Under the pieces are notes generated by a model. That model did no database searches. It saw only the letters and a list, made by a program, of their open reading frames with translations, and was not told where the DNA came from. Shown here in pieces: positions 1-64,000 of a stretch of 64,000 nt of DNA. Origin of the DNA: Kryptolebias marmoratus (taxonomy: Eukaryota; Chordata; Actinopteri; Cyprinodontiformes; Rivulidae); NCBI RefSeq assembly GCF_001649575.2, contig NC_051436.1, positions 2,993,682 through 3,057,681 on the forward strand. Direction: 5' to 3'. The position numbers and the translations under genes were made by a program. Position 1 is the stretch's first letter; the number at the start of each line of letters is the position of its first letter.

Positions 1-310
1 AAACACTTTGTGTCTGCAAAACATGTGAGGAGAGCTGCAGACCAGGGACAATCCAGAAATGCTCATGAATGTCAGTTTAGAAGCTATCAAAGTTCTCAAA
101 TAAAGCACCTTTTGAGAATGTCAATGTTTGTTGGGAATTATCTTACAAAACTAGAAAGGATTTTTGGTTTATATATTAAAAGTTATGGTTGTTTATTGAT
201 TTTAGTAAAAAAAAAAAAAAAAATCAACTTTTAGGAAAATGCCCTGAGAAATCAGGCATTTTAGCTGCAACAATCACAAAAAATGCCTGTGAAATCCTGA
301 AGGGACTGAC
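1..310 (+). mobile_element. Inverted-repeat element, family 1, copy 1 (3' part)
   Basis: It contains the family's 3' half (AACATGTGAGGAGAGCTGCA, TTTGAGAATGTCAATGTTTG) and a degenerate end (CTGTGAAATCCTGAAGGGACTG). The 5' half lies outside the window. Non-autonomous: no transposase is seen. Confidence 0.75.
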
Positions 311-710
311 TAGTGCTATGCATATGATCAATATTAAAGTGAAAATGTATAACTAAAGCTTGAACCATATTAATCGTATTCAGCAGCTTAAGAAGACTTA
401 TTAAACTTGTAGGATAATATTTTTAACCTTCATTTATTTTCGTTGCATTCAATCACCTAAACTATAGTCATGAGAACCTGGGTGTGTTGCTTCTGTTTCA
501 CATCTGATTTACTTATAGTTTTAAGTGTTTTCGAGCTGAATAAAACAATGACTGCATTGAGAGAATGACAGGCTATAAAGGTATGTCCGTGCACTCTTAG
601 GAACGGCAGTAGTGAGATGTGGTTGCCATGGAAACGGAGGAAGTGCTCTAATCTGTGACACACAACACAGAGGAGAAATCCAGTAAATTACTAATATGGA
701 TTGATTTTTA

Positions 711-735
711 GGGGCGGGAGAATGACGTATAAATA
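711..735 (+). promoter_or_regulatory. Candidate GC box, CRE half-site and TATA box upstream of gene 1
   Basis: GGGGCGGG (711-718), TGACGT (723-728) and TATAAATA (728-735) lie together within 25 bp, about 790 bp before the gene 1 start codon. An acceptor-like site ends at 1207. The cluster borders a dispersed repeat (775-985), so chance or a transposon promoter cannot be excluded. Confidence 0.3.
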
Positions 736-774
736 GTTAAGATCAGGAACTAAGTTTCAGACGACTTGGGGCAT

Positions 775-985
775 TCTCATCTGATACTTTGAGATGATGT
801 TTTTTTTTCACACTCCTTTAAGATTGTCTCCCAAATGCATTTGGTTTTAATCTCTAATAATTGATGATCCTCTCTCTGCTTTTGATAAAATAAATCTTCA
901 AAATAAGGTATTGTCTCCTGCTGATCTTTTCCATCAACGAATTCGCAGAGAGGTGAAGAAGAAGAGGTGAAGGTCCTACCTTGAC
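775..985 (+). repeat. Dispersed repeat shared with 47105-47275
   Basis: Both regions share AGATTGTCTCCCAAATGCAT or its near copy, then TTTGGTTTTA, CTCTCTGCTTTTG, AAAATAAAT and TTTCCATCAAC in the same order. It produces a spurious minus-strand open frame at 777-1013. Origin unknown. Confidence 0.65.
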
Positions 986-1525
986 ATCTCACACACAGCT
1001 TTTTTAATTTCAAATGTCTCTTTATATCAAGACTTTGAGACTTATTACTGGAGATTCACCAATCTTTCACCGAGGTCCAGATGTCCTGTGTCCACTGTCC
1101 TAAAATCCAAAGTTTCTAACTACAACTTTTTGGAATTCTTAACGTCTTTGCTATTTGTTCTTGGTAATAAAGTCAAAATTTGTATTTTCTGATTGTTTCT
1201 CTGACAGGACCAAGCTCACCATGAGTGAGCGAATCAGGAAGAGCCTTTCCAGATGTCCGATTCCATCCATTTCTTTGAAACCTAGTCCTGTCCAGTAACC
1301 CTGTTTTCATATCTTTGTCTTCTGCTGGAAGTTTTATGCCACATGTCCGGCTCCGGGGCCCTAAATGACCGGGAGCTCACCACTTGTCACAGGACAGGCT
1401 CCATTTATGTAGCTTGTTCATCCAAAAGTTCAGCTTATGTTGACTCAGATGGACAAATTCTTTTGCTTGTGCTAACTAAACTGTGAACTAATACTCTCCT
1501 GGACCTTCTGAACATTACTGACCCC

Positions 1526-3076
1526 ATGTCTTATCCCCCGTATAACCCCTACGCCCCTGGGAAACAAAGTTCCTCCCAGGGGCAAAGAGGACTTTCTGGT
1601 GGACAAACACAAAGGGATCTATGGAGGACAATACCTCTCCTTGGACCTGAATCTAGCTTCAGCTTTCCTGGAACTTCTTCTGGGACTCCTGCCACAGCTG
1701 GGGGAGCTTTGCCAGTGGACAACAGGCTTGAAATGGGTGGGACAGCTTCTAAGAGTACCTTAGAGTTGGACTTTTGTCCCAGAGAAGAGTTAAAATATCA
1801 GCCTGTTGGCCAGAAGACTTTCATTCCTAGCAATCAAGGAGACCTCCTACCTTCCTCAACCACCTATCCAGTGTCCTCAGCCTCTCAAGAACATCGACAA
1901 ACCGGTGTTGATAATATTCTAACAATCTTAACGAATTATGGACTCGACCAAGATGACTTGGACGAACTCTTAAATTACCCCGAAGATCAGACCACTGCTA
2001 AGAACCTGCCCCATACCTTGCACAAAATGCGGTTGAAGAAGGCCACAAGAGCTGCATCTTCAGTTCAGACAGACTCTACAACAAGCGTGAGTGGACTAAA
2101 CAGATCGATCAGTTCCGAACAGCGAGGAAGGTTCCAGTTTGAAATGCCAAAAACTATTGAGCCAAGTAATTTGACCGGACCTTCTGGAAGACATGATGCA
2201 TTGTCGGAAGACAAGATTGGTGATTATATTTGCCATACAGCTATGACAGAAAACCTGTTTTTGTCGGACAGTTTTAAGAGTAGCAGCCACAGGAAAGAAG
2301 TGCCACAAACGGTTTTGCCAGAGTTGGACAGCAGTGGGTTGGTTCCCTCTAACGACCAGCTGGGCTCTGTTGCCAGCGTCACCCTAATGAGGAACGTTGT
2401 GGCTCCTTCGAACAGCGATCCAGCTACACGGCAGAGCACACTAAACCAAACTTTACAGACAAATTTTACCGCTCTGTCTCTGCCAAATAAACATCAAGAC
2501 ATGACAATGCTGAAGTTTGAAGTCTTCAGATATGTTTCAGATTCTGTTCCGTCAGAAGAGCCAATTCATCCGTTTGCTGCTAAAAGCCCTCCAACCAGCA
2601 GTCTTGACCAGGATGTAAATTCTGGTCAGTCTGGCCCAGTACAGATGGACAGTAATGATGAGAGTTGTGCTAATGGTCAAAGAGAAACTCAAGAAAAAGG
2701 CTCAAAGGTTGTAGAGCCGATGATAGATCCGCAGACACAGAAGCCAGTGGAGAAGCTGTCAGTATTGCAGATGTGGCAAATTATGACTTCTACTGCGAAA
2801 CCAGATCCTCCGTCTTCCTTCACCCCTGCTGTCTCCGCCGCCTCGCATCCTGCCCTGTCTTCTGCGTCTGTCTTTGATGATACTCCTCCGTCTCAGCCAG
2901 TCCCGGATCTGGCAAACACCACCTGTGTCCCTTGTTCGAAGCAACATTCTCCAGCAACAAATCCACCCTCCAAGAGACTCCCATCACTTCACTTGATGTA
3001 CGATTATGCTGCAGCCACGCCGAAAGTGTTTCCACATACCTGTTCTTTATGTAAGAAAGAATGCGCTCAAATGAAG
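1526..3076 (+). CDS. znf638: Gene 1 exon 1: N-terminal region and first half of zinc finger 1
   Basis: This is a 517-codon open exon, phase 0, ending at a strong donor (AAG|GTGAGT). Residues about 131-172 carry the motif NYGLDQDDLDELLNYPEDQ followed by NLP..L..MRLKK. This matches the conserved N-terminal segment shared by matrin-3 and ZNF638. The rest is Ser/Thr/Pro-rich and probably disordered. The last 25 residues begin the zinc finger ([21 protein letters not shown]). The ATG at 1526 is chosen because gene 2 starts at the equivalent place with a similar MSxPP sequence. An upstream acceptor-like site (ctgacag, ending 1207) suggests a separate 5' UTR exon. Confidence 0.9.
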
Positions 3077-6000
3077 GTGAGTAGGCAACTGTATTTTTCT
3101 TTTTAGGGGAATCAGTCAGCATTATTGACTTTCTTTTTAATGTGTCAAAAGATGGGTGCCTGTTAGTCACAGGGATTAAAATTCACTTTTGACTGAAGTT
3201 TACAAAATTACATTTAGAGAGTTGTAACAGTAGTGATAAGTTGTTAAATATTTCTTTGTTATTGTGACTTTTAGGATTGGATCGTCCACCAGAACACAAG
3301 CCTGCACCTTGAGAGCTGCAAACAGCTCCGGAAAAAGTCTGTCTTTTTATTATTTTCTTTGCTTATTTTTCAACAGTTGCAAGTTTAGATCTAATCATTG
3401 GAATTTTCTCTGATGATGGTCAATATAGTTGGATCAAACCAATGTCGAGAACAAATTCTGCTGTTTGTCGATGTGCATCTAAAAAATATAGGAATGATAT
3501 CCAGAGCCATCTTCCTAGAACTCATGATGCTGGAGGCCTCCTGAAACATTAGTGGATTATTTTAGGGCTAGGCTTTAAGGCTTGTTGTTTTATTTGTTTA
3601 GATGGGTTTCCACCATCATGGGGAAATGGTTCTGTTGTCAAAATGTGACTTTTCATGTATTCATTCTGATTTTTCCCCACAGATACCCAGAGTGGGACGG
3701 AAAACTACCAGTGTTGCAAAGGTAAGTTTCTGTCTTCGAGTTCTTTCCCGACTGCTGCAACTCTTCCTTTTTTAAAAATTAATTTACTACTACTTAACTG
3801 TGCTTTTCTTGTTGTAGTCCTGCAGTTAAAAGTGCTAAGACCTCACCTTCAACTGCTCGGACTACCCAACACCATCGCCAGAGAACCAGTCACTCCCGAT
3901 CCAGCTCACACAGCCCCCGCCCACGAAGCTCAAGTGACAAAAAGGACAAATCCAGCAGTGGCTCGCGTTCCCCTTCACGCAGCCCCCGTCGGCTCAACTC
4001 GAGAAAGAGACGGATAAAGTCCAGGAGTCGTTCCCGTTCCCGTCCATACAGCCCTCGCCGTCGCAGGCCGAGTCATAGAAGGAAAGGATCCAACAACAGT
4101 TCCCGTTCCTGCTCACACAGCCGCAGGTTCGTAAAAAATTAACGCTTCTAGATAGAAATGACATATAATCAAAATTCATTCCACTCAACAATGAAAAGCA
4201 AAATGCAAAAGAATGTCTGTGTACTCATTTTTACAATATGCCCATCAGGTCCCGTCCTCGGTGCTACTCTCCACGGCGTGACCGCTCTACTTCTTCCTGT
4301 TACAGTTCACGTTCAAACAGCCACGAGAAAAGTACGTCACCAAAGAGAAAATATAGGCGAGTCCTTTCACCGAGGAGGAGCCCAGAGCGACGATTGTCCT
4401 GGAGAAGAAGTAACAAGCAACAATCATCACCAAGGAGCCGTGAACGACGGTCATCACCAAGGAGGAGTCGAGATCGACGTTTATCTCCAAGGAGGAGCCC
4501 AAATAGACGTTCATCACCAAGGAGGAGCCTAGATCGAAGTTCATCATCAAGGAGGAGCCTAGATCGAAGTTCATCACCAAGGAGGAGCCCAAAGCGATGT
4601 TCATCACCAAGGAGGAGCCAAGATCGAAGTTCATCACCAAGGAGGAGCCCAAAGCGACGTTCATCACCAAGGAGGAGCCCAAAGCGACGTTCATCACCAA
4701 GGAGGAGCCCAAAGCGACGTTCATCACCAAGGAGGAGCCAAGATCGAAGTTCATCACCAAGGAGGAGCCCAAAGAGACGTTTATCTCCAAGGAGGAGCCG
4801 CAAGAAGCTATCATCACCAGGAAGTGATAAGAGACTGTCGCCAACAAGAAGCCGAGAGTGTCAGTCTGCACCGAGAAAAAGTGACGGCATGTTAGGGTCA
4901 CCAACATGGAGGCCTGAGCGACAGCCGTCATCGAGGACAACTGATGACAAACAACGGTCACCAACAAGTAGCTGCAAGCAACAGTTGTTACCAAAAGGCG
5001 GCGATGAGAAACGATCCCTGCCGAAGAACGGCAGTAAAAAGCTTCTCTCCGTCACAAGAAGCTGCAAGAGACGAGCGTCTGAAGAAGAACCTTCCTCTCA
5101 GAGGAAGAAGTCCTGCAGCGTACAGAGGCTCACAAAGCAAATCCTGGAAAATCCAGGTTTGCAAACATTTTATAACGTATACCTACAGTATTATCCCAGA
5201 GTAAACTATTTGTGTTTATCTTCACGTTTGATCATAATACAAACTTATTCTGCGTTTCTACCCTTCTAGTTGTCCAGTCCCTGGCAAAACAGCCTAACAT
5301 CAAAGAAATATTTGAATTGGTGGTTCCAGTTGTAATAGCTGAACTATCCAAGGATGGGGCGTCCTCGCCTTCCTCATCATCGTCATCAGTAACCTCGCAG
5401 GGGAAAAAGAGACGAGTCTGCTCATCATCTTCCTCTTCTAAAGCGGCGAAGGTGCAGCCGAAACTCCAGACGAGCAAGGCAAGCTTATCCACGAAGCTCA
5501 AGGTTGGTGTGTTTCTGAGTTCTGAACAACCGGTAAATATTCTCGTAGCTTCAGTGCGTGTCTGTAACGTTTTGAACCATGACATGAGCAGCTATCAGAT
5601 GATCAGGTGTTTTATTTTATTTTTTTTCTTAGTTTAATAAACCTTCTCCTCCAACCATGGTGAAGCTTAAAGGGACGTTTGATTCTCTGTGTCACAATGA
5701 TGTGATTTCTGCCGTGGAGGTCTTCGGAAAAACCAAATCGGTTTTTCTGTTGAAGCTCAAACAAGAGGTGTGTACAAGAAGGACAGCGTGTGTATCCTCT
5801 TGTAATTATCGCCTGCTGCCAATTCAAGATGGCTGCCGCCGCCAATCAACCTTAGCCAACAGGAACATGGATGTTTTAGAATTACGGAGTTAAACTTTGA
5901 AGTATTAGAAGCATTCACAACATGTACTCAATGTGTTAATGGATTACACACAACATGGTGCATAACGTTTTCAAGACTTTAAGAAAACCTGATATAACTC

Positions 6001-6416
6001 TTAGCATAAAATCTTAGTTTCAAACTCTGGCATGAAAGGAGACGGGCAACGTTTGTTGAAAGAAATGCTAGGCCTTTAATTTATGTTAGTAAATTAAAAG
6101 TAAATTTGTGAACCGCTGAACATAATCAGGGTAACACGAGATAAAATTGTTTAAATCTAAAGCTTGAAAACGGTCTCAAATACTAATTTTTGCGTTGTAA
6201 TGATCCAAACTATTAAAGTTTTACCACCAAAAGAATAATTCAGTGACTTCTACGATTAATAGATCAAATCTTTATTGATTTATTTATTTTTAATGTACGT
6301 CTAATCCCTGCTCTGAAACTGGAATATGGAGTTATGGATCTGATTTATATCCCTTCCTGCTTACAGTTATTCCAGTTTATCATTAATCCTGTCTGGCTTG
6401 CCAATACCAATACCTG

Positions 6417-6447
<31 letters not shown>

Positions 6448-9400
6448 TTGTGCCCTGTCTACCGATTAGTTAAGTCAATATATTCACCTTAGTTACTTCT
6501 CAAAGAGCCAAAGGAAGAATATCAATCCATCTGAGGTCCGATGGACGCTTTTAAAGTCATTTTTAGTCCTTTCTCACACAAGGACAAAGATTACTGAGTC
6601 AGTTTTTCAAGTTTTACAGAGTTACAAACTATAAAAACTAAAGACAGAAAGTTAAATAGAAGTTTAACGGGGCTGACGACAGACAGGGTCCTGCCCCGGC
6701 CACCCGGACCCCTCCATCATAAAGCTTATGTAGTTTTATATAGTCTCCTTTTAGAATCTGCTCCTGCTGGTCGTACGTTCCTCATTCCTCCCCCAGGATC
6801 GGTTCCTTTCTTCTCCTGGGATGATGCCAGGCTCCTTCCCCTCCTTCCACTTTGATGGTCTTCGGCCTCCTCCTTTAATTTATTTTATTTTTTATCTCGG
6901 TTTTCCCCTAACTTTCCCGTCCTCGTTATTCTGGCTGGTTCAAGGACACGAGTAGAGTTTGCGCAACAACATTTCACTAAATTTACTTAACTAACTTTGT
7001 GTAAAACACATCAATGAGCGTCAGTCACCAACATGGAGCTTTTTTTTTTTTTTTTTTTTTTCTGCTCCTGGTGGAAGGTGGACGTGTTTCTTTTCTCTCT
7101 GTCTCCTCGTGGCCCCCCCCCGCCTTTCCTTTTTCGAAGCCTCTTTTTACATATTTTCCAAAAATTTAAGGAATATGGATCTGATCAGCTGGTTTCTCAA
7201 CGCAATTGATACAATTTCCTCGACTGGGTGAAGGAGAGTCCAGTCTCGGGATATGTCTCGCTGGATATACAGTGGATTCCTGNNNNNNNNNNNNNNNNNN
7301 NNNNNNNNNNNNNNNNNNNNNNNNNNNNNNNNNNNNNNNNNNNNNNNNNNNNNNNNNNNNNNNNNNNNNNNNNNNNNNNNNNNNNNNNNNNNNNNNNNNN
7401 NNNNNNNNNNNNNNNNNNNNNNNNNNNNNNNNNNNNNNNNNNNNNNNNNNNNNNNNNNNNNNNNNNNNNNNNNNNNNNNNNNNNNNNNNNNNNNNNNNNN
7501 NNNNNNNNNNNNNNNNNNNNNNNNNNNNNNNNNNNNNNNNNNNNNNNNNNNNNNNNNNNNNNNNNNNNNNNNNNNNNNNNNNNNNNNNNNNNNNNNNNNN
7601 NNNNNNNNNNNNNNNNNNNNNNNNNNNNNNNNNNNNNNNNNNNNNNNNNNNNNNNNNNNNNNNNNNNNNNNNNNNNNNNNNNNNNNNNNNNNNNNNNNNN
7701 NNNNNNNNNNNNNNNNNNNNNNNNNNNNNNNNNNNNNNNNNNNNNNNNNNNNNNNNNNNNNNNNNNNNNNNNNNNNNNNNNNNNNNNNNNNNNNNNNNNN
7801 NNNNNNNNNNNNNNNNNNNNNNNNNNNNNNNNNNNNNNNNNNNNNNNNNNNNNNNNNNNNNNNNNNNNNNNNNNNNNNNNNNNNNNNNNNNNNNNNNNNN
7901 NNNNNNNNNNNNNNNNNNNNNNNNNNNNNNNNNNNNNNNNNNNNNNNNNNNNNNNNNNNNNNNNNNNNNNNNNNNNNNNNNNNNNNNNNNNNNNNNNNNN
8001 NNNNNNNNNNNNNNNNNNNNNNNNNNNNNNNNNNNNNNNNNNNNNNNNNNNNNNNNNNNNNNNNNNNNNNNNNNNNNNNNNNNNNNNNNNNNNNNNNNNN
8101 NNNNNNNNNNNNNNNNNNNNNNNNNNNNNNNNNNNNNNNNNNNNNNNNNNNNNNNNNNNNNNNNNNNNNNNNNNNNNNNNNNNNNNNNNNNNNNNNNNNN
8201 NNNNNNNNNNNNCTGTGTTTATTCCTCTGTATTATGATATTATTAGCATATTTTATTTTTAAAAGAATGATGTTTTTTTGTTTTTAATGAGAAATATTTG
8301 CCCCTCTAAACAATCCTGTTAATAGATAAGTCATTATTTACGGAGACGCAGGGGGAACCGTATCTGATGGGGGAACGCGGCTCGACGTAACAGCTGCAAC
8401 TCGAGCACATTGCTGCCCCCTATATGTCAGGAGGACAAATAACACCTTTTCTGTTCAAATTGCCAACCCGCCGCAGTGGCGTGTGTGTTGATCAAACTCA
8501 CCCGCTAATTTCCACCCCTGATTAAGATGCGTTTCTCTTTGTCTTTCCTCTCTTAAAAACTCATTCTGTTTGTCTGTCTCTTTCCTGTCCTCTCCAACCC
8601 TCAGCTGGTTCTGGTTCTGCTGCAGGGTTCTTCCTGTTAAAAGGGAGTTTTTACTTTCCCCTGTCACCACTGTGCTGCTCAGGGTGGGAGACAATCTGCC
8701 GGCTTCCTTAGAGAGAAAACTTTTACTAATCGGCTCTTTTTTTAATTCATGTGAATGTTTTCGTACCGTGCCCTAAGATGACTTGTTGTGAATTGGCGGT
8801 TTAAAAATAAACTGAAAAGAAATTATTCTGATGATATTCATCAATCTTCCTCTGAACTTTAAACAACTCATCCTTTTTGTTCCTTTTGCTTATCGCCCGC
8901 GTATTTATTTATGAAGGAGGAAAACCAAATGGAGCTACAACAAGCCCACAATGCAATTTGTTTTTTTTTAAGGGGACTGCTTTTCTATAGATTATTTCTA
9001 ACCCTACAAATACTTCTAAGGGTTGTTATATATGCATTTATTTAAGTTTATTGATCCAAAAACTAAAAATGTTGGTGTTCTATATCAGCCATCGGCTGCA
9101 CTGATTACTAAAATATTTGTATCCGTATCAATCAGAGAAAAACTTATATAACTTGATCTTTACTGGAATTTATTAAAAAGTTACTAGACTACCACAGAGT
9201 ACAAAATACCAAACAAAACCCTTTCCAGTCACATGAAAACGAGAGATAATCTCAACATTTTACAAACATTTAGGCTCATTTCTTTAAAAGCGAGAGTGAA
9301 AACTGATTGTAGTCGCTGCTTTTTAGTAAATAACCAGTCTTTTAAACTCAGTGTTGTGTGCGTTTTGGTGCGCTCGTGCAGGCGACCGTGTGTTTCGAGA

Positions 9401-12400
9401 GGAAGGAAGATGCTGAAAAGCTGAGGCACGTAAGGAGCCTCGACGTGAAGGGAGTGGCTTTAACCGTCCTCCCAGAAAAGGTATCTCGCTGTGGAAAAGA
9501 CACGTCAGCATTCGTCCTCTGCTGTGTGACTTGTCAATAATAATTGTCTCGATGAATACATCCACAGGGCAGTGAATCTGAGAGGGCCCTTCCTGCTGCG
9601 AAGGATCAGAAACAGCCGAGTCAGCAGTAAGTTATTCACACAAGCTGCACTTTATTCATTTACTGTACAGTTTATTATATGAATAATGTTAGTATCTATT
9701 AGGCAGACCCTCCAGGATTTCACGATGTTCCGACCGCAACTATTAATGCAAAATCAAACAAACCCCACAACTTTCCCGCAACTTTATACAACTTTAACCC
9801 AATATTTATTGTTCCTAAGTGATTCGCCACAGTTTCTGCGGTCTAGTCTCTTCTTTGTGGGTTTGTGTAGCGTGGAATACAAAATAACCCCAAATAACTC
9901 AGGAAGAAGACACGTGACGTCACTTCCTGTTAACATCAGAATGCCGGGAGCGTGCAGGAGCAGCGACCGAAGCCAAAATGTGCGCTAATNNNNNNNNNNN
10001 NNNNNNNNNNNNNNNNNNNNNNNNNNNNNNNNNNNNNNNNNNNNNNNNNNNNNNNNNNNNNNNNNNNNNNNNNNNNNNNNNNNNNNNNNNNNNNNNNNNN
10101 NNNNNNNNNNNNNNNNAAACATGTGAGGAGAGCTGCAGACCAGGGACAATCCAGAAATGCTCATGAATGTCAGTTTAGAAGCTATCAAAGTTCTCAAATA
10201 AAGCACCTTTTGAGAATGTCAATGTTTGTTGGGAATTATCTTACAAAACTAGGAAGGATTTTTGGTGTATATATTAAAAATTATGGTTTTTTATTGATTT
10301 TAGTAAAAAAAATTGCAACTTTTAGGAAAATGCCCCGTGAAATCCTGGAGTGACTGCTTAATATCTCAAGTGTCATGTAGACATTGTGTTTGTTTAAAGG
10401 CGTATCTGTGAAAACTGGCGGCGTATAAACATCTTGAAAGGACGTTTTTTTTCATCGTGGAATATTTTAGCCAAGACACATAAGACTAGGAAATGGGTCA
10501 CCTGGGCTACAACGGCAGCCTGAATAAAATATAATCTTAAAGGAAGAGAGTATTTTCTTTACATAATATATGAGAGGGTTATTGCCATGCTGATAACCTG
10601 TTAAAGAAACGTAACATCAAAACAAACCACAAGTTTCATTAAAACATATAAGTTTTTATTGAAACTTGGCACATTATGGTAAATATTATTGTACTTGTGT
10701 GTTAATTGTTGTTCCTATTATTTATATAATTTTTTTTATCATTGCATAGAAAAAAGGTTAAAAGTAAGAAATGCTGATTAAAACAAATTTTTTTGACCTC
10801 TTTCCATAATTTCCCCCAATTTGTTTCTTTCACAGAAAATCTGCAGCGACGGATAAATCCGGTTCTGCTGGAAACTTGGTTCTGCTTCCAATCAAAACGC
10901 TCTTATCTTTACCAGGAAAGCACAAAAAGGCCTCGGCTGGCAAGCTTCGGAAAAAAGCCAAAGTCGCGGGTTCCAAAGAAAAGGGCGTCTCTTTGTCTGT
11001 GAAAAAAGCTGAAGGAGAAAAAGCTTCAGGATCCAAGAAGCTCAGAAGTGCAAAAAGCAGTCCTGGTTCTGGTTGCTCGAAACAGAAACCAGCAACGAAA
11101 GTCACCAAAAAGAGAAGTGAAGATTCTGTGGTTCGGCTGAAAAAAACAACTAAAGTTAAAAAGGCATCAGGTGTGGTTGCTGCTAGCCCAGGTAAGGGCA
11201 GGAGAATTGTCATCAGGGCAAAGAGCCGTGCGTTAAAAACCCTCAAGGGGTTCAGAGCAAAAGATTTTACAGAAAAGACCATGAAGTCGTCGATAAGTCT
11301 GACAGAAGGGACTTTCAAAGCCAGAAACTCTGATTCAAAAGTTCAAGAATCTGCAGTCGAGCCTGGAGGTTCGGCTGAAGTCTGTGAGACGAGAATCATC
11401 ACGGCATCGGAAAGACAGCTGCAAGTCGAGCTGAAAGTTGATCCTGAGACGAGGAAAGAAAAGGAAGCTGAAACGTTGGAGCTTGAGGGTTCTGCCGAGA
11501 GCAAGGAAGGAACCCCGGCGTCTGCAGATGGTCGGACACCAGCCGGCGAAGATGTGACCGAACCAAAGAAATCTTTAACTCAGCATCCTCAGGCGACTCC
11601 AGAAACTTCAGTCACAGATGCACCGCGGGTCCAACCGAGCACGGCGCAGAATCGAAACTCCGGTGCACCGAAACCGAAGGCCGGCACAAAAACTGAACAG
11701 GATCCGACTGCAGGAAGTCCTGCAGGAAGTTCTGCAGGAATTCCTGCTGGAGCTGCTGTGGAGGGTGCGGAGACGAAACCAAATCACAAAGGTAGGCTGG
11801 AAATGATTAATTCACTGAAAAATGCCCAGAAAAGCATCTTCTTTTTTTTTCTGGCACCAGGATAGTGTTTGTTAAATCTAACCAAAACCAGATAAGTGGT
11901 CCTCTCTGATGCAAATGTTTTCAGAATCTGTTAAAATTGTCTGTCTGTTTTAAGACTCTGTTGCCACGAAGACCCAGAAGAATCGAGCTTTAGAGCCTCT
12001 CGACAGCGTTGGAGCAGCTGGATCTTCTCAAACCAAACCAGACATGAAACCTGAAACCAGGAGTGAAACGCCGCCTGCCGCCGCCACCGCCGCCGGCACC
12101 GCCCTGACTGTTGGGGAGAGGATATATTGGTATTGTGGTCCACAAAAAATCAGTAAGAAATTTGTTTGTACCTCAGACGTGGTTTCTGTGTTAACGATCA
12201 TATTTGACTGTCTCTCATTTCTTCTCCTTTGACTCTCTTACAGATTGTGTGATTGCAGAAAGTATCTTATCATCTGGAGTAAGTTTTAATTTTTACTCCT
12301 TTATTGATGCCATCTTTTTAGAGCTTATCATGGTTTGTTTCAGGGGTGGCCAATCCTGGTCCTGGAGGGCCACCATCCTGCAGGTTTTACTTGTTCCTCT

Positions 12401-14453
12401 GCTCCAACACACCTGATCTGAATCAATGGGTGATTAACAGGCTTCTGCAGAACATGAAGAGGTGATTTAACCTCTGAATCAGGTGTGTTGGAGGAGAGGA
12501 ACAAGGAAAACATGCAGGATGGAGGCCCTGAGGACCAGGATTGCCCACCTAGATCTAGAAGAGGATCTGGATCAGAACCAGAATTTAACCCCATCATTTC
12601 CTGAAAATCTGTTTGTAACCTTTTGAGTAACTTGTGCACAGACAGACAGACTCTGCTGAAATAATAACAATTAATTATCCGATCTTTTCATTTGTTGTTT
12701 TAATATTTAAATTGTTTGTTCCAGCCGTTTACGGTTGACTCAACGCTGCTGCTGATAACGAACCTCCCAGACTTCGAGAGTAAAAGCTACACGGAGGCGG
12801 AGGTCGTCAATCTGCTCAGCAAGTTTGGATTTAAGTACGAGCACGACAGCATCTACGTCATTCCTCAGCTGTCCACGGTGAGAGCCCGGTTTTATTTCTG
12901 CCTTTCCACATTTAGGTCTGGATGTGTTTCAAGTTTTAATCGTTAGATTGCATCGAAATTGGACTTGCTTGTTTTGTTTCTTTCTTTCTTTCTTTCTTTA
13001 GTGATATGAAACTCAGACCCTCCAGGATTTTGCGATGTTGCGATCGCAACTATTAACGCAAAATCAAGCAAACCCCGCAAAATCGCAACTTTTTGTAACT
13101 TTGCCCAAAACACCACAACTTTCCCGCAACTTTAACCCAATATTTATTGTTTCTAAAGTGATTCGCCATCGTTTCTGCGGTCTAGTGTCTTCTTTGTGGG
13201 TTTGTGTAGCGTGGAATACAAAATAACCCCAAATAACTCAGGAAGAAGACACGTGACGTCACTTCCTGCAGACCAGGGACAATCCAGAAATGCTCATGAA
13301 TGTCAGTTTAGAAGCTATCAAAGTTCTCAAATAAAGCACCTTTTGAGAATGTCAATGTTTGTTGGGAATTATCTTACAGAACTAGGAAGGATTTTGGTTT
13401 ATATATTAAAAGTTATGGTTGTTTATTGATTTTAGTAAAAAAAAATTGCAACTTTTAGGAAAATGCCCCGTGAAATCCTGGAGGGATTGGAAAGTAAAGA
13501 TGCTGCTAAATGTGTGTTTTCTGATTATTATTTTTTTCCTTCCAGGCGTTTGCCCTCATGCCAAACGAGCGTTCGATGTTGGACCTCATCAGAGCGTCGG
13601 TTCACGAATGCCTCGTCCTCAGAAAGAGAAATCTCTTCTTACACATCGTCAAGGAGAACTTGTTAATGACTCCGGTAAGCAAGCAGACAATAATGCTCAT
13701 GTGTAGCCTACATGGATACACTCCAACAACTATACTGTCATTTTCAAATAAAATTGAGGGTTTTTGCACAAAAATATATAAGAAGAGATGACCTATTTCT
13801 GTAGGAATTTGAATTTATTTAACTTGTTTTGGTTTTGAAACCTTGTAATTTATTTTATGTCTATCAAAAATGTGCCTTTTGACTTTTGCCCAACTTCTTG
13901 AACATTTAATGAACTAATTAAACTAAATGATTATAAAAACCTGACACAGATTCTGAACTCTCGTGTTTCTCTTTCAGCTCGGCTTTTACAAATCCTTGAT
14001 GAAACTAACGCCTCTTGTAAGTAACTCAAACATACTGATCACTCCATAAAAACCCAACTCTTTAAAAGACAAATAAAATTTGACTTTAAATTGATTAACA
14101 TCGGACTGATGAGTTGGGCTCTGAGTCGAACAGTCAAATCAGGAAGAGGGTGTACTTACTTTGACTGTACATAAATCTTTTATATTTTGTATAATATTTA
14201 TCATAGACTTCACTGAATGAGAAGAGATGCAGTTAAACTATAGAAACTCTTAACGGGACGGCAGGACTAATGAGTGTCTCTGGTTTGAATCCTCACCTGT
14301 TAACGAGGCAGAGCGTGAACCAAGACGGAACGAGTTTAATCTACATCCGCGACATCTCGCCAAGTGAGGCCGACGACCTCAGAGAAGCTCTGAGGAAAAT
14401 CGGCTTCGTCAGAAACTTCCTGCCTCTTCTCAACAAGGTATGAGCCCATCTAC

Positions 14454-14486
<33 letters not shown>

Positions 14487-17400
14487 GAACCCCACGTGAC
14501 GAGTTGTTCCCGATGGTCTCGCATCTCTCTGCTCGTTTCAGGTTTTCATCGAGTTTGAGTCGGTTTATGACGCTGATCGGCTCGGGGTTTGGTACAGCTT
14601 CCTGAAGAAAGGCTTCTACCACATCGTTGACAGGATAAAACCACCGAGGAGCACCAAGAGAGCGAAACGTAAGGAGGTTCTATTGGATATTTAGTCAAAT
14701 TAAAGTTAATGGAAGTGATTCTGTCAGCGGTGGGTTAAATACGGGGCTGTGGAGTTCAGACCGGGCTAACCAGTTCCTTCCAGGATTTCGCGGGGCGTTT
14801 TCCTAAAAGTTGCGTTTTATTTTTGTTTTTTTTTACTAAAATCAATAAAAAACCATAATTTTTAATATATACACCAAAAATCCTTCCTAGTTTTGTAAGA
14901 TAATTCCCAACAAACATTGACATTCTCAAAAGGTGCTTTATTTGAGAACTTTGATAGCTTCTAAACTGACATTCATGAGCATTTCTGGATTGTCCCTGGT
15001 CTGCAGCTCTCCTCACATGTTTNNNNNNNNNNNNNNNNNNNNNNNNNNNNNNNNNNNNNNNNNNNNNNNNNNNNNNNNNNNNNNNNNNNNNNNNNNNNNN
15101 NNNNNNNNNNNNNNNNNNNNNNNNNNNNNNNNNNNNNNNNNNNNNNNNNNNNNNNNNNNNNNNNNNNNNNNNNNNNNNNNNNNNNNNNNNNNNNNNNNNN
15201 NNNNNNNNNNNNNNNNNNNNNNNNNNNNNNNNNNNNNNNNNNNNNNNNNNNNNNNNNNNNNNNNNNNNNNNNNNNNNNNNNNNNNNNNNNNNNNNNNNNN
15301 NNNNNNNNNNNNNNNNNNNNNNNNNNNNNNNNNNNNNNTGTTAACAGGAAGTGACGTCACGTGTCTTCTTCCTGAGTTATTTGGGGTTATTTTGTATTCC
15401 ACGCTACACAAACCCACAAAGAAGACACTAGACCGCAGAAACGGTGGCGAATCGCTTTAGAAACAATAAATATTGGGTTAAAGTTGCAAAAAGTTGCGAT
15501 TTTGCGGGGTTTGCTTGATTTTGCATTAATAGTTGCGATCGCAACATCATAAAATCCTGGAGGGTCTGATTGTTTCATTCTTAACCATAAAGATCTGTTG
15601 TTCCTTAAGCCGTAGCATGCGCCAACATCATTTAGTTATTTTGTTTTTAACTAACGTTTTCAATCTTGTTTAAAAAAAAAAAAAAAGAAAAGTAATGAAG
15701 GTTTTTCCAGTCCTGTGGATTCTTCTCATATTTGAAACGACACAACATGAATCTTATCATGATGAATCATGACGGATGAAGCTGCGTCGTTCTGCTGGGT
15801 TTAACGTTGCCCAGACGTATTTTAAACCAAAAATCTCTCCTCGGTTTCTCTCTGCGCAGCACCACAGCTGCCGAGGAACGCTCTGCCCGACAGCGAGGCC
15901 GTCATTCCCGGGTCAGACGTACCGAAAGCAGAATACGGCATTCCTCAGGGCACAACCTCGCCGTTTTGGATCACTATGACAACCAATCCCTACGTTTTCC
16001 CAACGGCATCTCCTTGGTTTAACATCCCAGGTAAGAAACAAAACTCGTTTAAAGATAATTCCAGATTTACTTTGCTTTCTGTAAATGACGCCGACTGAAT
16101 GTGTTCATTTCTGTCTCCTAGATTTCCTGACAGTCCAGCGAAAGGACATTTTAGTAAGCATAATTCTTTGTACATTTAAGCTTTTTATACCTTTGAGTGG
16201 TACTGATGTGAAAAAGAGGACCTAAGACAGACTTTTACAGTGTTTCAGTCAGTTGAATTGTTGTGAAAGTGTTTGAAACATTCAGGAAGTTTCCCGGAGG
16301 AAGCGCAGTGATCAGGTTTTCCTTCCTCCCGTAGACGGCTCTCCATCCGGGCTCCGTCTACTCCACGGTCATGCTGACGGGTTTACCGGAAGGAAACTAC
16401 AAACACGAGGACGTGGCCAGGCTGGTGTGGCCTTATTTCCCCCAACAGAACCTCCAGGCTCTGTACTACAACGTTCTGGTTCTCCCACTGCAGAGGCGGG
16501 TAAGGATCCAGACCAACTCTCAAAACCTTTTTAATTTTCAGTGCAGCTTGGTTAATCTCACAGCACGGTTTTAAGAAAGACGTCCATTGTTGCTGTTTTA
16601 TGGTAAAATTATTATAAAGCTTATTTATGACTTGCTATTTCTTTGTTCAGCATGAATTAGGGCTGCACAAATTATCAAAAATCTGTTGTCATTGGAGTAT
16701 CTGCACGTTGAATATCGGTATTGGACAGTCTTACAGTAAATTGTGCTTAAACTGGATGTCAGTAATATATTTGGCAATCAAATGGATCCCCGCCAAAATC
16801 AAGCAAACCCCGCGAAATCGCGACTTTTTGCAACTTTGCCCAAAACACCACAACTTTCCCGCAACTTTAACCCAATATTTATTGTTTCTAAAGTGATTCG
16901 CCATCGTTTCTGCGGTCTAGTCTCGTTTTTGTGGGTTTGTGTAGCGTGGAATACAAAATAACCCCAAATAACTCAGGAAGAAGACACGTGACGTCACTTC
17001 CTGTTAACATCAGAATGCCGGGAGCGTGCAGGAGCAGCGACCGAAGCCAAAATGTGCGCTAATGCTTCACATTTGCCCANNNNNNNNNNNNNNNNNNNNN
17101 NNNNNNNNNNNNNNNNNNNNNNNNNNNNNNNNNNNNNNNNNNNNNNNNNNNNNNNNTCAAAGTTCTCAAATAAAGCACCTTTTGAGAATGTCAATGTTTG
17201 TTGGGAATTATCTTACAGAACTAGGAAGTATTTTGGTTTATATATTAAAAGTTATGGTTGTTTATTGATTTTAGTAAAAAAAAAATGCAACTTTTAGGAA
17301 AATGCCCCACAAAATCCTGGAGGGATTGGTTAATATCGTTCAGCCCCAGCATGAATACAAACTGGGTTTTTTTGTCCTTTGCAGTGGTTTTATTTGGTAA

Positions 17401-20400
17401 ATTTAGTGTTTTTTGAGATTGTGCTTGTTGGTTTGGTTTTTTTCTGAATATGCGTGTTCGCTGATCTTACGTTTTCAACACGATGCTGTTTTTGTTTGAG
17501 TTAATTTGGCGGTCGTTCTGTTCAGCTTAGATATAATAAATAATCCTGTTAGCAGAGACTAAAATACCCCAAATCTGTCTTAGTTCTTCAGGTATCGGGT
17601 TTAAAATAAGTGAAGAAAATAAAAAAATCTTCAGTCTACAGCATCTATGTTAAACTGAGTCTGCTCCTTTTTTATTGTTTGAGTGAATTAGAGATGATGT
17701 GTAATAAATAGCCACTGTCTTTAAATGCATCTGAGTGTTTTTTTTTTTTCCTTTCTGATCCTCACCTTCAGGCCTTTGTGTATTTCTACGACCGGGAGGC
17801 GTGCTGCAGTTTCGTTCGAGATCACGTCAAAAAGCCGTTTTCCGTCGGAAGCTCCGCCCTCCAAGTCCACTTCATCCTGCAGGACATGCGCCACGAACCC
17901 AGCGAGGTACGAAAACTGCGGGGACAGCGTCTGACGGTGGCACTCTGTGGGCTGCAGCGCTCCGACAGTCGGGTTTCGGTTCGCTTCAGTGTTTGAAAGC
18001 TTGTCTGTAAAGATTCAAACCAGGCGATGGTGCAGATCTGTGAAAATGTTCAATTAGATCAAGATAAAAAAAACATTTTAATACATCATAACACAAGCTC
18101 TAAACTACACAAACTTCTCTTAGGAAAATATTGTTTATATATAATAATACTGTAATACATTATTTTATGTATTTAAGGTGTGTTCAGGTTTATCCTGCAT
18201 TATTTAAAGAGTAATTTACTCTTAAAAACCTTCATTATGAAAATGATTTCCAGCTTTTTTTTGCTTCTGACATCATATTTTCTGCCATCCTGGTGCTACT
18301 TGGTCAGAAAACAAAAATATTTGTAACGTTTTAAATGTATATTTGGCCTAAAAATGTCTCCCAGTTAATTAATTTGATTGATTGTTTGGTAAATAAAAGT
18401 CAAACTAAGACTTTTCTTTGATTTGATTTCTGTTTTACTTTACTTTAATTAAAATACAGCATCTAATGGATTTTATTATTCATTTTGGTTTAAAACCTTT
18501 TTAAAAAATGTACAGATGTTTAAACATTTACATTAAATACAGCTTGTTTTGGGTAAAAATGTGCTTTAATGAAAGTTGTTTTTTTCTTTTTAATTTCTAA
18601 ATTTTCACATTTTTCAAAAGTTTGCAACAACGTCTCCACCAGATATTGTTTTTTTGTATATGTGAGGATAAAATGTTGTTTTGTTTGCAGGAGGTCATGT
18701 ACAGAACCTTCATGAAGTGGAGCAACGCTGTGAGTCGTTAATAAAAACAAAATAAAAATAATCTGCAGCCGATCTGTAAAATGAGCCTCTTTAACACGAA
18801 CCGTTGGTGTTTTTTTATTTTCAGCACGTCCCGGAGCTGCAGTTCCTGGAGAAGCGGCTGCTTTGTGTGGAGCTCTCTGAAACCAGCATGGACCTCGTCA
18901 AGAGGGTCATGGAAGAAGTAGCGTCTTTGGGTTGTTTTGTCAACTTCCTGCCGCTCGCCAACAGGGTACGACGAGGCAACGCCAGCCCGCCATCGTCCTC
19001 CACGAGAAGTCAGAAAGTCGGCTCTCAGTCACGTCGTTGCGTCATTTTGTTCTCGTAGCAGCTTCATCTGCTGCTTCTGTGCCGTGTGATTGGTCAGAAG
19101 TTGTTGATGTGGAAAAGCCGGTGAGCTTTAATGGAGCCATTTTGCTTCTAATGCTGACCGAGGCGCTGCACCGGTCTGTCGTGGTGAAGAGAGAGCTGAG
19201 TCAAAAGGCGAAGCTCTCGATTTACCGGTCGATCTACGTTCCTACCCTCATCTATGGTCACNNNNNNNNNNNNNNNNNNNNNNNNNNNNNNNNNNNNNNN
19301 NNNNNNNNNNNNNNNNNNNNNNNNNNNNNNNNNNNNNNNNNNNNNNNNNNNNNNNNNNNNNNNNNNNNNNNNNNNNNNNNNNNNNNNNNNNNNNNNNNNN
19401 NNNNNNNNNNNNNNNNNNNNNNNNNNNNNNNNNNNNNNNNNNNNNNNNNNNNNNNNNNNNNNNNNNNNNNNNNNNNNNNNNNNNNNNNNNNNNNNNNNNN
19501 NNNNNNNNNNNNNNNNNAGAGGAAGACCCAGGACACGCTGGAGGGACTGGGAACGCCTCGGGATTCCCCCGGAGGAGCTGGCCCAAGTGGCTGGGGAGAG
19601 GGAAGTCTGGGTCTCCCTGCTTAGGCTGCTGCCCCCGAGACCCGACCCCGGATAAGAGGAAGAAGATGGATGGATGGATGGATGGATGGATGAATCTCGT
19701 GGACGATGGAAGGCGTCTCACAAACACGTGACCGAGAACCGACTTTTTGACTTCTCGTGGAGGAAGACGGAGGCTTTTCGTGCTCAGACTCGTCAGTCTG
19801 TTTTAAACTACAGGAAGAAACGCTTCGTTTTATTTTATTTTATTTATATTTGCAGCTTTTGTTGAGTCATCTGTCGCTTCCTGAGTGAAGTACAGTCAGC
19901 ATTGATTAAGAAAAGACCACTAAATCTCTAATCGGTTATATGTGCTTAGAGTCACTAAAAAAGGTTTGTCTATCCAGTTATCTGTATCGATCTCATTGAT
20001 CCTTTATTTGTTTACACATTTGGTTTTTTCTCACCTCTGTAGTCCTTTAAATAAGATTTTAACTTTGACAGATTCTCACACGTTCTCTCGCTTGTTAAAT
20101 GTAAAAAATGTTTTTACCCTCAGATTTGCATCGAGATGGTCGGATCCAGCTGTGTTAGTAACGTGCTGGAGGAGGTTTCTCTGAGGCGGGATTTATCTGC
20201 ACACAAAACCTGGTATGTTTTATTATTTTTGTTTAATTCACTGACAGGACATCAAAGTAAATCAGGGCCGTCAAACTCTGTCACAGCTGATTATGGCAAA
20301 ATACTTTGTTTTTCTACAAATTATCCCATTTCTGAGATTGTTTGGAGCAGAAATCCAACGTTACATTTCCTCCTGCAGGCAAATGTTCGTTGATGATGCA

Positions 20401-22399
20401 GGATTAGATGTTTTCTTTATTAAATTACATTTGAATCATTGTGCAGACAGTGACAGAGTTTATGAGTTTGTTTTGAGAAGCTAAAATCAGAATAAAATCA
20501 AACAAGAAACTAGTTCAGCAGCAGCTTTTCCCTCATTTATAGTTTCACTAACTCCTTTTATTTTTTCCTCTGCAGGAGCAAAGTTCGACACGTCGAGTCG
20601 TGAGTATCGTTCTTTTATTTATTTATTCATCAAGTAAACAAAGTCAAAAAATAAAATCAGTGGTTTTCTGAAGGTTTAATGCCTCTAAAGTCAAAGATGG
20701 AATAAATGTTATAAATTAGACAACCTTACATCTCTTAGAAGTGGTAACTTCCAGGTGATGAATGACTTATTTTTGCATACGAATGGAAATTAATTAATCT
20801 CTTAAAAATGATTCAGATTAATAAAGCAGGCAGAGAAATAAAAGCTTCTCTCTTTATATAAACATAAATGTTCCGTTTCTTAATGAATCTCTTTAAAATT
20901 AAAGGTTCTTTGTTCTTAAATTTCAGTTTGAAGCTCCTAAAACAGCGTTTGAAAGACGCCGGTGAGATCACAATCAACCTGGATGGAGACGTGTCTCAGC
21001 TCTCTGAACTGTCTAACGAGAAGTCCGCCGTCCCCGAGGCGGCGGCGGCGGCGCCTGAGGAACGAGCCGTAGAACCTTCAGGAGTTTCTGAACCTCAACA
21101 CGAGCCCGAAGGAGCCGCAGGACGGTCCAGTGTTTCTAAAGAACCTCCCGACGTTCCCAAAACTGAGATCGAGCCGAAGGCAAAACCTGCAGGACCTCCA
21201 GATGTTTGTAAATCTGAGATGAGACCTGAAAAAAGAACCTCAGAACCTTTCATTGCTTCTAAAGCCGACCTCAAGCCTGAGAGACGAGCTTCAGATCCTC
21301 GGATTGTCTCCAAATCAGGGGCGACGCCTGAGAACCAACCTGTAGAACCTCCGAACGGTTCTGAATCTGAGAGAGGAGACCTAGAATCACCAGATGTTTC
21401 TGGATCTGACATCAGGTCCACGACAAAACCTCCAGATGTTTCCAGATCTGAGATCAAGTCCACAGCAAAACCTCCAGATGTTTCTAAATCTGCAGTCAAG
21501 TCCACGACAAAACCTCCAGATGTTTCTACGACTCAGATCAAGTCCACAACGAAGCCTCCAGATGTTTCGACTCAGATCAATCCAACAAAACCTCCAGATG
21601 TTTCTGTGTCTCAGATCAAGTCCACAACAAAGCCTCCAGATGTTTCTGGACCTCAAGCAAAGCTCGAGGACATATCTCCAGAACCTTCCCCGGCTGTCCT
21701 GGCTTCCAAAGCCGAGACGTCCACAGTGTCCTCATGTCCCCCCTGCAGGGAGACGTCAGCTGCAGGTATTCCTGTCGGCAGAACCAGATCCGTCGCAGCT
21801 TTATAAACTAAAAGCTGTTTTATTATTTTTGGGTGTCGTTCCTGAACCAGAACCAGAACCAGAACCAGAACCTGAACCCGACCGAATCCAGGCTGGAAAC
21901 GGTCATTTTACAGGAACTGCATTAAACTCAACAGCCTTTATTTGTTCCTACTTATTCAGGTTCTTTTATTTATTCTTTCAGCTTCAAGTGCCGTCAGCAA
22001 ACCTTCACCTGCCTCCACTGAATTATCTGGACCTGCCGAAACCGCTCCGCCAGCCGCGGGTCAAACCGAGGATTCCTCCCAGACCGTCGGAGAGAGGATG
22101 GAAAGCCTCCTGCTGCCACAAAACATATGTAAGGAATCCAAGGCATTCGTACGGAAACTGTAGATTTAAGCCTTTTTATTTCACTCCGTTGTTTTTACTT
22201 TTCTTCGCAGGCTGTTTGGAAAACAGAATCATCATGTCCAAAAAACAAGTAAGATTACTCAAAGCACTCGTGAGAAGTATAAAGCAGATACCCTTAACTT
22301 TTACTCAACTTTAAAAAGAATCTGAAGACTTTTAGTCTTATGATAGTCGGACTGATGATGCATTTTCCTGCAGAGTCGAACAGTTTTATTCACTTGCTG

Positions 22400-22437
<38 letters not shown>

Positions 22438-25400
22438 GTGTTTTAGCTGCCATCTTTTGTCCAAAGTCCCAGTTTAAATTGATGTTCGCCAATAAAGGCA
22501 CGCCAATTAACCAACCGGTGACCAGAATCGGACGATTTTTAGCTCCACTATCAACCAGCTGTTAAAAAATCTGATTTATTTTTTTATTGTTGCTATTATT
22601 TTTCCCCTGGTCCTTAAATGCACCACAGAAAAGTGCTCATTTCTGTTAAGAATGGCACATTTTAGTGAGCAAAGGATGCGTTTTTTTGTTTTAAATCCTT
22701 CCTAAATTATATAATTTACAACCACGTGGGTAAATGTTCATAAGGATTCAGTTATTTCTGTATAATTTACCAAAATTAACATATCTAACAGTAAATATTA
22801 GAGTTTTGTTTATTTTATCAGCTGTTTTGTTGGACACGTCTGTTTTATGTTGTAACATTAAAGTAATTTAAGTTTTTAGAAAAGAGAAATCTGAATCAAC
22901 TAAAACTTTTTAAAAATTTATTAGGAAGTTTTTTGCATTTGTGTTTCTTCGAATGTCTTAATTTATTTCAGATTTATTTATTTCTCTGTTGTTTGTTGTG
23001 TGATTATGGTTATTTGGGAGCTCAGAAATATAAAAACAGCCGCTGTGTTGTAGATTTTGTTGATCTTTAATGAGACATTTGAAATGAAATAATAATAAAG
23101 CCCACCTAAAAGCAGTTTTTATCTCATTTTGTCATCATTATAAGTCCGTATGAAAGACTTTTCTCAGTGTTTCTCTCTGTTTGCAGCGTTTTTCAATCCA
23201 GCTGAGGCTGTTATTAATAACCAACCTGCCGAAGTATCACGACGGCTGCTACACCGAGGCCAACCTCGCCAGGCTGCTCTGCAGATTCGGATTTCATTAT
23301 GACGACAGAAACATATATGTTGTCCCTCAGGCCCGCATGGTAAGACTTAAATCTGATTAATCTAAAGAGTATATGACACTGAGCTTGGAAGTTGCAGCCA
23401 TAATGGGACCATCCTTAAATCCCACCCCCTCCAAGTAAATTAACAGATTATTTCTAAATAACTTACCGTGACATCAACCCAGGACCCCGAGGTTTAGAGG
23501 GCCTCAAATTAGTTTTATTGCTTTAATAAATAAATGTTTTCCAGTGAGATTCAAGCCCGGATCAGTACTTTAGTTACTAAGTGCTTCATGGTTTCAGGTC
23601 GGTTTCTCTTCGCAATTATTTATTCATTTTTTTACATTTTTAAATCAATACGGTGCTGTTAGCTTCACTAAATGACTTTACTGTGAGTAATTCTGAACTA
23701 TAATGGTATAAAACTGTTTCTTTTGTAATTATTCTGCATTTACACCGTCTTCAGGTCCACGCAGCTTCGGCTCAGTATGGATGTGAACGTTTTCAGACAA
23801 TTCATTCTTGTTTCTTTCATTTAGTTGACCTAGAGAAAATCATTCATGCTTTTTTATCATCTCGCCCGGACTACTGTAATGCCCTTTTTTCCTGCCTGGA
23901 TAAATCCTCAAGCTCATGTTTGCAATCCATACAGAATGCAGCAGCCAGACTTCTCACCAAATCCAGTAAATCTTGTCATATCCCTCCTCTTCTATATTGA
24001 GTTGATTTTAGAATTCCTTTTAAGTTCTTGTGTTGACATACAGAGCATTACATGGCCAGGCTCCTGACTATCTTTGTCAACTTCTAACTAAATATTCTGC
24101 TGCCCGTGGTCTTCGTTCTGAGAGTCCGAATCTTTTGGTGGTTCCACGAACACGGTTAAAAACCAAAGGGGACCGCGGCCGTGGAACAGTTTGCCCTTGC
24201 AGCTAAAAACATTTTTATTTTCCCAGGCTTTTATCTCTTGATTTTGTTGTTTCTTTTGGTGGTTTTTGTGTCTAGTATGGTTTTTAAGGTTAGTTTTTGT
24301 TTTTACTGTTTTTATTATTGTGACTTTATGTCTGTGAAAAGCGCTTTATAAATAAACTTTACTTAATTACAATCTGGTTTTCGTAAAGCGAGGTAGTAGG
24401 TCGGCATTTTTTGTCTGATTTAGAAACTTTTCAAACTAAAAACTCTGCAGTCCCCCAAAGATTAAGGCCAGGACGATAACGAGTTCACAACCATGCTGGA
24501 GGCTTTGTGGCCAGACTAATGTAGGTCACACACACATATTCTGGTCTTGCCAGGAATTAGCTACATACTGGCAAAATGTATGCCTTATTTTGAAAAGCAT
24601 ATTAGGATATGGACTACCCAGATCATGCAAAACACTCTGGGCTGTCTCACATACGACATAATTCAAAAAGAGGATGAATATTTGTTAAAAATATTGCTCT
24701 CAGCAACAAAAAAAACATCACAAAACTATGGTATAAACAGGAACCCCCCGCTGTGGAAGAGATCTTTGTAATGGAGAAAATCACACATAGATTAAGATTG
24801 CAAGAGGATCAGTTTATTGTAAAGTGGGGTAAATGGAGGGATTATAGATGTAAGGATGCCACTTTTGTAGCCAGTTAAATACAGACATTGTTACTTCTCC
24901 ACTGTAACTGTTCAAGAAAATGTTCAATAAAAATGTTTCCCATCTCGTGTTGAAGAAAACTGGTGTCACTAGAAACCTTAAAATTAATTTTCACAAGCTC
25001 TGTTTTATAATTTGCAGGAGTTAAAACGGTTCATCGGCTTAATGGATCAAACTGATTGTTGTTGTTTTGTTTTCTTTCTCCCAGGCTTTTGTCCTCATGC
25101 AGAACTATTGGAGTGCACGGGAAGTTTTCAAATCTTCAGTGAAAAACCAGCTGTGCTTGAAAGGATCCCATCTCCGTGTGAACATCGTCAGCAGCAGGAT
25201 TTTCATGTCTCCAGTAAGCGTGTTCAGATAAACAGCTTCAGGTGGTCCAGGATTGGTTTTCTGGGCAGTTAAAACAGATTTCTGCAGTTGGAGCACAAAA
25301 TATGAGAAAAGGTGTAAAAAATTCCTGATTCTGGTCAAATAATCTCTTCTGACGTTCAGAAAAGTCTTTTTGTTTCAGTGACGTTGTGCAGGGTTTTAGC

Positions 25401-28400
25401 TTCATCCTTCATCCTGTGAAGCCCTAAAATAAGAAGTGGACAGTTTTGAGTCTGTTAGGGCTGAGCGATGTCACGGTTGTACTGTGACCCTAAAAACTGA
25501 GCTATGAATTTAATTCTGGCTGCATGAAACCATGTAGATGTTTGTTTGATGACTTCCTCTTCTTCTGCTCCCGTTACTGTTGTGCAGCAGTATTTTAGTT
25601 TCTGTAGGACAGGGGGGTCCAATCCTGGTCCTGGAGGGCTGCTGTCCTGCAGGTTTTAGATGTTTCTCTGCTGTGACTCACCTGATTTGAATGACTGAGT
25701 GATTATCAGGCTTCTGCAGAACTTGGACCCGGTCCCAATCCTCGCCCTCCACCCTCCGCCCCTCTATGAAGCGTGCGCTCAGTCGACGTGCACAGAAGGC
25801 TTCGTGTGCTCAGGTTATTGGAGAATTAGGACAGTACAGGTTACATCATCGACTTGCACCTCTGCGTCATAACTGTGACATCCAACATGGCCGCCCGGTC
25901 GCTGTTTTGGTATTTTAAAAAAGTGCCAGTACGATTTTAAAAGTCCAGTTTAGGTATTTTTACTTTCCAAAATCATTGCAGGAGATATTTGACTGTTCAG
26001 ATGTGTTTTGTTCTGACTTGTTGATCGTATTCACACCTGTACAGCAGAGAGAAACAAGAATTATTTCAATACTTTACATTTTAAAAACTGCTTTTTTTCG
26101 TGACAGACGCAGCTCGCTCCGTCACCGCAGCCATATTTCTGCTATTTAATTCAAAACCCTTTCATTGTCAATAAAGATAGTAAAAAAAAATTCAAAACCT
26201 CACATGCAGCGATGAATTGTGGGTAAACACTTCGCCAAAGTCTGCCTGGCTGCAGGCTTAGCCAGAGGCCGGATGTAGTACACAAAGGGGGCGGGGCTAA
26301 AGAGCACTCCGGAGAATTGGGACACACTACGCACTCGAACCCTTCAACGTGAACGCACATTTGAAGGAAATGAGGGTGGAAGGAGGCTGGAAGGAAGGTG
26401 GAAGGAGGCATGAAGGAGGGCTGGAAGGAGGGCGGAAGGAGGCTAGAAGGAAGGTGGAAGGAGGCTAGAAGGAGGCTAGAAGGAGGCTAGAAGGAGGCTG
26501 GAAGTGCAAGTATTGGGGCCGGTCCTTGAAGACCTGCTGAAAAGCAGAGAAACATCTAAAACCTGCAGGCTGGCGGTCCTCCAGTTGTTTGTCCTCCCCA
26601 CTTGTTTAGGAGAAGCAGACGTGACAAGTAATTATTTCTTGAGGTTATTATCACGAAACTTCTCCACAAAGTGCTCACACCTGCTGAGCTGGACGAGCGT
26701 TTAATCAGCGCTGTTTGTGTTGGGAACATGACTCAAAGCCGATGAAGGTTTCAGGACGGTGCAGAAAACGACACTGAACCTGACAATATCATCACTTGGC
26801 TCTTCTTTTTGTTTCAGTTTGGATTTTACAAATCTCTGATGGAATTGATCCAGTATGTAAGTAAACACATTTCATGAATTTATTTATTTCCCCTTGTTCA
26901 TGTTAGACTAAATTTATAACAGTTTATTGTTCACAGTTGTTGTGGTCGGTGTGTTCATGTTACGGACAGAGCCCTCAAATCACATTTTATCTTTAAACGT
27001 CATCTCCCAGTATTTAAAGCCGTTTAAAACGAGACACCCGCTTGTTTTTCTGGAGCAGGAAGTGACCGACGACGGAGCGAGTACCATCTACGTCCAGAAC
27101 GTCTCGCCGAGCGAAGCCAGAAGCCTCAGGGACGCTCTGAGGAAAATCGAATGCGTGAAAAACTACTTTCCTCTGCTGGGCAAGGTTATAAACGCAACAA
27201 ACGCGCAGGTTTTTAAAGCGCTTTCTTCGTTTGACTGTGTGTGTGCTTGTTCCAGGTTTTTATCGAGTTTGAGAGCATCCGAGACGCGGATCGGTTCGGA
27301 GTTTGGTACAGCCTCCTGAAGCGGTGCCCCGCTCATAACATCTACAGGATGAAGATGCCTCGAAGCGCCAGTTTGGCTCTGGGTCAGCTTCTGTTTGAAC
27401 TGCTTTTACTCGTTTAAACATCCAAATAACAAACACAAGAAAGTCAGCGGGTCCGTCAGGCTGTCAGGATCCAGGAAAAGGAAATCTCACTGCTCATATT
27501 TTCATGTTGTTGTTAAAAATGGAAGTTTATTTCTGTAAAAAGTTAAAAGTTTAGGTTTGCATTTCTCTCATGGATTGTGTAATTGTTCATTGAGCTTAAA
27601 TTTGGTCTCTTGTTGGAGCAGCTCCTTTTAGACAGAAATGAAATGGGGAATGTTCATTTTAGCCGTTTTTCGTTTGTAGAAAACAAAACAAAACAATTTT
27701 ACTTAAATCCTGTGGAAAGGTTAGGAACGATACATGAATTATGCGATATTTACGTTCATGTTGCAACAAGACAAGAACTTTTCTAAGTTTTTAAAACCAT
27801 TTTGTGTGAAGAATGTCCTGGTTTTCCGTATTTACGCTCCCTAATTGATACTTTAAAGGCTGACACTTTTCTTTAACTGTGTTTTTATCATATGTTTACA
27901 AAAATAAAAGCACCACAAGAAGTTTAGTCGTCAGAAAAGGTTCAGAAGTCCACAATTACGGCGCTTTATCACGTAGCTCTGAGTTTTATCGGAGGTGAAG
28001 ACGAGTCGTTTGCAGGAAAAGAAGCAGTTTTGGTTTTTTTAGTTGACTTGTTGTCGTTCGTGCAGCTCCACGGCTGGCGGCGAAGGCTTTGCCGGACACC
28101 GAGGATCTGATCGCCGCGGCGGTCGTCCCGACAACGAACTTCGGCGTCCCGAAGGGCAGCACACCGCCGTTTTCTGTCACCATGACGACGTATCCCTTCG
28201 TCTTCCCAACTGCGTCTCCTTGGTTCATCATCCCAAGTAAGACGAAAGAAAAAAAACAAAAATAAAGGAAATTAAAATAAACTCAAATATCTTGTGTTTC
28301 ATTTCCAGATTTCATAACGGTTCAGAAGACGACCCGTGAGTGGGTGAGTCCATTTTTTCACATACTTGATCCTAATTACGTCTTGTAACTGGGAAACATC

Positions 28401-31400
28401 TTTGTTTCTGAAAATAAAGATCTGTTTTTGAACTCTGCGTCCTGCAGATGTCCTTCAGGGCCACTCGGGTCGCCACGGTGATGCTGACGGGTTTACCGGA
28501 AGGAAACTACAAACACGAGGACGTGGTGAAGCTGGTGTGGCGTTTCTTACCCAGACACGACCTTCGGTCTCTTTACTACAACGTCATCGTTCTTCCTCTG
28601 CAGAGGAGGGTGAGGAGGGTGTCCCTGCCGCCGTTTGAAACAACCTCGGGTGTTCCTATGTCGTGACCATGTTGTGTTTTGGGTTTTTTTTTTTCCAGGC
28701 GTTCGTGTATTTCAACAACCGGCATCTGTGCTACAGATTTGCAGAAGATTACATCAAAAATCCAGTTTCTGTCAGAGACAGCTGGCTGAACGTCCACCTC
28801 GTCCTGCAGAAAATGCACCCTGGATCCAGCGAGGTCTGTAGGCTTTCACGCTCGCTTGCAATGAACGTGGATCAAACCAGAAAATGCAGACTTGCCAACC
28901 GTCCCACATTTAGCCCCCCCTGTCCCGTGGTCCTCACACGCCACACTTTGCAAAAAAAAACCATGCACACGGCCTTTTTGTCACTTTAACGCTATATTTA
29001 GCGAGTTTTCAGATCCCTCTAGCATTTTTTTTAAGCGACTAGCGACAAATCTAGTGACTTTGGCAGCTAAATGTGAGAAAGCACTCATTCTGCAGCGTGC
29101 CGTAAGCCCCGCCCACTTCCCCCAAGCACCGACAGCTGTCAATCTCCCAGCAGAGAGGAGACCCGCTCCACTCTGAGTCGTGTTGTCATCTGATGACAGA
29201 GAGCTAAAGATGGAGAGGCAGAAAGATAAAGATGGGGGCAGGAAGTTCTGTTCAGGTTAGCTAAAGGGAGGGTTCACATTGACATTCCCAAATGTTGGCA
29301 AGTATGAAAATGTGTTTTTTTTACAGTTTGGTTGTACTTGTAATGGTGTAGATCGACTTGAATAATAAAAGCACCTTTAAAGATCAAATTTGATCTGTTC
29401 TGGTAATTAAAAAGAAAGTAATCTTGAATTAATGTGAGAACTGTTGTTTCCTCTTCTTCCAGGATGAGATGTACAGATCTCTGATGAAATGGAGCAACTC
29501 TGTGAGTCATTTAGTTTCTTCCGGATCTCTTTTTCTTTTAAGATGTCCCTTAAAAAAACTCTCTTTGTGTTGTTTTTTTGTTGTTTCTCAGCACGTCCCG
29601 GAGCTGGAGTCTCTGCAGGAGCGGCTGGTGTGCGTCGAGCTTTCCGAGACGTCGGTGCAGCTCATCATCTCCGTCATGAAGGCCGTGACCGGCTTCGCTC
29701 CTGTCGTCAGCTTCCTGCCGCTCGCCAACCGGGTACGCCGCTAAACGCACGCATTATCGGCATTTTTTTAAGCTTCGGGGGGTTTCAGTGATTTTAGGAT
29801 TCAGCCAATTTTGACCCTGATTCTGCTCGTTGTCTTTTGTGCTTCAAGTCCTGAAAGGGGAGATTTTTTAAAAATAATTCTGTACCTGTCACCCCCAGTA
29901 GTTCTTCTGTGACTGTCCTTTTTAATTTCCTGAGCAACGTTAAGATTTTTGTCAGGTTCTCACACTGACACATTCCGACTCTTTGACTTTAGTCTGACAG
30001 TATTAGGAACAGGATTGTTTTAAATTTGAAGCCAGTTTTCAGTTTTTCTCTGGTTATTAGTTGCCGTCGCTCCCATTTCTACACAGAAATAACAGAAAAA
30101 CTGAGAACGATTGCCCTCTGCTTTTAAAGTTGTCATATATCTGTAAAATTTATTAAGTTGGAGCCATTTTTTCTGTTCGTTATGCTCGATTAACTATTAA
30201 ACTTTCTATTAAATATTGACAAGAGACAGCCAATTTGCACATTTAATCACAAATAAACGTTTAGTTTTTTTTTATTTAGTATTTATTTACGTACATTTCT
30301 AAGCCAACAGCACATTAACCACCCGCAACAAATGAGAAATAATCAAGAGACTGACACAATAACGGTCCTGATAAAGCAGGCAAAAGAGTAAAAATACTAC
30401 TACTGATGATAGTAAGTCGTACACTTTCATATATGTACTTGCACACATAAATACGTGCATGCTAAGTGTCTTAGCATGCCGTTCAAAATGATTGGACGTC
30501 TTTTAACGTAGGACAAAGAGGGATGATCCAAAGTTGGGCTGAATTTTTCCAGTTGAAGGAAATAAAGACGTCTTTAATCCAGCGTGGATCAGCAGGGTTG
30601 TGGAAGCTGTTGGGTCTGTTTTTAAGCAGGAGAGAGAGCGAACGAAGCAGACGTTCGGAGCGATATCCTCTGGAGTTCCCTTCGACAAGGAGTAAAAGTT
30701 CGGACCAGGACTTCGAGACATAGAATCCGATCAAAGATCTGCAAACTGTTTAAAATTAAAAGTTTGTGTAAAAAGACAGAAATTAATTGTTTTTTTTCCC
30801 TGAACTAATTAATTGTTGCATCGTTCAAACCACAGCCAGCACAAGGTTAAACCTTCTCGCTGCCGTCTTAAATTTCTTGAGTTTGGACGCTAATATTTTA
30901 TTTATTTTTTCTGTCAGATTTGCATCGAGATGGTTGAACCCAGTGGAGTAAGAAAAGTGGTGGAGAAGATCCCAATCTTCTCATTTAAAGACCGGTGTGT
31001 TCTGACAAGATCACTTTGTTCCGACCTTCATGTATTTTCTTTTGATCTCATCTCAACCTTTTCTCCTCTCTACGCAGGAGTAAAGTGCGACGCGTCGAGT
31101 CGTGAGTATTTTTTACACAAAACAATAAAAACAATAAAACAGCAACAACAGATGATCATAATTCCAGACGGCTCTGATTTTAATGGTTCAAACTTTAACT
31201 GTGCGAGGCTTTTACTGCCGCTGTTAAACGAAAGATTAGCCAGACCCTCCAGGATTTCACGATGTTGCGATCGCAACTATTAACGCAAAATCAAGCAAAC
31301 CCTGTGAAATCGCAACTTTTTGCAACTTTGCCCAAAACGCAGCAACGGTTTTTAATTGTCGTCTTTTTAAATTTTCAGTCTGAAGAGCCTAAAGCAGCGT

Positions 31401-34400
31401 TTGCTCGACTCCAGTGAGATCACCGTAAACCTTGATCCGGACTCTGGAGACGTCAGTTTTAACCCCCCGGCTGTGAAGAGTGACCCGCCGCCTGCTGCAG
31501 GACCAGGACCACGTCCTGCTGCAGGACTAGGTCCAGGACCAGGACCAGAACCACGGCTTGCTGCAGGACCAGGACCGCTGCCTGCTGCAGGACCAGGACC
31601 ACGTCCTGCTGCAGGACTAAGTCCAGGACCAGGACCAGAACCACGGCTTGCTGCAGGACCAGGACCGCTGCCTGCTGCAGGACCAGGACCGCTGCCTGCT
31701 GCAGGACCAGGACCACGGCCTGCTGCAGGACCAGGACCACAGCCTGCTGCAGGACCAGGACCAGGACCAGGACCAGAACCACGGCCTGCTGCAGGACCAG
31801 GACCAGGACCACGGCCTGCTGCAGGACCAGGACCACCACCCGCAGCTACGCAGACACCTCAAACATCCAACGAGGAGACGGGACCGACTGCAGCGAAGGC
31901 TGTAAATGCATCCAAACCTGCCACCTCAGAGGAACCAGCCGGTGCTTCCGGAAAGGTTCTGGGATTCGCAGACGGGGCTGCTGAGGCGAGACATGAAACG
32001 GCAGGAACTGTCAAAGTTGAGTCCAAACCTTTGGAGTTGATGGAAACATCTGTAACAGAGCACACAGGGGTCAAAGGTTCTGCTGAGACCGAAGAGGAAA
32101 CAAGTTCCTTCCCAACTAAAACTAGTCAAACAAGCACGGCTGCAGTTAAAACACCGACTCAGAGACCACAGAGCGGCTTCAGATCCCAGGAAGCCTCAGT
32201 GAAACCTTCATCAGAGGTCCAGAAAACCGTGAAGCCAAACTCAGACGCTTCACAGCAGCAGCAGCAGCAGCAGCAAGCTGCAGGAGACGCAGGTAGTTCA
32301 TCTCTTAAACACAGTTAGGCTCTGAAATTAAACATCCAAACATGGACGTACCTAATTTTGTAAAAGTTGGGTTGCTGTAAAAAACAATGCAGTGATTTTT
32401 ATTTACGATGAAACGTAGTGAACCTATTAAATAATTTAACAAAAATACAATTTTTAGGAATGAAGATAATTTTGTATTTTATGGCAGAAATAGTTTCCCT
32501 CTGTGCAGCATCTCCTCCTCTCCCATCAGTCTGAGGAGAACAGCTGCTGGAGGTTTTAGAGGGAATGTGGTCCCATTCTGTCTGTAGAGGATTCTCGCTG
32601 CTCAGCAGTTCTGGGTTTCTGACAGATTTTTGCCGTCTTGATGCATCAGATGATGTCAGCTGGTGAGATGTCTGGACTGCAGGCCGGACTCTTCTTCTCT
32701 GAAGCTGTGAGGTTTAACATCGTCTTCCCTGAGAAATATGTCACCTGGATGGGAGCAGATGTTCTGAAACCTGTATATACTTTTCCAAATGTATACGTTA
32801 GGCATTAATGCACCCCCATACCATCAGAGAGGCAGGCTGACCTCAGAACAGTTCTCCTCTTTGGTCCAGAGGAGACACATCTGTTCACATCTGGCTTCTT
32901 CTTTGCCTGATAGAGCTTTAAGCAGTCCAGTGAACAGTGTTTACAGACAGTGTTCCTGGGCAGAACCAGAACCAGCCTTGACCTTTGACCTCAGAGGTTT
33001 CTGCAGACTCTTCAGATCTGTTGATATTTTGAGCTGCAGATGATGGAGATTCAAAGTTTTCCCAGTTTTCCTTTGAGGAACTTTTATTCTGAAATTGTTC
33101 CTCTGTTTTCAGACAGTTCCTGTCAGCCTGGTGAACCTCTGCCCATCTTCTGACAGATTCAGCCTCTAAGTGATCTTTTTATCTCCACTCCTCTGACTGA
33201 CCTGCTGAGAATTAACCGAGTTAATTACTTAAAGCTCCTCCAGTCGTGCATTTTACTTTTACAGCCTTTCGATGTCCCTGTTTCAACTTTTATTTTGAAA
33301 TGTGTTGCTGCCATAACATTCAAAACAAACTTGTTTTATTGTCTTAGTTTGAACTTTTGTTTACTTTGTTCCATTCTAAGAAGATCTGTGGGTTTGTGAA
33401 ATTTGCACGTTCTGTTTTTATTTCAAAACTGTGAATTTGATGAGTCAGAATGAAAATTAACTGTTTTTTTTTTGTTTTTTTTCTGGAAGATCTTGCGGCT
33501 CGGAAGAGTCCAGCATCGAAGGCTGACAACGAAGCAGCAGGATCTGCAGAAACGGAGCCGAAGGAACAATCTGCTGCTGCAGGAAGCGAAGCGATGGCTT
33601 CTTCCACCCCCGTTAACGCCCTGACGATAACGGACAAAATGATTCGTAAGAAATTCACATAAAAGCTCAGAAATGTGATGCTTCTCCGGCTGGACTTCTC
33701 ATCCATCTTTGAATCTTCTCCGCAGATTTTTCTTCCGTGAAGACCATCCTGTCACAAAAAGTAAGTTTAATCACTGAAGAGTTAGTTTTCCCTTTTCCTC
33801 CCCAGAAAAATAGACTTTATCTCGTTTCTAATCTTGTTTTACAAAACAAAAATGAAATAAATTCTGTTTAAATTTGTTCATTTCCCTCTGCAGTTTGTCA
33901 GGCAGTTCTTATATTAATACTTAATAAAACATTAATTATTTTCCTAAAATAAACCGTAAATAAAATTGAATTTAAATGTTTGTTGTGCATATTTATATAT
34001 TTTTTAAAATCTGAACGCACCTAGGCATTCAGTGGAAAGTGTGGAAATAAAATAAATAAGACTTTATTCCCCGTTTTCTTCTTTGAAACATAAAAATTAT
34101 AATTTTAACAAAACTAATTTGTTTTATTCTAAATAGTAGCACGTCGTATGGCAGCTAGGTGGAAACAAATTTTGTAATTTTGTAAATTTAAAACGATCAT
34201 TTATCACCTTTGTTTGCTGCACCTGTCAGGCAAAATGTAGCCAAACCTTAAAGTAAATATTATTTTTATTCTAACACAATTTTCAGATTGAACATAAAGA
34301 CTTTGCATTTAGAACCATAAACTTAGTGGGAGAAAAATGTTAATAAGAAAATAATTTGTTTCTTTTATTGTTTTATAGTTGAAGTATGCAGAAAATAAAA

Positions 34401-37400
34401 GCAAAAATCTTCAGAAACTATGAATTTTCCTAAAATAAAGTTGTACTCTGATGTGGATGAATGGGTAAAAATAGTCTTATTTATGATTTAATTTGAAATA
34501 TTTTGTTTTTTGCTGGTTGTGAGAATCTGGAAGAAGCTTTAAACAAATAAACTGGTTATTAAATGTAAAAAATGTGTTGCAGGAAGTGAAATAAAACAAA
34601 AAAAACAAATTTTCAGGTGTTTGTGATCTGAAATACAACACATAAACTTCAATATTTGGTCTGTTTGTAACAAAAACAAGTGATTTAGATCATTTTTCGT
34701 AGGATGCAAAGAGAGATTCTCCTCTTTCTGCTCCAACTTGTTCTTCCTTCGTAAAGAAAAATTGAGTTTTGTTTTTTTTTAATAATCCATCTGATGCTTA
34801 TATTCCCATTTCCTTCATCATGTTATCAATTTAATGTATAAAAAGCAGCTTTAACCCTTCCTCTCCTGATGGTTTCCAGATTTTCTCCATGGAGATCAGT
34901 CTGGTGGTAACCAACTTGCCGGAGTTCGGCGGCGGCTGCTACACGGAGGCCGACGTCGTCAGTCTGCTCCGAAAGTCCGGATTTGAGTTCGAAGACGACA
35001 AAGTCTTCGTCGTGCCTCAGAGTCAAATGGTCAGAATCGTCCTCACATGTCGACATTAATTTCTTAGGATTTCAGCCGATTTACTACCAACTATATTATA
35101 TTATATATTATATTATAAATGTGTTGGCGAAACGAGATGGAATGAGCTCAGTGATTTGTTGATGTGGTTTGAACTTCAGGGCCACCGTATCTTAGGCTCA
35201 TGTGCAGGGAAAGTAAAAAAAATACAGATTTTTGTTGTAAATGAGACAAGTAGTCGGTAAAAAATGGAAAATAATCTTCTTAAGCTACATTTTGGATTGA
35301 AGTTTTCTGAAGGGAATGTCTTCAGAAATAATCTTTATAAGCCTCATAACTTCCTTTTCTCTAGCACCAGGAAATCCCTTCGTATAACATTGAAGGTTTG
35401 GGGATTCCCCTGTCCATCTGTCTCCGGACCAATAAAAATTGACTTTTTAAACCGACACTCTCGTAACCAAAAGCAGCTCGTTGCCAGGTGATAAACCACC
35501 AAATTTCAACAAACTATGGATCATTTTTAAGCTTTTGGGATGGAGGATTTGGATTTGAGACACAAATTTGTATAAAATTAATTTGGTGAAATAAAATGGT
35601 GTCCGTCTCTCTGTCGGTCTTCTTTTCAGGCGTTTGTCGTCCACCCAGCTGTGAAGACGGTGCAGAAGTTTTTTAAAGCGTCGAAGAGTCGGGACATGAT
35701 CCTTAACGGGTCGAAACTCTGCGTTCGTGTTACCGCCATCGAGAAGTACGGCTTGGTAAGTTTGACCACAGGGGGAAGGAGTTCTGTGGAGGATTCATGC
35801 ATTAAAAACTTATAGTAGTTGATGGTAAATCCTCGTCTTTTTGAATCTATAATGTAGTTTTACTGCAGTGTTACTGGCAGCAGCTCTTCTATTAGTCAGA
35901 CCCTCCAGGATTTCGCGATGTCACGATTGCAACTATTAACGCAAATCAAGCAAACTCTGCAAAATCGCAACTTTTTACAACTTTGCCCAAAACACCGCAA
36001 CTTTAACCCAATATTTATTGTTTCTGAAGCGATTCGCCACCATTTCTGCGGTCTAGTCTCTTCTTTGTGGGTTTGTGTAGCGTGGAATACAAAATAACCC
36101 CAAATAACTCAGGAAGAAGACACGTGACATCACTTCCTGTTAACATCAGAATGCCGGGAGCGTGCAGGAGCAGCGACCGAAGCCNNNNNNNNNNNNNNNN
36201 NNNNNNNNNNNNNNNNNNNNNNNNNNNNNNNNNCAGTTTAGAAGCTATCAAAGTTCTCAAATAAAGCACCTTTTGAGAATGTCAATGTTTGTTGGGAATT
36301 ATTTTACAAAACTAGGAAGGATTTTTGGTTTAGATATTAAAAGTTATGGTTGTTTATTGATTTTAGTAAAAAAAAAAAAATCGCAACTTTTAGGAAAATT
36401 GCCCGTGAAATCCTGGAAGGACTGGTTAATTAACAGATCAATTTAATGTTATAATTGTGTTTGCACATGGCATGTTTTTGATGTTATCTTTACTTTTTTT
36501 ATCTCTTTCAGTTTAGTTTTTACAAATTTCTGAAATCTGTCTCCGAGAATACCATTGTAAGTACTTCTTTTTATTCTGTTTGATTGAAAACTTCCTCATT
36601 AATGGTTCTAAATACACAAGTTTGCTTTGAAAATTTCCTAGTTTTGCCTCGAGACGTTGTCAGATTCTTAATTTTTTTAAAAGGAGAACCTTGGGGAACA
36701 CGTCTAACTTTCTGTTTGTCTTTAAATACACACCTTTTAATGTACTAAAAACTGAGCTTTGTGTTTGTTTACCCCTGACTTATTCAAATGTTAATGTTGT
36801 TAAACAGATAAGAAAATGCGTCCCGTCAACAGTAGTTTACATCCGGAACATCTCGCCGAGCGAAGCTACGGATCTTAAAGATGCTTTGAGTAAAATCGGC
36901 GGCGTCATAAACTACATTCCTCTGCTCAACAAGGTGCGAACACACCTTTAAATACACGATTAGATGAATCTGAGCATGACTTCCTGTTTCAGCCTTCATG
37001 TTGGGTGGCTATTCCAGGTGTTCGTTGAGTTTGAAAACCCCTGTGACGCCGATCGGCTCGGCGTCTGGTACAGCTTCCTGAAACGGCGTCTTTCCCACGG
37101 CATTCACAGGGCGGCTCTGCCAGGAGAGGAGAAGCTCGGAAAAGCACAACGTAAGACTTCAAATTTGAAGTACTAAAAGTGATGTTGCACAAAGAAATGT
37201 GAGGCATACTTCTTCCTGCCTTAAATGTTTTGTTTTAGAAAACTTCATTCTATTTTTTTTTTATTTTAAGGAGAAATTTAATGTTTTTAATGTCTGATGG
37301 CTGTGAATGACATGAAGATACAGACACTGTTTGTTATTTATTAAATGGGGTTAAAATGGTTCGAATAACTACCATACTAAAATAGATGAACTCATATCGA

Positions 37401-40400
37401 GGTGAAAGGAGGTCTGTCGAAGGCACTCCATCGAGGTGAAAGGAGGTCTGTCGAAGGCCCTCCATCGAGGTTAAAGGGGGTCCGTTGGGGGATTCATAGG
37501 GGTGAAAGTCGGTCTGTCTGCATGAAAGGGACTCTGTCAAAGTTGAAGGTGGTCCATCAAGGTGAAAGTCAGTCCATTGATGGTCCGCTGGGGGTTGTTG
37601 GGATGAAAGTTGGTCCGTAGGGGTGAAAGGGGGTTTGTTGGCATGAAAGGGAGCCTGTCAGGGTGAAATGGGGTCTGTCGGGATGAAAGGGGGTCAGTTG
37701 CCATGAAAGGGGGTCCGTCAGTGTGAAATGAGGCCAGTTGGGGGTCTGTTGGGGTGAAAGTCAGTCCGTCGGAGTTGAAGACGGTTCATCAAGCTTGAAG
37801 CTGGCACATTAAGAGTAAACTCGGGGAAAAAATAAAAAAGGGAAAAACGGGATTTAATACAGTTAAACTAAACACATTGTTTACTCCTTTCTGTGCAGCT
37901 CCGAGTCTGCCGGCACAGGCTCTGCCGCACAGGAACCACATGGTAGCCGGGGCCGCCATCCCAACGGCAGAATGTGGCGTTCCAGAGGGCACCGCTGCGC
38001 CCTTTTGGCTCACCATGACAACTAGTCCCTACGTGTTCCCTACTGCTTGTCCTTGGTTCAACATCCCAGGTAATAGAAACGCTTGTAAACTAAAATTACC
38101 ACATTCAAATTTTTATGAAATTATTAAAAAATTAGTGACCAGATCATCTGGAAACGTGTCGATATCAGCCTCTGTTTTTGCTTCTAGCTCATTGGACAAT
38201 GAGAGAAATAAGGCACAAGAAGGTAAGGACTTTTTTGAGATTTAAAACGTTGTTCTAAATTATTTTCACGCAGCTTTATTTTCCGTTGCTCCACTTTGGT
38301 TAAATTTCTGAGGAAGTAAAATGCTGTTTTCTCTTCTGTGTAACAAAAATTTGACTTTTATCTCTGATTCCCGTAGCTCCTTAAACTAAAGCATTTTCCC
38401 ACGGTCATGTTGACGGGTTTACCGGCTGCGACCTACACACACGAGGACGTGGCTAAACTGGTGTGGGAGTATTTCCCTGAGCAGAACCTTCACTCTCTGT
38501 ACCACAACGTGATGGTTTTACCGCTGCAGAGGAGGGTAACGTCTAACTGAGGCTTACTGCACAAACAGCTTTTATTATAAAAGAAAGCCTTGTTTTTGCT
38601 GTATGTCCTAACCTTTTATTTTTTTATCCTCTCCAGGCCTTTGTGTTTTTCAGCAGCTGGGACGCCTGCTTCAGATTTTTTCAGTCTCACATCAGAAGTC
38701 GATTTTGTTTGAAAGGCTACGTTCTCTTTGCCTACTTTGTCTTAAACATGAGCCCAAGATCCAACGAGGTACGAAAACTGGATCTAATCTTCCATCTTAA
38801 ATGCTTAAAGCTAAGCGTACTTAGGGTTAGGTTTAGGGCCAGGGGTCCGAGGTTAGGTTTAGGGCCAGGGGTCCGAGGTTAGGTTTAGGGCCAGGGGTCC
38901 GAGGTTAGGTTTAGGGCCTGGGGTCCGAGGTTAGGTTTAGGGCCAGGGGTCTGAGGTTAGGTTTAGGGCCTGGGGTCCGAGGTTAGGTTTAGGGCCAGGG
39001 GTCTGAAGTTAGGTTTAGGGCCAGGGGTGCAAGGTTTGGTTTAGGGCCAGGGGTCCGAAGTTAGGTTTAGGGCCAGGGGTGCGAGGTTAGGTTTAGGGCC
39101 GGGAGTTCGAGGTTAGGTTTAGAGCCTGGGGTCCGAGGATAGGTTTAGGGCCAGGGGTCCGAGGTTAGGTTTAGAGCCTGGGGTCCGAGGTTAGGTTTAG
39201 GGACAGGAGTAAGAGGTTAGGTTTGGAGTAATGGTTAAGGGTCAGGGTCAGAGAGAAAGGGGGTTAGGGGTTAGGGATTAGGGTTGGAATTAGTGGTAAT
39301 CCTAACCCGTCATTTTCTTCTGGCTTCATACCTCGATATACCATAGAAGCACAAGATAAATATGAAAACTTGAGCTGGTTTCCTGATATGGAGAATCCCT
39401 CTGTAAGCCACAAGCACCTCTTATGCCCAAGTCTCACTAGGATGAGGACTTCCACACATGAATCAGAACCATCAGAGCGACAGCACTGCTCAGCAACTCA
39501 GCCCTGTGACTACACCCTGGCTGGCTCAGAGGCATAACAGCAATGGATAAACTTCATTCAAACATAACTTGTATGACAGTGAGGTTATAAGGTCATAGGT
39601 CAACATCTTTAATGTTTTTGCAGGAGTCCATGTACAGATATCTGATGGAGTTGAGCAACATAGTGAGTCAGTCATCACTTTTTTAAAATTCTGGTGGAAA
39701 ATAAAAACATTTTTGATAAATTAACAATGTTGGTTTGTTTTCCAGCACGTTCCAGACCTGAAGTCTTTGGCGGACCGCCTGCTATGCGTGGAGGTTTCAG
39801 GGACCAACGAGCGCCTCGTCTCCGAGGTCATGACGGAGGTGGCGAGCATCGCGACCTTCGCCAGCTTCCTGCCGCTCGCTAACAGGGTACAAAAATAACA
39901 TCTGTGGGTTTTAAAATGCAACGTTCAGATCAAAAAATGTCCGAAAGGTCAACTTATTTCAGTTGGTTTCTTAATGAAGGAGAGTCATATGAAGCTTCGT
40001 GTTGAATATAATTCGAACAAAATCAGCCATTTCTTTTTTGTCAAAGGTCCCAACAGTCCTGATCGTATCTACAGGGATTTTCTTTTACTTGAAAAACTTC
40101 CAGACAGGCATAAAAAACTTGTTCTCAGTGTGTCTCAGTCACATCTTGGATGTTTTTATCTTAAATCTGGAAAAACGCAAAGTTCTAAAAGTTTCTTTTT
40201 GAGCCAGCTGGACTCTCCCTCCCCTCCCACCTGAGGGTCATTAGGGTTTTTGTTTTGAGTTTGGACCAGACATGGTTACGGAGGAGCTGTAAATTAATTT
40301 TTCATCTATACTCTAACTTGTGATGAAAATTTTATGAGACTAGTAGTTTTTCTTTGTTGTTTTTTTGGGTCGATATAACATTTATTACCATCACTTTCAC

Positions 40401-43400
40401 TTTAACGTCTTCTGTCTTTTGGGTTTTTTTCTGGGACAGATTTACATCGAGATGGCCGAATCCAGCGGCGTAACAAAGGTGGTGGAGAACTTGTCGGTGT
40501 GCAATGCATCTAAAAAGTCAGACGTTTGGTACGAGGAGTAAATATTTACTTTATTGCTGTGTTTGCAAGATTACCTGTCTGAATTATGTCTTTTTTAATC
40601 CCACAGGAACCAGGTTGGACGCATTGAACCGTGAGTATTTCGTTTTAGTGTGTTTCTAAGGGGGTCACAATGTAAATATTGTAACAATAACACGATTAGA
40701 AAATGAATGTAGAGCTTTCTGAATGGTTTGACCACTTGGTTGACCTTGTTTTGGCTCATTGTGCTTAAGCCTTGCTCAGATTTAACGCTCTGAAATCTTA
40801 TTTCCTGTAAAGTGTCTTCATCATCTGTTTGGAGAATTAACCAGCTTTCTTTGTTAACCTTTAATTTCAGTTTGAAGAGCCGAAAGCAGCGTCTCCAAGA
40901 CTGTAAAAGGATCGCCGTAAACCTTGAACTGGGCACCATTGACGTCTACACCAAGTCCACGACAGTGAAAGGTTCAGCACATCCTCCTCTTCCTCTTCCT
41001 CCTGCTGATGATGAAGAGGCACCAGTATCCTCAGCGATGGAGGAGGATTGTGAAACTGATGCTGGAACGGCAGAGAAGAAGAAGGAGGAGTCTGTGTTCT
41101 GCGGTCCTGTTCCGTCTGAAGAAGAAGAAAATCTGCCTAATCTGGACATGGAGAGTTTCAGTGCATTAAAAGCAGCAATTCTCCATTTTAAATCCACTCA
41201 ATCCCTAACACAAAGCAGAGAGGTGACTTTTTTTACTTTATTCGCTGTTGAAATGCGTCTGAAAACACCGACTTATTTCATTTAATTACTGGAAATGACA
41301 GAAAACAGAAATACGTTAACATACTGAAATTAAACTCTGATTTTAAAAATTGAAAAGATCAATTTTCTGTCTAAGCTGCGTATTTTAAAGGTTCAGATTG
41401 TCTGCGAGGGGGAAAAAATAATGATTCCTGGATGATTTACCTGTTACACGTGACCCAATCTGACCAAACGAGTCATTATTTTTATATTCTACGTCTTAAA
41501 AGCTTCAAAATGATCTGTAGTTTGTTGAAATTTGGTGATTTATCACCAGTGCCAGTCTGGAAACCTTTTTTTTTATTGGTCTGGAGTAACGTCATCAGGA
41601 GTTCCAGCTTGACGATGGCGCCAAACATTAAACGAAGGGATTTCCCGGGGCTACGACAGCTGGCAATTCAAAGGAATGTATAAAACAAAGGATTTTTTCT
41701 GAAGACAAAACTTTAATTTAAAGGTAGATTAGGAAGACTTTATGCTGTTTCAGTCACCTGGATCATTAGATGGTGTCTTTATCTTTATTTGATTAATATA
41801 ATAATGAATATTTTGATGTTTTTTGCGCTGCAGCCAAAGCTCATTCTGACTCCAACGGGTTTGATCAACCTGATGCCTCCGGCTCTGTCGTAATGAAGTC
41901 ATTTTAATTTGAAATCGAGGTTGTCTGTGCTGTTCTTCCTGTTAGCCTGTTTCGCCTCTTCCATGCAAACAAATGTAGCTTTTTTAAAACCAGACCCACC
42001 TCAAACACTTCTTTACTTCTTTGCACCTGATATAAATGATCAGACGGCAGAGTTTATGTTTTTAATCTCAGGAAATGAAATGTTATAATTAGTTTTTGCT
42101 AAATGCAGGCATGTCAGTCAGCTAATTAACAACTTCAGGGGTGAAGTTTTGTCTTGTTCCACATTTTAAAATGTTTATATCTTGATCATTTATGCTTTCT
42201 AGGTCTCTGGTGAAGGCGGAAGCAGCTCTGGAGCAGCAACAGATGAAGACGCGTCACAAAAAAAGGTTTTTTTTGTTTTAGTAGTTATTGTTTGTTGCTT
42301 CCTTGAAACATTTGTCTTCATTCAGGGAATCAAACTCCTGATGTCTGATGATAATCGTATTGTCATCGATGGTCCCGTTGAAGTTGTTTTGCTGGTCGTT
42401 GTTTAAAACGATTTTTACAGAGAAGTAGGTAAATAATCTATATGTTACATGGGGGCTCGTCCGGGATACCCACTTTGTATTGACTTGGCTTAACAGAGGT
42501 GCAGATTTAAAGACAACAATAATGTTTTTGTATGATTTAGTGTTGATGAATGTGATTTAATGTTGATGAAGAAGAGCTTCAACCAAGTGAAGGAAGGTGG
42601 TGTTTTTACAGAGGAGCATAAAAATATAAGATGTTAGATTGGATCAGACCATAATGATCAATAACTGAACTCTTTTAATGATTCAGAAACTCTTCTTCCT
42701 CCACCCAGGCTGGAGAAGACACCGAAGATGTTCGTTCTTCGAATCCTCACTTTGACCCAGATTTGAACTTTGAGGACTTTGTCACTATTGATGAAATTAG
42801 TGAAGACGGCGGCAGCTCCTCCACATCTAACCAGATCCCCGGAGAGAAACGAGGGAGGCAAAGCTCAGGTGTGTGCTCAGCAGAGTTCTCAGAGTCCTCT
42901 TCATCGTCCTCATCAAAGTCCACAAACAGCAGCTCGTCTCCTAGTTCCGCTTCTGTGTCTGAGCCCAGCAAACCCCAAACTAAACCCTCCTCTTCTGTCA
43001 GGGGCAGTAAACCCTCCTCTTCCTCCTCTTCTTCAGAGTCTGTTGACACTCTGAGGGCTCAGTCTTCATTTAAAACCCGATCATCATCATCATCATCAGG
43101 AGAGAAGGCTAACGCCACAGAGAGCGCAGGGAGAAGGTCGCTGCGCTCTGCTAAAGCTATTGAGTCGAAAGTAGAGACGTTATCAGAGATGGATCCGGAA
43201 CAGAAGCTGGAGTTGATCCACCGAACCTGGAGTCTGGAGACTGAAGACGAAACGCTCAGAGAGGCGAAGAAATGCGAAGAAAACAAAACGGAGGAGGACG
43301 GAGATACGAAAGACCAAATCCTTGATTCATTCAGTGAGAAAAATGAAGAAGAGAACCAAGAAACTCAAACACCTGGACCTGAGAAAGACCAGGTCCCACA

Positions 43401-45970
43401 TCCGGGAGGTCCTCAGGTCTCGGACGGTGTCCACGAACACGAAACCTGCAGAGAAACAAGAGTAGACGCTTCTGTTAAAGTAAAGGATGATGCTGCTGGA
43501 GACGAAGCAGCGCCGAATCAGGAGGAGAAACATCTGGTCAAAGGTGAAGGTTCGGCTGTAAAACCAGATCAGGCAGCCAGGTCCCGAACAGAGGACGGAG
43601 ACACTGTCCCGGTAACGTCTCTGAGGAGAAGCACGAGAGGAGCCAAAAACAAGCAGAAGACTGCTCAAGACAAAGAGCCGACCGTCATGACTCGATCTAC
43701 CAGAGGGAGGAAGGAACTAAAGACCGAGACAGAGAAGGACTCCGAAAGCGAGACCCCAAGGAGGACGAGGAGGACACCTGGCAGAGGCGGACAGGAGCGA
43801 AACAAACGGAAAGACACCCCGGAGGACTTCAGGGACAAAGATGCTGCAGCACGGAGAACGAGAGGCAGAACCAGGAAGACGATCGGACCGACTCCCGGTG
43901 AGACGACGAGATCTTCGTCTGTTAGACGGTCTCATCAGAACATCCGAACCCTGCATGTTGGCAATAATTAGGAAGGAAATGGTGACGAATAAGTTGGTGC
44001 CTTCAGAGTTTTTATTCCCTCCGTCCTCGCATTGGTAAAACTGGTCAGTTGAGGTTAAAACGGTTATTTCTGCTCCGTCATCAGTTTATCAGTTACACTA
44101 AAAACTGGTTTTAAATAGTTTAAAGGGACAGTTCAGAGCTTCCGCAGCTGGGTTTCTGTGGGTCATGGACTGTTTGTATCTTTGCGTGCTGTAAATAGAT
44201 CTTTGTTGGAGCTCAGTTTGAAGAAACAAAGTTTAATTCTGACAAGACTGACGAGCTAAAGGCTAGTCTGAGCGGAGCCGAGGCCGAAAAGTGGACCGCT
44301 GTTTTCGCATGAACGCCATTTCTAATTGCAATTATACTGTTTGTTTTTTTTTTCTGACAAAAATTGAACAATGTTTCATCAGGAAGTGGTCCAGGCTGCA
44401 GCAGGAAGCGCTACAGCTAGCTGCCAGCGTTTAGGTCACAGTGTGATGCAGTGGCGGCTGGCCAATAGAGGGCGCTATGGCGCCGCCCCACCACTCACAC
44501 TACCTTGAATAAGACGTAAAAAAAATTTTTTTTTAAATTAAATAGTACATTAAAAATATTTCGAAATATATGTATATATTTTTAGTTGTGTAAGATAAAT
44601 ATTTTATAGTTAATGATCAGTAAAGTTGTTTCGTTCTTCGACGTTGTCTGATTGGTGACGTATTTCCGCCCCGGGGCGCAAAAATCTTTGTCCATAGACG
44701 CTCGTTAAAAGTTGCACATGCGCAGTAGCTCCTCTTCAGTACAAGAGATAGGACGGTTCAGGGCGCTCCTCTGCTGCGCCCAGAGCTGACTCCGCCTCCT
44801 GCCGCCGGAGCGTGGGACTCCCGCCACGGGCTGACGTCACATCCGTCTGTCAGAAAGTTCGCCTGATTGAAAAGTCGAGCCGCGGGTGAGCTGCCTTTTA
44901 TTCAAAGACAGCAACAAGTTCATTGCGTCACTAAGTTACATAAATAAGTTCATAGTTAATAATTAGTTTAAGAAAATTGATGCTAAAACCTGTTAGAATG
45001 TTTGGTTTTGAATTCTAATCGGAGTGAGACATCCGACCTTCGTTATATTGTACGTGCAGAATACGTGACGTAGTGAGTGCTCTCACCATAAAACAAGCTT
45101 TGACGTAGTTTTTCTGGTAAAGTTTTGAAAAATAAGAAAGAAAACAGGTTTTATAAACGCTAAATGTGTCCTACAGACCTCCGTCTTTGTAAGTATTGGT
45201 GTTCAGGAAGCACTTATATGTACATTATATATAATTATATAATGTTGCTTCTGTTGTTTTAATTAATGTAAATACACTGGTGTGATGTATAATTACCAGC
45301 ATTGTAAAAAGGGTTAATAAGACGGTGTTTGTTTGAACGGCTCTGCTCAGACTAGCCATTAGCTCGTCAGTCTTGTCGATTTTGAGCCGTCTACAGCAGG
45401 TAAAATGTTTATTGTTCAGAATCCTTCCACAGAACCCAACTTTAAAAGATCTGACCTGTCCTTTAAAATTAAACCTGCATCTTTACAAATTCATCAGTTG
45501 AATCTCTGAATTAAAGTTTTATTGATGTTTTTCAGGCCTGAATAAACGGAGGATGGAGCTCAGTGAACCTGAAGCAAAGAGACCTCGTCCTCAGTGTCCT
45601 CGGTGTGTCCCTGCCGGCTTCAACCTGCCGCCGCTCGACCCTAAACCCCCCCTCGGTGAGAAGCTCAGAACGAGGACTCACACTTCAGGCTCCGAGCGTT
45701 TTTTTAAACGTTTCGTTTGTGCCGCTCCTCCTCAGGTGAGGAGTTCGCGAGCCCCGAGTCGGGCTTCTTCTGCGATCTCTGCTCCGTTTCCTCCGCCACC
45801 GAGGAGCGCCACCGCAGGAGCCGAACGCACGCTGTAAACCTGCAGGTACAGAAAAACGCACACGAGAAAATCCCCGCACGGGTTCCGTCGGCTCAGGCTC
45901 CTCATCGTCTGCGTTCCTCTTCCAGAATCGCGACTCGAAGCGCCGGCGGGCCGAAAACAGCTCTGACTGA
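1526..45970 (+). CDS. znf638: Gene 1: giant ZNF638-like protein with 13 RRM-like folds (about 64 coding exons)
   Basis: I rebuilt this gene exon by exon from GT-AG borders, open frames, matching phases and comparison between its internal copies. It is about 12.7 kb of coding sequence (about 4,250 aa), roughly twice the human protein. Order: N-terminal MATR3/ZNF638 motif, matrin-type zinc finger, RS domain, one RRM, basic spacer, three four-RRM modules with spacers, acidic/basic tail, C-terminal matrin-type zinc finger. The motif ending [17 protein letters not shown] followed by DWIVHQNTSLHLESCK is ZNF638-type rather than matrin-3-type. Human ZNF638 is a nuclear nucleic-acid-binding protein acting in chromatin silencing and splicing. 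One junction (exon ending near 41222 to exon 41834) does not keep phase as drawn. I see no other in-frame stop or broken splice site, so the gene looks functional. A shorter tandem paralogue follows at 51219. Confidence 0.85.
3275..3721 (+). CDS. znf638: Gene 1 exons 2-3 (3275-3336, 3683-3721): second half of zinc finger 1
   Basis: Exon 2 encodes DWIVHQNTSLHLESCKQLRK and exon 3 begins YPEWDG. With the CSLC at the end of exon 1 this completes a matrin/U1-type C2H2 finger (C-x2-C, then H-x5-H). The equivalent exons of gene 2 have the same lengths (62 and 39 nt) and phases. The donor after exon 2 is the weak GTCTGT. It is accepted because it keeps the frame (AA|A TAC) and matches gene 2. The 346-bp intron between them holds nothing I recognise. 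Confidence 0.88.
3818..5156 (+). CDS. znf638: Gene 1 exons 4-5 (3818-4126, 4249-5156): RS domain
   Basis: Both exons encode Arg/Ser-rich sequence. Exon 4 contains RSRSRSRPYSPRRRRPSH. Exon 5 holds a tandem array of SSPRRSPKRR-type decapeptides at about 4438-4800, then basic sequence to the donor CCAG|GTTTGC. RS domains of this family are nuclear and often concentrate in speckles, where SR-protein kinases can act on the Ser-Arg pairs. Frame is kept across the 4127-4248 intron (AG|G). Gene 2 has a shorter RS region without the array. Confidence 0.88.
4438..4800 (+). repeat. 30-bp coding minisatellite in the RS domain
   Basis: About twelve tandem 30-bp units (TCATCACCAAGGAGGAGCCC plus a ten-base variable end) each encode SSPRRSPKRR-like decapeptides. 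Units differ by codon-sized changes such as SPKRR, SLDRS and SQDRS. Because the unit is a multiple of three, copy-number change keeps the frame. The array also produces long spurious open frames on the minus strand. Confidence 0.92.
5270..5502 (+). CDS. znf638: Gene 1 exon 6: linker before RRM 1
   Basis: The exon encodes VQSLAKQPNIKEIFELVVPV and then a Ser-rich, Lys/Arg-containing tract, ending in phase 0 at CTCAAG|GTTGGT. The hydrophobic segment (IFELVVPVVIAEL) recurs in gene 2 exon 6 as [11 protein letters not shown], so it is a conserved short helix-like element between the RS domain and the first RRM. Confidence 0.85.
5633..9480 (+). CDS. znf638: Gene 1 exons 7-8 (5633-5767, 9382-9480): RRM 1
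   Basis: Exon 7 encodes [20 protein letters not shown], then VFLLKLKQE. Exon 8 encodes ATVCFERKEDAEKLRHVRSL. Together they give the beta-alpha-beta-beta-alpha-beta pattern of an RRM split by an intron after the third strand. Gene 2 has equal-length exons (135 and 99 nt). The RNP1 strand (ATVCFER) lacks the usual glycine/aromatic signature, so RNA contacts may be non-canonical. The 3.6-kb intron between the exons contains a 930-bp gap, a TTA microsatellite and a LINE tail. Confidence 0.85.
6418..6445 (+). repeat. TTA microsatellite
   Basis: About eight ATT/TTA triplets in gene 1 intron 7. Confidence 0.9.
7283..8212. other. Assembly gap (930 N) in gene 1 intron 7
   Basis: Run of N. Open frames of X residues across it are meaningless. 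Nothing in the flanks resembles the family 1 element. Confidence 0.99.
8580..8817 (+). mobile_element. LINE 3' UTR-like tail
   Basis: GGTTCTTCCTGTTAAAAGGG, AGTTTTTACTTTCCCCTGTC and the ending GTGAATTGGCGGTTTAAAAA are the familiar 3' tail of teleost CR1/L2-type LINEs. Non-coding. Confidence 0.6.
9568..11791 (+). CDS. znf638: Gene 1 exons 9-10 (9568-9626, 10836-11791): basic to mixed-charge spacer
   Basis: Exon 9 encodes GSESERALPAAKDQKQPSQ. Exon 10 is 956 nt and encodes a Lys-rich stretch (KHKKASAGKLRKKAKV), changing to Glu/Ala/Pro-rich sequence near its end (TAGSPAGSSAGIPAGAA). No folded domain is apparent. Gene 2 exons 9-10 begin similarly ([18 protein letters not shown]), so this is the ancestral spacer after RRM 1. 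It ends in phase 1, the same phase as the other spacer exons and as the donor before the last zinc-finger exons. Confidence 0.85.
9704..10356 (+). mobile_element. Inverted-repeat element, family 1, copy 2 (gapped)
   Basis: It starts CAGACCCTCCAGGATTTCAC and ends AAATCCTGGAGTGACTG, the inverted match of its start. The centre is an N run (9990-10116). It sits in gene 1 intron 9. Confidence 0.85.
11955..12278 (+). CDS. znf638: Module A lead-in exons (11955-12152, 12244-12278)
   Basis: The first exon is Ala/Pro-rich and ends TALTVGERIYWYCGPQKI. The second, only 35 nt, gives CVIAESILSSG. Counterparts are TVGERMESLLLPQNI in module B and LTITDKMI in module C. The shared TVGER core is the only strongly conserved part. 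The intron after it carries a fold-back repeat. Confidence 0.78.
11955..20599 (+). CDS. znf638: Gene 1 RRM module A (15 exons)
   Basis: Module A spans exons 11955-12152, 12244-12278, 12725-12877, 13546-13674, 13978-14016, 14312-14437, 14542-14668, 15860-16030, 16122-16153, 16335-16499, 17772-17906, 18691-18729, 18825-18965, 20124-20212 and 20576-20599. Phases run 1-1, 1-0, six borders of 0, 0-1, 1-1, 1-0, four borders of 0, 0-2, 2-2, the same series as modules B and C. It encodes a short lead-in, RRM a, a 13-residue exon, RRM b, a conserved linker, RRM c, another 13-residue exon, RRM d and WSKVRHVES. Entry and exit phases allow in-frame duplication of the whole block together with its spacer exon. 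Confidence 0.87.
12344..12549. mobile_element. Fold-back element, family 2, in gene 1
   Basis: About 206 bp whose two halves are inverted copies: CCAATCCTGGTCCTGGAGGG at the left pairs with the reverse complement of the right end. TCTGAATCAGGTGTGTTGGA also pairs with its left partner. It could form one long hairpin. Lies between the module A lead-in and RRM a. Confidence 0.8.
12725..14016 (+). CDS. znf638: Module A RRM a (12725-12877, 13546-13674) plus 13-residue exon (13978-14016)
   Basis: The first exon carries the RNP2-like strand LLLITNLPDF and the helix YTEAEVVNLLSKFGF. The second has the RNP1-like strand AFALMPNERS and LFLHIVKENL. The 39-nt exon encodes LGFYKSLMKLTPL. The layout corresponds to the second RRM of human ZNF638 (MLVSNLP ... 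KAYIEI). An internally deleted inverted-repeat element sits in the intron between the two RRM exons. Confidence 0.87.
13014..13489 (+). mobile_element. Inverted-repeat element, family 1, copy 3 (complete, internally deleted)
   Basis: It starts CAGACCCTCCAGGATTTTGC and ends AAATCCTGGAGGGATTG. It is the only copy with both ends and no N run. The central section seen next to the gaps in other copies is missing: ACTTCCTG joins directly to CAGACCAGGG. Confidence 0.85.
14312..14668 (+). CDS. znf638: Module A RRM b (14312-14437, 14542-14668)
   Basis: The first exon encodes LIYIRDISPSEADDLREALR and PLLNK. The second encodes VFIEFESVYDADRLGVWYSF and a basic tail. The split position after the third strand matches the other RRMs. 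VWYSFLKKG parallels a MYSFLKQ stretch that follows the second RRM in human ZNF638, so this is the second half of an ancestral RRM pair. A GT dinucleotide run lies in the intron near 14456-14485. Confidence 0.86.
14456..14485 (+). repeat. GT microsatellite
   Basis: About 14 GT dinucleotides just downstream of a donor site in module A RRM b. Confidence 0.9.
14771..15568 (-). mobile_element. Inverted-repeat element, family 1, copy 4 (gapped)
   Basis: Minus orientation, from CAGTTCCTTCCAGGATTTCG to AATCCTGGAGGGTCTG, with an N run at 15023-15338. In gene 1 between RRM b and the linker of module A. Confidence 0.85.
15860..16153 (+). CDS. znf638: Module A inter-pair linker (15860-16030, 16122-16153)
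   Basis: The 171-nt exon ends with TMTTNPYVFPTASPWFNIP. Modules B and C have exons of exactly the same length ending in almost the same sequence. The following short exon gives DFLTVQRKDIL. I do not recognise this motif from any named domain. Its strong conservation, Pro/aromatic content and fixed length suggest a structured or peptide-binding role, but no function can be assigned. Confidence 0.83.
16335..18729 (+). CDS. znf638: Module A RRM c (16335-16499, 17772-17906) plus 13-residue exon (18691-18729)
   Basis: The first exon encodes VMLTGLPEGNYKHEDVARLV and LQRR. The second encodes AFVYFYDREACCSFVRDHVK. The 39-nt exon gives EVMYRTFMKWSNA. AFVYFYD is the closest to a classical RNP1 in the module. 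The exon series repeats that of RRM a, showing that module A itself arose by doubling an RRM pair. A gapped inverted-repeat element occupies the intron. Confidence 0.87.
16791..17328 (+). mobile_element. Inverted-repeat element, family 1, copy 5 (5' truncated, gapped)
   Basis: It begins inside the family consensus (CCAAAATCAAGCAAACCCCG), lacking the first 55 bp or so, and ends AAATCCTGGAGGGATTG. N run at 17080-17156. Confidence 0.82.
17907..18690. other. Intron without recognised features
   Basis: AT-rich intron of module A between RRM c and its 13-residue exon. No repeat, RNA or additional exon is evident. Confidence 0.6.
18825..20599 (+). CDS. znf638: Module A RRM d (18825-18965, 20124-20212) and module end (20576-20599)
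   Basis: The first exon encodes HVPELQFLEKRLLCVELSET and FLPLANR. The second encodes ICIEMVGSSCVSNVLEEVSL. The 24-nt exon completes WSKVRHVES. The strands LLCVELS and ICIEMV lack the aromatic residues of classical RNP motifs, so this may be a protein-binding RRM-like fold. An RTE LINE fragment with a gap lies in the intron at about 19150-19690. Confidence 0.85.
19150..19690 (+). mobile_element. RTE-type LINE fragment with gap
   Basis: Upstream of the N run (19262-19517) the sequence encodes VKRELSQKAKLSIYRSIYVP. Downstream is a typical 3' end (GGACACGCTGGAGGGACTGG ... CCCGACCCCGGATAAG) followed by GGAT/GATG repeats. This pattern is common in teleost RTE elements. It lies in the intron of module A RRM d. 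Confidence 0.75.
20927..21765 (+). CDS. znf638: Gene 1 spacer exon after module A, with PPDVS repeats
   Basis: This 839-nt exon begins SLKLLKQRLKDAGEITINLD, a segment repeated at the start of the spacer exons after modules B and C. It is then low-complexity Pro/Ser/Glu/Lys. From about 21410 to 21655 it holds six or seven imperfect repeats built on STTKPPDVS. It ends in phase 1 (GCAG|GTATTC). Probably disordered. Confidence 0.87.
21410..21655 (+). repeat. Coding tandem repeat, TKPPDVS type
   Basis: Imperfect units of about 39-45 bp share the core AAACCTCCAGATGTTTCT and encode KPPDVS followed by S/T-rich residues and KST. All unit lengths keep the frame. The array is private to this spacer exon. 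Confidence 0.88.
21982..22248 (+). CDS. znf638: Module B lead-in exons (21982-22128, 22211-22248)
   Basis: The first exon is Pro/Ala/Ser-rich and ends TVGERMESLLLPQNI. The second (38 nt) gives CLENRIIMSKKQ. Position, phase and the TVGER core match the module A lead-in. Confidence 0.8.
21982..31101 (+). CDS. znf638: Gene 1 RRM module B (15 exons)
   Basis: Exons: 21982-22128, 22211-22248, 23187-23339, 25085-25213, 26818-26856, 27059-27184, 27256-27382, 28066-28236, 28309-28343, 28448-28609, 28699-28833, 29463-29501, 29592-29732, 30918-30994 and 31078-31101. Order, phases and most lengths equal those of module A (for example 153, 129, 39, 126, 127, 171, 135, 39, 141 and 24 nt). Four RRM-like folds are encoded as two pairs separated by the conserved linker. 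Introns hold L2- and L1-like fragments and a composite repeat. Confidence 0.87.
22408..22438 (+). repeat. ATT microsatellite
   Basis: Ten or so ATT triplets in the module B intron 22249-23186. The rest of that intron shows nothing I recognise. Confidence 0.9.
23187..26856 (+). CDS. znf638: Module B RRM a (23187-23339, 25085-25213) plus 13-residue exon (26818-26856)
   Basis: The exons encode LRLLLITNLPKYHDGCYTEA, then AFVLMQNYWSAREVFKSSVK, then FGFYKSLMELIQY. Lengths (153, 129, 39 nt) are identical to module A. The first intron contains an L2-like and an L1-like LINE fragment, and the second a composite repeat and a GGAAGGAGGCTA minisatellite. Confidence 0.87.
23800..24366 (+). mobile_element. 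L2-like LINE 3' fragment
   Basis: In shifted frames it encodes residues typical of the end of an L2-like reverse transcriptase ORF (SRPDYCNALFSCLDKSS; LQSIQNAAARLLTKSS), then LRSESPNLLVVPRTRLKTK. It finishes with the tail GAAAAGCGCTTTATAAATAA. Frame is broken. Confidence 0.75.
24470..24910 (+). mobile_element. L1/Tx1-like LINE fragment
   Basis: It encodes, with stops and shifts, CGQTNVGHTHIFWSCQELAT and YWQNVCLILKSILGYGL, similar to the zinc-knuckle-like region after the reverse transcriptase of L1-type elements. Immediately follows the L2-like fragment. Confidence 0.55.
25612..26583. mobile_element. Composite repeat: family 2 fold-back split by a second element
   Basis: The left half of a family 2 element (25612-25726) and its right half (from about 26525) flank roughly 800 bp bounded by GGACCCGGTCCCAATCC and ATTGGGGCCGGTCC, which are inverted repeats. 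The insert carries CGCCCTCCACCCTCCGCCCC and, at its right, a GGAAGGAGGCTA minisatellite (26375-26500). Related sequence with the same junction occurs at 60655-60850. Confidence 0.7.
26375..26500 (+). repeat. GGAAGGAGGCTA minisatellite
   Basis: Repeats of AAGGAGGCTAGAAGGAGGCT with GGAAGGTGG variants, purine-only over most of 120 bp. Part of the composite repeat in module B. Confidence 0.85.
27059..27382 (+). CDS. znf638: Module B RRM b (27059-27184, 27256-27382)
   Basis: The first exon encodes STIYVQNVSPSEARSLRDAL and PLLGK. The second encodes VFIEFESIRDADRFGVWYSL. Both lengths (126 and 127 nt) equal those of module A. The next intron (27383-28065) holds nothing I recognise. Confidence 0.86.
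27383..28065. other. Intron without recognised features
   Basis: Module B intron between RRM b and the linker exon. Nothing recognisable on either strand. Confidence 0.6.
28066..28343 (+). CDS. znf638: Module B inter-pair linker (28066-28236, 28309-28343)
   Basis: This 171-nt exon ends TMTTYPFVFPTASPWFIIP, one of three near-identical copies of the unnamed linker motif. The following 35-nt exon gives NFITVQKTTREW. A nearer donor (ACCC|GTGAGT) exists but would break the frame. Confidence 0.83.
28448..29501 (+). CDS. znf638: Module B RRM c (28448-28609, 28699-28833) plus 13-residue exon (29463-29501)
   Basis: The exons encode VMLTGLPEGNYKHEDVVKLV, then AFVYFNNRHLCYRFAEDYIK, then DEMYRSLMKWSNS. 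Bases 28481-28526 are identical over 46 nt to 16371-16416 of module A, including third positions. Confidence 0.87.
28887..29306. mobile_element. Small inverted-repeat element in module B
   Basis: About 420 bp with matching inverted ends: CAGACTTGCCAACCGTCCC at the left and CATTCCCAAATGTTGGCAAGTATG-like at the right (imperfect). No coding potential. Family not assigned. Confidence 0.5.
29592..31101 (+). CDS. znf638: Module B RRM d (29592-29732, 30918-30994) and module end (31078-31101)
   Basis: The exons encode HVPELESLQERLVCVELSET and FLPLANR, then ICIEMVEPSGVRKVVEKIPI, then RSKVRRVES. The middle exon is 77 nt instead of 89 in modules A and C, a four-codon deletion in frame. Confidence 0.85.
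30290..30730. other. Intron stretch with possible transposon remnant
   Basis: The minus strand has an 83-codon open frame (DPRWIKDVFISFNWKNSAQL) not conserved elsewhere in the window. It may be a decayed transposon piece. I cannot place it. Confidence 0.25.
31241..31345 (+). mobile_element. Inverted-repeat element, family 1, copy 6 (5' fragment)
   Basis: About 105 bp of the 5' end (CAGACCCTCCAGGATTTCAC to TTTGCCCAAAAC), directly upstream of the spacer exon at 31379. Confidence 0.8.
31379..32292 (+). CDS. znf638: Gene 1 spacer exon after module B, with PAAGPGP repeats and poly-Q
   Basis: This 914-nt exon starts SLKSLKQRLLDSSEITVNLD, homologous to the other spacer starts. It then carries a long Pro/Ala/Gly repeat at about 31490-31850, mixed Ser/Thr/Glu sequence, and a short poly-Gln near 32252-32278. 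It ends in phase 1 (GCAG|GTAGTT). It is probably disordered. Confidence 0.86.
31490..31850 (+). repeat. Coding minisatellite, PAAGPGP type
   Basis: Repeats of CCTGCTGCAGGACCAGGACC with 18-, 24- and 30-bp spacings, plus runs of GGACCA, encode Ala-Ala-Gly-Pro-Gly-Pro units. All are multiples of three. GGACCA hexamer runs make the array prone to slippage. Confidence 0.92.
32490..33190. repeat. Probable unassigned interspersed repeat in the intron before module C
   Basis: Long stretch with phrases common in fish repeats (CAGAGGAGACACATCTGTTC, CTGGCTTCTTCTTTGCCTGA). No open frame or clear ends. The assignment is from general appearance only. Confidence 0.35.
33490..33760 (+). CDS. znf638: Module C lead-in exons (33490-33645, 33726-33760)
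   Basis: The first exon is Ala/Glu/Lys-rich and ends NALTITDKMI. The second (35 nt) gives HFSSVKTILSQK. The TVGER core of modules A and B is not kept here. Confidence 0.78.
33490..40630 (+). CDS. znf638: Gene 1 RRM module C (15 exons)
   Basis: Exons: 33490-33645, 33726-33760, 34880-35029, 35630-35755, 36512-36556, 36808-36933, 37018-37150, 37899-38069, 38188-38222, 38377-38535, 38637-38768, 39624-39662, 39746-39886, 40440-40528 and 40607-40630. Phases match modules A and B, while several exons differ by one to three codons (150 versus 153, 126 versus 129, 45 versus 39, 133 versus 127). This makes C the most diverged copy. Introns carry an inverted-repeat element and two minisatellites. Confidence 0.86.
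33761..34879. other. Intron without recognised features
   Basis: AT-rich 1.1-kb intron before module C RRM a. No repeat match to the rest of the window. Confidence 0.6.
34880..36556 (+). CDS. znf638: Module C RRM a (34880-35029, 35630-35755) plus 15-residue exon (36512-36556)
   Basis: The exons encode ISLVVTNLPEFGGGCYTEAD, then AFVVHPAVKTVQKFFKASKS, then FSFYKFLKSVSENTI. The alignment with modules A and B is clear despite small length changes. The two introns contain a 330-bp dispersed repeat and a gapped inverted-repeat element. Confidence 0.86.
35290..35560 (+). repeat. 330-bp dispersed repeat, copy 1
   Basis: Shares GTCTTCAGAAATAATC, GGAAATCCCTTCGTATAA, TTGGGGATTCCC and AAATTTCAACAAACTATG with the copies at 41440, 49040 and 57545. 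Confidence 0.75.
35897..36424 (+). mobile_element. Inverted-repeat element, family 1, copy 7 (gapped)
   Basis: It starts CAGACCCTCCAGGATTTCGC and ends AATCCTGGAAGGACTG, with an N run at 36185-36233. Between the module C RRM a exons and their 15-residue exon. Confidence 0.85.
36808..37150 (+). CDS. znf638: Module C RRM b (36808-36933, 37018-37150)
   Basis: The first exon encodes VVYIRNISPSEATDLKDALS and PLLNK. The second encodes VFVEFENPCDADRLGVWYSF followed by a basic tail. ISPSEA and DADRLGVWYSF are shared with the other copies. Confidence 0.86.
37385..37790 (+). repeat. GGTGAAAGG minisatellite in module C intron
   Basis: Degenerate units of about 20-40 bp built on GGTGAAAGGGGGTCTGTTGG and TCGAGGTGAAAGGAGGTCTG, about 400 bp in all. 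Purine-rich on the plus strand. Confidence 0.85.
37899..38222 (+). CDS. znf638: Module C inter-pair linker (37899-38069, 38188-38222)
   Basis: This 171-nt exon ends TMTTSPYVFPTACPWFNIP, the third copy of the conserved unnamed motif. The next exon (35 nt) gives HWTMREIRHKK. Confidence 0.83.
38377..39662 (+). CDS. znf638: Module C RRM c (38377-38535, 38637-38768) plus 13-residue exon (39624-39662)
   Basis: The exons encode VMLTGLPAATYTHEDVAKLV, then AFVFFSSWDACFRFFQSHIR, then ESMYRYLMELSNI. A G-rich minisatellite fills much of the intron before the 39-nt exon. Confidence 0.86.
38821..39290 (+). repeat. G-rich minisatellite in module C intron
   Basis: About 15 units of roughly 28 bp around GGTTAGGTTTAGGGCCAGGG and GTCCGA, with scattered changes. 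The plus strand carries dense GGG runs. It fills most of the intron between RRM c and its 13-residue exon. Confidence 0.9.
39746..40630 (+). CDS. znf638: Module C RRM d (39746-39886, 40440-40528) and module end (40607-40630)
   Basis: The exons encode HVPDLKSLADRLLCVEVSGT and FLPLANR, then IYIEMAESSGVTKVVENLSV, then WNQVGRIEP. Lengths 141, 89 and 24 nt equal those of module A. Confidence 0.85.
39887..40439. other. Intron without recognised features
   Basis: Module C intron inside RRM d. Two overlapping short open frames are not conserved in the equivalent introns of modules A and B. Confidence 0.6.
40871..42265 (+). CDS. znf638: Gene 1 exons after module C (40871-41222, 41834-41889, 42203-42265), acidic
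   Basis: The first exon starts SLKSRKQRLQDCKRIAVNLE, homologous to earlier spacer starts, then becomes acidic (EEDCETDAGTAEKKKEE). Drawn to GAG|GTGACT it ends in phase 0, but the next exon reads sensibly only after a one-base remainder (KAHSDSNGFDQPDASGSV). The earlier spacers all end in phase 1. Either the first exon ends elsewhere (for example AAAG|GTTCAG near 40970) or a small exon is missed. The third exon encodes SGEGGSSSGAATDEDASQKK. Confidence 0.6.
41440..41735 (-). repeat. 330-bp dispersed repeat, copy 2
   Basis: Reverse orientation: AAGCTTCAAAATGATCTGTA, GTTTGTTGAAATTTGGTG, CGAAGGGATTTCCC and GATTTTTTCTGAAGAC. It lies in the intron where the exon phase problem occurs. Confidence 0.75.
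42709..43897 (+). CDS. znf638: Gene 1 exon 61: acidic FVTIDEI motif and mixed-charge tail
   Basis: This 1,189-nt exon begins AGEDTEDVRSS and contains NFEDFVTIDEISEDGG. The FVTVDEI-type acidic motif is characteristic of ZNF638, where the human protein has many copies and this one has a single clear copy. The rest is Ser-rich, then Glu/Lys-rich, ending Arg-rich (RRTRRTPGRGG, RRTRGRTRKT). It ends in phase 1 at the strong donor CCCG|GTGAGA. Reading through that donor gives only a short tail to a stop at 43971. Confidence 0.87.
44119..45467. mobile_element. 1.35-kb element with long terminal inverted repeats, probably nested
   Basis: TTTAAAGGGACAGTTCAGA at the left is inverted at the right end (TCTGACCTGTCCTTTAAA). 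Internally 44242-44280 and 45339-45377 are inverted copies with two mismatches in 39. The inside contains CAGTGGCGGCTGGCCAATAG at 44449, which looks like the start of an hAT-like element, so a nested insertion is likely. It fills gene 1 intron 61. No transposase frame is seen. Confidence 0.7.
45536..45970 (+). CDS. znf638: Gene 1 last exons (45536-45655, 45736-45845, 45926-45970): C-terminal zinc finger
   Basis: The first exon gives LNKRRMELSEPEAKRPRPQC. The second carries the matrin-type finger GFFCDLCSVSSATEERH.....H (C-x2-C, H-x5-H). The last ends RDSKRRRAENSSD and TGA. Human ZNF638 also ends in a matrin-type finger followed by a basic tail. The KRRR/RPRP runs may act in nuclear localisation. 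Gene 2 has a homologous finger. Confidence 0.88.
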
Positions 45971-46230
45971 TTGAGTCTTTCCTCGTTAAATTACCGACTG
46001 CTCCGAGGTCGGAACGTCTGGAAACGAGGCTTTGTTTCCCGACGGACCGGAACGTTTCCATGTTTTCCACTGGAAAGACTTTGAATGTTTTATTTTTTTC
46101 CAGAATGTATTCAGAATTTGCACCTTTTACCTGATGGAATGATGAACACAGAAAGTGTTGCTTTTTTTACTTTTATACTTGTCACTATTTTTTTTACAAG
46201 CACAGAAATGCAATTTTATTAGATATTTTC

Positions 46231-46236
46231 AATAAA
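46231..46236 (+). terminator. Poly(A) signal of gene 1
   Basis: AATAAA lies 260 bp after the stop codon at 45970, the first clear canonical hexamer downstream. A 3' UTR of about 280 nt is inferred. Confidence 0.55.
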
Positions 46237-46689
46237 AGAAAGAAATGTACATAATTACACAGCAGTATTAATCACACAGACAGTATTTTGTTTGAATCTT
46301 TGGTTAAATTTCTCTTGAAGGAAAAGTCCGACATATTATTTTTGTTTTTATAATGCGATAATATCGTGAATTAAAGACGTTTAAATAGTTGGAATCTTTT
46401 GTTTTTTTTCTCTTGACTGATGGAAAACTAAAGATGGCTGAAAATTACAGAAATGAAAGATGTTTCTGGAAAAAAAAAATAGAATCTAGGAGGTAAAACT
46501 AAGACTATTTAGGTTTCTTTTTTCCTCAAAAGATTAAAACTTATAATAATAGTTTTTGTTTCTGACTCGCATATTTTCAGCATCTGTGAGCCGTGCACAA
46601 AATGCAAAAAAAAAAAAAGAGTAAAAATATTCATTTTTTTTTACGAGATCCACCTTTTTAAACAGGTTTGTCTTCAGAAATTATGAAAG

Positions 46690-47465
46690 GCGAAAGTGGA
46701 GGGAATAGACTTTAAAATACTTCTATTAGTTTATAAATCACTGAACCATCAGCACCTGTGGAATTATTCAAAACCAAGCTTTCACTTAAACAGCATTTAA
46801 CCATAAGAAGAGCAGCAGTTCTGCATATATAATCTAAATGTTGTGGATTAGAAGGCCTTGTATTTATTCTCCCAGGCTTTATTTAACATTTGATTATTAG
46901 ATATTAATCTGATTTATATTTAGTCACCATTTAAAAGCTTTAACAAGTAGTTGTTTAGTTTATCTGGAAAGAGAGGTATGTGTTAGAAGCCCTGGATTTG
47001 AGCCACGGTGCCAGAAGTTGCCCTTTGACCTCCAGAGGAGAGGGACATCCTCTGAAGGAAGCATTAAAACCAGAGAATATCCTTTGTTTCCTCAGACAAT
47101 CTTTGCTGACACTTTGAGGTGATGTGTTTTCCCACTTTTTATTTGAGGATTGTCTCCCAAATGCATTTGGTTTTATCTTTGTAATAACCTGTTTTCTCTC
47201 TGCTTTTGGTAAAATAAATATTTAAATTTAAGGTCTCTTTCCATCAACCAACTCTGGTGAGGTGAAGGAGGAGGAATGCAGGTGAAAATCCTTACCTCAA
47301 CCCTGCAGAACACTCAGGGCTGCTGGTTCTGGTCTGCTTTGTGTCCCCAGAACCAGAACCAAACATGGAGAAGCAGCTTTCAGCTTCTATGCACCATCAA
47401 TCTGGAACAAACAGTAAATTCCTTTAAATCCAGGCTGAAAACTCACCTGTTTACAGCTGCCTTTG
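46690..47465 (+). mobile_element. Degenerate L2-like LINE fragments
   Basis: Two plus-strand fragments: FKILLLVYKSLN-like at about 46710-46745, and RSSFQL...NSFKSRLKTHLFTAAFD at about 47370-47470. Between them lies a dispersed repeat (47105-47275) also present at 775-985. Confidence 0.6.
47105..47275 (+). repeat. Dispersed repeat, second copy
   Basis: Same order of blocks as 775-985 (GGATTGTCTCCCAAATGCAT, TCTCTCTGCTTTTGGTAAAA). It interrupts the L2-like fragments. Confidence 0.65.
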
Positions 47466-47544
47466 ATTAGTAATATCTTATTACATGTCGACCTTGTGAT
47501 TATCAAGTATCTGCTCGATGGTTTTATGTGATGATTCTATCAAT

Positions 47545-48290
47545 CAATCAATCAAATTTTATTTGTATAGCACATTTCAGCAGCAAGGCATTTCAAGGTG
47601 CTTTACATAATTAAAAAAACAAAATAAAAACAGCATGTGACAATGAATAAACAGTAAGAAAGAGACAAAAACCCGCACTCTAACCCTAATTTAGCCATAA
47701 GCAACTCTAAACAGGTGGGTTTTAAGTTGAGATTTAAAGGCACCCAGTGTTTCAGCTGTTTTACAGTTTTCTGGAAGTTTGTTCCAAATTTGTGGTGCAT
47801 AGAAACTGAAAGCTGCTTCTCCTCGTTTGGTTCTGGTTCTGGGGATGCAGAGCAGTCCAGAAGCAGAAGATCTGAGGGGTGTAGACGGTTGGTACAGCGA
47901 TAACAGATCTTTAATGTATTGTGGTGCTAAACCGTTCAGTGATTTATAAACTAACAACAGTATTTTAAAGTCTATTCTTTGAGCTACAGGGAGCCAGTGT
48001 AGGGACTTTAAAACTGGTGTTATGTGCTCTATCTTCCTGGTTTTAGTGAGAACACGAGCAGCAGCGTTCTGGANGCAGCTGCAGCTGTTTGATTGATTTA
48101 TTAGTCAGACCTGTGAAGACACTGTTGCAGTAATCAATGCGGCTAAAGACAAACGCATGGATGAGTTTCTCTAGATCGTGCTGAGACATAAGTCCTCCAA
48201 TCCTGGAGATGTTCTTCAGGTGATAGAAGGCCGACTTTGTGACTGTCTTAATGTGGCTCTGAAGGTTCTGATGATCTACTGTGTGATGTT
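47545..48290 (-). mobile_element. L2-like LINE 3' end, minus strand
   Basis: It encodes on the minus strand MLVYKSLNGLAPQYIKDLLS, then PLRSSASGLLCIPRTRTKRG and LKTHLFRVAYG. The 3' side has AATCAATCAATCAAATTTTA and TGTATAGCACATTTCAGCAG (reverse of the usual tail). One undetermined base lies at 48074. Confidence 0.8.
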
Positions 48291-49039
48291 TTTATGATGT
48301 AAAGCAGGAGGTCAAGAAGCCATAAACTGTGGGATGCAACGATCGGGTCCGATGAGAGACGTGGACTGGAGATAAAGCAGAGCCTGGGAAAGGAAGAGGG
48401 AGTGAAGAAGCTGATGATTCATGCTTAACTCTTCTCTTTTTTCTTTCTCATAACTAAGATTAAGGAGGTTGTTGTAACTTCACCCGTTTAATCATCGGTG
48501 GAAGACGTGTTTTTAAGTCAAAAAGGAATCAATAAGTAGGGAGATGTCTGTTTCAGAGAACAAAGAGAAAGAATTTTATTCTGAAGACTGAACTCAGTCA
48601 GGAGGAGAGAAAGAAAAACAACAGACACTTTTATAGGGAGGCTTCATTTTATCGTTTTTCAGCCACACTTTTACAAAGTTTCTGAGCAGCTTCGTTTCTC
48701 ACGAAGAAGATCCAGAAGGGAGGACCAGAGTCTTCCTCAGTTCCCACAAAGAACAGAATCATTTCAAACCTGGATACAAAAAATAACAGAAGAAGAAGAA
48801 CTTCCTTACAAGAATCATAATTACTGTTATCTATGGAAAAGAACAAAAGTAAAAATTTTCCATTAGATTATGAAGGAGGAGGTAATTGCATAATCATGAA
48901 AGGATGTTTAATAAAACGTTTTTATTTTATTTTTTTAAATCATACAACCTGTAACTGAGACATTACAAACTTTTTACACCTTTAATAAAGTTTGGCCGTG
49001 AGGCGTAAACCTGACCGGTGACTTCCTGTGTCCTCAGTA

Positions 49040-49335
49040 AGTCCTTTCTACAGAAATAATCCTTTTAAATCCCTTCAAAACTGTAGCGTCAGGAAATCCC
49101 TTCGTATAAATGCTGGGCATCATTGTGAAGCTTGGGGATTCCCAAAATCGATTTTTCTTTATTAAACTGTCACCTGGTAAATAAAACCAGCTTGTTTCCA
49201 GGTAAAAACTGCTAAATTTCAACAAACTATGAATCGTTTTGAAGCTTTTAAACCAGAGAATTTGGAAAAATTCCTCATTGTGGATCATTTTTCCAACATG
49301 GGTCACAAATATCCTCCGTCAGAGCGGTTTGAAGG
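49040..49335 (+). repeat. 330-bp dispersed repeat, copy 3
   Basis: Forward orientation: CAGAAATAATCC, CAGGAAATCCCTTCGTATAA, GCTTGGGGATTCCC, AAATTTCAACAAACTATGAA and CCAACATGGGTCACAAATA. Intergenic. Confidence 0.75.
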
Positions 49336-49878
49336 TCAAGCAGACAGCAGCAGCTTTAGATAATTAACATTTTAACGCATTTTTTTGTTTGTTTTGATCA
49401 CACACATGGAGAAAGTTAGTGTCATACAACATTCCCCAGGTTTCTCCTTCATATACTGCATTTATTTTATTTCAAGGACAGATCTGTGGCCTTTCAAAGC
49501 AGTGAACACAGCTAAAAGCAGTAGAATTGTAGCTAAAAGAGGCAGAAAAGTAGCTAAATGCTAAAAATATCTATAAATAGACAAGAACAATGTTTTTGAA
49601 TAAACTGAAGATATATCTATTTCTGTGGAGAACTTTATTTTAAATAAAGTTAAATACTTTGAATGTTACAAAAAAACAAAGTACCTGAACTAAACAGGAA
49701 ATGGTGTGAATCCCTATCACAATAAGTCAAAATGGTAAATATTTTTACTACAAACTTTAAGTACTTTTACTATGACTTTAAGGTGATTTTATGGCTTTTG
49801 ATTTCAGCTTAAAACGAACTTCATTCGAAAAACAAACACGAATGAGTTTTGTGCTTTTATTCTGAAACTGCCTTGTAA

Positions 49879-50998
49879 ACCGGAAGTGCCCGGACAAACG
49901 TTTTAATCCGCAAACAGGTGCAAACAGGTGATAATTAGTGGAAAAGAAGCAAACTGCGACTAAATTTATGCAAACAAATTAAAAGATAAGACAACTAAAG
50001 GTAAGTAACACGATGTTGTTTAAGAAAACAGGAAGAAAAACTTTAATTTAATAACTGTTTGTTAAGCTGTTAGTGGTTTAATGGTCAGTAGGTTGGATAA
50101 GAAATGTTTTTATTTTTGTTTTAAATCAACTTGCTTACCTGAAATATTTACACAAATGTATTTCAGTTTTATGCAAGCTTTTTAACGACTTTATTAAAAA
50201 TATATGGTTTTCTTCAAAATAGTTCATTTTAAAATAAATTAACATGATTTTATTCAACACAGCTTTTTCTTTTTAACAAACAAAGTAAAAGACAAAATAC
50301 TGTTCACTGTTATGAATCAAACTGAAGTGATGCAACATTTAAAAACATTATTTTAGCCTTCTTGTAATCTTAATAAAATGGTAAAATAAATATTTAACAA
50401 TTTGACAAAAGTCAAGATTTGATTTTTCTAGATTAGAGGAAACTTTTTTATTGGAATTTCAGAATGCAAAAAGTAATTTATGCTAAAGGGCTGAACTGAA
50501 AAAGCTCAGAACCTTATTTAAATAAAGCCTCGGGCCAATATTCTGAAAGTTTAGTTGTTTTCAAGCCTCAGCACACCTGATCCAAACGGTTTAATTACCT
50601 TCCTCGCCAAACCAAGCTCTCCAGAAACATGTCATCTATTTAAATCAGGCGGCCATCTTGGATCGACGTCTTTATCTGGTTGTCAGCAGAGGGGTTTGTT
50701 TTAGGTTAACTTTCAAAATATCTGGAGAAAAATGTTTTTTATTGATCTTTAACGAGCTCAGATTAACTGTGTCCTGAATACAGAAGCTTGCACATTCTCA
50801 GTGAACAGAAGGACCATTTGACATGTATTTTTGTTTATTTTTTATGCCTATTTAGGATTTAACGCACAAACATTTGCTCAGACAGTGAAGTTTTAGTTTG
50901 TTTTTTTAAACTGTGCTTTAGAATTAAACCCAATAGTGTTGAAACAAAGAAGGAGCATAAAATCCACAGATAATCTTGTCTGTTGTTTGTTTTTTCAG
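49879..50998 (+). promoter_or_regulatory. Candidate promoter, 5' UTR exon and first intron of gene 2
   Basis: ACCGGAAGTG at 49879-49888 is a perfect ETS-type site. About 110 bp downstream AACTAAAG|GTAAGT (donor at 50001) is a strong splice donor. The next good acceptor, TTTTTTCAG at 50998, leads into the exon holding the gene 2 ATG. No TATA box is seen. This is the layout of many TATA-less housekeeping promoters. Transcript start is inferred only. Confidence 0.4.
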
Positions 50999-51218
50999 CT
51001 TGTTTTCTGTTGGAGTCTTCCACCAGGATCTCTGACCCCCTTCGTTTAGGACTCTTTGTTGTTACCAACTGAAAGGTGGTCTTGATCCTTGTTGACCCAC
51101 CTGAAAGCCCGATGTTCTTGTAGCTCATAGCCAGGCCACAAGTTTGACACAGAACTTTATTAAACATATCCCAGCTGTGGTAATAACCGATCTCTGAGCA
51201 CTTTATGTCCCTCAGACA

Positions 51219-52790
51219 ATGTCAGATCCCCCGAATAACCAGAGTTCCTCTCGGATCCAAGGCTTTGCCCCGGAGCAGTATGGACTTTTCAGAGCAGAAC
51301 CAGATATGGGAACTCGAGAACCATCTCCTCTCCTTGGACTGATGCCCAAGCTGCCTGGCAGGTCTGGTACAACCATCCCACCATTTGGTGCCTTCCCCGT
51401 GACCCACCTACTCAAATCGAATGGATCCACAGGAGATAAGAACATGCAGAGCGCTGTAGATGTAAGTAGAACCAGGGAGGAGGTGAGACGTATCCCTGTT
51501 GGCTGTGGTGCTCCATTTACCACAGGTGTGACCTTGTATCCAATGTGCTCAACCTCCCAAAGACACAGAAGCTCAGATGTAGACCCCTCTTCTAAGTTCT
51601 TATCGTCATCTGTTTCATCTGGATATCTAAGCAGGGGTGAGAATAAAATCTCCACGACTCAGTCTGTTACAAGCTTGAAGGACGATGGTGACACAGTAAC
51701 TGAATCCAGTGGCACCAAGTACACCCCTGAACTGGCTACCAAGATCCTCCTGCGTTACGGACTTGAAAGAGACGACTTGGAACAGCTACTGACTTACCCT
51801 GAAGACCAGATCACAGCTGAGAACCTGCCTCTCGTCTTACAACAAATCCGCACCAGTAAAGAAAAGAAAGCAACCGTTAAGTCAGAACCTCAGTTTGTCC
51901 TGGGTAGGACTGGACCGGATACAATGATTGGGTCTGAAGGGACACAGACTTCATCAAATGTTAAACCCAGCGGCGGGACTGACACAGGACTGTGTGGGAC
52001 AATAACTGCGGAGGTTGTGGAGGAGACTGGCAGGACCATCTGCAGTGGTTTGTCATTAAAGGACGCTAACAGTAGGGGTAGTTCTACAGAACTGGACCCA
52101 AAAAGCTCAGCAGAAGTCAAACTTGGTGGCTTGGCCTCTTTATACGACCAGGACTGTCCCCCCAGTCTGACCTCAGTCAGGAACTCCAAGGATCCAGCTG
52201 ATCAGGTGCCGACCCAAACCATCCAGAACTTACAGAAAGTCCTTGATTTGTTCCCTCTGCCAAAGCAAAACAAAGGGATGAGATTTTCCCAACTCCTTCC
52301 TGTGAAAGACCCAAACTCAAAAGGCCATTCAGCACCAAAAACCCAACCGTCCGGAGCTGTAGGTCACGGTGTGCGTCCTGGCCCGCGTGCCTTTGTGGTC
52401 AACGGTGGCCATATTTGTTCGAACGATCAAAACAAAACTCAGCAAGAAGAGTTAAAAGATGTTAAACCCAAGAGAAATCAGGACTTGGATCAAGGACCGA
52501 AGCAGGAGTTCCTGGGGGAACGGCGGCTGAAGCAGCCGGGACCACCGATGGGGGACGTGTTCCTGCCACAAGTCTTCTCTGCTTTCAAACCAGTTTCTGT
52601 ACCATCTGTAAGGCCCAGGATTGTTGCTGTTCCTCCAGCTCCGAGTCCAGGAATCGCTGCTCGAACGCTGCAGGGCTCTGTCTTCAAGGGTCTGCCTCCG
52701 CCAGCCATGATGGAAGACTACGCCGCCGCCACGCCTGGAACGTTCCCTCATACGTGTTCTCTCTGTGACAAACCGTGCGCCAATATTAAC
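51219..52790 (+). CDS. znf638: Gene 2 exon 1: N-terminal region and start of zinc finger 1
   Basis: A 524-codon exon starting [11 protein letters not shown]. It carries the family motif [20 protein letters not shown] and [16 protein letters not shown] near residues 170-210, then disordered Ser/Pro-rich sequence, and ends [20 protein letters not shown]. The donor is AAC|GTGAGT. The start is chosen by match with gene 1. Confidence 0.9.
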
Positions 52791-55700
52791 GTGAGTTCCT
52801 GCCTTTTTGTCTCTACAATTTAGTTATTTAAAACTAGCTGTGAGACTTTTATTCTTTCCCAAATATTTGTTATTAGGACTGGATCTACCATCAGAATTTC
52901 CGTCTCCATCTTGAGAACTGCAAGTTCCTCCGCAAACAGTGAGTCTTCTGTTTTCACCAAAGACTTTAAAGCCCAAACAGAAAACTGATCAGTCTTTTAA
53001 TGCAAACATAAATCAGAATTAGACCTTTTTTTTACTTTTTCAGAGCAGAGAAGTTTAAAAATGTACTTTTCTGACGCACCGAGAGCCTGTGAACTGGGAC
53101 AGTGTTGTCAGTTTTATTTGTGGTACGTTTTAAACATAAAAACAGAGTAGACGTGGGATTTGTTGAGTAAAGTATGCAGATTAAAATGGTAAACTTACCG
53201 GTTTAGCAGAAGTTTCACATGTTTGATCCCTAATATTTGTTCCTGACAGTCGTCCTCCTCCGTCTTTGTCTTTTTAGAGTCGATTCTCTTATATTTTCAC
53301 CTAAATGTCTCCTCTGAGATTCCACGCTTGTCCGGTTTACCTCCACAGATTGAATCACGTCACTCAAGGTTCCACTAATCCAGCCGAGTTTGAACCCGCA
53401 TTTAATACTTCTATCAGTCCCTCCAGGATTTTGTGGGGCATTTTCCTAAAAGTTGCGATTTTTTTTTTTTTACTAAAATCAATAAACAACCATAATTTTT
53501 AATATCTAAACCAAAAATCCTTCCTAGTTCTGTAAGATAATTCCCAACAAACATTGACATTCTCAAAAGGTGCTTTATTTGAGAACTTTGANNNNNNNNN
53601 NNNNNNNNNNNNNNNNNNNNNNNNNNNNNNNNNNNNNNNNNNNNNNNNNNNNNNNNNNNNNNNNNNNNNNNNNNNNNNNNNNNNNNNNNNNNNNNNNNNN
53701 NNNNNNNNNNNNNNNNNNNNNNNNNNNNNNNNNNNNNNNNNNNNNNNNNNNNNNNNNNNNNNNNNNNNNNNNNNNNNNNNNNNNNNNNNNNNNNNNNNNN
53801 NNNCATTAGCGCACATTTTGGCTTCGGTCGCTGCTCCTGCACGCTCCCGGCATTCTGATGTTAACAGGAAGTGACGTCATGTGTCTTCTTCCTGAGTTAT
53901 TTGGGCTTATTTTGTATTCCACGCTACACAAACCCACAAAGAAGAGACTAGACCGCAGAAACGGTGGCGAATCGCTTCAGAAACAATAAATATTGGGTTA
54001 AAGTTGTGGGAAAGTTGTGGTGTTTTGGGCAAAGTTGCAAAAAGTTGCGATTTTGCGGGGTTTGCTTGATTTTGTGCTAATAGTTGCGATCGCAACATCG
54101 CGAAATCCTGGAGGGTCTGATAAATAGCAATCTGGAAAACTCAAACTGCACCATTCAATATAGTTCAAATAACCTTTTTTAATGTTTGATTTCATGCTTT
54201 GCAATGAGGTTTTGTAACCTTTTCTGTCAATATTTCAAGCTTTTTCCTTCTTTCTGGCTACAAATGTGGAAAATGATGTCGGAGCAGCTTAATTGGGAAT
54301 TAATTGGTCAACTATGAGCTCGCGTTCAACCTGGAGATCCGGCTGTCAAAACTTTTCCTCTTTAGCTGGTGATGCGTTGATGCTCTTTGCCAGCTTTTAT
54401 TTTCAACAGACAAATGGTTTTAATGTTTAACCATCCATCCATCTTCTTTTATTTATTTAAATGTTACTTTTAAGGAAGTCAGAGCAGCCTTTTTGTCTTG
54501 TTGCTGCTGTAAGAACACCTTAAAGCAACTTTTACGATTAGCAGAAGTAACAGGTGATCAGTTTCTGCCAATGTTACTGAAAAGACGGATTCTTTAAACC
54601 ACTTTTTGTTTCGGTAAGAGTCAAAGTGAACCAATAATTCAATCCACACTGAAGGAGAAATGTTTGTTTTCAGATTCTTTGGTATTTTAATATATTTTAA
54701 TGTTTTCCACAGATACCCAAAATGGGATGGACAAATGCCACCAGTTCAAAGGTTTGTTTTTTCAAAAACCCAAAACAACAGAACCATTCTTGGATCTTTG
54801 TTCTGTCGATCTGTTCCTCTTGTTTTTTTGCTTCTTCTAGTTTTCCTGATAAAGTCGCCGGGCAGTTTCCGTCGCCGTCTGCCCAGACCTACCAGCATCG
54901 TGACCAGAAACCCAGACCCGAGAGGCGGTCCAGGTCCAGCTCAAACAGCCCGTACCTCCACCGCCGCAGGACAGAGGCGAGAAGGGACGGATCCAGGAGC
55001 AGTTCCCGTTCACAGAGTCCTTCCGGCTACCAGACCTCGATGGGTGGAAGAAGGAAACGCAGAAGCAGATCAGGAGACTCTCAGAGCTCCAGATGCACCT
55101 ACAGGTCTGAGAAACAGAATCTGACATGAGAAATGTATCTTACACCTTTTCATTAAAGCAAAAAAAACAAACGAAAAGGTAAAAATAACCTGAAACTTAC
55201 AAAAAGATTTAAAAAACAAACTAATGAAGCGATCCTTGACCAAAAGGATGGTACCTCTGAGTAATTTCACCACAGGGACATGTTTCAGCTCCTTCCACAG
55301 AGGATCATTTAGATCAGGGCTCAGGTTGGTCCAGTGTTTGGTTCTGACCCGTTCTTGGTGTTTTGGGTCGTTGAGCTGAGACTGAGACCGAGCTTTCTGA
55401 CTCTGAGCTCCAGAAAGCCTTGATAGTCTTGAGGTTTCATCGGACCCTGGACAGATTCAGACCCAGAACAGAACCGGGTCTCCTCCATGTCCCTCTGTAG
55501 GTTCAGGGTTCTGGTCTTTGGTTCTGGTTTGGGTCTGTGGACACGGAGCTGATGTCTCACCTGTCCAGAGGACATTGTCCCAGAGGCTCTGTGGATTCTC
55601 GGTAAGCAGTTTGACAAATTTGTCTCTTTTTATGATTTGGTGTCCTCCTCAGTCGTCTTCCATTAAGTCCACTTTGTCTCAAACAGACTGATGACCTTTG

Positions 55701-58700
55701 ACCTTGGAGTTCACCTCTGATCTCTTTGGTCACCATTCCTATTATCCGTCCCTTCAGTTTGTCCTCTTGTGGACACGTCCAGGGAGGTTGTCTCCAGTCC
55801 TGTGGACCTGAACCTTCTGTTGTCTCAGGGACATCCAGCTGCTTGGAGACGGTCTGATAGTCTTTGTTGCTCAATCATCGTCTTTCTGACCTCCTGAGAC
55901 ACCTCTGTCCTCAGCTTCCTGTCCTCCATGTTCAGAGTGGTACACACCATGGTACCAAACAGCCCTGTGACTACCTGTCCCCCTTTTAAACAGGCAGCCT
56001 GATTACAGGACACACCAACATGTCCCTGTGGACAGATTGGGGACATCATTTTTGTCCCCATGATTCTGTTGAACCAAAACACAAAACCAATGACAGTTTC
56101 AGGTGACCTTTGAGTTTTTATTTTGTTAACAAAAAAGTACAAACGAATTCATCCACTATTGTAATTTGATATATTTTAATATTTGACATGTTTTCGAAGG
56201 TTTGAAGCTCTAAAGCAGAGGTGTCCAATCCTGGTCCTCAGGGCCTCCATCCTGCAGGTTTTCCTTGTTCCTCTGCTCCAACACACCTGATCTGAATCAA
56301 TGGTTGATTAACAGGCTTCTGCAGAACATGAAGAGGTGATTTAACCTCTGAATCAGGTGTTGGAGCAGAGAAACAAGGAAAATGTGCAGGATGGAGGCCC
56401 TGAGGACCAGGACTGGAGACCCCTGCTCTAAAGTATTTGGTTTGTGCCTCCAGGTCTCGGTCTCCCTCTCCGTGGTACGACCGCCCGTCATCCTCCCGTT
56501 ATCAATCGCGTTCAAAGAGCCCCGAGAGACGATCCTCACCCAGGAGGAGCGAGAAGAAGCCGCCTTCATCGAGGAAGAGCCGCAGGAGGCGGCCGTCCAC
56601 CCAGAGGTCGTCCCATAAACGAGGGAAGTCTGGAGAAACAAGAAGGTTGACCAGGAGGCTGCTGAAAACATCAGGTTGGAGCAGAAACCCTTTCACAGCT
56701 TCCAGCCTTGAAGAAATGCAAGAATGAGCAAACATTTAGGTCACACAATGCAAATAAAAAGCAAATTTAGCCAATTTCTCGTTAAAAAAAGACAGGAAAG
56801 TACCGATTGTAGTTGTTTACAGAACGGGGACTGAAACTAATCTTCTTGTTGTAGCTCTCCGGTCTCTTCTGGATCCAGCAAAACTCAAAGTCGTGGTTAA
56901 AACTCTGGTTCCTGTTGTCCTGGCCGAGCTAAGAAAGATGAAATCCTCTGCTGTCCCTTCATCATCATCATCCTCCTCCTTTCGTACGACGGGGAAAAGA
57001 TCGGAGACAAAGTTGCCCAAAGCGAAGTCTGTCCTCCAGAAGAGCGAGTCTTCTCCAAAACCTCAGGTTGGTTTGTCTTTCCAGCACGTTAAAAACAACC
57101 TTTATTGACCAAAATGCTGTTAAAAAAGTTAAATATGAAGCATATCAGGTGATGATCTGGTGTATTAAATAAACTTAAAACCAACTAATCTCAGATTTGA
57201 CGTCCAAACGGATGGTTTTACCTTCTGTTGGTGTATAAAAGCAGCAACGTTCATCATGAATGTTTGTTTTCTTTAACTTTAATCAGGTCGGGAAGTCTCC
57301 CCCTCCGACCATCGTGAAGCTGAAAGGGACGTTCGATTCCCTCGGCCACAACGACGTGGTTGCTGCCGTGGAGCTGCTTGGAAAAACCAAATTTGTTCTT
57401 CTGTTGAAGTCCAAACAACAGGTATTTCTGTTTAAATAAACGGGTTTCCTGTCGTAGAGCAGCGAGCAATGAAACTCCTGACTCTTATTCACCCAAAGTG
57501 ATTTTTTAAAAAAAACAAAATAAAAACTGAAAACTTTGCTCCAGAAGGAGGGAAGCATTTGTGACCCATGTTGGCAAAATGAGTCACAACGAAGAATTTT
57601 TCCATATTTGGTTTTTGAAACTCTTGACCTCGAAGCTTCAAAATGATCCGTAGATTGTTGAGTTTTGTTGATTTTATCAAGTCTGTTTGAAAACTCGACT
57701 TTTTTTTTGGTCATCGGGAATTCCAGTCGGGAAATTGCCAAACCAGACATTATACGAAGGGATTTAAATGATTATTTCTGAAGACATGCCTGTTGGAAAA
57801 CTTAGATTTAAAAGTAGATTAGTTATTTTAGCTACTGGGATGTCTGCATGGCGTCTTTGTGACACTAAAAACACACAATCGCTGGTAAAAGGCAGCTCTG
57901 GGTGCAGCAGATATGATTTATGTAGTTAAATTTTCACCCAGACGTCTTTTTGGTACAAATTCCAATAAAATTGGTCTCATTGGCTTTTAAGACAGGATCA
58001 GGACCACAGCCAGACTTTAAAAACTACTGAGGTCAACCATCATCATCCCCCTGCACATCAGTTACAATGAAGACCAAAACTGAATTAAAATAGAAGCATT
58101 TATTTAAAACAAGTGGCTTGAATGTGTATATGACATGTATTTGTGTGTGTTTGTAAATCCATGGGGATCAGCCTCATCTGAAGCAACAGAGGACTCAGGG
58201 CACAACCATGATGACNNNNNNNNNNNNNNNNNNNNNNNNNNNNNNNNNNNNNNNNNNNNNNNNNNNNNNNNNNNNNNNNNNNNNNNNNNNNNNNNNNNNN
58301 NNNNNNNNNNNNNNNNNNNNNNNNNNNNNNNNNNNNNNNNNNNNNNNNNNNNNNNNNNNNNNNNNNNNNNNNNNNNNNNNNNNNNNNNNNNNNNNNNNNN
58401 NNNNNNNNNNNNNNNNNNNNNNNNNNNNNNNNNNNNNNNNNNNNNNNNNNNNNNNNNNNNNNNNNNNNNNNNNNNNNNNNNNNNNNNNNNNNNNNNNNNN
58501 NNNNNNNNNNNNNNNNNNNNNNNNNNNNNNNNNNNNNNNNNNNNNNNNNNNNNNNNNNNNNNNNNNNNNNNNNNNNNNNNNNNNNNNNNNNNNNNNNNNN
58601 NNNNNNNNNNNNNNNNNNNNNNNNNNNNNNNNNNNNNNNNNNNNNNNNNNNNNNNNNNNNNNNNNNNNNNNNNNNNNNNNNNNNNNNNNNNNNNNNNNNN

Positions 58701-61700
58701 NNNNNNNNNNNNNNNNNNNNATTTTAGCAGTAAGGTAGCAAAGCTGCGCTCTTCTTCGTAGACATTGAGTTTGGCTGCAGCTGCACACAGTTGCAGCGCC
58801 TCCTACAGGAAACTGGTGGAGCTACGCAGAGAACCACGCCGTTCAAAAGCCTTGTTTGGATTCAGGTTTTTATAAAACACTGAGGTCCGGACCTCGGTGG
58901 AATCAATGGGAGCTACGGTTCTGGACAGGAGGACATTTTAACATTTTTACAATCTGTCTTCTGTGTCTTGTCATTTTTTGTTTTTCTTTTTGTTTGTGTG
59001 TTGTCATCTTACAGCACTTCGGCCAACCGCAGTTGTTTCTAAATGTACCAAAGAAGTAAATTTAAGTTTAAAACCACGTGCTCTGAGGTCTTTGGGAGTC
59101 GCAGCTCCAAACGAGACGACGTCCATCATCAGATCTGCTTTTCAGGAGCGCGATCGGACAACTCAAAGTCTTGTTTTAATCCACTCTTGTTTATTTTGTG
59201 CCCATTTAGGCAGTTGTGTGTTTTGACAAAGAAGAAGATGCTGAGAAACTGAAAAGGATGAAGAGCCTCGACCTCAAAGGCGTGTCTGTCTCCGTGGTTA
59301 CGGATCAGGTAAAAGTTACTTCCTGTTTCCTGTTTGTTCCTGGAAAATATCCACACCAAGGATCTTTCCTGGTTAGATTGTTAAAAAATCTGCTGTTTTT
59401 AGGATATGGTTGCAAAGGAACAGAAGAAAGCTCCACAGCAGTAAGTTGTGAAACATTTTTTTATATAACTTTTATATTTTTCTCCACCTTAAGCTCACAT
59501 TTTTTCCACAGAAGCTCTACGGCGTCCCCCGTCCTCGTGGCACAAACCACTGAATCTTCCTCCAACATGAAGGTTGTTCCTCCAACTAAAACGCTTTCAG
59601 CTTTACCTAAAGTGAAAAAGACCACAACGAGGAAACTCCTCTTAAAAGCAAAAAACCTGGTTTCTAAAGCTAAAAACATCTCAACCCAGCAGGCTGTCAA
59701 AACGCTCAAAAAAGCCGACGTAGCTGGAAGAAGAGACGTTAAAAAAGGAGCTTTGGAGCTTTCTGGATCCAAGAAGTCCAAGTGTCCAACAGAGACGCTA
59801 AAACCAACAACTAAACTAAACCTTAATGAGTCTTTATTGGCTCCTAAAGAACCAACCAAGTCTGGAAAACCAATAAATCCGACCGTTAATGAATCAAACG
59901 CAGGGAAACGAAAAATAAACGTGGACGAAAACGCAGAAAGGACCTTAGAAGTGTTGGAAACGACCTCCGAGTGTCAGCCTGACGCTGCTGGGACTCCGGA
60001 GGATGAACATCTAGAAACGGACGTCGAAGAATCTGCTCTGGTCTCCGAGATTTTAGAGATGGACGCATCAGAGACGAAGCAACAAGACGACGTGGACAAC
60101 GTGGATGTTCGGATGAAAGAGGTCCAAGTGGAGCTGATGATGGAAACAGGAGCTTCAGAGGTGGACGAGGGACAAGAAGGAACAGATACAGGAGCTTCAG
60201 AGGTGGACAAAGGACAAGACATAACAGATACAGGAGCTTCAGAGGTGGACAAGAGACAAATAACAGATACAGGAGCTTCAGAGGTGGACAAGGGACAAAT
60301 AATAGATAGAAGAGCTTCAGCGGTGGACAAAGGACGAGAAGGAACAGATACAGGAGCTTCAGAGGTGGACAAGGGACAAATAACAGATACAGGAGCTTCA
60401 CCATCTAAAGCCAGAGACGGGTCTCCAGGAACCAGAACAGATTTTATATTTAAACTCACTGATTCTCCTCAAACACAAGAATCCATCATCAAACCTTCAG
60501 AAACCGAGGTGAAGGCTTCATCACCGGTCCAGGAAAACGAGGACCTGACGTCCGCTGGAAGACAACTGGACGCCAAAACTGCAGGAAGCTCCAGCGAAGA
60601 CGAGATGAAACGGACCAGAACAAGGAAAAAAGGTATGTTTGAGATGGATCTGTGATTACAGAACACTGTACTGTCCCAGTTCTCCAATAACCTGAGCACA
60701 CGAACCCTTCTGTGCACGTCGACTGAGTGCACGCTTCGTAGAGGGGCGGAGGGTGGAGGGCGAGGACTGGGCCCGGGCCCAAGTTCTGCAGGAGCAACAA
60801 GTCATCCATTTAAAGCAGGAACACGTCTAAAACCTGCAGGACAGCGCCCCCGAGGAATTGCAGGATGGTTTTAATAAATTGTGTGGGGCAAAATCTGCTG
60901 TTTGGGATTTTATCAGGACAGCAAAACTGAAACAATTTGACAGAAAGTTCGTATAAATCTGAGTTTGGAGAATCCTGAACAGTAAAATGTGTTTTTGATC
61001 CTTCCTTCCTCTTCAGTCGTTGGTAAACGGAGCTGGGATCCTGCTGGACCAGAACCGAAGCGTCTCTGTCGGCGCTCCGCCGCCGTCGACTCAATGCCGT
61101 CCGACCGCCGCCCTCCTGTTGGTGAGAAACAAAAACAACTTCAGACTTTAAAAAACAAAAATATAAATGTTATTTGACAGGAAGACTTGACTTAAAGTGG
61201 AAGAAATATTAATATCTACTGTTTTTCCAGCAGTGTTTTTATCATTAGGAATCTCGAGTTCCTGTTTAAATCTGACACTAGAAAAAATAAAACATTAAAA
61301 TTAATGTTGCTGCCAATTATTGACCAATCAAAGAAAAATAAACGATAATAATCAAATTCTCCTTGAAATATATATTTTCTAATAAACAGCAGAGCTGTGT
61401 GAACATCCTGGCCTTTAAAGGGTTAAAATCCCCATAATATAATTTATATTTGATATGAATGTTTTAGACTGAAGTAGTTTTAGGAATTGACTCATTTTAA
61501 AGTGGAAAAAAATATTAATATAAAATGTTTTCTTGGATGATGACATCTTTCTGTTTGTCTTAAAGCATAATGCTGCGAAAATCTGCAATTTATTAATTGT
61601 TTTTTTTTTTGCTTTAAACACAACTTCTCCATCATTAAAGGATTGTTTTGAGGGTTAATTTAACTCAAACTCCTCCGGGTTTTTGTAAAAATCACAATAG

Positions 61701-62544
61701 AAAACAGCAAATATTCCTCAGATTTGTTTATAATTCGACTTTGTGATCAGATGCAGAAATATTTCATCTGATCTGAGCTTTAACTTCTGATTTAACGCTC
61801 AGTTTCCTCGCAGCTTTTAGTCGTTTCTTTTCAGAAGAAGAAGAAGTCACCTTTTCTCCTCCCACCTGGCGTCTCTGACTCTGTTTCCATCTTGGATTAA
61901 TTTACGGACTTGAGATCCGTCAGACTGTCCGAATGTAAACAAACGACTCGTAATTGTTGGCAACAAAAACCAGACTCTGCTGATTTTTGCTCATTTATTA
62001 TAAATTCTGCTGTAATCTCAGAAGTGACTGATGTGTATTTAGTGGTTTTTATCACGGGTGATACACGTGTATTAAAAGCACAGGAAAGTCTGGTACTCTG
62101 ACGGCCATCTTGGCTTGAACCCGAACGTTTCTGCTGCTCCTCAGGTCAGGAGTTCGTGGTGCCGAGGTGGGGTTCCTTCTGTTACCTCTGCTCGGTCTTC
62201 TACCTGCAGGAGGACGGGAGGAGAGACGCGCACTGCTGCAGCCGGACGCACTACAACAACCTGCAGGTTGGCGCCGACGCCGCGCGCCCGGCTCACGCCG
62301 ACGCCGCACCGTTTCACCCGTCTGGGGTTTATCTTTCAGAAATGCTTCCAGAAGCAGAAACTGAAGCTCTCCCAAGACTCGACACTGAAGAGCCTCGATG
62401 AAAAAGGTGAAATGAGAGGAAGAAGAGCCTCAGGGCTCAGCTAAAGTCAGGATTTGTCTCTTAAAATTAATTAAAACCTTCATTTTTATCGTTAAAGGTT
62501 CCTGGCGTTTGTCGGAGGATGAACGGGACAAAAACCGGATCTGA
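51219..62544 (+). CDS. znf638: Gene 2: compact ZNF638-like paralogue lacking the RRM-pair modules
   Basis: Fourteen coding exons, about 1,367 residues: 51219-52790, 52877-52938, 54713-54751, 54841-55104, 56454-56674, 56855-57066, 57287-57421, 59210-59308, 59403-59440, 59512-60632, 61017-61121, 62145-62266, 62340-62406 and 62498-62544. Exons 1-10 correspond one to one in phase, and mostly in length, to exons 1-10 of gene 1. The gene then passes directly to the C-terminal zinc finger. It keeps the N-terminal motif, zinc finger 1, RS region and RRM 1. It has no RRM pair and no FVTVDEI motif. All splice borders are GT-AG and phases agree throughout, so it appears intact. The very end is less certain. 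Confidence 0.85.
52877..54751 (+). CDS. znf638: Gene 2 exons 2-3 (52877-52938, 54713-54751): second half of zinc finger 1
   Basis: The exons encode [20 protein letters not shown] and then YPKWDG. The C-x2-C plus H-x5-H pattern is complete. The intron between them is enlarged by a gapped inverted-repeat element at 53415-54119. Confidence 0.88.
53415..54119 (-). mobile_element. Inverted-repeat element, family 1, copy 8 (gapped)
   Basis: Minus orientation, from CAGTCCCTCCAGGATTTTGT to AAATCCTGGAGGGTCTG, with an N run at 53592-53803. It lies in gene 2 intron 2, so the family invaded both paralogues. Confidence 0.85.
54841..56674 (+). CDS. znf638: Gene 2 exons 4-5 (54841-55104, 56454-56674): RS region
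   Basis: The exons encode Arg/Ser-rich sequence ([33 protein letters not shown]). There is no decapeptide array as in gene 1. The intron contains a decayed Tc1 transposase on the minus strand and a fold-back element whose right end lies about 20 bp before the exon 5 acceptor. Confidence 0.87.
55205..56120 (-). pseudogene. Decayed Tc1/mariner-type transposase
   Basis: Minus-strand translations spread over several frames show Tc1-like signatures: [12 protein letters not shown] (helix-turn-helix region), [27 protein letters not shown] and, closer to the 5' plus-strand side, [17 protein letters not shown] remnants. Frameshifts and stops break the gene. Clear inverted ends were not found. It lies antisense in gene 2 intron 4. 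Confidence 0.75.
56218..56432. mobile_element. Fold-back element, family 2, in gene 2 intron 4
   Basis: Same family (GTCCAATCCTGGTCCTCAGG ... CCTGAGGACCAGGACTGG). Its right end lies about 21 bp before the acceptor of gene 2 exon 5. Confidence 0.8.
56855..57066 (+). CDS. znf638: Gene 2 exon 6: linker before RRM 1
   Basis: It encodes [20 protein letters not shown], then Ser-rich and Lys-rich sequence, ending in phase 0. The VPVVLAEL segment is shared with gene 1 exon 6 (VPVVIAEL). Confidence 0.85.
57287..59308 (+). CDS. znf638: Gene 2 exons 7-8 (57287-57421, 59210-59308): RRM
   Basis: The exons encode [20 protein letters not shown] and VLLLKSKQQ, then [20 protein letters not shown] and [13 protein letters not shown]. 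Lengths (135 and 99 nt) equal gene 1. This is the only RRM left in gene 2. The intron holds a 330-bp dispersed repeat and a 505-bp gap. Confidence 0.87.
57545..57800 (-). repeat. 330-bp dispersed repeat, copy 4
   Basis: Reverse orientation: TTTGTGACCCATGTTGGCAA, AAGCTTCAAAATGATCCGTA, ATACGAAGGGATTTAAATG and ATTATTTCTGAAGACATG. In gene 2 intron 7. Confidence 0.75.
58216..58720. other. Assembly gap (505 N) in gene 2 intron 7
   Basis: Run of N between RRM exons 7 and 8 of gene 2. Flanks are not recognised repeats. Confidence 0.99.
59403..60632 (+). CDS. znf638: Gene 2 exons 9-10 (59403-59440, 59512-60632): basic then acidic spacer
   Basis: Exon 9 encodes [12 protein letters not shown]. Exon 10 (1,121 nt) starts Lys-rich ([17 protein letters not shown]), like gene 1 exon 10, then becomes acidic with a 13-residue repeat around [13 protein letters not shown] at about 60145-60400. 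It ends RTRTRKKG in phase 1. Its start matches gene 1 exon 10 and its Arg-rich end resembles gene 1 exon 61. This is the expected product if everything between was deleted or never gained. Confidence 0.85.
60145..60400 (+). repeat. 39-bp coding minisatellite in gene 2
   Basis: About six imperfect units around ACAGGAGCTTCAGAGGTGGA encode [10 protein letters not shown] plus a variable part. Unit lengths are multiples of three. The array is unrelated in sequence to any repeat in gene 1. Confidence 0.9.
60655..60850. mobile_element. Composite repeat fragment in gene 2
   Basis: Inverse orientation of the 25.7-kb composite: TTCTCCAATAACCTGAGCAC ... GGGCGGAGGGTGGAGGGCGA and then the junction CAAGTTCTGCAGG into family 2 sequence (GTCTAAAACCTGCAGGACAG). 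Confidence 0.7.
61017..62544 (+). CDS. znf638: Gene 2 last exons: C-terminal zinc finger and tail
   Basis: Exons 61017-61121, 62145-62266, 62340-62406 and 62498-62544. The first gives [18 protein letters not shown]. The second carries a finger, [11 protein letters not shown]...HCCSRTH, with C-x2-C and H-x5-H. The third is [20 protein letters not shown]. The fourth ends [10 protein letters not shown] and a stop. If the last intron is not removed, translation instead ends at a TAA near 62444 after [12 protein letters not shown]. Confidence 0.78.
61122..62144. other. Intron without recognised features
   Basis: AT-rich 1-kb intron of gene 2 before the C-terminal zinc-finger exon. Nothing recognised. 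Confidence 0.6.
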
Positions 62545-62733
62545 TTTCAAAACACGATGAAGAGACGCAGTTCGGGCTCGAAAAGGTAAAAACATTTCAT
62601 CTCTGAACCAAACGGACCAAAACAGCTGCTTCTGCTTTATTTTTGTTTTGTTTTATAAAATATATTTATTTCAGAATGAATTCAGATGTTTATCCACTGG
62701 TTCTGATTTTTAGTTTGGATTCAAAGTTTCGAA

Positions 62734-62739
62734 AATAAA
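62734..62739 (+). terminator. Poly(A) signal of gene 2
   Basis: AATAAA lies 190 bp after the proposed stop at 62544, a normal distance for a short 3' UTR. Confidence 0.5.
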
Positions 62740-63524
62740 ACCCTGAGTTTGTCACAATCACATTTCTCCGTGCTGCTTCCTGTTTGTGTGAAAACTCGAG
62801 TTATTTTAGATATTTTCTTATGAATGAAACTCTTTAAACTCTTTAAACGTCAGATTTAATAAAACAGAATAATTTCTTTACTGTATTTAACTGTTTCAGT
62901 TTAAAAATGACTGAACTGGGGGGGAAGAAAGAGATGCTACTTCAAATGTTTGTCATATAATCGACCAATCAGACGATCCCGTTCGACGCTCTTTACACGT
63001 CAAAATAAAGGTAAAAACTGAATTTTCCTGTCTTCAAAGTAACGGTCACAAGAAGACAAAATGAGAAGTGATGGAGACTCGATTTGTCCCAAACCGGAGG
63101 AGCAGATCTGATCGAATTTAAATCTCATCTTAAGGGACCGGATGAAGCATTGAGAAGGCCCAGATTTGGCCCGTGGGCCTCGAGGGTTCAGGTTTTACAG
63201 TCGCGTCACAAAACTACTCGATGAATGGTCCAATGATGTCCCCGAACACCTGACGCTGATGAAAACGGCTCACATTGTTGTCCTTCAGTAAAAAAAGACG
63301 TCACCACCTTGATGCTCGAGGCTTTTATTGTGAAGGACTGATTTGTTCTGCTGCAGCTAAAATACTGCCTGTTATTTTGTAGTAAACCCAGTGAAAAGTG
63401 TCCCCATAACAAATTAAACAAATGCAGTTGGGTTCAGAAGCTTCATGCTCTGATTACGTTTCCTCCTGGAGGTTTTCTGGACAAGTTCCACCAGGACAAA
63501 GATGTCGAAACCTGGACCGCCGTC

Positions 63525-63620
63525 CCGCAGGTTTTAGGTGTTTCTCTGCTTCGACACGCCTGATCTGAATGACTGAGTGATAAACGGGCTTCTGCAAAGA
63601 AACGTCTAAAACCTGCAGGA
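63525..63620. mobile_element. Degenerate family 2 fold-back element
   Basis: CCGCAGGTTTTAGGTGTTTC ... CGCCTGATCTGAATGACTGA ... ACGTCTAAAACCTGCAGG is a shortened, diverged copy of the family 2 hairpin. Confidence 0.6.
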
Positions 63621-63740
63621 GGAGACCCTCCAGGACCAGGAGGAGACCAAGAATCTGCAGGAAGAGACCCTCCAGGACCAGGAGGAGACCAAGAATCTGC
63701 AGGAAGAGACCCTCCAGGACCAGGAGGAGACCAAGAACCC
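63618..63740 (+). repeat. Minisatellite downstream of gene 2
   Basis: Three units of about 39 bp built on GACCCTCCAGGACCAGGAGG followed by AGACCAAGAATCTGCAGGAA. It begins at the end of the fold-back copy and partly resembles its sequence, so it may have arisen by expansion of that repeat's end. Confidence 0.85.
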
Positions 63741-63792
63741 ACTGAAGGAGTGAAGACAACAAAACAATCACTCAAAGCTTTTGTCATCAATC

Positions 63793-63798
63793 TTTATT
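63793..63798 (-). terminator. Poly(A) signal of the minus-strand gene
   Basis: TTTATT on the plus strand is AATAAA on the minus strand, 82 bp after the stop codon at 63880-63882. Confidence 0.5.
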
Positions 63799-63879
63799 TC
63801 ATACTAATTAACAGACTCTAAGAAAGAAAGAAAACTACATTTCCCATAGTTCCTTGCGTAATCTGCCCAGTGGTCCAGC

Positions 63880-63942
63880 TCAGTCTGAAATGGAGCCCTG
63901 AGGTTCTGCTGACGATCCCGAAGCTCGCTGCTGATAATATTT
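63880..63942 (-). CDS. Last coding exon of an unidentified minus-strand gene (partial)
   Basis: On the minus strand a TTTTCAG acceptor precedes 21 codons, KYYQQRASGSSAEPQGSISD and a stop. An AATAAA follows about 80 bp further on. The gene continues beyond the right edge. I do not recognise the C-terminus. It is convergent with gene 2, about 1.1 kb from that gene's poly(A) signal. The evidence is a small open stretch plus signals, so confidence is moderate. Confidence 0.5.
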   Translation of the reverse strand, partial: KYYQQRASGSSAEPQGSISD

Positions 63943-64000
63943 CTGAAAACGAGACGAAGGGAAAAAGAACAGGATCAGAAGCGGAGCTTGAGGGGTTCCA

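Follow-up and report, generated by a model that had tools for sequence, protein, structure and literature searches.

The ZNF638-like locus

The window, the whole stretch of 64,000 nucleotides analysed here from the mangrove rivulus, the killifish Kryptolebias marmoratus, contains a ZNF638-like gene of 63 coding exons at 1526-45970 of the forward strand, which form one open frame from ATG to TGA and code for a predicted product of 4,229 amino acids. The NCBI entry LOC108248598 isoform X2 of the same fish (P0131), named "uncharacterized protein", has 4,184 residues that are all identical to the window model (4184/4184); the sole difference is the absence of exon 5633-5767. The two models are independent, as that of the window was built before the NCBI entry was retrieved. 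The gene of this giant RRM array is thus annotated in NCBI already. No published description of the protein itself was found, nor one of an RRM-quartet amplification in the literature searched, whose coverage leaves mostly aside subscription journals. The initial annotation assigned the modules to a single ZNF638-like gene, which is borne out, as far as sequence goes, by the frame uniting 63 exons and by the matching NCBI model. It gave a span of 11955..40630; with their spacers the modules reach from 11955 to 41222, and the gene model extends over 1526-45970. Its count of 13 RRM-like folds in about 4,250 residues agrees with the approximately 13 folds predicted here, each of them split by a phase-0 intron (13/13), in a product whose length is corrected to 4,229 amino acids.

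The features are listed below; modules were delimited by exon order and phases, and their RRMs and X exons by exon comparison and alignment to a modelled homolog (P0031).

1526..45970 (+): ZNF638-like gene (LOC108248598), 63 coding exons, 4,229 aa; open frame, identity to P0131
2930..3721 (+): first C2H2/matrin-like zinc finger, DWIVHQNTSLHLESC, split over exons 1526-3076, 3275-3336 and 3683-3721; tblastn with homologs
4249..5156 (+): RS-rich exon with SPRRSPKRR-like repeats; translation
5633..9480 (+): RRM 1, exons 5633-5767 and 9382-9480; weak profile and PDB matches
11955..21765 (+): module 1 (M1), 16 exons, quartet 1 and spacer 20927-21765
12725..13674 (+): M1 RRM a, exons 12725-12877 and 13546-13674
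14312..14668 (+): M1 RRM b, exons 14312-14437 and 14542-14668, preceded by 39-nt exon 13978-14016
15860..16030 (+): M1 X linker exon, 171 nt (PFWxTMxT...FPTASPWF); also conservation
16335..17906 (+): M1 RRM c, exons 16335-16499 and 17772-17906
18825..20212 (+): M1 RRM d, exons 18825-18965 and 20124-20212, preceded by 39-nt exon 18691-18729
21982..32292 (+): module 2 (M2), 16 exons, quartet 2 and spacer 31379-32292
23187..25213 (+): M2 RRM a, exons 23187-23339 and 25085-25213
27059..27382 (+): M2 RRM b, exons 27059-27184 and 27256-27382
28066..28236 (+): M2 X linker exon, 171 nt
28448..28833 (+): M2 RRM c, exons 28448-28609 and 28699-28833
29592..30994 (+): M2 RRM d, exons 29592-29732 and 30918-30994
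33490..41222 (+): module 3 (M3), 16 exons, quartet 3 and spacer 40871-41222
34880..35755 (+): M3 RRM a, exons 34880-35029 and 35630-35755
36808..37150 (+): M3 RRM b, exons 36808-36933 and 37018-37150
37899..38069 (+): M3 X linker exon, 171 nt
38377..38768 (+): M3 RRM c, exons 38377-38535 and 38637-38768
39746..40528 (+): M3 RRM d, exons 39746-39886 and 40440-40528
42709..43897 (+): charged low-complexity exon; translation
45736..45970 (+): C-terminal matrin-like zinc finger (GFFCDLCS...H) and stop; tblastn with homologs, translation

Human ZNF638 has about 1,980 amino acids and features three RRMs, zinc fingers and an RS region. Matrin-type zinc fingers at the amino and carboxyl termini, bracketing an RS region and RRMs, are present in the window protein with their residues and order. 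The amino-terminal exons are matched by fish proteins, a number of which bear the name zinc finger protein 638-like, and the carboxyl-terminal finger by other fish proteins. The first zinc-finger pattern lies within the 650 amino-terminal residues in 55 of 201 proteins, the window protein among them. Pfam zf-C2H2 scores this finger only below its cut-off, no Pfam zinc-finger model reaches the cut-off anywhere in the window protein and the same is true of all families of Pfam and NCBIfam. RRM 1 is weakly matched by Pfam RRM_3 (16.3 bits, cut-off 22.9). Its top PDB match, 4u06 (E 0.0011), looks unrelated and is followed by 1wex (E 0.011), hnRNP L (0.14) and matrin 3 (0.23). A plasmid search with the window DNA gave no match.

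Organization and conservation of the three modules

M1, M2 and M3 are consecutive and have a common exon order, with 16 exons each when the spacer, omitted from the 15 exons of the initial annotation, is included. The 48 module exons are all in frame and follow one phase pattern, with the exception that spacer 3 leaves phase 0 while spacers 1 and 2 leave phase 1. Exon lengths, first described as mostly identical, are the same in all three modules for 5 of 15 exon classes (2a, 126 nt; X, 171 nt; the second 39-nt exon; 4a, 141 nt; the 24-nt exon), in two modules for 8 classes and in none for 2 (lead and 3a). All length differences within the 15 classes are multiples of 3. Inside the module, a mirroring of five RRM exons by the next five had been proposed; the repeated unit is rather a seven-exon half-module, composed of a lead or X exon, a ~35-nt exon, exons a and b, a 39-nt exon and exons a' and b', whose incoming phases match. 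A profile scan of the window protein identified six RRM pairs, and in the 12 repeat folds mapped onto the homolog model the phase-0 intron is found at the start of strand 3.

Blastn and blastp comparisons inside the window match most exons to their counterpart module by module. None of the 45 corresponding intron pairs gives a blastn match at E<=1e-3, and copies of a repeat are common only to non-corresponding introns. The modules are therefore old and not an artefact of assembly. N runs do occur in introns of the locus, as might be expected of misassembled repeats or of adjoining genes merged into one, but no modelled exon contains any; in addition, the frame is single, the NCBI model agrees and six pairs are found also in 17 other proteins among the matches listed. 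An artefact or a merger of several genes is thus extremely improbable: the former is ruled out by the unlike introns and the NCBI match, and the latter, as far as sequence can do so, by the single frame and the same match. Both outcomes had been named beforehand as fatal to the proposed amplification within one gene.

The repeat folds are conserved and the spacers are not. When the window is compared to 7 proteins from three orders, the RRM exons show 35-66% identity per module with 97-100% coverage, and the spacers 9-31% identity with 33-100% coverage. When units were compared by plain identity with those of six species, the same position was the best match in just 26 of 36 cases, with 2/6 for Oryzias melastigma and 1/6 for the first pair of M3. 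Constraint on the modules is moderate, their dN/dS (NG86) ranging from 0.41 to 0.57 at dS values that reach 1.1.

Pair number among fishes and duplication history

Full pairs were counted at a score cut-off of 60 bits and a model-coverage cut-off of 60%. Two pairs are the commonest state in the 231 proteins listed (146), while 19 have six, the highest count, and 21 have one; several of the latter are short or start near or inside a pair. The longest protein has 4,893 amino acids. Among 78 proteins judged full-length by their zinc-finger patterns, 0, 1, 2, 3, 4 and 6 pairs are present in 2, 4, 59, 3, 5 and 5, respectively. The six-pair array is accordingly not special to K. marmoratus but common to many related fishes. 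The neighbouring killifish paralogs, genes 1, 2 and 3, code for 6, 0 and 2 pairs, no RRM pair being found in the adjoining gene 2, and four-pair ZNF638-like proteins occur in other fishes. Gene 3, which lies next to the window, and the two-pair fish proteins share with the window protein the RRM, zinc-finger and quartet layout but have one quartet instead of three. The six-pair proteins of Atherinomorphae (P0130 Odontesthes, P0132 Leuresthes, P0133 Poecilia latipinna, P0135 Melanotaenia and P0136 Oryzias melastigma) possess three identically ordered quartets, each of which groups with its positional counterparts in trees, and differ from the window protein in sequence to the extent given above.

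A tree of 472 unit sequences puts 181 of 186 second pairs (B), and none of 195 first pairs (A), in a second-pair clade with support 1.0, so that A and B pairs are separated with 5 exceptions in 381 units. The quartet tree across three orders groups quartets 2 and 3 with supports of 100 and 99, respectively; the quartet 1 clade has a support of 54 that rises to 100 without Oryzias. Position clades are weaker in separate A and B trees (A1 91, A2 70, A3 96, B1 85, B2 91, B3 69), the B tree being weak at its base. Independent tripling in Cyprinodontiformes, Atheriniformes and Beloniformes is rejected (deltaL 241.7, p-AU 5e-51). It is thus likely, from these trees, that the quartet was tripled once, before the split of Atherinomorphae, and that this followed an old doubling of an RRM pair into a quartet. 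The history suggested initially, a pair doubled and the quartet with its spacer then tripled, is upheld. The order of module duplication differs between trees, A1+A2 being joined in the A-only tree (98) and q1+q3 in the quartet tree (99), and the AU test keeps all three alternatives. The amplification in pipefish is separate from the Atherinomorphae tripling.

A single-pair starting state is inferred from A/B homology rather than seen, as the listed relatives were all from fish. No tetrapod relative is among the matches listed in the successive searches (118; best 120 of 188; best 120 of 283), the last of which used a profile of 27 sequences designed to extend to tetrapods, and human ZNF638 is likewise absent among the matches listed in protein searches with the window family.

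Predicted folds and possible function

The quartet folds of the window protein are predicted to be RRMs. The model of homolog P0031, to which the window modules align without large gaps, shows four beta-alpha-beta-beta-alpha-beta units that account for all four quartet folds, with pLDDT of 80-97 in 48 of 50 ten-residue blocks (residues 51-550). Structure prediction thus covers the quartet in the homolog, and the window units by alignment to it. The first P0031 RRM superimposes on RRM1 of human ZNF638 (PDB 6sxw, titled as the first RRM of this protein) with an rmsd of 1.4 over 73 residues and 30% sequence identity, more than for any other of the 50 structural matches listed. Folds b-d rest on the P0031 model and homology, because those matches span mainly model residues 68-174, chiefly the first fold. 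In sequence searches, 6sxw is the sole PDB chain at E<=1 for M1 folds c-d, a weak match (E 0.57); within a set of 118 fish homologs, the strongest matches to 6sxw, which reach E 1.6e-6, fall on the first RRM of a pair. All three modules stay under the gathering score of Pfam RRM families, the best RRM_1 (PF00076) score being 12.1 bits against 20.7, for M3.

The RNP consensus of canonical RNA-binding RRMs includes aromatics in both strand 1 and strand 3. In the alignment to the homolog model, fold b carries Y in strand 1 along with F in strand 3, whereas in fold c the aromatics, F and Y/F, are confined to strand 3; these folds retain, according to the model, aromatics at the usual sites of nucleic-acid contact. 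Fold a has a single aromatic site, F in strand 3, and fold d none in strand 1 and, in M1 and M2, none in strand 3. The divergent folds a and d may instead pack against their neighbours or bind proteins.

Published accounts describe ZNF638/NP220 with two RRMs and as a protein that binds cytidine-rich DNA, recruits HUSH/SETDB1 and targets HUSH to retroelements, to rAAV and to retroviral DNA that has not integrated. In human cells it is a gatekeeper of silencing for such DNA and AAV vectors. By analogy, we lean slightly towards the 13-fold array, made by pair doubling and one quartet tripling, being a multipoint nucleic-acid binder for silencing. Its predicted RRM folds would contact DNA or RNA, many weak contacts would sum to avidity, and bound extrachromosomal or retroelement DNA might be passed to HUSH/SETDB1 for H3K9me3 deposition. 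The same gene and history could also have yielded an RNA-processing factor, comparable to matrin 3 or RBM20, RRM and zinc-finger proteins described as related to ZNF638; its array would then grip nuclear RNA or long pre-mRNAs instead of silencing DNA. Fish ZNF638-like genes could indeed be RNA-splicing factors; this is possible though not the probable case, considering that ZNF638 RRM1 tops the 50 structural matches listed in identity and that recent human ZNF638 work stresses HUSH recruitment.

Structural drift, in which unequal exchange added quartets and length without new function and just one quartet matters, would fit the variation of copy number between genes and lineages, the lack of pairs found in gene 2 and the lower conservation of M3 pair a. 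It is improbable, since seven relatives from three orders retain the RRM exons of every module nearly gap-free, unlike the spacers, and positions remain orthologous in trees. A broader extension of the silencing reading, which is speculative and rather unlikely, would see percomorph ZNF638 as an evolving genome-defence family, where genes multiply in tandem and quartets multiply within them, each quartet serving as a separate head for foreign or retroelement DNA on one HUSH-type scaffold; in fishes it would then play the part that expanding KRAB zinc-finger arrays have in mammals.

An RRM array that probably arose from two nested rounds of duplication, with positions kept distinct across three orders, amounts to a natural experiment in multivalent nucleic-acid recognition. 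The paralogs with 6, 0 and 2 pairs, together with the four-pair fish proteins, offer a direct way to ask if pair number alters the strength or kind of silencing. The 13 predicted RRMs of the window protein compare with two described in matrin 3 and one in RBM20. Among vertebrate proteins with many RRMs in one chain, RBM19 resembles the window protein. RBM19 carries six RRMs; no RRM amplification is known for matrin 3 or RBM20.

Exon structure of gene 1 and its neighbours

The window is placed at C7:2993682-3057681 (C7 is contig NC_051436.1) in a genome of 680.65 Mb and holds the following features:

1526-45970 (+), gene 1 (LOC108248598), ZNF638-like, with 13 predicted RRM-like folds
11955-21765, 21982-32292 and 33490-41222 (+), repeated modules M1, M2 and M3 of gene 1
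51198 to about 62540 (+), gene 2, ZNF638-like, in tandem to gene 1
63883-64000 (-), gene 3, ZNF638-like, continuing to about 3086.6 kb of C7 (L029-L031)

The model of gene 1 rests on splice scores, homology of exons and alignments to homologs; it has 63 exons in one frame of 4,229 residues closed by a stop codon. NCBI isoform X2 of Kryptolebias marmoratus LOC108248598 (4,184 aa), retrieved only after the model was made, is identical to it at all its residues and differs solely by the absence of the 45 residues of exon 5633-5767; this match is the strongest check on the predicted exon structure. The exon missing from isoform X2 is the first of RRM 1, so that this RRM may be switched by splicing. 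The predicted protein starts with an N-terminal block, a zinc finger split over three exons, an RS-rich exon and RRM 1. These are followed by a lysine-rich exon, the three modules, a charged exon and the C-terminal zinc finger.

Gene 2 resembles gene 1 in its N-terminal block, its two zinc fingers and its RRM 1, but the stretch from RRM 1 to the C-terminal finger gave no RRM-pair match. The last 118 bases of the window are occupied by the C-terminal exon of gene 3, whose single quartet (two RRM pairs, folds a-b and c-d) is located past the window. When the genome was searched with M1, all 30 matches fell on C7, where gene 1 holds 23 of them and gene 3 the other 7.

A module consists of 16 exons:

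Exons 1-7: lead, about 35 nt, 1a, 1b, 39 nt, 2a, 2b
Exons 8-14: X (171 nt), about 35 nt, 3a, 3b, 39 nt, 4a, 4b
Exons 15-16: 24 nt, spacer

The mirroring within the module proposed in the initial annotation holds, but it extends over seven exons rather than five because exons 8-14 repeat the order and incoming phase of exons 1-7. A phase-0 intron interrupts all 13 RRM-like folds, which argues that they derive from one split RRM; in the 12 repeat folds the cut falls at the start of strand 3, as mapped onto a modelled homolog.

Probable pair doubling and quartet tripling

At least 230 distinct homologous proteins were found among the matches listed, all from fish by their source names. Among 231 sequences (the window protein and the matches listed), 0, 1, 2, 3, 4, 5 and 6 full pairs occur in 7, 21, 146, 19, 14, 5 and 19 sequences, respectively, two being the commonest number and counts below two including fragments. 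Genypterus (P0224), an ophidiiform, already has two pairs, as does Lucifuga (P0064). Six-pair proteins span 14 genera, Kryptolebias counted; since the 19 include gene 1 and its own database entry, the search of other fishes for ZNF638-like genes with many RRMs yielded 17 more among the matches listed.

The initial annotation proposed that one pair was doubled and the resulting quartet tripled, a history that the trees bear out. In the tree of 472 units (RRM pairs), one clade holds 181/186 second pairs and 0/195 first pairs when proteins with an even unit number are counted. The doubling is thus likely older than the sampled percomorphs, homologs being taken as such by their names, with lineage checked for five species. 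Another tree covers 86 quartets taken from 43 selected proteins; in it, the clades of q2 and q3 (quartets of M2 and M3) each join Cyprinodontiformes, Oryzias melastigma and Atheriniformes (support 100 and 99), while the q1 clade over the three orders has support 54, or 100 without Oryzias. Independent tripling in the three orders is rejected (241.7 log units worse, p-AU 5e-51, 39 quartets). Lineage records place all three in the superorder Atherinomorphae. Because the position clades cross these orders and separate tripling is rejected, the trees indicate a single tripling of the quartet that preceded the split of Atherinomorphae.

Further, separate amplifications are indicated by quartets that group within their own lineages, each with support 100: those of the pipefish Corythoichthys in one clade with a single-quartet pipefish, the two sister quartets of Embiotoca, and those of LOC121639500 inside Melanotaenia.

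Six Fundulus heteroclitus proteins (P0003, P0009, P0015, P0048, P0067, P0077) have distinct gene names on contigs all of 35,742,472 bases, which makes a larger cluster of the family likely in this species.

Age and constraint of the copies

The module copies of gene 1 are old. Protein identity between modules is 44-52% for first pairs and 51-59% for second pairs, and 18-22% between first and second pairs. NG86 estimates for the modules are dN 0.31-0.53 and dS 0.54-1.11. An assembly artefact is rejected: most exons match their counterparts between modules, yet 0/45 corresponding intron pairs have a blastn match at E<=1e-3. Repeat copies are common only to introns at non-corresponding places of the gene, and N runs within it are confined to introns.

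Four intronic repeat copies (9695-10365, 13014-13490, 16794-17337, 35888-36430) share one orientation and show ~82-97% similarity; three of them have a central N run. A further pair of repeat copies occupies 14775-15570 and 53418-54121. A minisatellite of TTAGGTTTAGGG-like units (38825-39228, period ~26 bp) sits in the M3 intron between exons 3b and 39 nt.

In comparisons with seven six-pair proteins of three orders, the per-module averages for RRM exons are 35-66% identity with 97-100% of residues aligned, and spacers show 9-31% with 33-100% aligned; M3 is the least conserved module. Judged by plain identity, a unit matches its own position best in 26/36 comparisons over six species, with only 2/6 in Oryzias melastigma and 1/6 for the first pair of M3. 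These units still fall with their own positions in the trees, which weigh rates.

Putative function

The predicted quartets are most likely nucleic-acid-binding heads, with putative target and partner, whose avidity would have been raised by tripling. Folds b and c would be the likelier nucleic-acid contacts of each head, and the flexible spacers joining the three quartets would provide the higher avidity. Matrin 3 and RBM20, two related proteins, act on RNA (PMC6279932); that the gene 1 protein is itself an RNA-processing factor is a less likely but still plausible alternative. Gene 1 and its relatives are already in databases, many labelled as uncharacterized proteins, and no paper on this amplification was found among the listed papers on ZNF638/NP220 and related RRM proteins. 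This is a known protein family with a nested domain amplification undescribed in the literature searched.

The X exons linking the pairs (15860-16030, 28066-28236 and 37899-38069, each 171 nt) have no Pfam match. They keep a PFWxTMxTxPxxFPTxSPWFxIP-like core, with 33-71% identity to seven relatives, and possibly form a binding motif of their own.
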